Assembly: GCA_001683735.1 (NCBI GenBank)
Contig: LUGG01000045.1
Location: forward strand, 60,247-124,246
DNA length: 64,000 nt
Origin: Grifola frondosa
Taxonomy: Eukaryota > Basidiomycota > Agaricomycetes > Polyporales > Grifolaceae
Reading direction: 5' to 3'
A program made the position numbers and the translations under genes. Below the pieces are notes generated by a model. That model was given only the letters and a program-made list of their open reading frames with translations, was not told the origin of the DNA and made no database searches. Shown here in pieces: positions 1-64,000 of the stretch. Position 1 is the first letter of the stretch. Each line of letters opens with the position of its first letter.

Positions 1-111
1 GTAGCTCTTGTTGATCGGTCAAGCACATTGCCGAGGGCAATAGCACGCTCGTGGACTAGTCGCTCCATTGACCACACTACACGCGCAGGCTGGTGCGAAG
101 TCCGGGCTGCT
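1..111 (-). pseudogene. DIRS-like tyrosine recombinase, N-terminal piece (runs off left edge)
   Basis: Minus-strand reading that starts just after the RNase H frame, in a different frame, and leaves the window. It reads WSMERLVHERAIALGNVLDR then STRA. This is the usual start of the recombinase in basidiomycete DIRS-like elements (W, E-R-L, A-LG, D-STR-TY). The family uses a tyrosine recombinase instead of a DDE integrase to insert the circular cDNA. The catalytic R-H-R-Y part would lie outside the window. Position directly after RNase H supports the call, because gag-RT-RH-YR is the order in this group. The piece is too short to tell whether the gene is functional. Confidence 0.6.
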
Positions 112-635
112 AGGTTCATTTTTTGCAAGCCCCCAGCACAAATTGAGGGGTATGAACGGAAGTAGTCGAATCTGTGGCGATAGAGATTGCACGCGGATGA
201 GTTGGCCATGGGAGAGAGCGTCTGCCACGACATTTTCGGCGCCTGGGACATGGTCGACGCGCAATTGGATGTCGTTGTCGAGAAGGATGTCTACGCTGCC
301 AATAAGCAGCAGGTTGTATGGCGGTAGTGTGCACAGAGTGTTGAATAACGTAACCGTATCAGTGTTGTCTGACAGAATGGCGAGTCTCGAAACAGATCGC
401 CCGGCAGACTTCCATAGTGACACGCGATGAAGCGCGCATGCTACAGCCATTGCTTCAAAGAAGAAAATGCTACCTTCTGGCTTCCCAGCTGGAAGGAGGC
501 AATGATAACCGAAATTTACCCAGGGAAAGTAGAGTCCAATTCCTGTACTGGAGGCGTCCACAAGGGCAAACTCGTCGCCATGGCAGCCTTCAACGAGATC
601 TTCGGGACCCCACTCCAGGGTGTTGAGCAGATGGA
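112..635 (-). pseudogene. DIRS-like RNase H domain (separated from its RT by the Plavaka insertion)
   Basis: RNase H domain of a DIRS-like polyprotein that degrades RNA in the RNA-DNA hybrid during reverse transcription. Visible motifs in order are HLLNTLEWGPEDL, DASSTGIGLYF (first Asp), IFFFEAMAVA (Glu), LAILSDNTDTV (second Asp) and DHVPGAENVVADALS (last His/Asp). All four acidic positions are present. The domain has no start codon of its own. Its upstream half is the RT piece at 13870-14137, now 13.2 kb away because a TA-flanked element inserted between them. Removing that element and one TA joins the two readings in frame, across one in-frame TGA next to the junction on the RT side. A frame change near position 111 leads into the recombinase. 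Confidence 0.82.
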
Positions 636-637
636 TA

Positions 638-1440
638 CATCAGCAAAACTCGGATTGCTCTTATCCATCTTATTTTTATTAAAAAAGACTGCAAAGAATC
701 ATAAGAGATCTCATAAGGACTATGTCTCTTAAAAACTCTTAGAATTACTTTTTTCTGCTCAAATTCTTTCTTAGTGTAATAGTACTGTGCTCAATCTCAG
801 AGTATTAAGTATGCTAAGATGATAAAGAACTTGAAATTGTTCATGAGGTGGCATCAATATATCCCGGATTTCAGTCACTTTTAAAGGTCTCAAGACCAAT
901 CAGCGCTCTAAGAATTCGAACAGTGCAATTTTGTGGCTCGGAGCACAAAGGCAGCTCAGATTACTAAAACTCAATGAAGACAACATCAATTATATTAAGA
1001 TGCAGAAGCAACTATCAGACTACTCAGAATGTAAGACATGCTCAGTAACGGACAGAAGCATAAGTAGGCTAACAACGAAGACAGACATAGTAATAAAAGA
1101 ATAGATCCAAGCATCACTACTGAGAAAAGGAGTCTCACAGCGCAAAACGTACCGCAAGAGCGTGAAGCGCGTCATAAGAGGAGAATTGCTAATAAAAGGA
1201 GCATCACAGAAAAAAAGTACCGCAAGAGCGTCAAGCACATCACAAGATGGAGAAGAACTACAAAGCCGTCCGGAAACATTAAAGAGAAGAAAGGCAAACG
1301 AAGTGAGGAAGCATAGAAGACGAAATGAGCATACGAGTATGGAGCGGAGATCGAGGCGAAGTTCAACATATAGACGTTCGGACAATTGGTGTTACACGAA
1401 CATATCTTATTCACAGTAGTTAGCATCTGGATGTATTGAC
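638..1440. repeat. Left terminal inverted repeat and AT-rich subterminal region of the Plavaka element
   Basis: The first 30-40 bases match the inverted right end at 13812-13851. The rest of this 0.8 kb is AT-rich (for example runs of A and T at 680-760) with short recurring CTTAAGA/TCTTA-type words but no long repeat that I can align. Short open frames here (such as 1162-1419) have biased, basic composition and no recognisable domain; I do not regard them as genes. Confidence 0.6.
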
Positions 1441-1458
1441 TAAAAGATACATACCAGA

Positions 1459-4026
1459 CTAATCAGAGATGGGATCGTTGTCGACGAGCATCGCTCGCGT
1501 CGTGTCTTCATCCTCATCCGAGACCTCGATGACGGTAGGGTTAGCTTTCTGAGTGATCTTCTTGATCTTTTCTGTACCGAGATTCAACACCGACTTGATG
1601 TAGAGACGTGTTGGACCACCCCATCGAATGTCACTGAACTACATGTAGTTCTTGCCCTCGTGAGTATCCTGCATGGTGAAGGGCTTCGGAATATAATCGA
1701 TCTTGTTGTCAGGCTTGACAATGACTCGTTCCTCCGCATACAGCCACAATGCCTGTTCAACCTACGAATGAACTATATTCAACTCGCACCAACACAAACA
1801 AGATCGCACTTACCGCTGCGCCAGCCATAGCGATCGCACTGATCGCCCACGAATCCTCCTCAGAGTCGTATAGTCCGGGAACGTTGATCGCGCCGCTAAT
1901 ACAAGAGAAGTGGTGTGCAAGGGTCTTGATGACAAGTGGTACGCAGAAGAGACCACCCTATATAATTGGTGAGTTAATCATTTGCGGCAGTGTACTGCCA
2001 AGATTACTACTCACCTTAGATATTGGACGTTCGTAGAGAAACTGCAAATTTTCCAACATGGAGCCGGCCTTCGTCGCACGCGCGGTATGATTAAATGCGA
2101 AGGTTTGGCTTTGCTTGAACCAATGATCAAGATTATTGATCGCAGCATTCCCCATGCCACAGCGCCATTCACTCAGCCTCTGAGTAACCTGTTGGAGGAC
2201 ATATGAGGTATGATCTGCTTCTACCAGAGACTAATCACTTACCATCGTGCACAATACATTGATTGGCTCTGGTAGTGTTGCTGCAGCTAAGTCAGGCCTA
2301 AATAATATATAACTCATAACTTTGACAGTTTTTCAGATATCATAGTCATCTTACATTCATTTTGTAGCCTATATATAGCCGCATACTATTGTCAAATATC
2401 AAAAATGTTATACCCCATATTGATGGAGATATAGCCAAAAAGCCGATTGCAAAGTCTGACTTTTTAGTCAGCTTTTTTTACCAATGTAACTGAAATTGAA
2501 ACATATTAAAGATCATTATGCAAATGGTGGTGTTACATTCAAATACATATACATCTTAGCTATTAATTCCAATTAAGATCATGTCATTATCTGCAAAATT
2601 CATGTCAGAATATCTAAAAAGCTGAAACAGGTGTGACTAAGCCGTGGCAACACTAGGCTCTGGAGGGTCAACTCTGTCTCCAAATGCTGCAATCCAAACT
2701 TTGCGGACGACCTCTAGCCCTTCAGATGCACTGAATGACCCGGACTCGATGAAGGACCAAGGATTGTCCAATGATGCGACAAAACGTAGCAAAGTTGGCA
2801 TCACTACCTTCTTGAAGCGGACGTTGACCTCGGGTGGCAACTTGAACGCTTTCTCCTTGCTGCTGCCACCAGATACCGACCTCGAAATTTGTCGGTGCTT
2901 CTTCTCGGCACGTCTTCACGAGAGTCGTAGTCGCCTAAGATGGATTCGGTTAGAGGCTTAGGTTTGATGGGCTTGAGCTCGGGCTCAAGCTCCAAATCGC
3001 TCGGTTGAGGCTTCTGCGTGATGGTGACCATACCTATTAGTGGTTGTCACGTTTCAGTAGAAGTTCAAACTTGGTAAGTGGGAGGACTTACATCACTAGT
3101 GAGCCGCCTTCCTTTCCTTTGATAGGACTTGAATGGGCTGCTTCGCGCTCTACGCCCTCATCCTCGCTCACGAAGCCGCGGCCGAGGTTCAGGGGCATTT
3201 TGTAGTTAATACTTGGGCCGTCTTGTGTTTCGACTTCTTCGTGATGACCTCAGGTGTTGGCGGCAGCAGCAGCACAAGACTTCCAGCAGACTTGACCGAA
3301 CGAGAGCTCTCGGTGGCCGCATAACACTGCTAGTCCAGCCCGATTCAGCGGAACTTTCGGGCATGCTCCAATCGTCCTTTAATCCCGAGTTTCTCGGGAT
3401 GGATGTCGCCTCATTCACTAACCTAAAAATGCGTTGGTGCGTATTCATCATGTCTTGTAAAATTCACTTACTTATTTTTTGTCTTGGCAACGCCTTTGCC
3501 TTTCTTCGAAGAGGCGGCCGGCAGCTTGATCACCTCCGGGCTGTCCAGTCGTCGGCATCAGTGGTGACTTGAGGGAGGCCTTTTCGTGCCTCAGAGATGG
3601 CGTCTCTGATTCCCGATGTTTTCTTCACCTTCTTTTGCGGGACGTCTTCCTCGGAACACTCCGTGAGACTGCTCAGCTCTGTGTCGCCCCCAGCCCCAGG
3701 TGCAGGCTCCTCGTCCTTCTTCTTCTCACCTCTCTTCCATTTCTTCACCTCGACCACCTTGGTGATATCCATCACGGCGCCTTGACGCTGCAGTGGGCGT
3801 GATCGAGTTATACGCCCGCCACAATTTGTGTATCTGAGTTCTTGATGTCGTTCTCGAGATGGGCCACCCTGTTTTGCTTTCTGTGCTGTGACTTGACTTT
3901 TTCTTCCCTCTCTTCTTCCTCTGCTGCACGAACTGCTGCCATCTCGGCCTTCGTACGATGCTTCTGCTTGGTGACCGCAAGTCCAGGATGCTTCTCAGAA
4001 TTGCTCGCATGCGTGACGATAGGCAT
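1459..4026 (-). pseudogene. Plavaka-associated second gene (DUF6698-like), decayed
   Basis: Minus-strand gene that faces away from the transposase, with about 230 bp between the starts. It begins MPIVTHASNSEKHPGL, followed by a basic coiled-coil stretch (AAEEEEREEKV), a K/E-rich part, and then the conserved core at 2840-2664 (RFKKVVMPTLLRFVASLDNPW) and 2262-1990 (EWRCGMGNAAINNLDHWF), ending in a D/E-rich tail at 1459. The order and spacing resemble the DUF6698-type gene that commonly accompanies Plavaka transposases; its role is not known. It is broken by a frame change near 3815, an in-frame TAG near 1640, further stops around 2990-3420, and a hAT MITE at 2273-2655 inserted inside the core. 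With the MITE and one 8-bp copy removed, the core reads through in frame. Confidence 0.6.
2273..2655 (+). mobile_element. hAT-type MITE, copy a (8-bp duplication GGCTCTGG)
   Basis: A 383 bp non-coding element starting TAGTGTTGCTGCAGCTAAGT and ending GACTAAGCCGTGGCAACACTA (imperfect inverted ends). It is flanked by perfect 8-bp copies GGCTCTGG at 2265-2272 and 2656-2663. An 8-bp duplication and TAGTGTTGC ends fit the hAT superfamily. Four more copies lie at 24939-25320, 25615-25994, 30344-30724 and 30959-31339. It has no coding capacity, so a transposase elsewhere in the genome must have moved it. Confidence 0.88.
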
Positions 4027-4256
4027 AGCGGGAAGATGAAGAGTTAAAAGCTGAAGCTGAGTACGACCAACTGTCGTGGTGAGAATGTAAGTGACACGCA
4101 ATGCGGTGTCTAGCGGTGTCTTAGGATTGGCATCGGCAACTCACGGAGTGTCAGGATTAGACGTAACAGGAAACACATCTAAGTCACTTCGGCAAGGTAC
4201 TTCAACATTTTTGCACACTACTAACTCGTACTTACAACTCTATCTGTCTTCTTAGG

Positions 4257-7200
4257 ATGTCTAACTCACCATCAGCGCATGCGAGACCGCGACCTATCCG
4301 CAATCCTGCACAATATATATGTTCAAAATGCCGCCGATGATTCAGAAGCAAGGCCGGATGCACTACGCACTTCCGTGTGCATCATAGGAATTCCCCCGAC
4401 CTGCTTCCTCCATCAGTCCATCCCACCATGCACAGAAGTGGGCTGTCCAAATACCCTGAGTTCAGACGGTCAGTACACTATATGTTCAATGTCTTCAGAA
4501 AAAGGTGCTTATGAAAATGTAGATGAATCCACAGATGAAGATGCGGATCACAGTGCGATGAAGACACGGATCACGGCGCGGATTGATGACGCGGACGCAA
4601 TTATGGATGCAGACACCGACGTGGACTGGGATGCGGATGTGCATGCGGACGTGGACACAGCACATGCAGATGCAGGAATAGAAGATCAGAATCTAGACTT
4701 TGATCGTCAAGAAGGTGAAGATGATCCGAGCACGAGCTCGGCCCCGGAAGATAGCAGCTCAGAAGACGACGAAGATCAATGGGTCGATGACGATGAACAG
4801 TACGCGTTCGCCGATGATGACGTGCCACAGCATGTGTCTGAGGACCATGATCTAGCTGACGAAGTTCCTGAAGGCCTCACGAGGGAGTTCCATGAACATA
4901 TCAACGGTACGTTCTGCATATTTTTTGTTCAATGCGATACGTTTACCTTCTACTCGGCCAGGAACACCTTGCGACGACAATGGCAACTACCTGCCACCCG
5001 GAACTCCCCCTACTCCACCTACACCTTCGACAGATGACTGCGCACCATATCGCAATCGTGTCGAATTTGAAACTGCAGACTTACTATACAGGCGTGCTAA
5101 GATGCCTGCAAAATCCATCAATGCGCTAATGGAGCTGTGGGAAGCAACACTTCTGAAACATCACCTATATGATACAATTGATTCCACTCGTCTTGGTGAG
5201 GTGAAATGGGAATCGTTCGAGCTTTCTTACTCCGGTGAGCTGCCAGAACGAAATGTTCCAAAATGGATGACATCCAAATATGATGTCTGGTTCCGGGATC
5301 CTCGCCCATCGTACAGAACATGCTCGCCAATCCCGACTTCAATGGAGACATTGAGTTTGGGCCAGTTCGAGAGTATTGATGGCGAGCACAGACTGAAGGA
5401 CTTCATGTCCGGAGACTGGGCTTGGAGGCAGGCAGTACGCCATCCTATCTTATTCGTTAACATTGCTTGACTCTACTCTAGGACACCATTGCGGCTGATC
5501 CCACAACACACGGCACAGCATTCGTGCCAATCATATTAGGAAGCGACAAGACCACTGTCTCCGTCGTGACTGGCCAAAATGAATACTATCTGCTGTATGC
5601 ATCCATTGGAATGTTACAAACAGCACGCGTCAGGCGCATTGCAATGCTGTCGCTCTGATCGGATTTCTTGCCATTCCAAAAGGTAAATGGTCAATTTTAT
5701 TTCAGCTTCCACTCGAACGACTGAACTGTTACCTTCATAGCAAGCTGCAAGTACAACGATGACATCAAATTTTGCAAGTTTCGGAAGCAACTTTTCCACA
5801 CATCGCTGGCTCAAATCCTTCAATCCCTCAAGCCCGGAATGACGACACCGGAATCATGCATTTTGGTGATGGCCACTTCAGCATGTGATTTATGGGCTAG
5901 GTCCGTACATTGCAGATTATCCAGAGCAGCGCTTCTCGCATGTATGTCCAGGGCTGGTGTGCAAGGTATACATTTCCTCTCCGTTAATTTCAACTTTTCT
6001 GATACAGACTCAGTGTACAGCTGTAAGGACGATTTGGATGGCAGTACAGTATCCGCCGCACATGTGAGCATACTGAAACACTGTTGCTGACTTTGAGTTG
6101 GGAGTCTTGTGGGATGAGTACGGTCTCGTCGGAGATATTGTGGTGAGTTTATATCTTTTTTTAATTTCATTTTCTTTCAAAACTGCGATCGCGAGACATC
6201 GTTCCGCAATTGATTGACAAAGATCATTTTCTCACGCGACGAACTCATCCCCAACTTTCTTTCCTATCACCACCACCACCATCCCTCTCCCGCCACCCCC
6301 GAGGGTTCCAGCACCGTTCTAGCATGCAATTTGACCTCACGCTAAACGAAATAACTAATCTATATCTTGTTTACAGCCATTTACAAATGACTTTCCCCGC
6401 GCCGATATTCACGAGCTAATTGCACCTGATATCCTACATCAGTTAATTAAAGGGTCCTTTAAGGACCACCTCGTCGACGGATTGAGCAGTATATTACACA
6501 AACCATAAACAAAAGGACGCTGAGAGTATCCTGGCTGACATCGACCGCAGTGAGTTCTGCATCACTATCCTTGACATTTGTGATTGACAAATGTCATAGA
6601 ATTGCTGTTGTGCCCCGTTTCAGGACTCTGTCACTTTCCCGAGGGCCGCGTTTCAAACAATGGACAGGCGACAATTCGAAAGCATTAATGAAGGTACGTA
6701 TTACTCTAAAAATGCAAAAAATTATCAACTAATTGCCCAAATGACAGGTGTACCTCGCCGCCATTGTAGGATACGTTCCTCAAGAAATGGTACGCTCAAT
6801 TCGGGCATTCCTCGAATTTTGCTATCTTGTTCGAAGAAACACCCATATGCCGAAGACACTCGACCAGTTGGACGAAGCCCTCAAGCATTTCCATGCAAAT
6901 CGCACCGTCTTCCAGACGACCAATGTGCATCCCACCGGTTTCTCATTACCTCGTCAACACTCGATGGTACACTACCAACACCTCATATGGGATTTTGCGG
7001 CCCCGAACAGCCTTTGCTCCTTGATCACAGAATCGAAACACATCAAAGCTGTGAAGGACCCATATCGACGCTCTAACAGATGCAATGCGATGGGCCAGAT
7101 ACTACTAACCAACCAGCATCTTGATAAGCTTGCGGCCTCCCGTGTTGATTTCCAGGAGCGAGGAATGCTGGAAGGTCCTGTCTGTTTGCGGAGCATGTTG

Positions 7201-8097
7201 CACTGCGTCAGTCATTTTTCACTGTTATCCTGATCAAAACTAACTTCCTTCTCAGATGCTGATGATGACTTCGAAGACACTGAGCACGCGGCTCCTGCAA
7301 GGCCACACCAGGATCGTCATCGAGCCACCGGAGGAGGATGGATCCATCACTGGTCCAACATTCTTGCATATGTTACGATGGCGGCCACTTCTCGTGAGCG
7401 TTGACCTTTTTCTGTCTCAAATGCTAGCTCATGCATATCAGGAACGACACATGCTCGCACGGCAGTGGCTCTTGGCAATGAAATTGGGCAGCCTCATTTA
7501 TTGGAGCTCATCCGGCGATTTCTTTATGAACAAACAAATCCGGACAGTGTTCTTACCGGGTTTGATGTGCACCTCGATGCATGTCCCCACTTCAACGAGA
7601 AAATTTCGGTATTCTACTCGGCGGCATCTATGTACTATGCTCCGAGTGATCCTGCCGGAGTTGGCGGTATGCATCGTGAGCATCTTTGTGCTACGCGCCA
7701 AGTGGCGGGAACTGCGCCTCGCTTCGACTGTGCGCTTGTCAATCGAGGTTCAAACCTGGATGGAATCCACAGCCTCAGTGTTGTATGCATCCGATTTTTT
7801 CTCCTTCAAGCGTCGCGGAATTTATTACCCTTGTGCACTCGTGCAGTGGTTCAAATGGATAGCAGATGAGCCTGACGAGGATACCGGTATGTATATCGTG
7901 TCCCCGGAGACACACGCGGCACACCTGTGCTCTCAGTCCTCCATTTGGACACTATCATTCGTGCTGCCCACTTGATTGGTGTTTATGGAAGCAAAGCACT
8001 GCCAGATGACCTCACACCACACCACGCCCTTGATGCATTTCAATACTTTTACGTTAACAAGTTTGCGGATCACCACGCTTTCGAAACTATCTATTGA
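4257..8097 (+). pseudogene. Plavaka transposase (CACTA superfamily), multi-exon, decayed
   Basis: Transposase that would cut and paste the surrounding element. From the ATG at 4257 it encodes a C2H2 zinc finger (ICSKCRR, stop, FRSKAGCTTHFRVHH; 4317-4397). An Asp-rich region follows (4500-4870, e.g. DADTDVDWDADVHADVD). The conserved Plavaka blocks then appear: YDVWFRDP (~5280), GSDKTTVSVVTGQNEYY (~5540), IADYPEQ (~5910), IKGSFKDHLVDG (~6445), FKQWTGDNSKALMKV (~6650), VYLAAIVGYVPQEMVRSIRA (~6746), LIRRFLYEQTNPDS (~7508), SAASMYYAPSDPAGVGGM (~7618), CALVQWFKWIADEPDEDTG and FADHHAFE just before a TGA. About ten short GT-AG introns separate them. It is broken by a TGA inside the zinc finger (4338-4340) and a frame change between the finger and the acidic region, so the full protein is probably not made. 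Confidence 0.88.
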
Positions 8098-8640
8098 ATC
8101 ATATTAATTTTGGTGAGTACCTTTGTTTTCTTCTTCTTCTTTTGGTTGATATGTATTCAGAGCAGCAATTTATCTGGACCTCGTCAAACAGGATATGGAA
8201 ACCGCCACAGTAAAACCCGCGTGGCTGAGTACAGCCGCTCATGCACAAAGATGTCCCGTCCGTCTGGCATGCAGAGTACCTGAATTGCTATTTCTTTTCG
8301 TGATATAGAGTCTGGCACTCCATCGTCTGGACACCAATAATGAGGTGTGTCTCGTATGTCCACGGCTCGATCTCATGGCGGAGCATGCCCTCGACTTCCA
8401 CGGCTCGTTTCGCCAGCTCGCATCCTTCAAGCCATCCATGCACCGCAATTGGACACGTTCATCGCAGACGTGCTCACGTTGACATTGAAGCCAGATAGGC
8501 TCGATTGTGGAAAGGCGGTGGTGGACTGGCAGGCGTGGCTGGAACGGTATGCAGTGTGCATCTTGAGCGAGCATGGGGGATGATCGCGTGAAGGCAACTT
8601 GGACAGGCAGAGGGAAGTGGCGGTGAAGGCCACCAATCCA
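8098..8640. other. Non-coding stretch after the Plavaka transposase
   Basis: Between the transposase stop and the first recognisable host-gene fragment. Open frames on both strands exist (e.g. 8239-8694 minus, 8347-8583 plus) but none gives a domain or a protein-like composition I recognise. It may be further decayed captured sequence. Confidence 0.4.
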
Positions 8641-8699
8641 CCTTCGTGCTGCTGCAGTCGAGGAGGTCATCCATACAGACAGTCGGCGCGACAAGCGGC

Positions 8700-9156
8700 G
8701 GCGGCCTGCACCTCCGCCACGCCCTCTGTCGAGGACTGGATCAGCGAGAAGTTGAGAGAGGAGTTGTCAGGGCTGCTGCTGAGGCGGACGGCTGATAAAT
8801 CCCGAGAGTAAGTGCGCAAACACTAGGATTTTTGCCAGGTGGACGAACTAAATTATGCTAAACGTCAGTGACAGAGAAATGCGCATGTCGCACCAGCACA
8901 TATTAGAATCTGCAGTTTAAAGTATTCGAACTATACGCTCCTCTTCATCGATATTGGAGTCGAATATTTCGAAGAGGTTAGGACTGGACTCAGACCTACC
9001 CTAGAATTCTACTCGCTGGTGTCCAAGGTGTTTGCGCGAAGGACTCAAGATCTGGCGGACACGCACCCAAATCAATCTGGACCATACGTGCTCCATCCAC
9101 TTGGTCTTTTCCCCGCTCCCGTTGGTCCAGATGATATGGCCAATGATGACGGACAG
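8700..9156 (+). pseudogene. Captured fragment of a Ufd4/TRIP12-type HECT ubiquitin ligase
   Basis: Broken plus-strand reading in three pieces. SVEDWISEKLREELSGLL (~8724-8790) is compatible with the segment upstream of the HECT domain. HILESAV then VFELYAP with a one-base frame break (~8896-8945), followed by EVRTGLRPTLEFYSLVSK (~8975-9030) and GPYVLHPLGLFPAPV (~9084-9130), match the start of the HECT domain of Ufd4/TRIP12, whose signature is E-V-GTGLGPTLEFY. Such ligases put ubiquitin on N-degron and UFD substrates. The catalytic Cys lobe is absent. The piece lies inside the Plavaka element, in the same orientation as the transposase and the FAS2 piece, so it looks captured. It cannot be a working gene. 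Confidence 0.62.
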
Positions 9157-9735
9157 TGAGCATCCAACTCTTTCATGTTTTCTGCCCTCTTATTGTTTTC
9201 ATGCATTCACCGTGTCCTAGGATAATGACGTGGGATCAGAAAAAGCATCTCTCCGGTGTCCGTGCATTGAACCCCAACTTGCATGATAGTTCTGAATTTC
9301 AATACTGTATTGTCTTGTCTCCTCCGATCTCCACTCGATTCTGTCTTTTCTTCTTCTCGACTCCCGCAACATGCATGCCCTCTCTCACTCACTACCTGGT
9401 TGTGGTCCGAGTGCCTCACATGCTCGGGCCTGCTGGCAACCGTATGCCTCCAATATCACCTTGTCATCAACCGCAACAGCTCCTTCATGCTTCCATCCAA
9501 CCTATCTTAATACCCCAACTTCATCTGTCACCTCTATGGCATCCCGATGATATCCCAGCTGCCTTTACTTGTGGGCACAGCACCCTCTGCACCCAGCTTG
9601 CCTCATCCCCCAAGCTCCGCTGCCGCTCATTCAGCAAAAGCCCTTTGCGACTCGCAACACCCAATTACCCTCCCCGTTACACCTTCCACACATCCCTCCC
9701 CTCTAGCTTTCCGATGCAGGTGATTCGACTAGTTC
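9157..9735. other. Unassigned stretch between captured fragments
   Basis: C- and T-rich on the plus strand, with an open frame (9156-9851) whose Pro/Ser/Leu/His-rich translation has no recognisable domain. It probably consists of introns or decayed exon sequence linking the captured HECT piece to the next fragment. Confidence 0.35.
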
Positions 9736-9886
9736 AGTATCTGATCTGGCCTCTGGCTGCAATCTTGTACCTATCAAGGGTTTCGTGCACAAAGTTATTC
9801 GCCGCTCTCGGACATCCACCGGTGTCCTCCAGACTGCTCTGTGCTATCTAGAGGCCGTCTGTGGGAAGATTCCAGAGCTTACCTGA
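9736..9886 (+). pseudogene. Possible captured cyclin-like gene fragment
   Basis: Plus-strand reading GFVHKVIRRSRTSTGVLQTA continuing LCYLEAVCGKIPEL, then an in-frame TGA. The RRSRTS...VLQTALCYLEA pattern resembles the first helices of fungal cyclin-fold proteins (Pho85-type cyclins). Only about 45 residues are visible, so this is a tentative family call made from memory of the pattern. It sits between the HECT and FAS2 fragments in the same orientation, consistent with being another captured exon. Confidence 0.35.
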
Positions 9887-10065
9887 AAGGAGAAGACAAC
9901 CCCAATGACCAGCGATTGCATGCAAGAAGCCGCCTGCCGTATTGTTCGTGGCGAGCTATTTCATGATGAGATGCTTGGTTGTGATTTAATAAATGGCAGA
10001 CGCCTCAACATGGAGCCGACGGTGTCGCACATCATGGATTTACCTTACTCACATCTCCCACCTTC

Positions 10066-12945
10066 TCCGCAATCTTTCCAGCCTCAATATGGTCGGCATT
10101 CAACATCCTTGGTTTGATGCATCCACTTCTCTTCAGCATCACGCAGGTCGAACCAATTTGGGCCGATCTCAATGGTGGAATGGACCGCTTGCCTGATCTC
10201 GCTGAGATCACCACTCGCATCCGCAGCAATCTTAACAAGAAGAGCAAACTCTGCCGTGCAATCGCGAGAGATAACGCAGCTGATTTCAAGATTGTTAATG
10301 GTGTAGAGGCTGAGCGGGTCCTCCAGATGGTCAACATCACTCCTCCCGCAAATTTCAAATTCGACTTCCCAGCGTTAGGATCCATAGAATCGCTCTCCGA
10401 CGTCTCGCACTGCGCGAAATGCTTGACCTGGAGAAGGTTATCGTTGTTACCGGCTTTGTGGAGGTAGGACCTTGTGGAAGCTCGCGTACTCGATGGGAGA
10501 TGGAGGCCCACGGCAAATTCACCATTGAAGGCTGCATCGAGATGGCGTGGATGATAGGCTACATTAAGCACTTCGATGGACGGCTCAAGGACGGTGCGCT
10601 CTACATCGGATGGGTCGACTCTAAGACTGGCGAACCTGTGGATGACAAGGACATAAGAGGACATTACGAGAAGGATATCCTTACTCATGCGGGTGTCCGT
10701 CTCATTGGTAAGCCAAGGACCATTCTTCAGCATATATTTTTACTGATGATATATGAAAGAACCTGAGCTATTCCGTGATTATGACCCAAAGAAGAAGGCC
10801 TTCAACCAAGAAATTGAACTCTTGCATGACCTCGAACCTTTCGAAGTCGCTGAGGTTGAGGAGGAGAAGTTCAAGTATGAGCACGGCGACAAGTGCGACA
10901 TCTGGGCTGATGAAGGTGGCCAGTGGTTTGTTAAGTTCAAGAAAGGTTCTCGCATCCTTGTTCCGAAGGCGTTCAAGTTCAACCGACTCATCGGCAGTCA
11001 GATTCCTACGGGTTGGAGTGTCGGTCGTTACGGTATTCCGGCAGATATCATCGCTCAAACTGACAGGATGTCGCTGTGGGCCCTCGCTTCTGCAGCGGAG
11101 GCTCTCAATATGTCCGGTATCACTGATCCGTATGAGCTGTACCAACACATGCATCCGTCCGAAGTTGGATCGAGTATTGGGAGCGGCATGGGCAGCATGG
11201 AGAGTCTATCACAGATGTTCAAGGATCGCAGGGATGAGAAGGAGGTCCAGAACGACATTCTGCAAGAGACGTGCGCCGTGACCTTTCTTGTGTTCACTCC
11301 ATCACTAACCGACTGCATTCTAGATTTATCAACACCACTGCAGGCTGGATCAACTTACTTCTGCTTTCTTCGAGTGGTCCCATCAAAATTCCCGTGGGCG
11401 CCTGGTGAGCATCTCTTGATATAATCAGTTTCACTTGGTCCTAACAGCTGTGTTTATAGCGCAACTGCGCTCCAGTCGATGGAAATCGCGTGTGACACAT
11501 TGTTGTCCGGCAAGGCCAAGGTGATGCTCGCGGGTGGTTTCGATGACCTCAGCGAAGAGGGTTCCTACGAATTTGCCAACATGAAAGCGACTAGCAACTC
11601 CGAGACCGAATTTGCAGTGGGCCGTCAGCCCACTGAAATGTCAAGGCCGGCGACTACTACTCGCTCTGGTGTAAGCGCTCCTGCTTGCAAGTTCCCAGTC
11701 AGGCTGACTTACTTTTCGATGTTGTATTTCATGGAGTGCCAGGGCTCAGGAGTTCATGTCCTTATGAGTGCCAAGACTGCCTTAGAATTGGGCTGTCCAG
11801 TCCGTGGTATTGTGGCATTCACTTCTACCTCCACGTAAGTCATCACGATTGTCCTATCTTAACATAAAGTGACCTGGGGTTTTAGTGACAAGGCCGGACG
11901 ATCTGTACCCGCACCTGGTCCAACTGGCCTTCCGCCACACTCAAATCTCTCAATGGCTAGCTAATGAGCAACATCAGCTTCAGGAAGAGATTGAGTACCA
12001 TAACACCCGCGGCGAGACTGTCGACGAGGAATACTTCGCTTGTCGCGTGGCAGACATTGAACAGGAGGTGGCACGACAAGAGAAGGATGCGCTGGCAACT
12101 TATGGGATGTTACAGGGCACAGATCCTCGTATGCGCCCCTCCATCGGGCTCTTGCCGTCTGGGGTCTCACTGCCGACGACATTGGAGTACTCTCCATCCA
12201 CGGAACAAGTACTGGCGCCAATGTTAGTATTTCTCATCATATTTGTGAGTCTTCTCTGACAAGTTGTCTTTATGCAGGAGAAGAATGAGACGCATATCTG
12301 GAACGACGTACCATTAATCGTACACCCGGCAATGCGGTTCTGATCACGGCCCATAAATCTTTGTGTGGTCATTCCAAGGGCGGTTCTGCGGCGTGGCAGC
12401 TGGCTGGTCTCTTTCAAAGTGTGGAGTCCGGTATCATACCTGGCAACCGCAACGCCGAGTGAGTGTTGTCGATATTGGGAGATCCCTATCATCTGCTGAC
12501 AAAGATCTTCCAGCAACGTCGACGCGAACTTCAAAAAATACACTTATCTGGTGTTCCCATCGAAGATGATCCACACGGATGGCATTCGCACTGGAGTCAT
12601 GGTAAGTACGCGGATTTATATCCAGTGTTGAAGCTCATCGTTCTGTAGTCATTCTTTGGCTTCGGTCAAGTTGTCAGTACTTGTCTGATCATCAACGCTC
12701 GCGATCTACTCGGTACTTGTCTGATCGTCAATGCTCGCGATCTACTCGGTGCTCTTGAGCCGTCAGTCTATGAATCATACAAGACGAGGAATCTTGTTCG
12801 CGCTCGCCAATGCTACAAAGCGACGAGCAAGATGATGATCAATAACTGTCTGGTCAAGGTCAAGGAAGCTCCACCCTACCCAAGGAGCTCGAGGCTCCGG
12901 TGTTGCTCAACCCTCTGGCATAGATGATTTCGATCGGAAGACTGG
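10066..12945 (+). pseudogene. FAS2: Captured FAS2 fragment: fungal fatty acid synthase alpha, KR end to KS domain
   Basis: Large decayed copy of the C-terminal half of fatty acid synthase subunit alpha, which elongates acyl chains in the cytosolic alpha6-beta6 complex. It reads in order: LMHPLLFSITQVEPIWADLN (~10108), [20 protein letters not shown] (~10440-10500, end of ketoreductase), [20 protein letters not shown] (~10758), IPTGWSVGRYGIPADII (~11007), SEVGSSIGSGMGSM, the ketoacyl-synthase Cys in GACATALQS split by an intron (11403/11459), [30 protein letters not shown] (catalytic His, ~12198), KSLCGHSKGG (~12357) and ALEPSVYESYKTRN (~12750). Introns are kept, so it came from genomic DNA, not from mRNA. 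Defects include a deletion with frame change near 11912, another near 12325, and a 36-bp tandem duplication at 12677-12748. The acetyltransferase-side N-terminus and the PPT domain are missing. Confidence 0.9.
12677..12748 (+). repeat. Tandem duplication of 36 bp inside the FAS2 fragment
   Basis: Two near-identical 36-bp units (12677-12712 and 12713-12748), both reading CLI-NARDLLG. They differ at two positions. The duplication is in frame (12 residues) and is not expected in FAS2, so it arose after or during capture. Confidence 0.85.
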
Positions 12946-13039
12946 AAGCTACTCATGTTCCCGACGAAGTTGGCAATCTTTTCTGTGAAGTATGTGAAGT
13001 AATCTACTGCGGGCGTCGGCATTGATCAGGGTGAGCATA

Positions 13040-13300
13040 GCTGACCTATCAACACCACGGCAGGCTGGATATGCTTGCTTCTGCTTTCTCCGAGTGGTCC
13101 CATCAAAATTACCATGGGCGTGTGGTGAGCATTTACTTGATTTAATCAGTCCTAACAATGGAGTTTATAGTGCAACTGCACTCCAGTCGATGGATCGCTT
13201 GCGACACATTGTTGTCCGGCAAGGCCAACTTGTGATGCTGGCGGGATGACCTCAGCAAAGAGGTTCGTACGAATTCACCAACATGAAAGTGACTATACTG
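13040..13300 (+). pseudogene. Second, partial copy of the FAS2 ketoacyl-synthase active-site region
   Basis: Bases 13040-13300 repeat 11317-11600 with many changes. Shared are the exon start CTATCAACACCAC-GCAGGCTGGAT, the [12 protein letters not shown] exon, the intron, CAACTGC-CTCCAGTCGATGGA and TTGTTGTCCGGCAAGGCCAA, and ATGAAAGTGACTA near the end. The active-site exon is thus present twice about 1.7 kb apart in the same orientation. The copy has deletions and cannot code. It suggests a local duplication inside the captured block. Confidence 0.8.
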
Positions 13301-13851
13301 ATCTTTCGCACCTCCACACACAGATCCCGCAAGATTATTTCTCCATCACTCAATACAATGTGGTGCCAGATACAGGAAGATTCTAGATGTACCGGATGCA
13401 TTCTTGGACTAGTATGACTACCCTGTATTCAGTGCACATCGTGCAACCATGCGCTCGAGAGCGTGGGGTGCATGCTCTCGAATGGTGCCTCCAGAAAAGT
13501 AACCCTTATTGATCTCTTAGACGTATTAAATTCTTCTATGTCTTGGAACTTTCAGAAGTCCTTAAGAACATTAAGGATGGCAAGACACCACAGAGACGTA
13601 AGGTTGCTTTTGTGATTACTGGGACTACTTATTGGTATCAACACCATCTTACTGTTCTTTACGGTTGAGCGCCGGATATTTCTGAGCGGACTTGAGGTTC
13701 TCTTCAGTACCTTACAGTTCTTAAAATTCGGTCGCTAACACGCTTATTACAGCTCTTCATACATTTATGGTACTTTGATAGTTTAAAATTCTTATTTAAG
13801 AGATATAAGGGAGAATTAAGACGGATAAGCTCAAATCGAGTTTTGCTGATG
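13301..13851. repeat. Right subterminal region and inverted terminal repeat of the Plavaka element
   Basis: There is no gene here. The last 40 bases are the inverted copy of the left end (GAGTTTTGCTGATG at 13838-13851). The preceding part is AT-rich like the left end and contains CTTAAGAA-type words. ACGTAAGGTT and ACTTGAGGTTC stretches gave no protein reading. Confidence 0.6.
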
Positions 13852-13869
13852 TACCTTCTGAGGTTCAAA

Positions 13870-14137
13870 TGTGGTGCTCCATCCATGAAAGGTCACGCAA
13901 GATGGATGCATTGAGATAGATCCCGGTGTGAACGTCTTCTCTCCCTGCCATCTTGGCATACACATTGCAAAGTGCAGGCTTTAGTAAGGGAAACACGTTG
14001 AATGCCCAGTTGACATAGCCCGCAAACCGTTGGAACTCGAGTAGCGGGTGCCTGCATTGTCCCGAAGACGGGTGGCAGAAATCATGGATGGCGTCGAGGA
14101 GATGGTTCCGACCTTCCAGCGGGAGAGTAACCGTCAT
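13870..14137 (-). pseudogene. DIRS-like reverse transcriptase, thumb/connection piece
   Basis: Minus-strand reading starting at MTVTLPLEGRNHLLDAIHDF, then HPLLEFQRFAGYVNWAFNVF, PLLKPALCNVYAKMAG and ILRDLSWMEHHI. This follows the RT palm in DIRS-like polyproteins. It joins in frame to the palm piece at 18494-18892 when the palindromic element K1 and one copy of its 7-bp duplication are removed (…NAMT + VTLPLE…). On the other side it joins to RNase H at 635 when the Plavaka element is removed; the junction has an in-frame TGA just after HHI. The single old retroelement thus serves as a target that dates both insertions. Confidence 0.88.
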
Positions 14138-14479
14138 CACACCTTTCAGTCACATGTTTCTGTTACCAACAGCCAGCCTGTGTCCGGAGAACCCTGTTTT
14201 CACAGCTCAGCCGGTCCTGGCCGGGATTGGATAAAATTCTGTGATTGCAGAAAAGCCGGAGCAGGAGTTTTGACTGTGATAGCAGACAAGCCAGACATTG
14301 TCCGGATTTTCATCCGAGCATAATATGCGGGGTTAATGGGCCGGCCTGTGGGGAAAAAATTCTGTTACAAAGGAGTGGCCGGACTTTGAAGAAGCAGTCT
14401 GGCCAGTTGCAGCAACGGAGTTTGATCTGCACATTGCAGGCAGGGTCCACGGTGCAGAACTCCGAAAAACATTCTGTAA

Positions 14480-15620
14480 TCATATTGTAGTCGGAGGGAA
14501 ATTCAAATTATATTTCGGAGTTTTAGCTAATGCTCCGGAGTTTAGCTGCATACTCCGGAGCTTAACTGTATAATCAAAGTTACTGTGAAGATATTATTTA
14601 TATTTTGAATTTTAACTCGAGTTTAAGCTAATACTCTGAAGTTTAACTGCATAATTCAAAGTTACTCTCAAAATTCATTTATATTTCAAAGTTGAAGTTT
14701 ACACTCCGGAGCTTAAGCTAATAACCCAGAGTTTAAGCTAATAATTCAGAGTTTAAGCTAGTACACCGAAGTAAAGCTAGTACACCGGAGTTATAGCTAG
14801 TACACCGAGTTTACATTGCACCCATAGAGTTGAAGTAATGCTCCAAAATGAAACTGTGAACTCCGGAGTTGTAGCTAATTTCAAATTTTACCTGTGAAGT
14901 CCGAGGTTAAAGCTAATACACCGGAGTTCCACTCCACACTCCAAAGTTGGGCTAGTACCTCGGAGTTTGAGCTAATACTTTGAAATTTAGCTATAAACTC
15001 CGGAGTTAATACTAGTTAACGGAGTTTAACTCCATACTTCAAAGTTGAGCTAATATTTCGGAGTTTTACTGTAAACTCCGAAGTTGGTGCTAGTACATCG
15101 GAGTTTAACTCCGTACTCTGGAGTAAAAGTAGGCACCTCAAAGTATTCCGGAGTTGAAGCTAGTGCTTCAAATTTTAACTGAAAAGTCCGGAGTTAAAGA
15201 TAGTTAATCGGAGTTTAACTCCACACTCCAAAGTTGAGCCATACTCCGAAATTTGACTATGAACTCCGGAGTTGGAGCTAGGTCTTCAAATTTTAACTGA
15301 GAAGTCCGGAGTTAGAGCTAGTTAATCGGAGTTTAACTCCACACTTAAAGTTGGACTAGTACCCCGGAGTTTGAGCTAATACTCCAAAATTTAGCTAGAA
15401 ACTCCGGAGTTGAAGCTCGTTAACCGGAGTTTAATTCCGCATTCTGAAGTTGAGCTCATACTTCAAAATTTAACTGGAACTCCGAAGTTGGAGCTAGCAC
15501 ATCGGAGTTTAACTTTGTTGAGCTAATACTCCAAAGTTTAAGTAAATACTCGGAGTTCAACTCCATACTTTGAAGTGTAAGTAGATGCTCCGGAGTTTGA
15601 TTTCATACTCTGAAGTCCGG
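14480..15620. repeat. Degenerate AACTCCGGAGTT repeats, left arm of K1
   Basis: About 40 degenerate copies of a 20-35 bp unit with the form ACTCCGGAGTT-(2-6 bases)-AGCTAATA. The core AACTCCGGAGTT is itself a 12-bp palindrome centred on CCGG. Spacing is irregular and units mutate independently. The mirror block is at 17010-18120 in the right arm. Subterminal repeats of this kind are typical transposase-binding regions, but binding is only an inference here. Confidence 0.85.
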
Positions 15621-15952
15621 ATATGTCACGGAAGCATACTGCTTTTGATATGTTTTAATTTCAGCCACCATATGTTTTATTCCTCATTGCTTCCTCAATT
15701 CTTGACAGATCATCTTCATCTTAGGCTCATCTAAAAGTGCTTCTTTAGGAGAACTAGAATATGTACATAATTTGGTATGTTATTGGAATAAAAACATACT
15801 GTTTGAATATGATTGCCCAAAATGTTCTGCAAATTGGAAGATGAATACTTGACCAATCAAGGTGTTTGAGGGATGCTTTTGATGGTGGAATTTATCCAAA
15901 TAAGGCGCACTTTACTCTGGCAAACTCCGAACAGTAATCACATCGCAGTACA

Positions 15953-16665
15953 CCAAATAATCATGAATGGTACTAGCAACATTGATGTCCAAATATCTTC
16001 ATGTGTATGTTCTCATTTTTTGTTATCTCTTTTGCATACATTCCCCACCACACATTCCAACACAGTCAGTAATTCATGCCCATATATTTAGGGTAGTTGA
16101 AATTCTGCAATGAAATCACTCAATTATGATATTTGCTTTCTAGAAATCTTTGCAGCCACTGTCAAAATTTAATTAGATAGGAGAACATAGGGTGATATAT
16201 CCCAACAGGATTCAAAGAAGATTAGGTGAATCCATGGAGAAATGGTTGAGATATGAAGAGATTACCTCCAGAGTATCCAATTGTGGCTAAGTGATCAGTA
16301 CTACTATACTGAGCTCAAGTCACCTGCATAGTGAATCAGATGCAATTAAACTGATCTGTTAATTGCACCCTCAGTTTCTCATTGCTTTCTATGATTCTGG
16401 ACTCACTTTAAAGCTGGAATATGTCTCTATTTGGTTCTGTAATCTGATCCTTTATATGAGTTCATATACTAGTATAATTATCTAATCTACCTGGGGAACT
16501 GATAAGCATTATTCTATGCCAGTTCCTCTCCGATAAGGGTGCTTAAAGGCTTGATTGAAAGCCCTCATAAGCATCAATACAGTTTAGAAGTGTGCTCAAA
16601 ACTAGGTCCACATTTCATGGAAAAAAGGTGAAGAATTGTTTTTATCACTTTTGAAAACTGTTCTA
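15953..16665. other. Unique centre of the palindromic element
   Basis: 713 bp between the two arms with no inverted counterpart. AT-rich; no open frame with a recognisable domain, and no sign of transposase sequence. Confidence 0.6.
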
Positions 16666-17009
16666 TGTACTGCGATGTGATTACTGTTCGGAGTTTGCCA
16701 GAGTAAAGTGCGCCTTATTTGGATAAATTCCACCATCAAAAGCATCCCTCAAACACCTTTGATTGGTCAAGTATTCATCTTCCAATTTGCAGAACATTTT
16801 GGGCAATCATATTCAAACAGTATGTTTTTATTCCAATAACATACCAAATTATGTACATATTCTAGTTCTCCTAAAGAAGCACTTTTAGATGAGCCTAAGA
16901 TGAAGATGATCTGTCAAGAATTGAGGAAGCAATGAGGAATAAAACATATGGTGGCTGAAATTAAAACATATCAAAAGCAGTATGCTTCCGTGACATATCC
17001 GGACTTCAG

Positions 17010-18120
17010 AGTATGAAATCAAACTCCGGAGCATCTACTTACACTTCAAAGTATGGAGTTGAACTCTGAAGTATTTACTTAAACTTTGGAGTATTAGCTC
17101 AACAAAGTTAAACCGATGTGCTAGCTCCAACTTCGGAGTTCGCAGTTAAATTTTGAAGTATGAGCTCAACTTCAGAATGCGGAATTAAACTCCGGTTAAC
17201 GAGCTTCAACTCCGGAGTTTCTAGCTAAATTTTGGAGTATTAGCTCAAACTCCGGGTACTAGTTCAACTTTAAGATGTGGAGTTAAACTCCGATTAACTA
17301 GCTCTAACTCCGGACTTCTCAGTTAAAATTTGAAGACCTAGCTCCAACTCCGGAGTTCATAGTCAAATTTCGGAGTATCGGCTCAACTTTGGAGTGTGGA
17401 GTTAAACTCCGATTAACTATCTTTAACTTCGGACTTTTCAGTTAAAATTTGAAGCACTAGCTTCAACTCCGGAATACTTTGAGGTGCCTACTTTTACTCC
17501 AGAGTACGGAGTTAAACTCCTATGTACTAGCACCAACTTCGGAGTTTACAGTAAAACTCCGAAATATTAGCTCAACTTTGAAGTATGGAGTTAAACTCCA
17601 GTTAACTAGTATTAACTCCGGAGTTTATAGCTAAATTTCAAAGTATTAACTCAAACTCCGAGGTACTAGCCCGACTTTGGAGTGTGGAGTGGAACTCCGG
17701 TGTATTAGCTTTAACCTCGGACTTCACAGGTAAAATTTGAAATTAGCTACAACTCCGGAGTTCACAGTTTCATTTTAGAGCATTACTTCAACTCTAGGGT
17801 GCAATGTAAACTTCGGTGTACTAGCTATAACTCCGGTGTACTAGCTTTTACTTCGGTGTACTAGCTTAAACTCTGAATTATTAGCTTAAACTCTGGGTTA
17901 TTAGCTTAAGCTCCGGAGTGTAAACTTCAACTTTGAAATATAAATGACATTTTGAGAGTAACTTTGAATTATGCAGTTAAACTTCAGAGTATTAGCTTAA
18001 ACTCGGAGTTAAAATTCAAAATATAAATAATATCTTCACAGTAACTTTGATTATACAGTTAAGCTCCGGAGTATGCAGCTAAACTCCGGAGCATTAGCTA
18101 AAACTCCGAAATATAAATTT
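17010..18120. repeat. Degenerate AACTCCGGAGTT repeats, right arm of K1
   Basis: Inverted copy of the repeat block at 14480-15620. Individual degenerate units correspond one to one with those in the left arm in reverse order, which shows that the whole block was duplicated as one arm, or is kept equal by conversion, rather than growing twice. Confidence 0.85.
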
Positions 18121-18493
18121 GAATTTCCCTCCGACTACAATATGATTACAGAATGTTTTTCGGAGTTCTGCACCGTGGACCCTGCCTGCAATGTGCAGAT
18201 CAAACTCCGTTGCTGCAACTGGCCAGACTGCTTCTTCAAAGTCCGGCCACTCCTTTGTAACAGAATTTTTTCCCCACAGGCCGGCCCATTAACCCCGCAT
18301 ATTATGCTCGGATGAAAACTCCGGACAATGTCTGGCTTGTCTGCTATCACAGTCAAAACTCCTGCTCCGGCTTTTCTGCAATCACAGAATTTTATCCAAT
18401 CCCGGCCGGGACCGGCTGAGCTGTGAAAACAGGGTTCTCCGGACACAGGCTGGCTGTTGGTAACAACCGGATGACTGAATGGGCTCCCGTCAT

Positions 18494-18940
18494 AGCATTT
18501 GGGTCAACCTCAAATCCTATGATGGTGAGGATGGATCCATGCTCCTGCTTTCTACGCTCGTGAGGCAAGCCTATCTCATCCCATAAGCGTAGAAGTCGTG
18601 TTTGCTTTGCCGGGAAGCGGGTACCATATGGTGTGTAGAATTCGAGTCGACCTTTCAGTTCGAAGCCGAAGACATTGTCCACATAGTTGAGCAAATCAAT
18701 AGCATGCCGCACTATGGCAATCCAAACTACGAGACACATAAAGGCAGCAAAGATGCGCTGTCCGGCACGAGATCCAAATAAATTGCAGCGGTCGACGTGG
18801 CGTTTGGATTCGAAAGTCGCGACCTGTTTGATCTGCCAGAAAGGGGACATCGGTAGTCTCCGGTATGCCTGAGATACATCGGACTTCCACATTACTAATT
18901 CAACATCTCCGTTCTCTCACCGAAATGCCCGCAGCGCTTC
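18494..18940 (-). pseudogene. DIRS-like reverse transcriptase, fingers/palm piece
   Basis: Minus-strand reading with the DIRS-type palm motifs: ELVMWKSDVSQAYRRLPMSP (first catalytic Asp), VDRCNLFGSRAGQRIF, LLNYVDNVFGFELKG, LLRLWDEIGLPHERRKQEHG and IIGFEVDPNAMT. It polymerises cDNA from element RNA in intact relatives. The catalytic YVDD box reads YVDN here, so the second Asp is lost. The reading breaks at NAMT where element K1 is inserted and continues at 14137. Upstream, towards the Gag part at 19545, the reading has stops. Confidence 0.88.
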
Positions 18941-19544
18941 CCCGAGTGCTGGGATTCCATCTAGTACGATGCCTTTGATGTCGTCATGAGCGATAAGAGA
19001 GTTGAGCGAGTACTTCCCAGCACTATGATCATTTACTAGCCACAATTTCTCCAAATGAGGCTTCGGTACTGCATGAATCGGCATGCAATACATCCGGGCA
19101 GCAGGTTTGGTCTGAATAATTCGGAGTAACGTCCGAGGGAGACTTCTTCGTCACACTGCTCTCACAAAAAGCGCAGCGCATCGGCATCACCAGGTGGTGG
19201 TCTGTCTTCATCCCAGGTAGGAGGGTAAGAAGCAGGCAGAGCAGATGCCCATGGCCAAAAACCGGTCCGCAGCCCATGAAGTACTGAACGAACGAAGTCC
19301 AGACTCCGGATTTGGATGATCAGTGAGGAGAAGCGCGAAGTGATCAACATGGGGTGTGACGATGCAAAACAGATTGGAATGATTTTGCAATGTAGACAGG
19401 ATGGTCGAATCCTCTAGCACTTCGCGGGGTACTTCAGGCAGAGGAGATTGAAACAGGGACGCTTCGGCTGTCGTAGTGTGATGTCGGCCTCCCGCGGTCC
19501 AAATGAGCCCATGCAGATAAGAAGGGCGCCGTGCATTGACACAT

Positions 19545-20643
19545 TTACTTCGAACTGTCCTTAGTACATTGGGTGAATGTATGTCCAGCTGTCCCGCAAG
19601 AGGAGCACACGTGTCGGTAGCGACACACTGACACTTGGCTGGGGCAGTTTCCCGCATTCCACCGTCGGCAAGCATCCTTTTGGCGGTGCGTCTGGTTTGA
19701 TCCTGACGATCCCGCCTTGTAAACGTTTGTGCCGGCTGAATCCAGGAATTGAATTTTGAGATCGGCAAAGTCAGTGAGCAAGAGGTCCCGCTGTGAGCCA
19801 ACCCGTTTACGGACAGCTTTGTCGAAGTCGAGGACTCTGTGATGAAGGGCGGGCGTGAGTGCACCGAATAAGTTGATAATGAATTCCCCATATCCGACGA
19901 GTTCATCTCGCCGGTGGGGGAAAGCATAGGCAGTGGCTGAGATGACTTTGTTCCACGAGAAGATCCAGTCGCCAAAGGTGATGACCTTCTTGGCTGGAGT
20001 GAAAGTGCAGTAGGAGAGCTCAAGCTCGCCCAGCTTCTCGGTTCGCTTGTCATCGAGACCGGCTGAATACCGACCCACGAAGACATGATCGAGGTCGACA
20101 GCTTGTCCGGCAAGGATGTTAATCCACTCTGAGTGGGGAACTCCGGTGCCCCGTACGAGTTGAGAAGGTCGGCTTTGGTGAGTTTGGGATCAATGGCATA
20201 TTTGCGGAGCAGGCAGATGGATTCCTTGAGTTCAGGTCGCATGACTGCACTACTGATGAGATCCTTCTCTGCCTAAGCGAACTTGGAGGGTTCAACCTAT
20301 CTCCGCTTCTCTCCATGCTCGTCTGGTTCCGAAGAACCACTGCGGGACCTAGGCGATCGAGCAGCCCTGGTTTCATGGAGAACAAGGGACTGCTTATCTG
20401 GACCGAGGTGATGTTCGGGCTCACGGGCGCCTGGTGACCTCCTGATTCCACCGTTGACCCGGACGGACTCATCCCCAGGTAGGAGTTGCTGAGCGCCGAC
20501 TTCGGCATCAGTAGCTCGCTCAGCGTCGACTTCTGCGAGCATTCCAGGTAGGTGTCGAGAGCCGCGTCAGCAGCCCCAGGTGGGAAGCGACCAGCGGAGG
20601 AGAGGAGGCGCTCAGAGAGAGTATGGACAGTTGCCTGATCCAT
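19545..20643 (-). pseudogene. DIRS-like element Gag with CCCH-type zinc knuckle, decayed
   Basis: Minus-strand Gag-like protein upstream of RT. The N-terminal part (20643-20300) is rich in Ser, Pro and charged residues. The core reads LKESICLLRKYAIDPKL, then ILAGQAVDLDHVFVGRYSAG, YAFPHRRDELVGYGEFI and LHHRVLDFDKAVRKRV. Near the end is a Cys/His cluster ACRRWNAGNCPSQVSVCRYR and HVCSSCGTAGHTFTQC that should bind nucleic acid. It would package element RNA. Breaks: an in-frame TAG at about 20274 where the family has Trp, and a frame change near 20115. Overlapping longer frames on this strand (19208-20242) are out of register with these motifs and are shadows. Confidence 0.7.
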
Positions 20644-20669
20644 TTGTCACTGGCGATCTGATGCACATT

Positions 20670-22000
20670 CTTGTGCAAGAATCACCAGTGCATGGAGACT
20701 ACCGCGGCCTCAAAGGTCCAATCTCTCCTCTCCCTTGAGGGGATTGAACCGTTGAGAAGAACCACCGAGATGCGGATCCACTAAGTGCGGATCCCATCAT
20801 TCTCAGATGGTCTCTGTCGAAGGACGGTCCAGTGACTCTCAGCATTGCTAGGTATTCTAGCAACTCCTGGAGCCATACTTTGAATGCGTTGGCATCGTCA
20901 GTGCCCTCAAACTTAGAGGGTGCTGCCAGCTTCGATATTCGAAGGTAGTGGGGTGGGTCATCCATTGGTGGCTCGCTCACCATGACCTCGATCATTTCAA
21001 GGCAGTGGTGCAGGCCTATCTGCTCAATTGAGTTGATAGGGGGTTCTTCATCATCGTCCAAGTCCAGGCCAAGAGCCAGAACATCATGCTCTTGCTGTCT
21101 GCGAGGACGTGCCTGGTCCTTGGCACACATGTTGGGTGCTGCCCGATGCCGAACTCTGTCATGGTGCACAGCTGGTGCATTATGGTCAGCTCAGCGGTGT
21201 CCCCCATCCCTGCATGCAGGTGGTGCATTCACTCCCGGGCCAGCTGCTGGAGGAGCCTGGCTGCCCTGGGAACTATTGGCACATCAAAGAGGTACTTGTG
21301 TGGGACCATGTGGTGCCACACCTCGACCTTGACTGCTCGATGAGGAACTGCTCGAATGATGCAACGATGGGGACGGTTGTCCCCATCGTGGCACTGCCTG
21401 AGCAGGTGATGCATGCTGTGGTTGAAACTCAGCATGTGTAGATGGTTGAGTATGCTGGGAGGACTGAGTACCAGCGAGACCCGCTTGTCTCAGCCGGTGT
21501 GGGTGAGAGTCAGCTAGGGCCCTAGCGATACCATGGGCCCATTAGCCTGCAATATTGGTCCTGCTGCTCCGCCTCGACATCTCTCAGTCCTCCTCATTGT
21601 CCTCCTCATCCTCATCTACATGCCTCTGTACATTCCTCCTGCCTCTGTACATTCCTCCTGCCTCTCTCTCATCCCTCGCTCTGCTGTTCTGACCATGTCT
21701 GCATACAGCACATACCCTCGGACACAGGCTGAGCTGCTGACTCAGGTGGCATCATCTCCAAGTCTTCTTGGATCTGGGTGGTGCATTCAGCATGATCTTG
21801 CTCCTCGACTATTGTCGAGAGCAATTGTGAGACCTCTTGGTCTTGCTCATGCAAGTGCTTGAGCAGATCCCGGACCTCTTCTCGGTGTGCATTCATCGAC
21901 TGCACGGTGCTCACGAGCCTATTGGCTCGGATCCGTGCATGCGAGGTAGCCACGGTTGATCACTGTGAGCCACCACCATTCAATGGCAACTCACGTGGTG
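20670..22000 (-). pseudogene. LTR-retrotransposon Gag, partial
   Basis: Minus-strand Gag of a basidiomycete Ty3-type element. The N-terminal part (21953-21669) is a Glu/Gln-rich coiled coil (LLKHLHEQDQEVSQLLSTIV). The C-terminal part (21169-20699) has the capsid-like core SKFEGTDDANAFKVWLQELL, AMLRVTGPSFDRDHLRMMGS and ALSGSASRWFFSTVQSP, the usual Gag pattern F-G...F..WL...D......L.G.A..WF. It stops at about 20690 against the DIRS Gag start, with no zinc knuckle, protease or polymerase, so the element is truncated. A candidate LTR lies upstream at 22510-22723. Confidence 0.65.
21618..21666. repeat. Short direct repeat TGCCTCTGTACATTCCTCC
   Basis: Two adjacent copies of the 20-bp unit TGCCTCTGTACATTCCTCC(T) followed by a partial third. 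Lies in the Glu-rich N-terminal coding part of the Gag pseudogene; looks like replication slippage. Confidence 0.8.
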
Positions 22001-22509
22001 ACCTTTTGGTGTGGTTGACCACTTTTTCCTTAGCTCTACAATGCTCTTGTTGTGCTCATGAACTGGTGGGGAGTCGGAATGCGAACCATCTCATTTGCAT
22101 TCTGCGATTCATGTCTGGCTCTCGCCTTCGGCTTTAGCACAAAATCTATTGGATGGGCCTCTGGAAGGCCCTTCTCCATGGTCACTATTGTGACTGGAGG
22201 GAGGTCATGCCACTACATGACCACTGATCCTGCTCTTGGTGGACCAGGTTGGTCATTGGAAGCAACCGACAGCTGGTTCTGATGGCTGGTGCTGATGAAT
22301 CAGCTGTCGGTGCTGCTCTAGCGCAGGCAGCGCTAGCTCAGGTGAGCTGGGGGATGGAGGAAGTGTGGAATGTAGAAGCAGAGAAGATTCATGGGAGTGT
22401 GGGATGGTGTGTGAAAATTTCCTCGTTGGGTGCAAGCACACTTTCTGGGGAAAGAAATGTGGTAGTTCCACTTGGAACATAAAAAAGTGTAATGTGGGTG
22501 GGGGCTTAT
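22001..22509. other. Leader between LTR and Gag, no gene seen
   Basis: Sequence between the candidate LTR and the first Gag-like frame. It would be the untranslated leader of the LTR element on the minus strand. No reliable primer-binding site was identified and no protein motif was seen. Confidence 0.35.
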
Positions 22510-22723
22510 CACGCTTACACCTCACGTATGTTGCACCAGTCTCTATATTTGAGAAAGTGCAGTGTACTTGAGGAAGGTGAAGAAAGCTAGTGCTTTCTTC
22601 ACTTCTCGCACACTTTTTATACTAAATAAATACAGGTAAATAAAATGCGTAATTAATAGTATTTTTAGTAGTTAAGTCCTCGATTGAGAACTTAACTACG
22701 AAAATGGCAACGACCCGTTACAA
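22510..22723 (-). repeat. Candidate LTR (minus strand, begins TGTAACGGGTCGTTGCC)
   Basis: Read on the minus strand from 22723, the sequence begins TGTAACGGGTCGTTGCC, a start common in basidiomycete LTR retrotransposons. It holds a 10-bp inverted repeat GTAGTTAAGT/ACTTAACTAC (22669-22700) and a TATA box (AGTATAAAAAG, about 22613-22623) correctly oriented for transcription into the Gag piece. Its abrupt border with the Helitron at 22723/22724 supports this end. The inner end of the LTR is a guess, as the second LTR is not in the window. Confidence 0.45.
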
Positions 22724-24938
22724 GTCAGTATTGTAGGTACATTAGATGATATATTGTCAGTATTAATCCTGTTAGAATATTGTTTACTATTCTTATGTTC
22801 AAGAGCCAGTAATTTTGCTTGTTCTACATATTGCTTCCACTGAGTTGGGGAGTGATGCTCACTTATATATCATGAAATAAATATGATCAGCAATATCACT
22901 AATGTCATTGCTTTTAATTTCCTTACCAGCAATACAATTTGTCAACAATAACATCATATTATCCATATACTGGTAAGTTTGAGCAGTTCATTTCTCAATC
23001 TCACTCATCGGATCATCTAACTGATGTAGAAGATCCTGTTCTGTATACACAAGCACATCTTGAGCATAAGTGTCATTGTATAAATCATTTTGGTCACCAT
23101 CTACCAATGTCATAGAAATGTCATCATTTACACTGAGCCAAATAATCATCTCTAGCATTTAGACATTCATAAATTACATTTATATTTTTCATCACATCAT
23201 GGTGAGACAATTTAAAAGGTGTTCTATTAAATACATCTTCCCAATTCTGATCCTCTCTTCTCAAATTAGAATCCTGTCTCCAGCCAAAGGGGGAAAATAA
23301 AACTAACATAACCATACAATATTCTTCATGATCACCTTGATCCATCTGAGGTAATGTACCACCAACAAAATTCAGGGTATATTCAGATTGAGCATGCACT
23401 TTCAACATGCTATGTGAACTGTGCAACAGATGTCCACATTCATAAATATGTGGGCTAAGATCTTCTGTACAATCGCTATCATGACTATCATCAAACAAGT
23501 TAGGTGTATTGTCATTTGGTATGTCTTTATGCTGTTGGATATGAATATCTTTCTCATTCTTATGCAATTTATGAACAACAGTATGCACCAAATAATCATA
23601 TAAATAGTAATGCTCAAAATAGGCAGACCGGTAAATGTAATCATTCACTCGACTTAAAGGAACCACCTTATCATTGTTTAGTTGAATCAGTATGTTTTCT
23701 TTTTCAATATCACAAGGCCAACGTAACTTATCATCATCATATGCAGTACTGACAGCTCATTTAATATATAACTGCCAGAAGACAACCTTAAATGATTCAT
23801 TTGTATGATGGTCTGGATACCCTAAAAAGTATGCACAGGCAGCAGGAGCATCTATTTCCTGTAATACAGATAACACATTAACAATTTTGGTAACTAGTGA
23901 CCTAGCTTTATCAGTACATGCAACATTATTGTCTTCTATTAAGCTTTTATTATGATCCAAGACACATTGAACAGTTTCAAAAAAGGTATGAGTATTCAAG
24001 CTACTTTTAGTAATGTAATTAGTAACATACACTATTACAGCTTTAACCTGCATTCCCAACAACAAACATGTTATGTCTGTATTACACCTCATCACATAAG
24101 TCAACACTTTATTATACATGTTAATTCAAGGCTCGTTCTTTTGAAGACAAATTGCCCCAGTTTACATATTCATCATGGTCACATGATATATTTCACGAGG
24201 AAATCTCACTCAACAGTATTTCTCCTTTCCATGTATGCAACCTCTATTATGCATAGAATCATGCCTATTACAACTGTAAACAATCATATTTACTTCATGT
24301 TGAAAATCATTATGCCAACGACTTAACTGTTTAAGAATCATGTCTGCTGGTGGCATCATTGGTAAAGAAGTAGCAGGATCACAAGTAAGTATACTCAGAC
24401 CATCTACAGTAGTATCCATCATATGCTTAACATCATCCATTGTTCCCATAGAAAAATCTCCAGTACAAGAAGAAGAAAGCCAATTCAACACCTGCTGATG
24501 AAAAATTACATTATGAAGCACACGAGGACAAATTTCCTGAGAACTTACACTACATTCAATCCATAACATCATATGCAAATGTAAAGTAAGTCTTTCCTGA
24601 GATTCTACAGTGCCATAATAAGCTGATGTCTTCCCAAATAACCCTATTTGATTATTATCATATTTCAAAATACATGTAATGAATGCTTGTACCATATTGT
24701 CAAAAAACCATGCAGAAGCAATGAGGTTATGTGCAATCACTCACAAATGATCAGCAGCAGATGGTAATGCAGGTATATTACTTAACATATCAATGTATTC
24801 CACATAATAATAGAGACACAACAGATGCTTGAAATTGGCAGGTGCAAACATTATGACAAAAACTGGTGTGCCTCATTTCATTATTAATGCCATAATTTCC
24901 TTCCACTGATACTTTTTCTTTGTTGATGAACCCTGTAC

Positions 24939-25320
24939 TAGTGTTGCCATGGCTTAGTCACACCTGTTTCAGCTTTTTAGATATTCTGACATCAATTTTG
25001 CAGATAATAACATAATCATAATTGAAATTAATAGCTAAAATGTATATGTGTTTAAATGTAACACCACCATTTGCATAATTGTCCTTAATATGTTTCAATT
25101 TCAGTTACATTGGTAAAAAAAGCTGACTAAAAAGTCAGACTTTGTGATCAGCTCTTTGGCCATATCTCCATCAATACAATGTATAATATTTGGATATTTG
25201 GCAAGATTATGTGGCTATATATAGGCTATAGACTGAATGTAAGATCACTATGATATCTAAAAAACTGTCCAAGTTATGAGTCATATATCATTTAGGCCTG
25301 ACTTAGCTGCAGCAACACTA
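24939..25320 (-). mobile_element. hAT-type MITE, copy b (8-bp duplication CCCTGTAC)
   Basis: 382 bp, inverted relative to copy a; ends TAGTGTTGCCATGG and CTGCAGCAACACTA. Flanked by CCCTGTAC at 24931-24938 and 25321-25328. It lies inside the Helitron Rep coding region. Joining the flanks with a single copy of the duplication keeps the Rep reading frame (HVQG-SSTKKKYQW). Confidence 0.9.
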
Positions 25321-25614
25321 CCCTGTACATGGCCAGCCACATGATCAATGATACACATCAATTCAAAACATTGTTTCTCCTCATCATTTAGTGCTTCAAC
25401 ATATTCCCCATTATGACCATGCTTGACAAGCCAATCCAAAGCAGATGTGTTAACCCTTAAAATTTTAATTACTACAGCAGGAAAATTATACTGAGATGTT
25501 AACAAAAAGCCACCATGCATACTTGCATGTATCTGTTCATGATTAAAAATTAATAATGTGAAACACTCGTCAGTTTGAAAATGTTGATCAGCATATAACA
25601 AAAAATGACCAATG

Positions 25615-25994
25615 TAGTGTTGCCATGGCTTAGTCACACCTGTTTCAGCTTTTTAGATATTCTGACATGATTTTATAGATAGTGACATGATCTTAATTGA
25701 AATTAGTAGCTAAGATGTATATGTATTTGAATATAACACCATCATTTGCATAATAATCTTGAATGTATTTCAATTTCAGTTACATTGATAAAAAAGCTGA
25801 CTACAAAGTCGGACTTTGCAATCGGCTTTTTGGCCATATCTCCATCAATACAAGGTATAACATTTTGATATGTGGCAAGATTATGCGGCTATATATAAGC
25901 TGCAAAATGAGTGTAAGGTCACTACGATATCTGGAAAACTGCACAAGTTATGAGTCATATATCATTTAGGCCTGACTTAGCTGCAGCAACACTA
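25615..25994 (-). mobile_element. hAT-type MITE, copy c (8-bp duplication GACCAATG)
   Basis: 380 bp, same orientation as copy b and only 294 bp from it. Flanked by GACCAATG at 25607-25614 and 25995-26002. It interrupts the Helitron Rep gene between GLGRF and the FNHEQIH block. Confidence 0.9.
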
Positions 25995-27724
25995 GACCAA
26001 TGTGTGTAATTCTATCAATTCTTGTTTTAATCCTGCAATTCTCAAATCTGCCTAATCCATAGGGAAATAACCAAGGAAACATATTTGAAAATAATGTGAA
26101 ATTATGGTAAATGAATTCCAGATTTCATTCATGACCAACAGCCAAAGCTTCACCTCCAGTTTCAAAATACTTAATGGCCACAGCAATTTTTGTGTCATAA
26201 GACATACTCACAAATGTGTACCTGTTAATCCATGAACAGAAAAAGGACACTGACCATCTTCCGTCCCTCATTCCTCTTCGAAATTATTTACAGCTACACT
26301 CTGTGTGGACACCCCCTCCTCACAACTTTGCCAAGTAACACACACAGCAGGTTTAGAAGAAACATAAGTATGCATATTATCCTCTGAAATAGAAATGTCA
26401 TAATAATCAAAATGATTTATTTTTAACCAACAAAGAGCCCTCATAACAATCATATGACATACAATAAACAGAGTTTGCTGAAGATCATCAATAGTTGGTT
26501 CACATGACCCAATAAACAATAACACAATACACTCATCCATTTCAGCTCTTGTAGGAGATAATATGAAATAAACATGAGCAATAGGCTGAGAAAACATAAC
26601 GACATTTGCACATAACTTTTGCTGACCTTTGGACATCTTAGCAATGAAATAATTATGCTGCACATGAGTTATCATTATATGCTCCAAAAAAGTTGTATCA
26701 CTAAGCTCAACAGGAACAAAACCCAACCACAAACTGTTAGCCAAAGCCTGATGTGGTAAATGATGTCTCTTAACAATATTCATATAGCTAATATAAGAAT
26801 CCATTAGCTTAATGCCATTGCATAATCTAACAGCCAGCATATACAATGCAGGACCCAAAATCTCAGTAACTGCATCTCCTTCATAACCGCATTCACAACA
26901 AGTAATGCCATCACCCATATGATGAAGAGACTGCAAATCAATATCACCCACTAATAATACACATGTCTCCTTAGCCTTTACCAAATGAGCACAAATTGCA
27001 CAAGCCTTTTCACATACTTCCTGTGAACTCAAAAAAGTACACCACAATCTAACATACTCAGCCTTTTGCACAATAGTAACAGGTGGAGAAGGAAAATAAA
27101 TGTGATTACCATCACCACTATATAGTGAATGAATTCTCACAAGTGTACAAACAACTCCGCATGTTCGAATGCATGCATGAACACACAACATTTTACAAAC
27201 ACTATCAATGTTCCGAAGTTTGTGCAAAATGGATACACAATGAGCACCTGCTACCATCATTAACTCTCGATAACCTAATATGTCTATATGCTTTAAAATC
27301 CAAGAATAAGGAATTTCAACAATCACCTCTCCCAAACATAAACCCAAATCTTATACAGTTAACTCACTTTGGACCAAATGAAATTCAACTTCATAAGGAC
27401 CCTTCGGTAAGCAACCTTTGATAACCCTTATTGATTGCCATTCATCAACCTTGATGAACAACCCTTTTAATCCTGCACCGGCAGAAACTCGATCAGTAAT
27501 ATGGTTATGATTGATGAAGTCAGCACTGGTGACTCCAAGAACAAGCATCTCTGAACTGTCAGAGAGAGATTGATCATCTACAATCATCACTACAATATAT
27601 CAGTAAATATAATCTCAAGTAGAAATACAAACACATGACTCACCACAAACTGATCACTATTAATAGTGCAACATTGAACATACTGCTGTTCACAGAATAA
27701 TTAGCAATCAATGATCATGAGGAC

Positions 27725-29597
27725 ATGGCTGAGGATGAAGATGAAGATGAACTCACAAATATCAGCACTGAGATTCCACTAGCCGAGCACGAGAAATGGG
27801 CCCCACATGGCTCAAAAACAGTATGACCTGAACATGTTCAAATTTCTCAGTGCTCGCTCATGATGAGATGTTCATGCTGAACCTCCTCGACAACCTCCCA
27901 CACTTGCAACTATCGGATGATCATATGAAGACCATTCTCTGGGTGATACGAGAATGTGGCATACTGAATGTTCCGTCCCTCTCAGCTCTATGGAAACTTC
28001 AAGCATGCCTGACGAAGACCACAGCTATGGAAACTCATCATCATACATCATCATTGGGAAATCACTTCTACATGAACCACCCACTTGATCTACTGGCACT
28101 GGTTAGTGGAATCTCAAGAAATACACATGATCACTTACGAGATTGATGGAATAAAATTGGGTGAATCCTCTTGTTTGCTCATTCATTCAGCTGTACCCTG
28201 AAATTAGTTCTACAATCTCAGAGTCATGGCAAGCTGGCAAGTGGACAATGGAGTCAGACACCAATGATCTGAGCCCAATGTGGGCAGACTTCAAAAAGAC
28301 CCCTCACTGCCACTTCTACATCAGGAAGCTCGCACAGTTGTCAGACGGGCACTTTGTCATCCTGATTTGATGGCTTGTCATGCAAGGAATTGAGCACTGT
28401 GATGCATATGAAGCCAGTTGATCACATGAGGTAAGAACAGTCTCACCTTTACTTCATTCAACTTGTAGCTGACTTCTCAGTCCGAAATCTTCATAATTGA
28501 GCTACATGAGACCATTCAAGTGCCAGCAAACGCTCTCATGCAATTTTCTCAACCTTTGTGCAGCAGCAGGCCATGTGCCAAAGTTCTTTGGTCAGTATAA
28601 TCTGTCTTGTGATCTAATCTTACCCAGACTAGCTTTGGTCAGATAATTCCCCCGATTGGGTGAAGACGATGCCACACCCATTCAAAGTCTGGCATGTGGA
28701 TGACCAGCCTATGTGCTTTGTATCAGTGTATGGGCTGATGGTGTTTCTGGCAATCATAGTAAACAATATAATGCTCACAATAATGTTTATTTCGCAAATC
28801 TAAACATACCACATTGCAAACTTGACAGGAATATTTTGTGCATTTTTGCTCCACATCTCCAGATGCTTCCGCATTGGAACAATTGAATGTGCTGCAAGAG
28901 CTGTATGTGGATTGAAAATTTCTGTGTCAAATTAATTATATACTTATTTCCTATTGAAGTGCACAAGATCGATGGAAGACAGCTTACCATGGTACTCTTG
29001 AGCAGGAAATCATTTTCGTGTGATCCCATATTTTCTCCCCGATGATAATCCATAGCAATCTGAGGAGTGCTCCCATGCAGAAGGAAACATGAGTTGTCAT
29101 TGAGATATGGTCAGAGGGATAGCAGAGGAGAGGGAATCAGATGAGGGTTATGGAGCCTATTTCGAGGTAAATCTGTTGAGTCAAGAATATGTTGAAATTA
29201 CTAAAGCAGCATTGATCATTAGCCTGGACAACCACACACATGTCAGAGCACCATTGAAATAATTGAAACACAGATCCGAGCAGCATGCACTGGTGTTCAA
29301 GATGCTGTTGATGCAATCCAGATGAAGACCAGTGTCAAAGATATGATCACCCAATTTTGGCTCGGCAAAGTCATAACGAAAGCATGTGAGCTACAAGTCA
29401 TCCATTTAAGCAATCTGGATACCAGAGATGAGCGGTTGAATGACCACAAAGTGAAGGGTGCAGAGCGCGAGTCGATCAAGGATGGAATCAACAAACAGAT
29501 CCAAGGCAATCTGTTCATGTGGGTTGTGTCCCAGCTGCAAGAGCGATATGAGAACTTATCTTCCGATTCCCGTAAGTGTTATATATCAAACTTTTAA
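27725..29597 (+). pseudogene. Agaricomycete transposon-associated protein, unclassified, decayed
   Basis: Plus-strand multi-exon gene starting MAEDEDEDELTNISTEIPLA at 27725. After an intron it reads MFMLNLLDNLPHLQLSDDHM, TILWVIRECGILNVPSLSAL, HTSSLGNHFYMNHPLDLLAL, ISSTISESWQAGKW and NDLSPMWADFKKTPHCHFYI (to about 28370). A later block (28750-28850) reads NHSKQYNAHNNVYFANLNIP. The last exon (29280-29573) is a helical segment, IETQIRAACTGVQDAVDAIQ and onwards. I recognise this as a recurrent large protein of mushroom genomes that travels with transposons, but cannot assign a superfamily or function. Many stops between 28370 and 29200 show that it is dead. Confidence 0.5.
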
Positions 29598-29718
29598 TCC
29601 ACTTTAGATCACACTTACTGATTTTTATTTTAAAGCCTTGCAAAACTGTTTACCCACAGGTGATCATTACAGTCCGACATTGCAGATGCACAGTACATTG
29701 TATTTTATGTGGTCAACT

Positions 29719-30340
29719 TTATGGAGAGAAAGCTGAAAGTGCCATACAGGTTAAATCCTCACCATGATACCCTTTCATCACTTTCCCCAATGGCTTGCCT
29801 AACTTGCTAGGTTCCTTCTTAACCACTCCATGGCTGTTAGGAATATTGTCTTCATCATCTTCATCATCATCCTTCTGCTTTTGGTGGGATCTAACATTCC
29901 TTCCACCCTTCTCCTTAATTAATCGCTTCTTTGCCTTCATATTCCTTTCAATCCTGTCATTATCATCATCTGAATCATCTGAATCATTGTCATCAAACAA
30001 GTCATGGTTGTAGATGTCTTCAGAGCCTAGTTTTTCCGTATCAAACCTATCTGAACCCAACAGACTTTCCGCAGCTCAAGAGATCACATCTGGCTCAAAT
30101 GGCTGGGACATATCATGTGCTGGATTTGTCAAAATAATCCGGGCTTCTAGCTGTTTGCAGAATGGGGAATAAATTCCGGTCCACAGGTAATAAGCATAAT
30201 TGAAATTCATGATCCTTGCTTGACCCTTCAACCATCTGGCAATCTGGATGAAGTTCCTTAAGTATCTTCTCCAATCCTTCAAATCATATATCTTCTCTTG
30301 TCTAAACTGGGCAACAAAGGCTTGAATATCCTTCATGTGG
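29719..30340 (-). pseudogene. LTR-retrotransposon Gag fragment
   Basis: Minus-strand reading: MKDIQAFVAQFRQEKIYDLK, YLRNFIQIARWLKGQARIMN, YAYYLWTGIYSPFCKQLEAR, then one in-frame TGA (about 30074-30076) and AAESLLGSDRFDTEKLGSED followed by an Asp-rich, then basic, tail. The Y-R-F--I--WL----I ... YFW-GI ... AA---L-RD-FD pattern is typical of Gag from basidiomycete Ty3-type elements. It is cut on its N-terminal side by MITE d at 30344. No protease or polymerase follows within the window. Confidence 0.6.
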
Positions 30341-30343
30341 AAC

Positions 30344-30724
30344 TAGTGTTGCTGCAGCTAAGTCAGGCCTAAATGATATATGACCCATAACTTGGGCGGT
30401 TTTCCAGTTATCATAGTGATCTTATGTTCATGTGGTAGCCTATATATAGCCGCATACTATTGTCAAATATCAAAATGTTATACCTCATATTGATGAAGAT
30501 ATAGCCAAAAAGCTGATTGCAAAGTCCGACTTTTTAGTCAGCTTTTTTACCAATGTAACTGAAATTGAAACATATTAAAAATAACTATGCAAATGGGTGT
30601 GTTGCATTCAAATACATATACATTTTTGCTATTAATTTCAATTAAGATCATGTCATTATCTGCAAAATTTATGTCAGAATATCTAAAAAGCTGAAACAGG
30701 TGTGACTAAGCCGTGGCAACACTA
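30344..30724 (+). mobile_element. hAT-type MITE, copy d (no matching target duplication)
   Basis: 381 bp, same orientation as copy a. Its flanks differ: TGTGGAAC on the left and CATCATGG on the right. All four other copies in the window have perfect 8-bp duplications, so this copy probably took part in a rearrangement (for example recombination between two copies), or one flank was deleted. Confidence 0.88.
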
Positions 30725-30958
30725 CATCATGGAATGCTTCAAACACCAAGTGAGCAGCGGATGGTGGAAGGACTATGAGCATGATGAGTACACTTGCGCG
30801 GGTTGGGGAGTTTGCAATTTTATTCAGCAGAATTGAAATTTGCAGCAATGTCTCAGGTGGGTGGATTCTGCAATGTCTGCACTTCAAATAGGTGAGCTGC
30901 ATCAGAAGTCACTTCAACTCAGATCAATCTAACTATTGACAGGCTATGTTAAGCTCCA
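30725..30958. other. 234 bp between MITE copies d and e
   Basis: An open frame on the minus strand (30669-30902) partly overlaps MITE d and has no known motif. I cannot tell whether this is the rest of the Gag gene on the left or unrelated sequence. Confidence 0.3.
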
Positions 30959-31339
30959 TAGTGTTGCTGCAGCTAAGTCAGGCCTAAATGATATATGACT
31001 CATAACTTGTGCAGTTTTTCATATACCAAAGTGATTTTACACTCATTTTGTAGCCTATATATAGCCGCATAATCTTGCCACATATCAAAATGTTATACCT
31101 TGTATTGATGGAGATATGGCCAAAAAGCCGATTGCAAAGTCCGACTTTGTAGTCAGCTTTTTTACCAATGTAACTGAAATTGAAACACATTCAAGATAAT
31201 TATGCAAATGGTGGTGTTACATTTAAATACATATACATCTTAGCTATTAATTTCAATTAATATCATGTCATTATCTGTAAAACTCATGTCAGAATATCTA
31301 AAAAGCTGAAACAGGTGTGACTAAGCCGTGGCAACACTA
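30959..31339 (+). mobile_element. hAT-type MITE, copy e (8-bp duplication AAGCTCCA)
   Basis: 381 bp with the same ends as copies a and d. Flanked by AAGCTCCA at 30951-30958 and 31340-31347. Directly repeated relative to copy d, 234 bp away. Confidence 0.9.
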
Positions 31340-31631
31340 AAGCTCCATGCAAGTGCAAAATGCAACCCATCCACTTGGTGAGTGACGCTTGGACATCTAT
31401 GGGCAAACGAGCTTATGGGTGCCCATGGTCAAGCTGAAGGGATGATTTGGAACCACAGTAAGTATCTGGTGTCTGCAGTGCGAGATGTATGCAAGGAGGG
31501 ATCATGGATATTTTTCAAGCATTCCAGTGTATGTTCGACCACCTTCTGTGTGAGGATTGCTCATCTCTGACCTCCGTACACAGGACTTTATGCATGACAG
31601 GTGAATAGCAAAAATCCTGGTCCCCATGATA
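31340..31631. other. Sequence left of element K3, no gene assigned
   Basis: About 290 bp between MITE e and the K3 end. A short plus-strand frame (31382-31570) has no recognisable motif. This is the target sequence into which K3 inserted; CATGATA at 31625-31631 should be one copy of its duplication. Confidence 0.35.
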
Positions 31632-31699
31632 GAGCCCATTCAGTCCAATATTCAGTTGTAAACAACTAGCCAATGTTGATTTATGCTCAGTACATATGG

Positions 31700-32420
31700 G
31701 CCACCCAAATGGGTTGAAAAGGAATAAAATATCAGTTTGAACACATTGGCCGGATGTTCAAAAGGAACAGTTGGGCCAGGCACACCTTACATAGGGAGGT
31801 GCAGCTGGGCCAAAAATGTGCCAGCGAGCAGTGTCCGTGCATATGATTTGGCCCAAAAAATTTCTGTTTGTTTCCACCATGGGTCCAGACTGGCTGGGGA
31901 TTCTTCCAGCTGTAGTGCACATGGATTGGCTGAGTGGGTGAATGGTGAACATATGCAGATGGGCTGAAATGACCCGTGGTCAGTCTCTGCTGTTGGGCAG
32001 AGAGCAATGATAGGTCTGCTTCTGTGGCTGGGCCAAAGGGGCTGGCAGCTTTGCTTTTACAGTGGGCTGAATGGCTCCACAGTGAGTGCACACAGTGGAG
32101 CCAACTGGATCAGTGGTAATGGGTGGGCAGTCAGTCTCCTCAGGCCAGCCAAGCCAGCTAAAGCCATACTGAATTGAGCACAGTTGGGCCGAGCGGAAGC
32201 AAAGTCAGTGCCCACGGACGGGCCAAATGGGCCTGAAACTGGGTGCAGTTGGGCCAAAACTGCACTTAGTCAGTCTCCACAGGTTGGCCAAATTAGCCAC
32301 ATCTGAACGGATGCCCAATGCACGGGCCGAGTTAGCATGTGGGTTTCATCGGACTAACTGCATCCATCTTGAACATGCGCAGTTGGAGGACACGGATGCT
32401 GACCGCGTGACATGGTCATG
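31700..32420. repeat. Subterminal TTGGGCCAA-type repeats of K3
   Basis: Roughly fifteen occurrences of GGGCC/GGCCC words, most as (G)TTGGGCCAA or close variants, e.g. near 31767, 31804, 31850, 32026, 32186, 32218-32232 and 32248. The core TTGGGCC(C)AA is close to palindromic. Long open frames here, such as 32227-32784, are driven by this GC-rich repetition and carry no motif. Position just inside the element end matches the CCGG-centred repeats in K1 and K2. Confidence 0.6.
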
Positions 32421-33128
32421 GATGGCTCAGCCGCTTTGGCACCAATTGGACCCATGCAATGCTGTTCATCCCGGGTCTGGACTGAGGGGGCTCCGTGATT
32501 GTCCGTGTGACAGCATGGGCCCGTCTCAAGCAGAAAAGGGCCGGATGACTTTGCAGATGCGTGTTGGTGCATCTGCCTCCTCCCGAATGACAAAACCATC
32601 ACGGATCCATGATTGGGAGTCGGTTGACCTATTATCCCAAAGTCTTCTCATTGTCCACGACCCGCAAAATCCTTATAAGTTATGTCAACACGTGCAACAG
32701 CTCACCAGCACCGATACTCTCCATAACAATGAGGGAGGGCCAGTGCAAGCCAAGCCAGCCGGTGACTGCACGGATCTGCAGTAACTATCGATTTCACCCA
32801 GCGAAGTCGGCCGAGTTGGATGTAATTCTCTGGGCAGTTCTCTCAACGGTCCCCCGCGCCCGTCACGAAACAAAAGCTTTGAGCATTGCGTGGAGAATTA
32901 ATGAACCAGCACCCCGGAACCCATTGCCCAATAACATCTTCAGTGCCAACAAAATGCTCACACTGGACTCACACCATCCGGGCGGGGATGGATCCGGACA
33001 TGTATGGAGGTGGGCCTTGTCTCCGCACATTCAGATCTCAGCAGGGATCATCTCAGCACTGCAACAAACTAGTGACAAATGTTGTACAGGACCAGGGCCC
33101 ACTGTCAACCAACAAGAAACCTATTTAA
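32421..33128. other. No gene seen between K3 repeats and gene B3
   Basis: Frames at 32609-33274 and 32886-33128 (plus) have biased composition and no motif. There is no counterpart of gene D, which occupies the comparable place near the GAGCCC end of K2. Confidence 0.35.
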
Positions 33129-33860
33129 CTAGTTCCCTGGCAATGGGGTATCCTGGTACAAAACCACATACAGCCAGTGAGAGTACTCAGCCACTCCATT
33201 GCGCAGCTCTTCCCCATCCGGCAATTCCTCTTCCACTTCAGGCCTCCATGCGACCAACAACTCCACTTCATTGAATGCACCCACTGCAGTGCATTCCATC
33301 ATGCATCGTCGAAGTTTGCATGTCTCCCGCTTCACTCCGGATAATGCGATCATCTCAGACTGGGTCCAGGCCATCATCTGCCTGCAAATGCGGATGCGGT
33401 CGGAAACATACTCCGGTCTATTGCACTCTTCGCCGGGCCAGTCCTCGAAACAGAGCACATGACTCTCCACCATGCCAGGTTCCCATTGGATCATGAGATG
33501 TGACCTGGATGGAAGCACCCAGAAAAACTCGTTGAGGATCGGGGCAGCCTTCCCGACATTCAGCTGTGCCTGCAGTCCGTGCAACTCCTCCATATGTATA
33601 TCATCACTCAGTTGATGGTCAGGGCCGTTGCATTGCTCAGCTCCATCCACGGTGTGCAAAGGAGGAGGGGATCCCACATGGACAGGGCCGGGCTCCTCAG
33701 GCACCCTGGCACCATGGAGATGAGGGGATCTGAGAGTAAATGGGTTGAGTTCCTCTGCATGTCCTGAACAGATACTGAACGATCCGCCCGTGACACCGGG
33801 GGAGCCAAGAATGAATGGATTGGCAGCCCCAGATCCTTCTGCTAAGGGTGGCTAGTTTTC
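33129..33860 (-). pseudogene. Gene B3 (YDLGSPP-repeat family), K3 copy
   Basis: Minus-strand copy of the B family, named here for its members in K2. The N-terminal part has degenerate repeats (FILGSPG, FTLRSPH, VHVGSPPP) matching the YDLGSPP repeats of B1 and B2. The core EYVSDRIRICRQMMAWTQSE then MIALSGVKRETCKLRRCMME aligns with LEYLPDRIRVQTQLLYKRRH in B1, and it ends GVAEYSHWLYVVLYQDTPLPGN. It is divergent from gene A3, as in K2. The upstream exon is hard to define and the start is not intact. Function unknown; low-complexity N-terminus plus helical core. Confidence 0.6.
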
Positions 33861-34307
33861 GTTCACAAACGTCCCGGCCACTGCAGTAGAGTGCCGGACA
33901 GATCCGACAGCGGTGCAGTCAAAGGGAAAGATGGGGCCGCCTCCGAGGTTCACTTAGTGAATGGAGCAGTCAGTTTTAACCATAAGGGCCTGAGCTGATA
34001 ATACCTTCTGAAGGGTTCATGTTGCTCCCAAGCTATGTATATTGTCAGTCCAGGCTGGTCATCAGCCAGACAATAGCACACTCACCTGAAATGAAGAGGT
34101 AAAGTGCAGACGTTGAGGGAGCTCGCTCTCATTGCCTTTTCAGAGATTCCACGGGCATCCGGCATTTTCCATCCATGTGGGAAGTATCTGGACGGGGATC
34201 TTCCCTCGTCATGTGATATAATCCATAAATTTCACATAAACCAATGGGTTCTGGTCCGCCTTTTGCCTCCAACATTTCCTCACCAATCTTCTTAGCCACT
34301 TCCTACT

Positions 34308-36412
34308 ATGACCAGCAAACCCGCTCCCATAGTAACTGAAGCGCATGTAGTAGTGCAGATGAATGGACTGGTTGCTGCCTTACAACACATTCTGGCCCAG
34401 TCTCACCCTCGATATGTTGACTTTCATGCCTGATGGTGGGCAGAGCTGGTAAGTTCTTCTCTTACATTACATCTCCTGCTTAACAAGCTGTAGGAGACCA
34501 TCACGATGTCCATCCGGCACGTGCCGAGTCACGTCTGGATCCCCCAGATCCTCCTCAGCACAATCATCCAGGCAGCAAATATGTGGCCGAACTGACCGCT
34601 GGATTTCAACCCGGTCACCTGGGAGGACGAGCGGATTACTGACCATCTTTGGCACCTATGCATTTCGGATCGCGTTCAGGTGCCCGGGACAGATGAGTCA
34701 CGAGTGTGGTGGAGCGATGAGGCATATCAACCAGTGCGGATTGCAGGGACTGGGGGAGGGCAGGCGGAGAATATGCCGATGGAGAATGACACAGCTCCTG
34801 TGGAGCCGTCTTCTCCCGCATGCACTGGGGCAGAAGACACCACCATGGCAGATGCGGCTGAGGTCCCTCCAGCCTCCGGCGTTGAAATGAGCACTACCGC
34901 TGAAGGCCCAGCATGCCCCACCAAAGGGAAGTGACCCCAATCCCCGAGCAACAGTGACCTGGAGGTCATCGAGGACTGGACAGCTGCACCTCATCCCGAT
35001 GAAACACAGAAGGGCGCTGGACACAAGCAGCACCAGAAGAAACGCAAAATTGTCAATCTGGATGATAGCACTGCCGTGGCTCATCAATCTCCAGCTGAGG
35101 AGATGCATCAATCGGTAAGTCGCCATCCCCATACAATTTCCAAGACTGACTCAATTGTCAGGAACTCACTTGCACAAAGTGCGAAAAAATGCAGGAGATG
35201 TGCTTCCTGGGGAAGAACCCGTTGGCAGCCACCTGCATCAATTGTCAGTGCTAAAAGGTAGCATGCAGCCTCACCACCAACTGCACGGTGAAAGAGGCCC
35301 AACAGCATCAACTGGAGGCACGAAAACTTTGGATCGCTGCTAAACAGGACCTCCCGCCTCTGGATGAAGCATTGTGGGCCCGTCTGGAGGCCGCCCTCCT
35401 CAAGAATGCAAAGGAGGCCAAGGCCAGTTCTCCAGCTACAAAAAAGCTGCCTACGGACAAAGCGCCCCCATCCGCACCCCTTCACCCTGCTGCTCCTATC
35501 GTCCCACCTGCTCTTCCAGTGGCAGTTGCCATTGCAGCTGCATCTGGGACCACCGACCCTTCTGCAGCTGGGCCCGCTCCAACTGCAACCATGCCGGGTC
35601 TGGCCATCCCTCCTCGTCCGACCATGGGCGGTATCACCATCCACACTGGGGAACCCTGTCCGTGCCCAGAGCCCGATGTGATTGAACTCTCCTCGGATGA
35701 TGATGAGCTGCGGGCACACCATCTAGCCTGATGTGCTTGATCACCTGCGCACATCCCTCTGCAGCGCGCTCGAGCGCATCCCACAACTGGCTCCAGCTCT
35801 GTCCTTTCTGGTCCGAATATCATCCAGCCCGTGCCCATGTTTTCCGGGAGAGGACGCACTGTCCCTAGGTGAGGGCAGACTACACAGCATGGAAGGGGCA
35901 CCCCGCTTCCACCACGTCGAGTTCTTCAAGCCATGGTCGCTACTCCAAACTGACCGCGAAGGCTCACCCCAGGCTCACCCCCTCTGATCTCTCGATTCGG
36001 GGTGCTGCTGATCACAAGACTCGATGGCCTTGGTCGCAGGATGGGCACCATGAATAACAACATCAGCAGCCTTCAACAGGACATCCAGCATGTGGAGCAG
36101 TCACAAACCATCATCCTGGCCCACTTGGACGAGATGCAAGCCTCGCTCGTCAGGATGCAGCAGGATAACGAGGTGGTGCAAGCAACCCAAAGTCATCATC
36201 TGACTAAGTTAGAGAGATGAACTGAGAGGCTCGAGGCCTTGGTCAAATCGGCGAGGCAACTGGAGTTGGGGAATGTTTCAGCGGATGGATCTGCGGGTGG
36301 CCAGGCACAAGGTGAGGCATCAGGAATGACCACCAATTGCATTGGGGGCCATGACGGGCACGGGAGCCATGATGGTCATCAGGATGGCAAGGCCACGTGC
36401 CGGGCGGAATGA
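34308..36412 (+). pseudogene. Gene A3 (Zn2Cys6-type cluster family), K3 copy, with stop codons
   Basis: Starts MTSKPAPIVTEAHVVVQMNG and the first exon ends YVDFHA-stop-WWAEL, aligning with EIRWWTEF and AAQWWTEF in A2 and A1. The stop (TGA, 34431-34433) sits where A2 has Arg. The zinc cluster at about 35163-35260 reads ELTCTKCEKMQEMCF and TCINCQC, then TAA, then KVACS: spacing C-x2-C-x6-C-x11-C-x2-C-x6-C with a stop inside. Basic/acidic linkers and a Pro/Ala-rich region follow, then a C-terminal coiled coil (36040-36220, NNNISSLQQDIQHVEQSQTI). By analogy with fungal Zn2Cys6 proteins it would bind DNA; this copy is dead. Confidence 0.65.
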
Positions 36413-37728
36413 GGGAAAGTTGACTGCTCTGGCTCCATGAGATTCGTGAAGAAATCAGATTCCCCTTTCACTTTGCCCCTCATGTTTGAACTTTAGTTGC
36501 TCCCGGTAGTCGCTTGCTGAGTTTTCCTTATCATGTATTTTTACTTGGGGCATGGAAATATATGCTGCTTTCATTCAAGTTTTCTTTGTCTCTATTTAAG
36601 ACACCTACTGAGGTTGCTGAGTATTGAGATTATGGGCACGCCCGCACATGGCCCAGTGCAGAAGATTATCTCAAGAGGGAAATTGCGGGAGCATCCTGGC
36701 TGAGTACGGATCCGGCCAACACCAGGATGCAAACACGGACCTGGTGAGATCCTACTCATGTGCTTCTATTCTGCTCCGCCCCAATGCACCCACACAGTTT
36801 CATCACCGATTGTCAAAATTCTCTCTTCAGCTCAGCTGCCTGCCTTTGATTGCACACCCTCTCCAGCAATCTGCAGCAACTCCACAGGGGAACCCTGAGA
36901 TTATGGGTGATGCATTTCTCCCCCCAACCCGATTCTCATGGCCTAACCACTCCAGATAGAAAAGAACTGGCATCCCAGAATATCCATTTGAAGAAGCTCT
37001 TCGGCACTGATGGGATGCTTCACACGGATTAATCGGATTCCTTGGAGGATATTCAGTTCAGATCCGCAATCGTACATGTCATTTCCTTAGACAAATCTAA
37101 TAATCCTGACCCCACTATATTACTACTTAGGTCCTCGCTTCTTCGGTTTCGCACACCCGGCTTTACTTCCATTCTCAGTCAACTTTCATGCCCCACACTT
37201 CGTGTTTGCCTTAGCCCAGAGGCAACTCCTACAGGTGACAGCCCCGTGGTTCTCCCTTTCTTGAAGGGTGAAGATTGATCAAGATCGTTCCCGTCCGCCT
37301 TCCTTTTAGCACCTCGACGTTCAAGGGCAAGGTCCGATGCCGGGACAGTCCGAGCACCGACTTTGGTAACACTGCACGTTAGCCTCTGTCCGCTATCGAC
37401 TGCAGACTGGGCCTTCACTGCTGAGCACAGCGCAAGTTCACAGTCCTTTCATTTTCTTCCTTGTGGAATCACCACCTCGAGAACCAGGCGCGGACCACCA
37501 GTGCTCCTACCTGGCTGTGCTTGCATTCTGCCAGATCCATGTTGCAACCTAGTAGCCCTCTTGGCACTCTTCTCCCTCTCATCCTGTGTGATATTTGTTT
37601 TCCCAGACCTCGAATGTTATAACTGCGACAGTGTCAGCGCTTCCGGATACCTCAGCAGCATTCCGTTCCCAACCTGAAACCTCCCTCTCTTTGGAGGCAC
37701 CAGGCAGCCAATGGTCTACTGGGATGCC
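36413..37728. other. No gene recognised between A3 and C3
   Basis: AT-rich start (36480-36600), then frames at 36624-36959 (+), 37042-37278 (+), 37179-37418 (-) and 37363-37677 (+) without a motif. The minus frame 37179-37418 is basic (ERRGAKRKADG) and resembles the Lys/Arg-rich tail of gene C (GTKRKLDEEHDA), so the C3 gene may extend into it. Confidence 0.4.
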
Positions 37729-40124
37729 TCACCTCTCATCACTGTTGTTGGATTCCGGATGAGTGGCTAGCCATATTTTGGTTAACTGTGAGCATAAGTT
37801 GGTCAAGGTCGCCACATCGTCGAAGGTGTACATGGATTCGATATTGTCTGGGACGACTTCATCTGGCTCCGAGGCAAATTGACTGCAGAACAAATCTCGA
37901 AGAATTTGCCCCATGATCAAGGTTGACTGTAAGATGTCTTCCTGGTCAGAGCCTTCTCTCCGGCCTCCCAATAGATGATTTCCGCATCCCAGTACTTCAG
38001 GATCTCCACCATCGGACGAGCACTCAAATGGAAGTTGGTGGGTAGAGAAGTCGAGTGATATTTCCAATGAGCCCATGCGGAGTGCAGACCCGGCCACTCT
38101 TTCTGGACATTGTAGCCGCTAGCTGCGAATGCCTGGAAATGATCATCAGACCTGATGATCAGTTGCACAAGGAATCAACACCCACCAGATCAGCGAAAAT
38201 CATATCAATCAGAACCTGGAATGCCGTCTCCCAAGACAAACTCCTCAAAAATGCTCTCCAGCATACCAAGTCTTCCCTGGCCCACACGGGAGATTTTCCT
38301 TGAGCGTTATCTGAATCCACTTCTGGATCATCCTCCTGATCGACTATGGCCGATGGACTTTTGGCACCTAGAGATTTCTCTCGATTGTTAAGTGGCTCCA
38401 GGTCAGAACCCAGCTCTGATAAAGATGGTTCAGGTGCTGGACCAGCCTTTTTCTTCCCTTTCGACTTCTTCCTCGCCTCTTGGGCACTATAGTCTTGTCT
38501 GCGCTATTCGATATAGAGCCACACTCGCTTTCCATCTGTTATGATGTGCGTGAAGTGGAAGGTATCTATAACATCTTCCTGTCCCTGACGTTGGGCCCAG
38601 TTAGACATAATAGCATTTGCTTCTCCCTTCTTGATCTTTGAAGGATCAGAAAACACAATTCTGTCAGGTAGGCATCCATCCGCAATATAATCACCGAAAC
38701 CATCCCTGCTTAGGCAGTCCCAAGGAACCTTTGTATCCGTCATTCCGGATGCCAGATCTACATGCAAGTCAACAATTGGCATCTCGCCAGGTACAGGGAA
38801 TTGCTTACTCCAGTGGCTTATCAGGAAGGTGCAGATGAACCACTTTTGACCATCATGACCTAGGTCAATGCACTCCGGAACAATAGGGCATCCGCATTCA
38901 TCGTCTTCCATAGGATAAGGCGGCTTTGCTCGGCTCTTTTGAACATGCGCACCGGTCTGTCCACACCTTAGTCGTGAAGATTAGCGTCCTAGACTAGGCA
39001 CGAAAACGACTTTCCACTGACTGTGAAAGGCTTTCTGAGTGAAATCCAACCAATTGTTGTAACAATTAAGCTCCCATTTCTTGTAGGTATCCGTGAAACA
39101 ATTGCCGGTCCTGCCATATTGGTCATTGTAATCATGTCTGATGATGGGAGTCAGGTGTTTTCTATCTGAATGTGAGTCTGAAATGCAAATGGAGGATACA
39201 TAGCGGAGGGCAGCATCGGACCCATATGATATCCGGTGGCTGGCCAAGCCAAGGAGAGCCTAATAGGAACCGGCATCCATGGCCTTCAGATCCATTGCAT
39301 GGATCCGATGGCACATGGAAGCCAGCCCGGACAACAAAGCACTTATTTCACCATACAACGGGGACTGGAGTTTCCATGCATCTGCTCACAAGACTCCGCC
39401 CTCAAATCAACAGCCATACCTACTCACATCACGACCACAGAATGTCCTTCGGCATTGAGATGGGCCGTCAACATGAACACGTTTGCGTTCACCTGACATT
39501 TGAGTAGTCGGGCAAAGTCAACGCACATTTGTGGCAACTTCTCTTCTGTCATGCTTCACATCATCCGATCAGCATGAGATGCACCCCAAGAGTTAATTAT
39601 CACCCACATTCACTGAATTTCCCCCTGTTGGTTCCATTCTGCGGCCTTTGTTCGTATTGTTTTTGGTTTTCCGCACTGACAGCGGCCCACAACTGTTTCG
39701 CCACGGGCTGATAATACTCTATGAATTTTCTGTCTGTGCCTGATATCACCCCGCCACCATTCTTTGTCACCAGGGTGGTGATTTCTCGCTGATGTTCTGT
39801 TTGCCAGACAGATTTGGCAGTCCATCTCTTCATCACATTTGATGCACGATCCATCCTAACTGCACCGTTGCACGGCCTCGTCCGAGATGTAAACCAAGAC
39901 TTGACCGCCTTCAACACATCTTAACCAAGAACCAAATCCATTTTGAATACTGCTCACCTGATTTATCTTCTTCTCCAGTTGTCCTGTCGTATCACCTCTT
40001 GCAATAAGAAATTCGTTCACCGCATTTTTTCTATACTGTAGATGCCTGCATTCAGAAATTTCGAGTAGATGTCGAGCATATCTTGTAAGGTATCTTGTTC
40101 AGCCTGATCAAATTCAAAGTCCAT
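37729..40124 (-). pseudogene. Gene C3, K3 copy of an unknown conserved family
   Basis: Minus-strand copy of gene C of K2. Matching blocks in order are HLLEISECRHLQYRKNAVNE (against THLLGLKSERKRIRKRLAKD in C2), FIEYYQPVAKQLWAAVSAEN (against FIKAYQPAGSYLYSQVELGT), and YKKWELNCYNNWLDFTQKAF. Then CPIVPECIDLGHDGQKWFIC, VPWDCLSRDGFGDYIADGCL and RIVFSDPSKIKKGEANAIMS (against GMTFTDPSKITRDSAELLVR), and finally ESMYTFDDVATLTNLCSQLT. The reading is spread over several frames, partly introns and partly mutations, with an in-frame stop in the first exon. Function unknown. The intact family member would be about 800-900 residues. Confidence 0.6.
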
Positions 40125-40658
40125 GGTTCCTGTGGTGGCAACAATGCAGTAGCAGTGAGCACTATGGATTATAGGGAGAAAAAGGAAATACATGAGCAGG
40201 GAAAAAAACGATGTTCTTTATAGTCTTCTGTAGCACCGCGCACATGGATGCTACAGATTCAGGCCTAGTTGCCGCATGAATCCACGTCCGGCAGCTCACT
40301 AAAATATATGGGTGATATGTCGTGTTTAAAGTCTAGAGTTTACTCGAGTCTAATCGAGGGATCCCGCCATCCCACCACAGAGAGGGCCCACAGCGCCATG
40401 TGTTCATGCTGCTGAGTGTTATTTCTCTCAATCTGCCTCTGCATGGATATGAGGATGAGAGCCCCTCATCTGGCAAGCGAGAGTGAGAAAGGGGCCACTG
40501 CCTCTTCCTTACTCACTCTCACAACCTTGCTTGCCAGGTGAGGGATTTTTCTCTGTTGTCTCTCATCCACTGTGTGCCTCGGTCTCACTCATCGAGCAAC
40601 TTTGTGTTAACAGTCGTACTCCACGATTTTTTACATACTCTCCATCCACATGCATCAT
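40125..40658. other. K3 intergenic sequence left of the K2 insertion
   Basis: Upstream region of gene C3 and, across the K2 insertion, of the K3 TET/JBP gene. No coding evidence. It continues at 63117 on the far side of K2. Confidence 0.5.
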
Positions 40659-40665
40659 AATGGCA

Positions 40666-40880
40666 CACACCTTGCAGTCAAAACCGTCCGTAAGTAACGG
40701 GCAGCCGGGGGTAAAAAATACCGCTTTTCACGGAAGAGCCGGGCCCGGCCGGGATTCAAATTATACCTGTGTATGTGGAAGGGCCGGGATTCAATATTCC
40801 CATGATCATGGAAGGGCCGGGCATTGCATTAAACCCCATAAACACGGCACAGCCGGAAGGAAGAAAAAAATTGATAGCCA
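40666..40880 (+). repeat. Left terminal and subterminal repeats of K2
   Basis: After the terminal 15-mer and a CCGT-AAGTA-ACGG hairpin come repeated units of the type GGGCCGGGATTCAA: GGGCCCGGCCGGGATTCAAA (~40741), AAGGGCCGGGATTCAA (~40780), AAGGGCCGGGCATTGCA (~40812) and CACAGCCGGAAGG (~40849). They match, inverted, the units at 62820-63080. All are centred on CCGG. Confidence 0.85.
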
Positions 40881-41098
40881 CACTAAGACCGGTATCAGTT
40901 GAGTGGGTTTGTTTTTGGTCAGTTTTCACGTTGAACTATAGTTATTCAGCTTACCATACTCATCTATAACTGAAACCCGACCATTGTCAATATCATGATC
41001 AAAGTAACTGGCTTTCATGGAAGCTGGGTTTCATCTGTCATGTACCTCAGCCTTCATAGCTAAAGTAACCAGACTCTATGGTCAAGGTGTCCAGTTTT

Positions 41099-41372
41099 GG
41101 TAAAGAATAATCGAATTTCATAGCTAGAGCAATGGCTTTCATAGAGAATGCCGAATTACAGCACTGGTTGCTTTAATCACGAAACCCGGTGCACCTTGCA
41201 CCGCGATATGTTGATGCCGAAAGCCCAATATTTTTGCTGTGTAATTGATGCCATGTTCCGCCTCCAGAATCAAAAACTTCACCAGGCTTTGTGATTGAAG
41301 CAATGAGTGCTGTAATTCGGCATTCTTTATGAAAGCCATTGCTCTAGCTATGAAATTCGATTATTCTTTGTA
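41099..41372. repeat. Inverted repeat with ~92-bp arms in the left part of K2
   Basis: Arm 41099-41190 (TAAAGAATAATCGAATTTCA onward) pairs with 41281-41372 read backwards at roughly 90% identity, around a 90-bp loop. No coding sense on either strand. Transcripts through it would fold into a long hairpin. Confidence 0.82.
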
Positions 41373-42052
41373 AAAGCCGGGGACTTTAATAAATTTTTTG
41401 ATCTCGCATGCGATTCTTTTGTCATGAAGACCAGGCACTCTAAAGATGAATCCCGATGTATCCCATGCTGAAGCCAGGACCTTTTCATACTTGAGAGGTG
41501 GATCTCACTATAGATGTGGCTTTCAGAATGAAATGATAAGAGATTAATTCAATTTATCTTTATTAATAATTCTGATTTAATCTTATTTCCGATGCATAGT
41601 TTCATACATTGTAACATACCAAAATGTGATCACCAAAGCCGATATGAGTGAAACCAGACTATGAGGGTGATGAAGACCAAAATGACTGCTATGTAGTGGT
41701 CTCACTTGTTTATTTCCACTTCAGATGGCTTTGGAGCATTGTTCATGGACGATTACATTGAATGCTGATCAAATCAATACATTGTACAAACGTTACGCGC
41801 AATACAGGAGAATAATGCTCAGAGATCTTTCTTCTGTTTCTCCCTCAAATCCGGGAACGGCTTTCGAACTTGGTCTGCGGGCACCGGGTTGGCGAGGACA
41901 TCGGCTCCGACGAATCACTCATAACATCATCAGCCATCTCTCCTGGCTCATATGTCAACCGCCGAACCCTGACCATCTTCAGCTGCCTGCGCTTCACGAA
42001 ACGTGGAAGAGGCCTCCCCTGGAGGAACTGGTTGATCATGTAGTGGGTGAGA

Positions 42053-42697
42053 TTATCCTGACCGGGATTCGGGGAGGAGGGTGTTGTTTGGCCGCGTGCA
42101 ACAGCGTGGTCCGACGTAGACTCCAAGGCTGTGATGGCAAAGATGTCCTGGACTTCTTGGGGGTTGCTGGCGAAACCCGTCGTCTGGGATTGAGGGGACG
42201 GCATCCCGTTTCCATTCCACCCTCATGCGGTGAGCTTTGGGTGGACGTGGACCCGACTTCTGCATGCATGTCATTCTGTTGTAGCATCATGGGTGTAAAA
42301 CCTGAAAGCCGATGGGATTGAGCTTCCTCATCCACAGGATATGTTCCTCTAAAACAATCAACAGTGCATGGGAAAAGAGCATCATGAACTCGGTTTCAGC
42401 GTCACCATCCAACTCTCCCTCGAAATTCATCATCCCCACTAAGACTTCCATCCTCTCAGCCGAATGGAGCAGCAGTTGCACATTCTCTGTAATCCGGGAC
42501 ACTGCAGCAGTGCGTTCTGGAACTGGAACCCGGGCAAGGTATTCAGAATACAAACTGTGACAAAATACAAATTAGTAATTGTATATGATGTTTTTCAGCC
42601 ACTTACCCCTGCATGAGGTGCACGACCATGCGTGTCACACGGGCGCAAAAAAAACTTCATTCACAGGAAAAGCGGTGGGTGTACGGGGCGATTGCAT
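42053..42697 (-). pseudogene. Gene D1, small unknown protein of K2 (left copy)
   Basis: Minus-strand gene, start at MQSPRTPTAFPVNEVFF, intron after HLMQG (phase fits), then LYSEYLARVPVPERTAAVSR, VLVGMMNFEGELDGDAETEF and LFSHALLIVLEEHILWMRKL. It aligns along its length with gene D2 near the right end (AEWFIAETEQRQAEANQLEG and so on), including intron position. It needs a one-base change at a run of eight Ts (~42648) to read through, so it is either broken or mis-sequenced there. A second intron near 42297 would lead into a Pro/Arg-rich tail. All-helical, function unknown. The plus-strand frame 41725-42321 is its antisense shadow. Confidence 0.5.
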
Positions 42698-43411
42698 GGT
42701 AAAAGTTGCCTGGATCGATCTCGAGTAGCGACTCTTATATAAGTGAAAGCAGGTGAGATATTTTAAACATGAGAACCCTAATTTCCCAGATTAGTAGACC
42801 TCAGAATTTGGTGAAGAATTTGATGATCAAATGATAGTTCCAAATTGGTTTTTGGGATCGTATTAATTACCTGGCAGACTGAGGCCGTGCCTCTTTCAGA
42901 TGGAATTGGGTTCAGGAAGTCAAGCAGATTTTGACACGGTGAATCCCGATAGCCTGGCTCATAGAGATAAGATGAGAAGAACATTCAAATGAATATTCCA
43001 TTATATTCGATGTGGCTGTCATCTGACTGGACATATTTATAAAAACATCAATCATGTGCCGAGAGGTGGCCAGAAATTGAATGATGCTTACAACACATCT
43101 TCAGCGCTTCAAGTCATTCCCGGCTGTTCTTTGAAGTCCAATTGAGTTGCTGCTTCTAGCCTGTTCTTTTCGAGGGTTTGGCCGAATTGCAGTGCTACAA
43201 CGTTCAGTCCTAAAAGACGCTACACAAATCGAGTGATTATGGTTCAAAGCCAACTGAATAACATACATATCCCAAACCCGCTATCTCAAACCCGAGGTGT
43301 ATGACTGTGAATTGAATGAACGCGAACCCGAGATCGGCTTTGAGGTGTCAAATAGGCAGAAGCAAAGCAAAATGTTCACTAAGTGAATTGAAATGTTACA
43401 TAGGCGAAACA

Positions 43412-46010
43412 TCAGAAGCCTGAATGAAAATGTAACATAGGCCGAAACATAAAGCCCCTGGTATATGAAACATGTCCTTGTTCAAACCCTGCAGACTTGG
43501 CCTCCAAACCCGACCCATCTTTCACTACAATGTCCTTATCACTGGGTCCCAATTCTGGTGATCGCAGAGGTGATGTGCTTTTGTCCACGCGAAGAATCCC
43601 ATCTGCTTGAATCCCGGCCTGCTGCACCTGAGTGGAGGCTTCAGCATGAGGTCGGCTGGAACTGTCGAGGACCGTGATTCGAAGATTCTCAACTACGGCT
43701 TTCAGCATGTCATTCTCCATAGTAAGGTGCTCGATCTCGGCTTTTCGCCGGGGTTCAATGTTGGCAAGCTTGGTGATGGCTTTGTCGGCAATTATCTGGC
43801 CGCGCATAAGTTCGTCGACCATCGGTTCCATTGCATCCAGTCGCGGAATTGCCAATTGTATCTGTGGAATGGCCACCTGGATCTGGGGAATGATGGTTTC
43901 CACGAAAATGCGCCATGACACGATTAGATTCCTGGAATTGCTCCCAAATTTTGGCCCGGTCTTCTGCTGCGACACTTGGTCGCAGCTCTATCTCCCGACT
44001 TTGATAAGACCGGGTCTGATGCCATTGTCCCCATCTAAGAGCGGAGAATTCATCTCGATGTCATGGTCCTCGACATCAGGATGAGCTATGTGGGTTTGAA
44101 CTTTCAGCTGAATACCGAGAGAATAAGGTAATACTCACTCATGGCTTTGCGGCGCTTTGCTGGCCGTGCTGATGACGTGATCTCCTGGTCTTCATCCCCT
44201 GATGGGCCGGCTTGGCCATTGTGCTTGACGGAGGAGTGGCACTGATGCCTCAGATTCTTCAGATTCTGAGATTGCTGTGTGGGATTGGGCTTTCAGTGAA
44301 ATAGATACTCAAAAATGTTGGTTCTCACATCTAGCGCGACTGTGCTTGGGAGGACGTGGAGGTGAAACAATCTCCTCCTCTTCCTCCTCCTGAGGGGAAA
44401 CGGATTTGGGCCGTTTGATAAACTTCTTGGGTGGCGTAGCATCCAATTCTTGCTCTGATGGATGCTCTGTGTGGGATTCGACTTTAATATTCACAGCGCT
44501 CAACCAAAAATGACTCACCTGCAGGTTTGGTGCGCGGCTTTCGTTTTCCACCTTTCGGATCCATCTCTGTCTCTGAAAGTCATGTGAATAAGTGAAAGTA
44601 AATGATAGATGCACCTCACCTATCATTTTGCTCGGCTTTTTCTTGCCAGCCCCCTTTGATGTGGGTTTCGATGAGCTTTCGTTGGCTGCTTTTGCTGCTT
44701 TTGCTGCAACCCGTTTCAGCTCCTTTTCAACCCGGTCTTGCTCTAGCTCGTTCCAGTCTTTGGCGAGTGCGGCTTCCAGTTGAAGATTGCGAGGAGGAAG
44801 TATCCCCCCTTCTGCCAAACGTTCCTCCCTCGAACGGTTTTGCTCTGCCCACATCCATTTTCCTCCCTTTTTATCACGGCGTCCACTGAGGTTGCACGAT
44901 GTTTTGCTCCTCCGGCAGTTCATGCAGATAATGCTGCTGGTAAAGACATAACACGTCTCATGGCGAGTGATGCACTGCTGGCAAGTGATTTCCGAACGCC
45001 GGTGGTGAATGGCATGAACGTGAATCCCGCATCATCACTCACAGAACGCAAAAACTTTGGCGGCGGACGCCGTTCACCAGGCTTTCCACGCTTGACCTTC
45101 GTTTGCTTTGGCATGTAGTCGCCCTCTGGATCTTCTTCATCTTCATCAGGAACCACGAAGTCCTCGAGAACCTCTGACTTTGAGCCTGCGCCTCTCTGCG
45201 GCTTTCGGCTTGCCTGCTCTGGAGGAGCTGGAGGCAGATCTTCCACTGAGGAATCGTCTTCACTTGATATAATTTCCTTCGATTTTGGGGATGTTTGATG
45301 GTTTTGGATGGGTTGGCGGGTTTGGACACTTAAGTGAGGTGTAAATACGATTGTATATCGAACAGATTGACACACACCGGGTTTTGCAACCCCCTTTCCT
45401 TTGTCACGAGGGGCGTCTGCCATCTCAACATCACCCTCTTTGCCTGAGTTCCTTTCCACCCGGTCTTCAGCACGTTGACCAGATCGGCCCATCTTCTTGG
45501 CTGGTGGTGCGGGTTTGGGAGCCTTGGGCTTAGGTGGCTGAACCCGGGGTTCGATATCTGCCGCCTTTTGTCAGCACAGTCTGAAGTCAAAACAAAATCG
45601 CTTACAATCCTTCCACCAAACGTTCACATTCTCGTGAGCTGGGATTTCCTGCACAACGGTTTTTACCCAGGCGTGTTTTGCAATACGGGGGTCCTCGGCA
45701 CTGATGGCATTCAGATTCTTGACTCGATGGTCCTTGCTAGCGTCCTGAGCCTCGCATACGGCACTGAGAATCGGGGCCGGAATTTGAAAGCGCTTTCCCT
45801 GTTGGGCGAGTTCCCTCATCATCCTGAACAAAGCATTCTAAAAAATGAAATTAGCACCACTCCCATTCAAAGCCGGTGACTCACAAATTCAGTCCACCAT
45901 TGGGCAGCAAAGTCAGGATACCTCTCATGATCACGTTTCGGAGCAATTTCCAAAGCCGCACAGAGGGAGCCGGCATTGGTGTTGAAAGTGTTGACGTTGA
46001 TTTCAGACAT
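43412..46010 (-). CDS. Gene A1, Zn2Cys6-type cysteine cluster protein of K2 (left copy)
   Basis: Minus-strand multi-exon gene. Exon 1 (46010-45885) has 42 codons, MSEINVNTFNTNAGSLCAAL ending WWTEF. Exon 2 (45837-45606) encodes LSAVCEAQDASKDHRVKNLN and AWVKTVVQEIPAHENVNVWW. Both exons have exactly the lengths of those in A2. Then an acidic/basic linker and the cysteine cluster at about 44985-44880: EITCQQCITRHETCYVFTSS then CMNCRRSKTSC, spacing C-x2-C-x6-C-x8-C-x2-C-x6-C, which is the Zn2Cys6 binuclear cluster spacing. A Lys/Ala-rich helix (VEKELKRVAAKAAKAANESS) and Glu-rich segments follow, and a C-terminal coiled coil at 43975-43412 (ADKAITKLANIEPRRKAEIE). Likely a nuclear DNA-binding protein; binding to K2 ends is my guess. 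Divergent with B1. Confidence 0.65.
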
Positions 46011-46483
46011 GGTATCAAAAAAAGAGCTGGATGTCGGTAAAGACTAAAGCGTGTCGGCTGGTTTGAATGGACTTGGTGATGTTTCAAGTGAGAGGAGGAA
46101 AAGACGTGAGAGAAGGGACTTCGGGGTTATGAAGGATTTGGGAGATATCACGTGATCGTGAGATGTTGATTTCTATCGGCATTATTTTCGGCCATCTCCA
46201 CCCATTTACCGGTCGGAGTTCGCTAATTTCAGGCACGTGAGATAAAGACTGAAGTCTGAACCCCATGCTGTTTTCCCCTCTCTTCCTGCAACCCATCCAG
46301 GTAGTAAGTTATCATTCACTTAGGGATCATACCTGACTTCTAACAACAATCATTTGTTAGAAAGTTAAACTCGTACCGGCATTCATCTTATCCAACCACT
46401 ACTTTGAACAGCAAGGTATTGGCCCAACAACACTGCATTCCAATGTTTTTTTGCTCACATTTTGCAGGAAATTCCCCTATTTG

Positions 46484-47510
46484 AATGCCGTCTCAGATGA
46501 AAACCGATGTCGCTGGCCGTGGGCAATATTACCGAGACTCGAGTTCTATGGAGGTAGAGATGCAACTGGGAAATCTGACTGCTAGTCCAACACCGGAAGC
46601 CGATATCGACATGGGTAAAGTAAAATGTTATCTCTAATCATTTTTAGCTAATCATCCTTCATAAAGACTATGAATTAAATTCTCCACGATCCATAAATGA
46701 TAGTTATGACCTCGGTTCTGCACCCCAATCCCGCTCTCCCAGCCCAGTCTTTGAAGCGTATGATCTCGGTTCTGCACCCCAATCCCGCTCTCCCAGCCCG
46801 GCCACTGGAGAGTATGACCTTGGTCCCATACCCCAATTCCATGCACCCAGTCCTGGCCTCGAGTATGATCTCGGCTTTCCACCTCAATCCCGTGCTGTCA
46901 GCCCGGCATTCATCGACATCGACTATGACCTTGGTTCACCCATACACTCCCCTCTATCAGCCCAGGCTTTGATGGTATTGACCCCAGCGCCATTTTGCCA
47001 GAGTATGACCTCGGCTCTCCACTTCCTGAAGGCCATGATGGTTCGACATTCATTACATTTGAGAATCCTTCAGAAACCATCATGAATGAGCAAGCCTTAG
47101 AATATCTGCCCGATCGGATTCGAGTCCAAACCCAGTTGCTGTACAAACGCCGGCATGCAATCTCCCAGTTCAGGGAAATGACCGCAGATGTTGGGCAGAT
47201 CTTGCTTAGAGCAGAGGCTTTGGCGCAGTCAGCATCTATGGATGAGGTGGAGCACCAGATTGATAGCAACCCGTCTTTTGTGGAGGTGCTACCCTCCATC
47301 AGCAAGCTTCGTTATGTCACATATGAAGATCGCAAGTTTCTGGACAAGTCCGGCCTTCATTGCATCCAGCTCACAAAGCCGAGCCGAAACCCGTCTAATG
47401 CCGAGGAGGAGGATAGCTTGGATAAAGCCCTGAAACTTGGCAAGATTGATCATGAGGTGGATAGACAAGTGGATTTAAAAGGAAAGGCAGTTCAGCCACA
47501 TGGTCAATAA
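46484..47510 (+). CDS. Gene B1, YDLGSPP-repeat protein of K2 (left copy)
   Basis: Starts MPSQMKTDVAGRGQYY; intron after DIDM-G, then tandem repeats of about 22 residues, each beginning YDLGSAPQSRSPSP or a variant (seven between 46695 and 47025). The conserved helical core follows: LEYLPDRIRVQTQLLYKRRH, MTADVGQILLRAEALAQSAS and MDEVEHQIDSNPSFVEVLPS, then an acidic tail ending at TAA 47510. The frame changes once in the repeats (46930-46960), so this copy is either slightly damaged or has an unseen tiny intron. Its start faces that of A1 with about 470 bp between them, so the two genes may share a promoter region. The repeats look like disordered interaction motifs. Function unknown. Confidence 0.6.
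46700..47030 (+). repeat. Tandem ~66-bp coding repeats (YDLGSAPQSRSPSP units)
   Basis: Two neighbouring units near 46706 and 46772 are almost identical at the DNA level (TATGA-CTCGGTTCTGCACCCC onwards); the following units are more diverged. They encode the YDLG repeats of gene B1. B2 has four to five units with more variable linkers. Confidence 0.8.
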
Positions 47511-47686
47511 GTAGTATGAACTAGTTTAGTTGCACATGTCAGTGAATCCACTCAAAACCGGAATGTCGAACTCCAGATCAGTGCCGCATATCTATATCAT
47601 TACTGTCATGTATCAAAAGTTCATATAAATGATTCACATATCATCTATGCCTATGTCAGAAAATCGCATCAAAATAGTCAGATCTC

Positions 47687-50563
47687 TCACCTCTTGCCTG
47701 CGCGTCGAGGTGCAGGCTTTCGGACAGGCTTTCGACCAATTGCCTTCTTTGGTGGTTTTCTGGTGTTGTTCACGGAGGGAATGGGGCATTCAGCCTTTGT
47801 CGCAGCGCGGGTTTGGCGTCGAAGACCGTGGTCCAGCATTGGGTTCTGTCTCGCATCATGTTCCTCATCCAATTTCCGCTTCGTTCCCCGAGTTACCATC
47901 CTGCGAGCCGGTGATGGCTCACCAATGTCTGATGGTGATGGCTCATGGTGGGAGATAGAAGGCAGAAATGCCATATTCGCTTTGACTTTGGGGATGGAAT
48001 TGGGATCGATATTGAACCGGCTCTGATCCTCAACATCAACATCTGCCATGGACATATGATCATCATCCAGTAGCAATGGAGCTTGCTGTGGATGCACTGT
48101 TTCTGTCTCAGCAAGAATATCAATGTAAAATTGCTGTATCCGTCCAACAGGTTTCCCAGCGGTGAGCCGTCGTGGCTTAATAGCTGATACGATTTGTGCA
48201 GGTTTGGGAGAATGTTTGCCATTGAAACCGGATGGCCCGGCAATGGCGGTTCTGACAGCAATTGCTGAATTCCTCTTCACAATGGAAACACCTTGATCTA
48301 TAAAAGTTTCTGTGGGGTTTTGGGCCTCAATATACTCCTCCCACGTAATCCAAGATCTTGTCATCCGGCCACACATCTCCAGCAAATTCTGCACATCCTG
48401 GAAGGTATGCACTGTGGAATAGAGATGAGATGGAATATCGGTCGAAGTGTCATCTGGATCGGCAACCACAAACTGCGCAATTTTGAGATCTCGCAGCACA
48501 AGCCCAATGCTCAATGCCGCGAGGATTGCATTTTCGGGCTTGAAACTCGAAATGTCGGACTCCCATGTTTCCACCAGAACCGTCCAGTCAGCGAGAAATT
48601 TGAGCATTGTTTCAACGTCCAGATGGAATGATGGCGGAAGAACCGAATATGTGAAAGTCCAATCCCACGCTAGAGTTGTAGCTCCATCCGGCATTGCTGT
48701 TTCCAGGTCACCCTGCATGCTCAATGTTATTAATTAAAAACATTTAAGCAAGATTATACATACCGGCATTCGCGTGATGACTCGAATGAATGTCTGATAT
48801 AGGGCCTCATCAGACAAAGCCATGAGGAACACGCGACGGAGATGACCACTCTGGCCTGCCCAAGCTGGTGACTCGTCCTTTGCCACCTTCGTATTTACTC
48901 TGGCCACCGGCATTGGAAGAATTGCTTGGACTGGCTTACGGGATTGGGTAGGAACTTCCTGTTCGTCCATGTCCCCATCCATATCTTCAGAACTGTCATT
49001 ATCTAAAGACTCATCCCCACTGAATGCCTCATTGCTGTTCGACTCATCCATGATGCCTGCAACGGCTTTGGCCTTCCCCTTTCCCGTTGCATTTGAGTTA
49101 TGGTCAGCCTTTTTGGAGTGCCAGCGGAGTCCGGTTTCTGGGGAGTATACGGCATTGATTCGAATCGATGCTGCAATTCCATGTGAGAACCGAAAGACAT
49201 TGATGATGTCGGGATTCATCTGACGTCCTTGCCAATACCGGACTAACAGTTCTGCAGAGTCCCTGGTAATCTTTGATGGATCAGTAAATGTCATGCCTTC
49301 CGGAAGAGAACCAGGTTCGATATATCGATCAAATCCTTCCTTGTTCAGCCTGGCCCAAGGAATCCCATGTTTTTTTTCTTTTCCACAAGCCAAACCTGGT
49401 TTAAGAATTATTTAGCAAAGACGCCATGTTTCGGCTTTTAAGCATACCCCAGTGAATGCCCATGAATGTTCGGATGAAATTCTGCATTTCCAGCAAAGGG
49501 ACGTCTAACACTTGTGGCACAATTGGAATACCGGCATCGTCAAGCCCAAATGGATACGGAACCACCTTCGGTTTTACACTTGCCGCGGTCATCGCAGGAT
49601 TATCTTCAGCTACTTTTGCTGCTTGTTCTGGGTCTACGAACAATGTAAGCTGGAAGCCATTGTAAAAATCCTCAGCTTACGGAAACACATATGAGTGAAC
49701 TGTCCCCAAAGAGCATATGTTTCTGTTGCCCACTCCGGATACATCTGAGTAAACTTGCACCGGGTTTCACTGAACTTGTGGTTGAAATCATGCCTGCCGG
49801 CATTCGGGTCAAACAAAAGTCTGAAGAATGCTCATATTGGACTTGCCTGATCACTACCATTTCACCATTAGCATCTTCATGTCCAGTAAGCATGAAGATG
49901 TTGGCATTCGTTTGTAGCTTGACCATTCTAGCAAAATTGGCACACATCTCGGATAATTGTTCATCCGCGACGCTATTCAAAAACGTGAACATCGCGAAGG
50001 CCAAGATCTAAGGAAACTCACATCCTCTGCACCTTCACAGGTGGGCCTCTCTCATTCCATTCATCGGCTTTTTCATCATATTTTCTTCGTGTCCCCAACT
50101 CAACCTGACTGTACAGATAGCTACCAGCTGGCTGGTATGCTTTGATAAAATCTGCTGATCCCGGTCGGGCTTGACTGATTTCCGCTGCTCGATCAATGAT
50201 GTCTTGAGAGTGTTCTGCCCTCCAAACCCGGTAGCCGGTCCATTTGCGAGTAAGGTAATACTTGTCACTCGACTTGCCACTGCTCCCGGCTTTGCCCCTT
50301 TCCCTTTTGGCAAACCACCTATGTATCATCTTTGATAATGCCGTTAATAATACGTCTTTGTCATTTGATTCCGTCATGCTTACCTGCAGCATCTTTCCGT
50401 GAAATCCCTTCTCAGCCTCTTTTCTTCCTTCACAAAAATCTTTTGCAAGTCTCTTTCGAATTCGCTTTCGTTCAGACTTTAAACCCAGAAGATGTGTCTC
50501 AGCAGAACCTTCCAAAGCTTCAAGTTCTGTAGCGGTCAAGATGATCACAGTTCTGGAAGACAT
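47687..50563 (-). CDS. Gene C2, large conserved protein of unknown function in K2
   Basis: Minus-strand multi-exon gene from MSSRTVIILTATELEALEGS to a very basic C-terminus (KPPKKAIGRKPVRKPAPRRA). Exon 1 ends HGKMLQ; exon 2 is WFAKRERGKAGSSGKSSDKY through FIKAYQPAGSYLYSQVELGT to DEWNERGPPVKVQRM. Then come LSEMCANFARMVKLQTNANI, FTQMYPEWATETYALWGQFT, IPIVPQVLDVPLLEMQNFIR, GIPWARLNKEGFDRYIEPGS, MTFTDPSKITRDSAELLVRY, an acidic Ser/Asp region (SLDNDSSEDMDGDMDEQEV) and a C-terminal domain (47687-48724) with FHLDVETMLKFLADWTVLVE. About 850 residues. One frame break near 49825. The same family occurs in K3 at 37.7-40.1 kb. It starts 240 bp from the TET/JBP gene, on the opposite strand. No known domain recognised. 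Confidence 0.6.
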
Positions 50564-50804
50564 GTCAGAGTGCAGATGGGGGTGAAAAAGAAGGAGGAAG
50601 AAATCAGAGCATGTCTTCGCTTCGAGAATTTAGTTGCATGTGACATCTGACAGCTGACAATCATTTGATTTGCTGACAATAATCCCGGAGTCGGATTCAA
50701 CCATTTCCGCAATGTGAAGATGTTTTTCTACAGTAAATGTAATTTAACACCTATTTAGATGACTGTTTGATTAGGACAAATTTCATCCTTCCTGCCAGCA
50801 CATC

Positions 50805-52055
50805 ATGTTTGAAACCATCTGGAACCTGAACTACACTGATGCTCTGTCACTGTACATGCTACAACTATTTACAATGCAAATCACTGCATCTGATGTGAAG
50901 CCCAGACCATCAATTGTCTTATCAACAGACATGGTATATGAGTGCATGAAGAGTGTTAAAATTCTTGTTCAGGCATTTAATAATCCAAGTAAGCTTGTCT
51001 TGGAACATCTTATCTTTTAAAGTTGATTCAATCATCATTTGTTGAAGTCAAAGTCGATTGGGACTTGGATCTTTATAATGACCACCTGGGGTTAAAGCCG
51101 ACAGGGAAAAACCACAAAATGGAAGAAGATCTCCGTCGAAGATTTCCACCTTTCCCACTGAAAACCGTCATTGACATCCCCGCAGTTTTGGTGGATAAGC
51201 ATGATCGGATCATGTGTTGGATTTTACCAGAAATCCTGATCGAAACCCGCCAGGTGGGCTTTGGACAACTGGCATTCATTTTCAGTGCCAACCTGTTTGC
51301 AGAGGAAAATCGCAGAATCCCTGAGAAAAATCGAGCCGGTATTGGAAAAATATACAAAACACCAAAAGCATGGAGATCAAATCCAGAGTTATTCAAGTGC
51401 GCCACCCGGTGCTCCTGGTTCATGCCGGGAATTGTGACATTGTCAGCTGCATGGTTTCAGCAAGGACATCAGGTATGTTTGAGCTGTCAAGAATTGACAC
51501 ATTGATGAATTTCAAATGTTGCAGACTGCATCATTCCAGCCGGAAATATCAGCTTCTATCCGAAAACACGTTGAATGCCAGGATTGGCTGCATTCCATGG
51601 GAGAATCAAATGCATTAATCAGCGGCATATTGCGGGTGATGCAACCGGAACTATACACAGCCGGTGTTGCTGCCCTTCGAAAGTTGGGGGAAGATTCTAG
51701 CTTGCAACCTCATATCTCCTCATGGACATCGGCTTTCAGTGCTATTCAAATCATTGCCAATCGGAACACTCCAAACCACCGCGACCATGCAGGTAGAGCA
51801 CCATGGTTGGATTTGCTACTCACCATAGGTGTCTATCAGGAGACATATCTGGATCTGCCAGGGATCGGAGTGAAAGTCGCATATGATCCAGGGACAATTG
51901 TTGGGCTATGTGGAAAAGTGCTTCTGCATGGGGTGGAGGCGACCCATGGGGAGCGGATCTGTATGGCATTTTTCATGTCAGCTGATATTTTACGACATGC
52001 CGAAGTTGAATTTCCTCATTGGATGAGCAGAAAGTATTACTGCAAGCAGGTTTAA
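50805..52055 (+). CDS. TET/JBP-family 2-oxoglutarate/Fe(II) dioxygenase of K2
   Basis: Three exons with good splice sites and matching phases: 50805-50988, 51048-51472 and 51525-52055; 379 residues, no frame break. The catalytic core lies in exon 3: SSWTSAFSAIQIIANRN, the Fe-binding HRD in PNHRDHAGRAPWLDLLLTIG (His288, Asp290), GIGVKVAYDPGTIVGLCGKV, the distal His in LLHGVE (His338) and the 2-oxoglutarate-binding Arg in GERICMAFFM (Arg347). This order fits the double-stranded beta-helix of TET/JBP enzymes, which oxidise 5-methylcytosine or thymine in DNA. Fungal members are known to ride on KDZ transposons. Directly upstream of, and co-oriented with, the transposase; divergent from gene C. 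Likely nuclear. Substrate is inferred, and the exact start codon could be further upstream. Confidence 0.85.
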
Positions 52056-52124
52056 CATGTGTATTTTGAAAAATGATTTTTGGGCCATACATATAAACAG
52101 CTTTGGGGCAGGGACTATGAGCCC

Positions 52125-55100
52125 ATGACTAGAAGAAAAACCATCCCAAGACGTCAGGTTCTGTCCCATAACAGAATCAGGCATGCCGAGTCTGATATTC
52201 ATGGCAACCGAGCCAAGGTAAAGAGGGTCACCAATCCCATGAAAACCGCGGACACTGCATATTTATCAATCCGGACGCCGCGAATGCAAACCTTCCAAAT
52301 TTCCAAGAAACCCTGCCAGATGCTGAGCCTTCTCATCGAAAAACGAAGGTTGGTGTGGCAAATTATGTATGGTGTTGACAAGCTCAAGTGAAAAATATGA
52401 TAACCAGAATCAAAATGACTTCATGCGAGACTGGTTGTGTCGAAAGCAGGCATTTTTGAATAGAATCACCGAAAATGATTATCCAGCAACCGGCCTTCGA
52501 TGTTCGGAATGTAACATTCGTGAGGGCAGCTGGCGATGTCTGGAATGCCTAGGCTCTCCAGTGACATGCATTGAATGTACTCGGCAAACACATCTACGGC
52601 TACCATTTCATCGAGTGGAATCCTGGACAGGTGATTATTTTCGGCCTGGATGGCTGCGAAATGTTGGAATAGAGTTGCATCTTGACACCAGGGAGGGAGA
52701 TGTCCTATCGAAAAAATGGGATGGGAAGCTGATAGGGAAGACGAAGAGGGAGAGGATGAAAACCGGATGGAAGAAGAGATGCCCAGCATCACACCAGCTG
52801 TTGGAAAGTCTTCGCGGACCATGGTAATGTTGATACCAGCGGGATTCATCATTTGGATGTTCACTGGTGTGGATGTCCCAATGCCGTGGAACCAGACATG
52901 CAACTTTTGGACATGGGTCTCTATCCTGCCAGCCATCAATATCCGCAAACTGCATTCCATTTCGTCTACTGGACGACTTCTTGCTTGACAATAAGGAATG
53001 CAAAACCGCAGCTCTGAACTACTATAACAAACTCCGAAGGATTACATCTCCTGGCTTTCCACACACAGTGCCGGTATGTTTTCCCAGTATCGACGGGACT
53101 CAATATTCAAGTTGCTGATCAAAGAAAGAAGGATCGGTACCGGGAACTTCTGCGAACAAGTAGGCAATGGAGAGAGCTGAAAACCGCAAGATGGAGTGGG
53201 TTAGCACACAATCCAGATTCTGTGAAAGGACCTGGGAGTCATGCTATCTTCTGTCCGACCTGTCCCCAACCTGGAGTTAATCTGCCACCTGATTGGGAAC
53301 TTGATCCTCATAGGTTAGTCTGAATCCCGGTCTGAAGATGGTATTAATGAGTTTACAGATGGAAATACCTGCGGAGCTTTGTGATGGATGGCAACTTCTC
53401 TGCTGAGCATATGAAGATGCGAAAGCCGAATGATGATGTTGTGCTTCGTGATGGAGAAGGGTTCATGGTGAAGGATCGAGAATATAAACAGCATTTGAAA
53501 GTTGCAAAGGAAACAAAGGAGGCAAGTGCCAGATCATCCATTGCAGAAATGCAATTATTCTGACCTTAAGTTGCACAGCGATCAACCTGCAATGACCATG
53601 CAGCAGTAAACCAGGCAAATGCCAATCGTCACAACTTAGAAGCCACTGGCATTGGGGCTGCTGCATGTGCTCGTCATGGATGCTTTGTACCTCATTCTGT
53701 TGTTGACTTTCAAAAGGGAGAGAGGTAAGCACATCACTGGGACCCGGTATTCGATGCTGATGAACAATAGACAAAAGAACATGGATTACACCTTGAATGG
53801 AGCTTTTGCTACACTGTGCGGAATCACCCTGGTCCTGCTACTTTATGACATCATGTGCCAGTACAGCAAGCACCTGAAAGCCCGGTTTGCAGGGAATCCA
53901 TACCTCAAGATGCCACCCGGTTTGAAGCTATTGCACGGTATTGGGCTTTTCCACGTTCATGGTCATCAAGACAAATTTTTGCAAGATATTCCCCGAATTT
54001 CATTGAGGGCGCCGGTCAAATTGATGGAGAAATTATCGAAACCCTCTGGGCTCCGCTCAATCACATTTCTGGAAGCACACGTGGAATGTCAACAGCACAT
54101 CGGAAAGAAGTCATTGATGATCACATGAATGATTCAAATTGGAAGAAGTTGACCAGATCCAGTAAGTTGACAGACCATGAATATTCTCGGCATTCACTCA
54201 CTGTTCGAAACTCAGTTCCGTCCCTAATCCGAAAGTATCGGAAGGCCGAAGCGGGCCAAAAGCTTCATGGGGAAGCATTAGAACAGGCCAATCTCAATGC
54301 CGATCCAGATGATCTCAACATTTGGATGGAACAGTATCTCTGCGCTATGTCAGAGAGAGACAAAAATGTGGAAGTAATGGACATCTTTGAAGTGAAAAAG
54401 CGTGAAGGTCAGTGAGATGAGTTTTGGATGTAAGAAATGGGCCAGAATCATCTGATTTTGCTTACAACAGCTCCCACTCGGAATCAGATTCAATTAGAAC
54501 TTGCCAAAGCTGAGCAGAGTGAGGGACTCACAAGGGGCGCGGTTTCCTGGTTAGCATCTGGAATTCGAATACAGGAGTCACAGTGAGTGAAAAATATGTG
54601 AAATTTGTTTTAAACTGAAAGTGCATTAAGGTCCTTGTTAGCCACAGAGATACGAAAAGCGGGCCGAAGTCCAACAGTCAGTGAGAGGTTGCTGGTTTTG
54701 GATCGTCAGCAACGTCTTCAAACCCGCATTAACAATTTCCAAAAACAAGCTATTCAATTTATGTTGAATACCGAGGACGACGGCATGGAGGTGAATGCCG
54801 AATGGGAGGACACTGGTGAGGGTGATACGGAACCTGATGATATGGATAATATCCAGGATGAGGTACCCGCCGAGAAATTTGTTCTCAATATGCCATCCAC
54901 CATAGGTTGGGAGGAGTGTAAAAGACTTCAACTCCAAACTGTCGCCAAGGAAGAAATAGCACTTCGGAAAGGCCAAATGGATGATGCTCTCCATCGAATC
55001 CGGCTGGCTCTCGGGTATAAAGCATTCTTATTTCGAACTCGGGTGCGAGAAGCAAATAGCCAGCGAGAGAAACTCCGATCATGGGATGATGTGCATCTCT

Positions 55101-55675
55101 CGCAAACTGAGGTGGCTCAGCAATCTCGAGTTTACAGCCTGGCGCGTCAGGCTCTCCTATCCTTTTATCCAGCCCATGCAGATGAAAGGCGAGAAGATCG
55201 AAAGACGATAATTGATCGATACCAGACTCTCAAACCCGAGGACTTCAAAGTAGAAACGGCTTTGGTGGAAGCTCATACCCGTGGTTTGAGGAACAAACCA
55301 CTGGCATGGTTTTGGACAATGGATTTGGAAGGAGACAGCAACGGAAGTGACTGGATGCGGGAATGTAAGTCAATCTCACATACTACTGAATCCTGGTTTT
55401 TACTATTGTCTGCAGTTCATCGAGTTAACTGGCTCAGGGCCAAGGCAAGATATGATCGCTGGAAGGAGGAATACATTATCGTCACCTCAGAAATGGAGTG
55501 GACCATCAGATTCTTTCGTCACCAAGCACAGATCTGGAAAACCCGAGCAGAACAATCCGATAGCAATGGTCACCAGTCTTATGCCAGAAAACAGTCTGCA
55601 ATGTGGAAATCTTTTGCAGATTCTGCAGTGGCAGACTTTGGTGATGTTTTGAACAAAGATCTTTCTGTTTTGTGA
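52125..55675 (+). pseudogene. KDZ transposase with CxC2-like zinc domain (K2), several frame breaks
   Basis: N-terminus MTRRKTIPRRQVLSHN. The CxC2-like cysteine cluster is at about 52499-52625 (LRCSECNIREGSWRCLECLG, CIECTRQTH). Then GIHHLDVHWCGCPNAVEPDM, LLDDFLLDNKECKTAALNYY, RYRELLRTSRQWRELKTARW and FCPTCPQPGVNLPPDW. The RNase H-fold motifs follow: MDGNFSAEH (~53382), ARHGCF, LLLYDIMCQYSKHLKARF (~53840), GIGLFHVHGHQD, GQIDGEIIETLWAPLN (~54018) and a helical C-terminus (54641-55672). Introns: GT-AG near 53075, 53315, 53729, 54414, and a GC-AG intron at about 53522-53578. Single-base frame breaks at about 52683, 52826, 52962 and 53965 separate otherwise conserved blocks. Unless these are assembly errors, K2 cannot move by itself. 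Confidence 0.88.
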
Positions 55676-55904
55676 CAATGACGTGGTTCATATTTCCTGT
55701 TATAAATGGTGTATTTCTGTTTCTGGCATTTAATCTGAAAATAAACTATAAACTCCCATAATGGTCAGAAGGCCTGAGTGCCGGTGATGTGAAACTGTGA
55801 CAATGGAGCTGACATGTCTATTGTGGACTGTAATAGGAGTTTGAACTTTAAATTCAATCTGCTTATATATGGTCACTTATCTGCATATGCAGCTCCATTG
55901 CATC

Positions 55905-56612
55905 ATGTCTGAACTTCCCAGCCGTGAGGCCCGTATCACTTACTATCGCTGTGCTGCTGCGGAAATCGATATTCGGGAATGGAGAATCACTATGGCGATG
56001 CTTGCCTACCCAAAGGAGCCAAAAGAGATAACTCAATTCCGCTGGACCCAAGGCCTTCAACGTGAATTAGTGAGTGCCATAACCAACCGCATTTCGGCCT
56101 TTGTGACGCTCCATGTCAGTATCATTGTCGGAATTCCTTTGGGAAAATGAAACTTGCCGGGTTTCATGACATGTACATGCCCCCAATGGTCCTCATCATG
56201 ACAACAACTGCATTATGCTGGGATCCGACAGGACCATACGTGGATGTCAAGCTGATGCCACGACCGAAAGGTCCTCCATCAGATTTGCCGGAAGGACTGC
56301 GAAAAATTGCTGTGCTCAACCAGTGGTGGACATGGGATGAGAATTCCACTGATGGGGTTCCAGCGTGGTGGATAAACCCGGGAGCACTGTATGTGAGTGG
56401 ATCAAAGCCGACGACATTCAGTACCTTCATAACTGAAAGTCATTTAGCGAGAGCCGGTCATGATGGAGCGCCAGGAATGGGATGGTTTTATCACCCAGCT
56501 GACGGCTCTGGAAGAGCAGCTGATGTCCTTGCAGCAGTCAGAAGCAGAGGAGGCCACCGGTCATGAGACTATGTTGGTGGTGATGAAGGATCTTTATGAA
56601 AAAATCAAATAG
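55905..56612 (+). CDS. Gene E, small unknown coiled-coil protein of K2
   Basis: Short plus-strand gene 230 bp after the transposase. Exon 1 begins MSELPSREARITYYRCAAAE and ends at FRWTQGLQREL followed by a GTGAGT donor. A middle segment (56147-56420) reads TGPYVDVKLMPRPKGPPSDL and EGLRKIAVLNQWWTWDENST. The last part (56464-56612) reads MERQEWDGFITQLTALEEQL and ends VVMKDLYEKIK, a clear coiled coil. The joins between parts are uncertain. No homologue was seen elsewhere in the window. Function unknown. Confidence 0.45.
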
Positions 56613-56763
56613 CAGAAATGGTCTATATTTTCATGCTAAAGCCAGTGTATGTCACTTGTCTGATTCAAATACCGAACACCGTGTATTTTTGGCATTGCAA
56701 CGGTCTTCAAACTTTCTGTTATATAAGGATACAATGAAAAATTGAAACCCATAAACATGGCCA

Positions 56764-57779
56764 TCATGCACCCCCAATTTCATTTTCAAGACCAAATCTA
56801 AGTGATTTAATCCCGTGCTCAGCCCGCCACCTACTGGCCTCCTGCAGAATCTCAGTTATCTTCTCCTCTGAGGGGAGCTCTGTCCGAAACCCTTCACTCA
56901 TACTGGCTTGATATGTTACCTCATCCATGGAGGCAGACTCCGATATATTTACCGCCCTGCTCTTCAGCTTGGTCATCTCTGTCGTCATTCCCGGGAGGAG
57001 CAGGAGATCCCGTCGGGATTTAATCAGCATGCGTTGTCGCACACGGATTCGATCCGGCAAATATTCTTCGGCAGTATCCCGGAAAGCCTCATGTGGAGGA
57101 TATTCGAAAAGGAGGTATCTCCGGTTGTCGCGTGAGACTGTTGCTGTATGACAGACCTGCTCTTTGTAGATGAAACCCGGCTTCGGTTTTTTGTGAAACT
57201 CTGGCATGACTGGCAGAACAGGGACTCGGTATTCGCGATTATTGGGATAGACCATCCGGCGTGGAGGAAGAAATGCGTTGAGAGCTGCACAGTGCGGTGG
57301 ACATTCGAAATCATGTTCAGCATCTGGGACGGGGTCGAGCGCATCCGGGTTCAGTGGAGGATTTGGCTTGCTCAATGAAACAGAGTTGTCATCTGGCTGT
57401 GGAAGAGGTGGAGAACCGAGATCATAGTAATCATCATCCGGTTCTGATGGAGGTGGAGAACCGAGGTCGTAGGTTATGTCAAAATTTGGCGTGATAAATC
57501 GGGATTCGGGAGGGGAACCGAGGTCATAATCAACATCCTCTGGCAGAGGCGAACCTAAGTCATAGTCTACATAATGGACAATTAGCTATATTTAAAGTTT
57601 CTGAGACAGACTATATTACCCATTGTATCATCCACCGGGTCTGAACTAGGAGACCGATTTCCAACCTCCCGCTCCACCTCTGGTAAACTCGAGTCCCTGT
57701 CGGCTTGCTGCATAGAAGGCAGACTGGTTTTCATGCCGAAAATTGACTGAGATGAACCACGGTTGAGTTCCGTAAACAT
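56764..57779 (-). CDS. Gene B2, YDLGSPP-repeat protein of K2 (right copy)
   Basis: Minus-strand paralogue of B1. Exon 1 (57779-~57624) reads MFTELNRGSSQSIFGMKTSL then RDSSLPEVEREVGNRSPSS, matching RDSSSMEVEMQLGNLTASP in B1, with an intron at the same place. Repeats follow: VDYDLGSPLPEDVDYDLGSP, YDLGSPPPSEPDDDYYDLG. Then HCAALNAFLPPRRMVYPNNR, EEYLPDRIRVRQRMLIKSRR, LPGMTTEMTKLKSRAVNISE and ASMDEVTYQASMSEGFRTEL, ending at 56764. The reading is open throughout, so this copy looks better preserved than B1. It is divergent from A2 with about 480 bp between starts, the same arrangement as B1/A1. Confidence 0.65.
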
Positions 57780-58255
57780 GACACGGTTTTGACGATGAAC
57801 AGAATCTAAAGCCACATTGTTTAGAAAATCACTGAAATATAATGTCAATATATAAATACTTTTATGCGTAGCTGTGATGGTTGGACAACATCAAAATATG
57901 GCACCAGTGAAAATCAGAATGCTTACACATTCTGAAAGCCGAGGGAATGTTTATGAAGGTGTGACGGCCTAAAAATGAAATAAATTTAATCATAAAGATG
58001 GCACGTGACATGTTGACATACCGCTTGGTTGAAGGTGCTGGAAGAGAGGTCTCAGAAAGGGTTTGAAACTGGCTCATGTTTATCTCACAACTTAAAACTC
58101 CGACGTATTGTTGATGAGTCAGCATCCCACGATCACGTGATGTGTGTCGAAATCCTTCATAACCTGTTCCTCAGTTGTGACTTTTTATTCACCCTCTTTC
58201 CTCACCACTTCATCACTCAAATCTAAAACTGCTCTGCTGCTTTATATTATCAATC

Positions 58256-60280
58256 ATGTCTAACATTGATCTCAAGAATTTCAACACCAATGCCGGATCC
58301 CTGTGTGAGGCCCTAAAGATGGCTCCGAATTTGTCAAGCCCAGTGTATAAAGAGTTCGAAATCCGCTGGTGGACGGAATTCGTAGGTGACTCCCTTTTGC
58401 TCGAAGTCTTTCTGATACCTTCTCCAGGACATCTTATTTCGCATTATGTGTGCAATGAACATCAAAAAACAGCAATATCGAATTCCATCTGTACTTCTCA
58501 GTGCAATATGTGAGGCTCAGGATGCATGGAAAGAAAAGCGAGTCAAGACTTTACAATCTGTTCATGCCGAAGATCCCCGGATTAATTGCCACCCCTGGGT
58601 GAAAGCCATCAGTAAGGATATCCCAGCTCACGAGGACATCAATTCCTGGTGGAAGGCCTGTATGTTGGTTTTCTTTCTCAATAACGAACACTAAAAGGGA
58701 GAAGATTCCTGAAGACTGGGTCCCTGCACCTCTGCTGAACACGGGGATGGGAAACACTGCCAGCATGAACCCCGGCCCTGCTGCTAAAAAACGTGTTCAT
58801 GAACACTACACGGAAAACAACTCACCAAAAAAGCCGCGCAATGCAAATGTGAATGATGGGGAGATGGAAGCCGACACCTTCATGCAGGAGCCAGATCATG
58901 TCATCCAACTCCAGCCGCAGCGAAGGCAGATGATGCAGGATGTGTATATACAGTCATTGGCTAGTAAGTGATGCAAGTTGTATATTCTTACTAATTGCAT
59001 TTACAGTTGTAAATTGCAGGCAAGAAATCTACTGCCAGGAAGGAGAGAACTGTCAGCATGAGTGAGGATAAATCTGCTAGTTTCAAACCCACTAGCACGA
59101 AGCCGAAACCACATGAACCATTGTTCCTCCCATCAGATAGCGATAGTCCAACTCCATTGGTCAGTGATCGCCCAATACCGATCAAACTGCGTCAGCGTGC
59201 CAAACCCGGGCAGAGACTCCCAGGCCGGTTTTAAAACTTTCGGTGAAGCAGTGCTTATTTCCGGATGCTCAACTGCTAAACATAGCTAACAGGAAATTAC
59301 CTGCCAAAAGTGCACAACCCGCAAGGAAACATGCTATATTTTTGATGGTAGCATTACTTGCATGAACTGCAGGAAGAATAAGACCTCCTGTAGTCTCAGT
59401 GGTCGAAAACAGAACATGAAACCATCATGGATGCTGGAGAAGCAAGTCCATGCACAGGAGGCACACTTGGCAAGGGGAGAGAAACTTCCGTCTCGCAATG
59501 TAGATCTTGAAAAGCTGCTGTTGATAGCTTGGGATCAGCAAGAGGATGAACGGCTTTCAAACTACGTGAACACCGAAGAAGCTGGAGCTCATGATGGGCA
59601 ACCCGGGAAGGCCGGGGGTCGAAGTCGATCGAAATCCACTCCCATCAACCAAGACATTCCAGTCAGGGGTCAGTCAGAATATTATTTTATCTGTTTAACC
59701 TACAATGTCGAAAATCAGGTACCTCAAAGGTCGGCAATCTGGAAGCAGATGAGAGCTCAGTTCTATCTGTCGGCATTGTGATCCCAAAACTGGAAGAATT
59801 TATCCTGCCAAACGCCGAAAGACTGCAATCCCTCGGATTTGGCAAACAGGGGGAATAATGAATGATTCTGATGCCACCAGCGATAGTGATGTTTATACAG
59901 AACTAGTTCCGCCTTCTCCAGTTGCCAACCCCTCCCCTCCTGGTACTACTAGATCAACGGATAACCAGCAAGTAATTCGCCCACCATCACATTGGAATAC
60001 CAACAGCATAAACATTTGGAATGAATTCCGGGATGAAACGCAAAAAATTGCCCAGTTAACGAACACCATCCTACTACCCGAAGTTCTGACATTGGGTGGG
60101 CATGATAAAGCCCTGCCACAAGCTGGAGTGATGGCAAGTGTAGCTTTGTTGCATGTTGGTTTGTCTTACTGGGTGCAAACAGATCGAAACCGGGGCCAAA
60201 GCCAGTTTGGAGCAGCTTGCTGCCTATAATGATGCTGTTGAAGCTATCACCCAAGCCCTTTCACGTAAGCTCTAGTCCTG
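58256..60280 (+). CDS. Gene A2, Zn2Cys6-type cysteine cluster protein of K2 (right copy)
   Basis: Exon 1 58256-58381 (MSNIDLKNFNTNAGSLCEAL...WWTEF, 42 codons) and exon 2 58428-58659 (LSAICEAQDAWKEKRVKTLQ, WVKAISKDIPAHEDINSWW) have the same lengths and phases as in A1. A Pro-rich acidic linker (58700-59230) is followed by the cluster at about 59292-59395: EITCQKCTTRKETCYIF, then CMNCRKNKTSC (C-x2-C-x6-C-x8-C-x2-C-x6-C). A Gln/Glu helix (VHAQEAHLARGEKLPSRNVD) and a Ser-rich region follow, then SINIWNEFRDETQKIAQLTN, which matches KIWEQFQESNRVM in A1. The 3' end is uncertain. Expected to be a nuclear DNA-binding protein. Confidence 0.65.
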
Positions 60281-60480
60281 AAACTTCCCATACTGTTGAA
60301 GCAGACCGGATTTCATATTTTCAGCTGCAGATTGAGATTATGCTGATGTGGGACTGGCTTCGAAGTCGGTTTATGGGATTTGTCTATGGCGGTGTGTGTG
60401 TGGATAGGGCGTATGTTGCGGTGGTGGTTGTCAGAAGAGATATGATGGATGATGATGTTGAACATTAGAACCAGAGATTC

Positions 60481-61135
60481 ATTGGGAATTACCCACAACA
60501 TTTGAAATGGGTCTGAACCTGAAAGATGCATTATCACCAGATGATTGATTTCAAAGTTATCACAGATATTCTTCATCACTTACTAAATATCAGATTGAAA
60601 CACGTGGCTTTCACGATACAATGTGAAACTCAGCCCTATCATCGTGAAGGCCGGTGGCTTTGATGACAGTGCCTACAAAAGCCGAGTATTGACTGCAGAC
60701 GAGTCATTTAGCTGAACAAGTGATTCACTGTCAAGACCGGTCAAAACCAGATACCTACATGTCCAGACTGATATGGTGACTCATTGGCTTTAATATGTTC
60801 GGCAGTCCTTCCAATCCATCACGACTCCAGGTATTCCCATCAAATCCCGCAGGCATAATGTGGAATCTTAGCAGGGACTGAGTGAATACCGATATTCTAT
60901 AGCTCAATGGTTTTGACTTGAATTTGGGCAGGATTACCGAGGTTCACAGAAAGATTTGATTCTGATATGTGATACAAATACACCGGGAGCAATGGCAATT
61001 CCTTTCTCCCCACCAAGAAAACAAAAATGTTCAGCCGACCAAAAAGCCCGGTTCTTCGGCATGGCGTTTGAAAAATCGTCGGATCGTGGCATTGGAAGCG
61101 CCGGGGAGAAGATCGGTGGACACTCGGCATGCTGC
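60481..61135. other. No gene seen between A2 and D2
   Basis: Non-coding stretch rich in the words GCCGG, CCGGT and AAAACCG; frames at 60897-61130 and 60956-61246 have no motif. Confidence 0.4.
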
Positions 61136-61146
61136 CTAGTGACCAG

Positions 61147-61748
61147 TCATGCTCCGCCGGACCGGCGTTTGCGCGTATGGTGTAGAAGGATGGCTTTCCG
61201 CCTCAGATCCTCCGGCTTCAGAATAGCCGCTCGGCGAGCTGGGTGAACCGAAGCTCCCATACCCACTGAGGAGCGTTCGCGGCGGGGGCGGGGTTTGAGG
61301 GGCGATGTACTCTGGGGAACCGGCAGCATCGGGGCCTAGGAAAAGCTGATAATCAATGTCAACATATTTGCCAATGGAATAAAAGGAAATCTTACCAAAA
61401 CCGATTGCGTCATTGCAATAGCTGTTGCAAACCCGACGTACACCTCAATGGTGGGAACATCTTCAGCGAAAATCTGCGGTTCCTCGTTCGAAATCCGAGC
61501 ACACATCGCAGCCATCACGGTGGACCTCCTCATCACATCCTTCACCCTATCCAACACGCCACCTTCCAACTGATTCGCCTCCGCCTGGCGTTGTTCCGTT
61601 TCAGCAATGAACCATTCCGCATAGGGGCCATTGCTAGGAAAGATTTAGTATATATCACCTAAAAACCGGTCACTTACCGCTTGCGAATAATTTCAAAAAC
61701 CTTGGATTCCACAAAGTTGAAAAAAAAACGGTCATTTGCTGGAAACAT
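61147..61748 (-). CDS. Gene D2, small unknown protein of K2 (right copy)
   Basis: Minus-strand gene: MFPANDRFFFNFVESKVFEI ending IIRKR, intron (61677-61634 approx.), NGPYAEWFIAETEQRQAEAN, VLDRVKDVMRRSTVMAAMCA, EEPQIFAEDVPTIEVYVGFA and TAIAMTQSVL, a second intron, then a very basic tail (PLKPRPRRERSS ... TRKRRSGGA). It aligns with D1 including the first intron. The frame is intact with normal GT-AG sites. Predicted all-helical with a basic tail; function unknown. It lies next to the right end of K2, in the place mirrored by D1 at the left end but on the same strand. Confidence 0.55.
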
Positions 61749-61799
61749 GGTGGGTTCACGACGGAGAGTAGCCGCGAGTTATCCATGATGGCAGAAGGA

Positions 61800-62815
61800 T
61801 GACAGAATCGATCTCTGGAGAGCTCTATATAACTGGAATGATATTATTTATGTGGAAGATGTGTTGGTGTACATGATAAAGTATTCAACATAGGTGTCTG
61901 AGGTCCGTGGAAATAGATGCACATCTTTCGCCGACGATCAATCGTGTCACTGTTATAGATGTATGTGAGCACCAATTTAATGATGACCTACCAAATATGA
62001 CACTAAAATAAACATACGATATTGGGCTGCAGGAACATTATGTATCCAAAACTTGGAATTTTGGTGGTTTTCTGGCCGTTTGAACGGTGAGACCAAAATT
62101 TGATGAGTCTCATCTTCCATGCTTCTTGAACTGAATGCCACCATACAAAAAGCCTGGGACAAATATAGTGAGAAGCACAGATGGATAAAAATGCTATCTT
62201 CATGCACGCGGAGCCCGATGGATAAACCATGCATGACATGCGCCATGCAGTCCCACAAAGTTAGAAGCACCAAAGATCCGGCAATTGTATTGCAAATATC
62301 CACCAATAGTACAAAGGCCATTCAAAAGACTGGGAATTGTGTACATCCTCTGCGTGATTGATAAGGGATCAAAAAGCCATCACATGATGAGATCAATCAA
62401 GAAATGCAATGTAGATATGTCCGGGATTCACATGAGAGGAACCGGCTTTCGCAATCTCCCAATGAAAACCGATTAATGTTTTTGTAAACCGGCCACATTG
62501 AATGTGAATGCCGATGTATTATGGGATGAACCCTGACCCACAATCATGAACACCGGTTACCTTAGCACAATTATCGAGATGATGGGGTTAAGCCACACAG
62601 GTACTGGTCCATCGGCATTGATGCATAATGTGTATCTCAAATCCCGGATGGGGATCATTAATCCCGGGTGCCGGCTTGGACATTAGTAAAATACTGTGAA
62701 AGTGAAACTGTATATAAAAGGTTGGTTGTGATGTTGCCTGAGATGTGTGTGATCAGGATCATGAATGATGCTGGCCACACCATGATCATATGGTGATGGC
62801 CCTACAATAATCATG
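61800..62815. other. Non-coding right part of K2
   Basis: No domain in the frames at 61977-62321 (-) or 62119-62476 (+). The segment contains scattered GAACCGGC, AATCCCGG and GCCGAT words that become denser towards the end of the element. Confidence 0.4.
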
Positions 62816-63116
62816 ATTCAATCCCGGCCGCTCGAGATTCATGGGAATCAAAACCATACGCAAACCCCTAGCATACATTTATTCTCCTTTCCGGCTGCAC
62901 CATGTTGACGGGTTTGATGCATTCTTCGGCCCTTCCGTGATATATGAGAATATTTTGCATGCTGGCCCCTCCATGACTATGGGTATATTTGAACCCCGGC
63001 CCATCCACATACACAGGTATAATTTGAATCCCGGCCGGGCCCGGCTGTTCCGTGAATAGCAGTATTTTGGATCCCCGGCTGTCCGTTACTTACGGATGTT
63101 ATGACTGAATGGGCTC
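62816..63116 (-). repeat. Right terminal and subterminal repeats of K2
   Basis: Inverted counterpart of 40666-40880. It contains TTCAATCCCGGCCGC (~62817), CCCGGCCCATCCACATACAC (~62996), TTTGAATCCCGGCCGGGCCC (~63025) and GGATCCCCGGCTGTCCG (~63069), the hairpin CCGTTACTTACGG (63083-63095) and the terminal TGACTGAATGGGCTC. Alignment with the left end runs for at least 110 bp with small gaps. Confidence 0.85.
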
Positions 63117-63123
63117 AATGGCA

Positions 63124-63611
63124 CACGAGATTGGATAATGCAGACCTTTTTCACGGGGCTAAGACGTTTCATGCTTGCTGACCAGGGGGAAGGGAGGCAA
63201 GCAAACATAAGCTGGAAGCACAAAGTCAATGACGAGGTCAACGCAACCGGCAATGAGCGATGCAGCGTTGCTGAGTTGCACACAAGCGGATGTCAGCTTA
63301 AGCTTATCATCACGGGCCGGATGTTCACTTATTGCAGATGCCCAGAATGGTCATGACGGACCCGGACCCGGACATGGACCCACTTTTATGGATTGCATCG
63401 ATGCCTCGATATTTGATCTGGATCGAAGCCGTCGGTTGGCATGCCAGGCTACCTGGGAATGCACACCCCATCAACACGGGCATGATTTCAATATAACCTG
63501 CAGAAAATGGTTCGGACACAGCTCCGGATATCTGCAGCATCAGGCCATTGTATGCATTTGTTGTTCTTGCATATTCACCTGTTTCTCTCATCCTTCTTAT
63601 TCTAGTACATG
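63124..63611. other. K3 sequence right of the K2 insertion, upstream of TET/JBP
   Basis: Continuation of the K3 interval interrupted by K2. Frames at 63229-63612 (+) and 63325-63591 (-) have no motif. Confidence 0.4.
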
Positions 63612-64000
63612 ATGAACTCTCATCAGTTCACCTTCGACTACACAGAGCTGTTATCGCAGATATGTCAGACCTCTTCAAGTACAAGCTGAACAAAGCTACA
63701 TCTGCCATGCCCATCACTGTGCCAATACCTTCCGTGACGATTAGCCTTGCAATGGTGAATGAGCATTTGTGCGGTTGACATGAGAGCATTTGTGTGGTTG
63801 ACATGATGGTTGCCGCATATAACAATCCCAGTAAGTAAACGTGTTACTCCGCCGTTGCCATGGCCCATTCATCTTCTCTCAGTCACATGCTGCTGGGATG
63901 CAGATCTCTATGGTGCGGGCCATTTAGACGCCGCTACTTTTGTGCAGCGGCGAAATTGGCTGGCGAAAAAAAAAATAACCCTAACACAGGTTTAGTGCGG
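63612..64000 (+). pseudogene. TET/JBP gene of K3, first two exons (runs off right edge)
   Basis: Exon 1 (63612-63830) begins MNSHQFTFDYTELLSQIC, aligning with MFETIWNLNYTDALSLYMLQ of the K2 enzyme, and ends VAAYNNP followed by a GTAAG donor in the same phase as VQAFNNP in K2. Exon 2 starts after TCTCAG at 63883 with CCWDADLYGAG, against VDWDLDLYNDH in K2, again in phase. The two halves of exon 1 are in different frames, and a 23-bp tandem duplication (63761-63783/63784-63806) adds a stop, so this copy is dead. The catalytic exon lies outside the window. Confidence 0.72.
63761..63806 (+). repeat. 23-bp tandem duplication in the K3 TET/JBP exon
   Basis: GAGCATTTGTGCGGTTGACA (63761 on) repeated with one change (C to T) from 63784. 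As 23 is not a multiple of three, it shifts the frame and creates a TGA in the first unit. Confidence 0.88.

What the first reader, a model, noticed from the sequence alone, without database searches (positions are those of the whole stretch)
40666..63116. A complete 22.45 kb KDZ element carrying a TET/JBP dioxygenase and at least seven other genes
Seen: both ends, target duplication, TET/JBP with HRD...H...R, KDZ transposase and accessory families A-E. Known: Iyer and colleagues described KDZ transposons associated with TET/JBP genes in mushrooms. New here, as far as I can judge: the full gene layout, the accessory families and the exact ends. Inference: the element brings its own DNA-demethylation enzyme, perhaps to keep its CpG-rich ends open for transposition or expression.
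Basis: partly seen in the sequence, partly recalled or inferred. Interest (0 to 1): 0.9.

Follow-up and report, generated by a model that had tools for sequence, protein, structure and literature searches.

The report
Jumping gene carrying a demethylation enzyme
This is a complete 22 kb mushroom-type jumping gene that carries, besides its own transposase, an enzyme expected to erase DNA methylation and several helper genes; the basic pairing was already known, but the set of helper genes and the methylatable motif clusters at its ends look new.

Summary
Window 40666-63116 is a complete KDZ DNA transposon with a 7-bp target duplication (AATGGCA), a TET/JBP gene with intact catalytic residues and a CxC2-KDZ transposase. 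Near-identical copies sit at two other sites, and a paralogous empty site exists. TET-KDZ pairing and complete TET+ Kyakuja elements with 7-bp duplications are already published (Iyer 2014, recalled; Kojima 2025, read). Not found in print by my searches: (1) an accessory set (genes A, F, E and a Zn2Cys6-like gene C) that accompanies TET+ KDZ elements in this genome and is almost absent near TET- KDZ hits; (2) a conserved pair of unequal termini, CACACCTTKCAGTC and GAGCCCATTCAGTC, marking nine TET+ elements of 16.8-22.5 kb plus small derivatives; (3) arrays of CCGG, a CpG-containing motif, in the last 200 bp of the ends. Substitutions between young copies are mostly CpG transitions, so the host probably methylates the element. 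Best explanation: an autonomous transposon with its own anti-silencing enzyme, whose TET keeps CpG-containing end and promoter sites usable. Mobility is shown by sequence; demethylation is inferred, and one weak comparison of CpG content speaks against protection. New variant of a known kind.

The parts
40659..40665 (.). left target-site duplication AATGGCA
   Evidence: repeated at 63117-63123
40666..40865 (+). left end, 5'-CACACCTTGCAGTC, imperfect inverted repeat (about 145-155 bp, 87-88%) with 7 CCGG
41845..42697 (-). small end gene (called E by position only); no similarity to the gene at 61157-61748 found
   Evidence: model uncertain
43412..44060 (-). possible exons of an unknown gene downstream of C (ORFs only)
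44309..46010 (-). gene C, left copy: conserved N-terminal part and Zn2Cys6-like Cx2Cx6Cx8Cx2Cx6C at 44894-44983
46485..47510 (+). gene D, left copy: YDLGSP repeats
47687..50563 (-). gene A, 865 aa spliced model (one intron very short, so uncertain), divergent from TET; found upstream of 18 of 22 TET hits in the genome
   Evidence: no Pfam match
50805..52055 (+). TET/JBP dioxygenase, 379 aa spliced model (50805-50988, 51048-51472, 51525-52055; the middle exon may hold one more short intron)
52125..55675 (+). CxC2-KDZ transposase; window record has single-base omissions, C6 record of the same insertion reads 1031 aa
55905..56566 (+). gene F, unknown; after A the accessory gene found most often near TET
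56764..57887 (-). gene D, right copy
58256..60300 (+). gene C, right copy; Zn2Cys6-like motif at 59302-59391
61157..61748 (-). gene E (right); the 8 rows found outside this element all lie within 15 kb of a TET hit
62917..63116 (-). right end, 5'-GAGCCCATTCAGTC read inward, 5 CCGG
63117..63123 (.). right target-site duplication AATGGCA

Best explanation
An autonomous cut-and-paste KDZ (Kyakuja-like) transposon that carries its own anti-silencing module. Shown by sequence: exact ends, 7-bp duplications, several recent insertions, intact TET catalytic residues, an accessory gene set shared with diverged elements, and CCGG arrays at the ends. Inferred: the transposase (CxC2 Zn cluster) and/or the element's Zn2Cys6-like protein C bind the CCGG/CGG arrays; host CpG methylation of these sites would block binding and silence the promoters; the element-encoded TET oxidises 5mC there so the element can be expressed and moved.
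For: Three insertions with different flanks (C38/C6, C18, C28) at 99.1-99.5% identity. Exact 7-bp duplications in 9 of 14 end pairs read, per-pair chance 6e-5. Of 20 KDZ rows near TET 18, 15, 11 and 7 have A, F, E and C within 15 kb, this element's own copies included; of 58 others 0, 1, 0 and 0. CCGG in the end 200 bp: 7/5 (window), 6/8 (family 2), 8/10 (element at C2:1069791); at most 11 of 1000 dinucleotide-preserving shuffles reach the observed value in the 8 ends tested. Six of 9 clean substitutions between copies are CpG transitions, 5 of 8 leaving out one that separates two records of the same insertion. The four ends of two elements with imperfect duplications have CCGG 1-3 and CTGG+CCAG 4-6; the 18 other paired ends counted have 4-10 and 0-4, one unpaired left end 3 and 5. 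CcTet residues HRD, G331 and D337 have counterparts (roles from PMC12730594).
Against: No methylation, expression or binding data. The CpG transitions show that the element is not fully protected, and in loci of 3.3-3.8 kb CpG observed/expected was lower, not higher, at 12 TET+ loci (0.65-0.99) than at 8 TET- KDZ loci (0.74-1.22; age not controlled). In C. cinerea oxidised 5mC also lies on retrotransposons, from which Kojima speculates that oxidation is not target specific (PMC12730594). KDZ elements in Cryptococcus transpose with no TET mentioned in the passages read (PMC12810828), so TET is probably not needed for the chemistry. CCGG arrays could serve the transposase alone; the ends of the families are related, so their arrays are not independent cases, and one 3.3 kb derivative has only 1 CCGG per end. 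Gene C passes the cysteine spacing but not the Pfam Zn_clus cut-off and was detected near only 7 of 20 TET-near KDZ rows.
Confidence: 0.6

Rival explanations
1. The TET is a passenger or acts genome-wide for the host; the transposon only dispersed it, and end CCGG arrays are plain transposase-binding sites.
For: Oxidised 5mC in C. cinerea covers other transposons and centromeres too (PMC12730594). Two small derivatives without a TET or KDZ row keep the arrays (5-7 CCGG per end) and have exact 7-bp duplications, so the arrays look like cis signals of transposition. TET+ loci are not richer in CpG than TET- KDZ loci.
Against: One TET between each of nine end pairs; 15 of 22 TET hits have both A divergent upstream and KDZ downstream, KDZ at 2.1-2.3 kb in 16 of 17 cases; catalytic residues kept.
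Confidence: 0.24
2. TET makes 5hmC/5fC or removes 6mA as a positive mark on the element (self-recognition or transcription) rather than removing silencing.
For: CcTet acts on 5mC and 6mA, and both diagnostic residues have counterparts here; Kojima raises the 5hmC option.
Against: CpG decay fits 5mC as the relevant mark; no 6mA data.
Confidence: 0.12
3. Composite chance cluster: a KDZ element inserted among unrelated genes, ends misjudged.
For: Large size; several genes without known domains.
Against: Independent insertions with the same ends and different duplications; accessory genes recur in diverged elements.
Confidence: 0.02

Closest known systems
TET+ Kyakuja transposons (Kojima 2025, PMC12730594; Laccaria bicolor Kyakuja-1/2_LB)
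   Same: KDZ transposase with AG-type TET, 7-bp duplications, 5' end CA
   Different: The text gives 5'-CA..TG-3' and no TIRs for the two Laccaria families; here 5'-CA..TC-3' with an imperfect inverted repeat of about 145-155 bp, CCGG arrays and an accessory gene set. Their Table S1, Figure 1 and sequences were not seen, so sizes and extra genes there are unknown to me.
KDZ/TET association and divergent HMG protein (Iyer et al. 2014 PNAS; recalled, paper not held)
   Same: TET next to KDZ in mushrooms, extra proteins including an HMG-like one
   Different: Ends, duplications and an accessory set tied to TET+ elements are, as far as I recall, not given there; gene A may be their HMG protein.
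Zisupton, Dileera and Cryptococcus KDZ1-3
   Same: KDZ transposase; TIRs in KDZ1-3 (139-241 bp; PMC12810828)
   Different: 8-bp duplications (4-8 bp for KDZ2 and KDZ3); KDZ1-3 carry CxC1 and are about 9-11 kb long; no TET mentioned in the passages read
Arabidopsis VANDAL/VANC anti-silencing transposons (PMC5735166 abstract and passages, PMC10398659 abstract)
   Same: Works alike in outline: element-encoded anti-silencing and dense short-motif arrays in its non-coding DNA
   Different: Proteins not known to be related; that VANC is no dioxygenase is recalled. VANC binding was shown by experiment, here binding is inferred

Membership tests
KDZ superfamily | KDZ transposase domain PF18758 over cut-off | tested here: met
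   178.2 bits on the C6 record of this insertion; three partial matches over the cut-off in the window record
KDZ superfamily | CxC zinc cluster before the transposase | tested here: met
   CxC2 PF18803 90.0 bits, cut-off 27
TET+ Kyakuja | 7-bp target duplication | tested here: met
   9 of 14 end pairs exact, including the window
TET+ Kyakuja | 5'-CA..TG-3' termini | tested here: not met
   5'-CACACC...GGGCTC-3' in the window and C18 (C28: right end only) and in family 2
TET+ Kyakuja | no terminal inverted repeats | tested here: not met
   imperfect inverted repeat of about 145-155 bp, 87-88%
TET+ Kyakuja | position in the KDZ transposase tree | not tested
   no named Kyakuja, Dileera or Zisupton reference set was at hand
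Zisupton/Dileera | 8-bp target duplication | tested here: not met
   with the ends set as here, none of 14 end pairs agrees over 8 bp
TET/JBP dioxygenase, AG type | HxD, distal H, R; counterparts of CcTet G331 and D337 | tested here: met
   alignment to 7vpn, E 3.2e-23
TET/JBP dioxygenase, AG type | oxidation of 5mC | not testable with these tools
   needs an assay
HMG-box protein (gene A) | HMG fold or Pfam match | tested here: inconclusive
   no Pfam match; single-sequence model pLDDT 52
Zn2Cys6 protein (gene C) | Cx2Cx6Cx5-12Cx2Cx6-8C spacing (recalled pattern) | tested here: met
   both window copies and the C14 homologue, the only 3 matches without a stop in six frames of 64 kb + 24 kb
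Zn2Cys6 protein (gene C) | Pfam Zn_clus over cut-off | tested here: not met
   11.1 and 8.8 bits, cut-off 21; model pLDDT 47 uninformative
VANC-like sequence-directed anti-silencing | element protein binds end motifs and lowers methylation | not testable with these tools
   needs binding and methylation assays

The most novel reading that the evidence does not exclude
A sequence-directed, enzymatic anti-silencing transposon: its Zn2Cys6-like protein C recognises CGG/CCGG arrays at the element's own ends and brings or guides its own TET there, so that demethylation is aimed at itself, a fungal counterpart of VANC with catalysis.
Probability: 0.17. Interest if true: 0.85.

Novelty: new variant of a known kind. 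Interest (0 to 1): 0.58.

Why it matters
Why transposons carry methylcytosine oxidases is open. Here one genome offers TET+ and TET- elements of the same superfamily, small derivatives without the TET or transposase, exact ends and a short methylatable motif, so the anti-silencing idea can be tested directly. The accessory set marks proteins that may work with TET.

Tried and rejected
Tried without result: protein search of gene A in the 5.8 billion proteins, no hit at E<=0.001 although 7992 candidates were scored, so the other two searches were not spent. AlphaFold on gene A exon 2 and on the Zn stretch gave pLDDT 52 and 47; not used, no fold search made. The general CpG-richness of the ends was tested and dropped. 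CpG content of 12 TET+ loci against 8 TET- loci (0.65-0.99 against 0.74-1.22) does not show protection and is confounded by age. Differences between records are enriched at CpG (window against C6: 24 of 66 events against 10.7 expected), also next to CC; they may be base-calling errors at modified sites or mutations, so I do not lean on the indels. C6 as a second insertion was rejected (same right flank). Of the 14 end pairs, 5 are not exact: C8 (6 mismatches; its right flank equals that of C2:3499546, so a join is suspect), C2:3413745 (2), C2:3127792 (1), C2:3124716 (7, alternative left end for the same right end) and C27 (5; flanks are reverse complements of each other, probably an assembly palindrome). 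I labelled the ends of C2:3413745 and C2:3127792 old after seeing their imperfect duplications and low CCGG counts in the same output, so the decay comparison is not blind. One search also lists four pairings of like ends (two on C2, one each on C27 and C32), which I set aside; the C27 one was read. The 22 TET hits include two records of the studied insertion (C38, C6). On re-filing I lowered two odds slightly (0.62 to 0.60, 0.18 to 0.17) and raised the passenger rival (0.22 to 0.24) because the CpG-content result against protection had been left out of the main evidence.
Full report
What was checked. The window is C38:60247-124246 of an unnamed 39.06 Mb assembly of 64 contigs. I did not identify the species; the mushroom origin is inferred from the KDZ/TET content and the nearest solved relative, CcTet of Coprinopsis.

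Ends and copies. The element matches C18 from window 40666 to 63117 at 99.45% and C28 from 59600 to 63116 at 99.2%; C28 starts inside the element. C6 matches 40727-64000, flank included, at 99.6%, so C38 and C6 are two contig ends covering one insertion. The duplication is AATGGCA in the window and ACTATAC in C18. The two flanks continue without the element on C2, at 92.9% over 36142-40663 and 89.0% over 63117-63910. That target is itself an older element of the same kind: a gene A relative lies at window 37768-39917, and the C2 copy has gene A and TET relatives on either side of the empty site; no TET match was found in the 884 bases of the window right of the element, so its TET side is inferred from C2. 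A GAGCCC terminus sits at window 31632.

Genes. Order from left: end gene (-), C (-), D (+), A (-), TET (+), KDZ (+), F (+), D' (-), C' (+), E (-). TET gives Pfam Tet_JBP 78.5 bits; KDZ and CxC2 are over their cut-offs on the C6 record, which reads 1031 aa without interruption after intron removal; the C18 and window records do not. TET in turn reads well in the window and not in C6 and C18. Since window and C6 are the same insertion yet differ at 66 places in 22.4 kb, I take this as assembly noise; no single record that I read shows every gene intact.

Accessory set. Of 22 TET hits, 18 have A upstream in divergent orientation (at 1.1-2.7 kb or 4.7-5.1 kb), 17 a KDZ downstream on the same strand (2.1-2.3 kb in 16 of 17), 15 both. 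Outside the element itself, 27 of 30 A rows, 14 of 21 F rows, 8 of 8 E rows and 6 of 7 C rows lie within 15 kb of a TET hit. Of 58 KDZ rows without TET within 15 kb, 0, 1, 0 and 0 have A, F, E and C; of the 20 rows with TET, 18, 15, 11 and 7 do, this element's own copies included. D was found in this element only. Gene C has the cysteine spacing of fungal Zn2Cys6 proteins in both copies and in a relative on C14 that is 41% identical over 39 residues, but Pfam does not call it.

Termini and family. A relative on C14 is 16801 bp long, with duplication TTTCTCG and the same two end types. CACACCTTNCAGTC occurs 24 times and GAGCCCATTCAGTC 40 times in the genome, the reversed control 0 times each. 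Inward pairs of unlike ends mark nine elements with one TET hit and one typed KDZ row (16.8-22.5 kb; one has a second possible left end that would make 24.9 kb) and three small pairs with neither (3.3, 4.3 and 4.6 kb); four pairings of like ends were set aside. Exact 7-bp duplications were found in 9 of 14 pairs read, 7 of them among the nine TET+ elements.

End arrays. In the last 200 bp the window has 7 and 5 CCGG, against an internal mean of 1.0; 0% and 0.4% of internal windows reach these values; family 2 has 6 and 8 against 1.5 (0.2% and 0%). Shuffles keeping dinucleotides reach the observed value in 0 to 11 of 1000, over 8 ends. Ten further ends, chosen by their similarity to the family-2 end and so not independent, hold 4-11. 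CpG in other contexts is not raised. The four ends of two elements with imperfect duplications hold 1-3 CCGG and 4-6 CTGG/CCAG. That CGG is the half-site of many Zn2Cys6 proteins is established knowledge, recalled here. Two small derivatives without a TET or KDZ row keep the arrays and have exact duplications, a third (3.3 kb) has 1 CCGG per end and an imperfect duplication; so the arrays probably belong to the ends needed in cis.

Methylation traces. Of 9 clean substitutions among copies, 6 are CpG transitions, where 7.5% of bases lie in CpG; leaving out the one that separates two records of the same insertion, 5 of 8, P about 1e-4. Bases 22001-32000 of the window have CpG ratios of 0.16-0.32 against 0.78-0.97 in the first 14 kb. 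Both suggest CpG methylation of repeats in this host; direct data are absent. Against protection by TET: CpG ratios of 12 TET+ loci (0.65-0.99) are not above those of 8 TET- KDZ loci (0.74-1.22).

Literature. Kojima 2025 (PMC12730594; outline, parts 1-5 of 7 of the text and the figure legends read; supplements not read) describes complete TET+ transposons, among them Kyakuja with 7-bp duplications, 5'-CA..TG-3' ends and no TIRs, and proposes escape from silencing. Iyer 2014 is not held and is cited from recall. PMC7641404, PMC12810828, PMC8290104 and PMC8889193 were seen in passages; PMC5735166 in abstract and passages, PMC10398659 in abstract. Searches (one search found no paper) listed no paper that, by its title and the start of its abstract, describes an accessory set or a Zn2Cys6 gene on TET transposons. 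This does not exclude closed papers or supplements.

Verdict. The finding is real and precise. Its core is known. The accessory set tied to TET+ elements, the unequal terminus pair and the CCGG arrays make it a new variant and give a testable mechanism. What is shown: mobility, ends, gene set, motif arrays, CpG decay. What is inferred: binding, demethylation, and their link.

Noticed in passing
window 14138-18486: A 4349-bp derivative with the same two terminus types, about 1.8 kb inverted repeats (98.7%), exact 7-bp duplication CCGTCAT and no stop-to-stop ORF over 174 aa; by eye the flanking ORF looks like a reverse transcriptase.
   Followed up: partly
window 31632-40665 and 63117-63910: Remnant of an older element of the same kind (gene A relative at 37768-39917); judged from its C2 copy, the studied element sits between that element's A and TET genes, a nested insertion.
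   Followed up: partly
end of C38 and end of C6: The two contig ends overlap by about 23.3 kb at 99.6%; probably one locus assembled twice.
   Followed up: yes
window 2273-2655, 24939-25320, 25615-25994, 30332-30724, 30957-31339: A repeat of about 383 bp also present twice on C2:3208001-3218000, once inserted with an overlap of about 9 bp that looks like a target duplication.
   Followed up: no
C27:10406-14758: Both ends of CACACC type and flanks that are reverse complements of each other: probable assembly palindrome.
   Followed up: no
C8:1784057-1800856 and C2:3499546-3516325: Two elements share the right flank but not the left one; suspect join or recombination.
   Followed up: no
window 22001-32000: CpG observed/expected of 0.16-0.32, far below the first 14 kb: heavily decayed repeats.
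   Followed up: no
differences between window and C6 records: Discrepant sites are enriched at CpG (24 of 66 events, 10.7 expected), perhaps base-calling errors at modified bases.
   Followed up: partly
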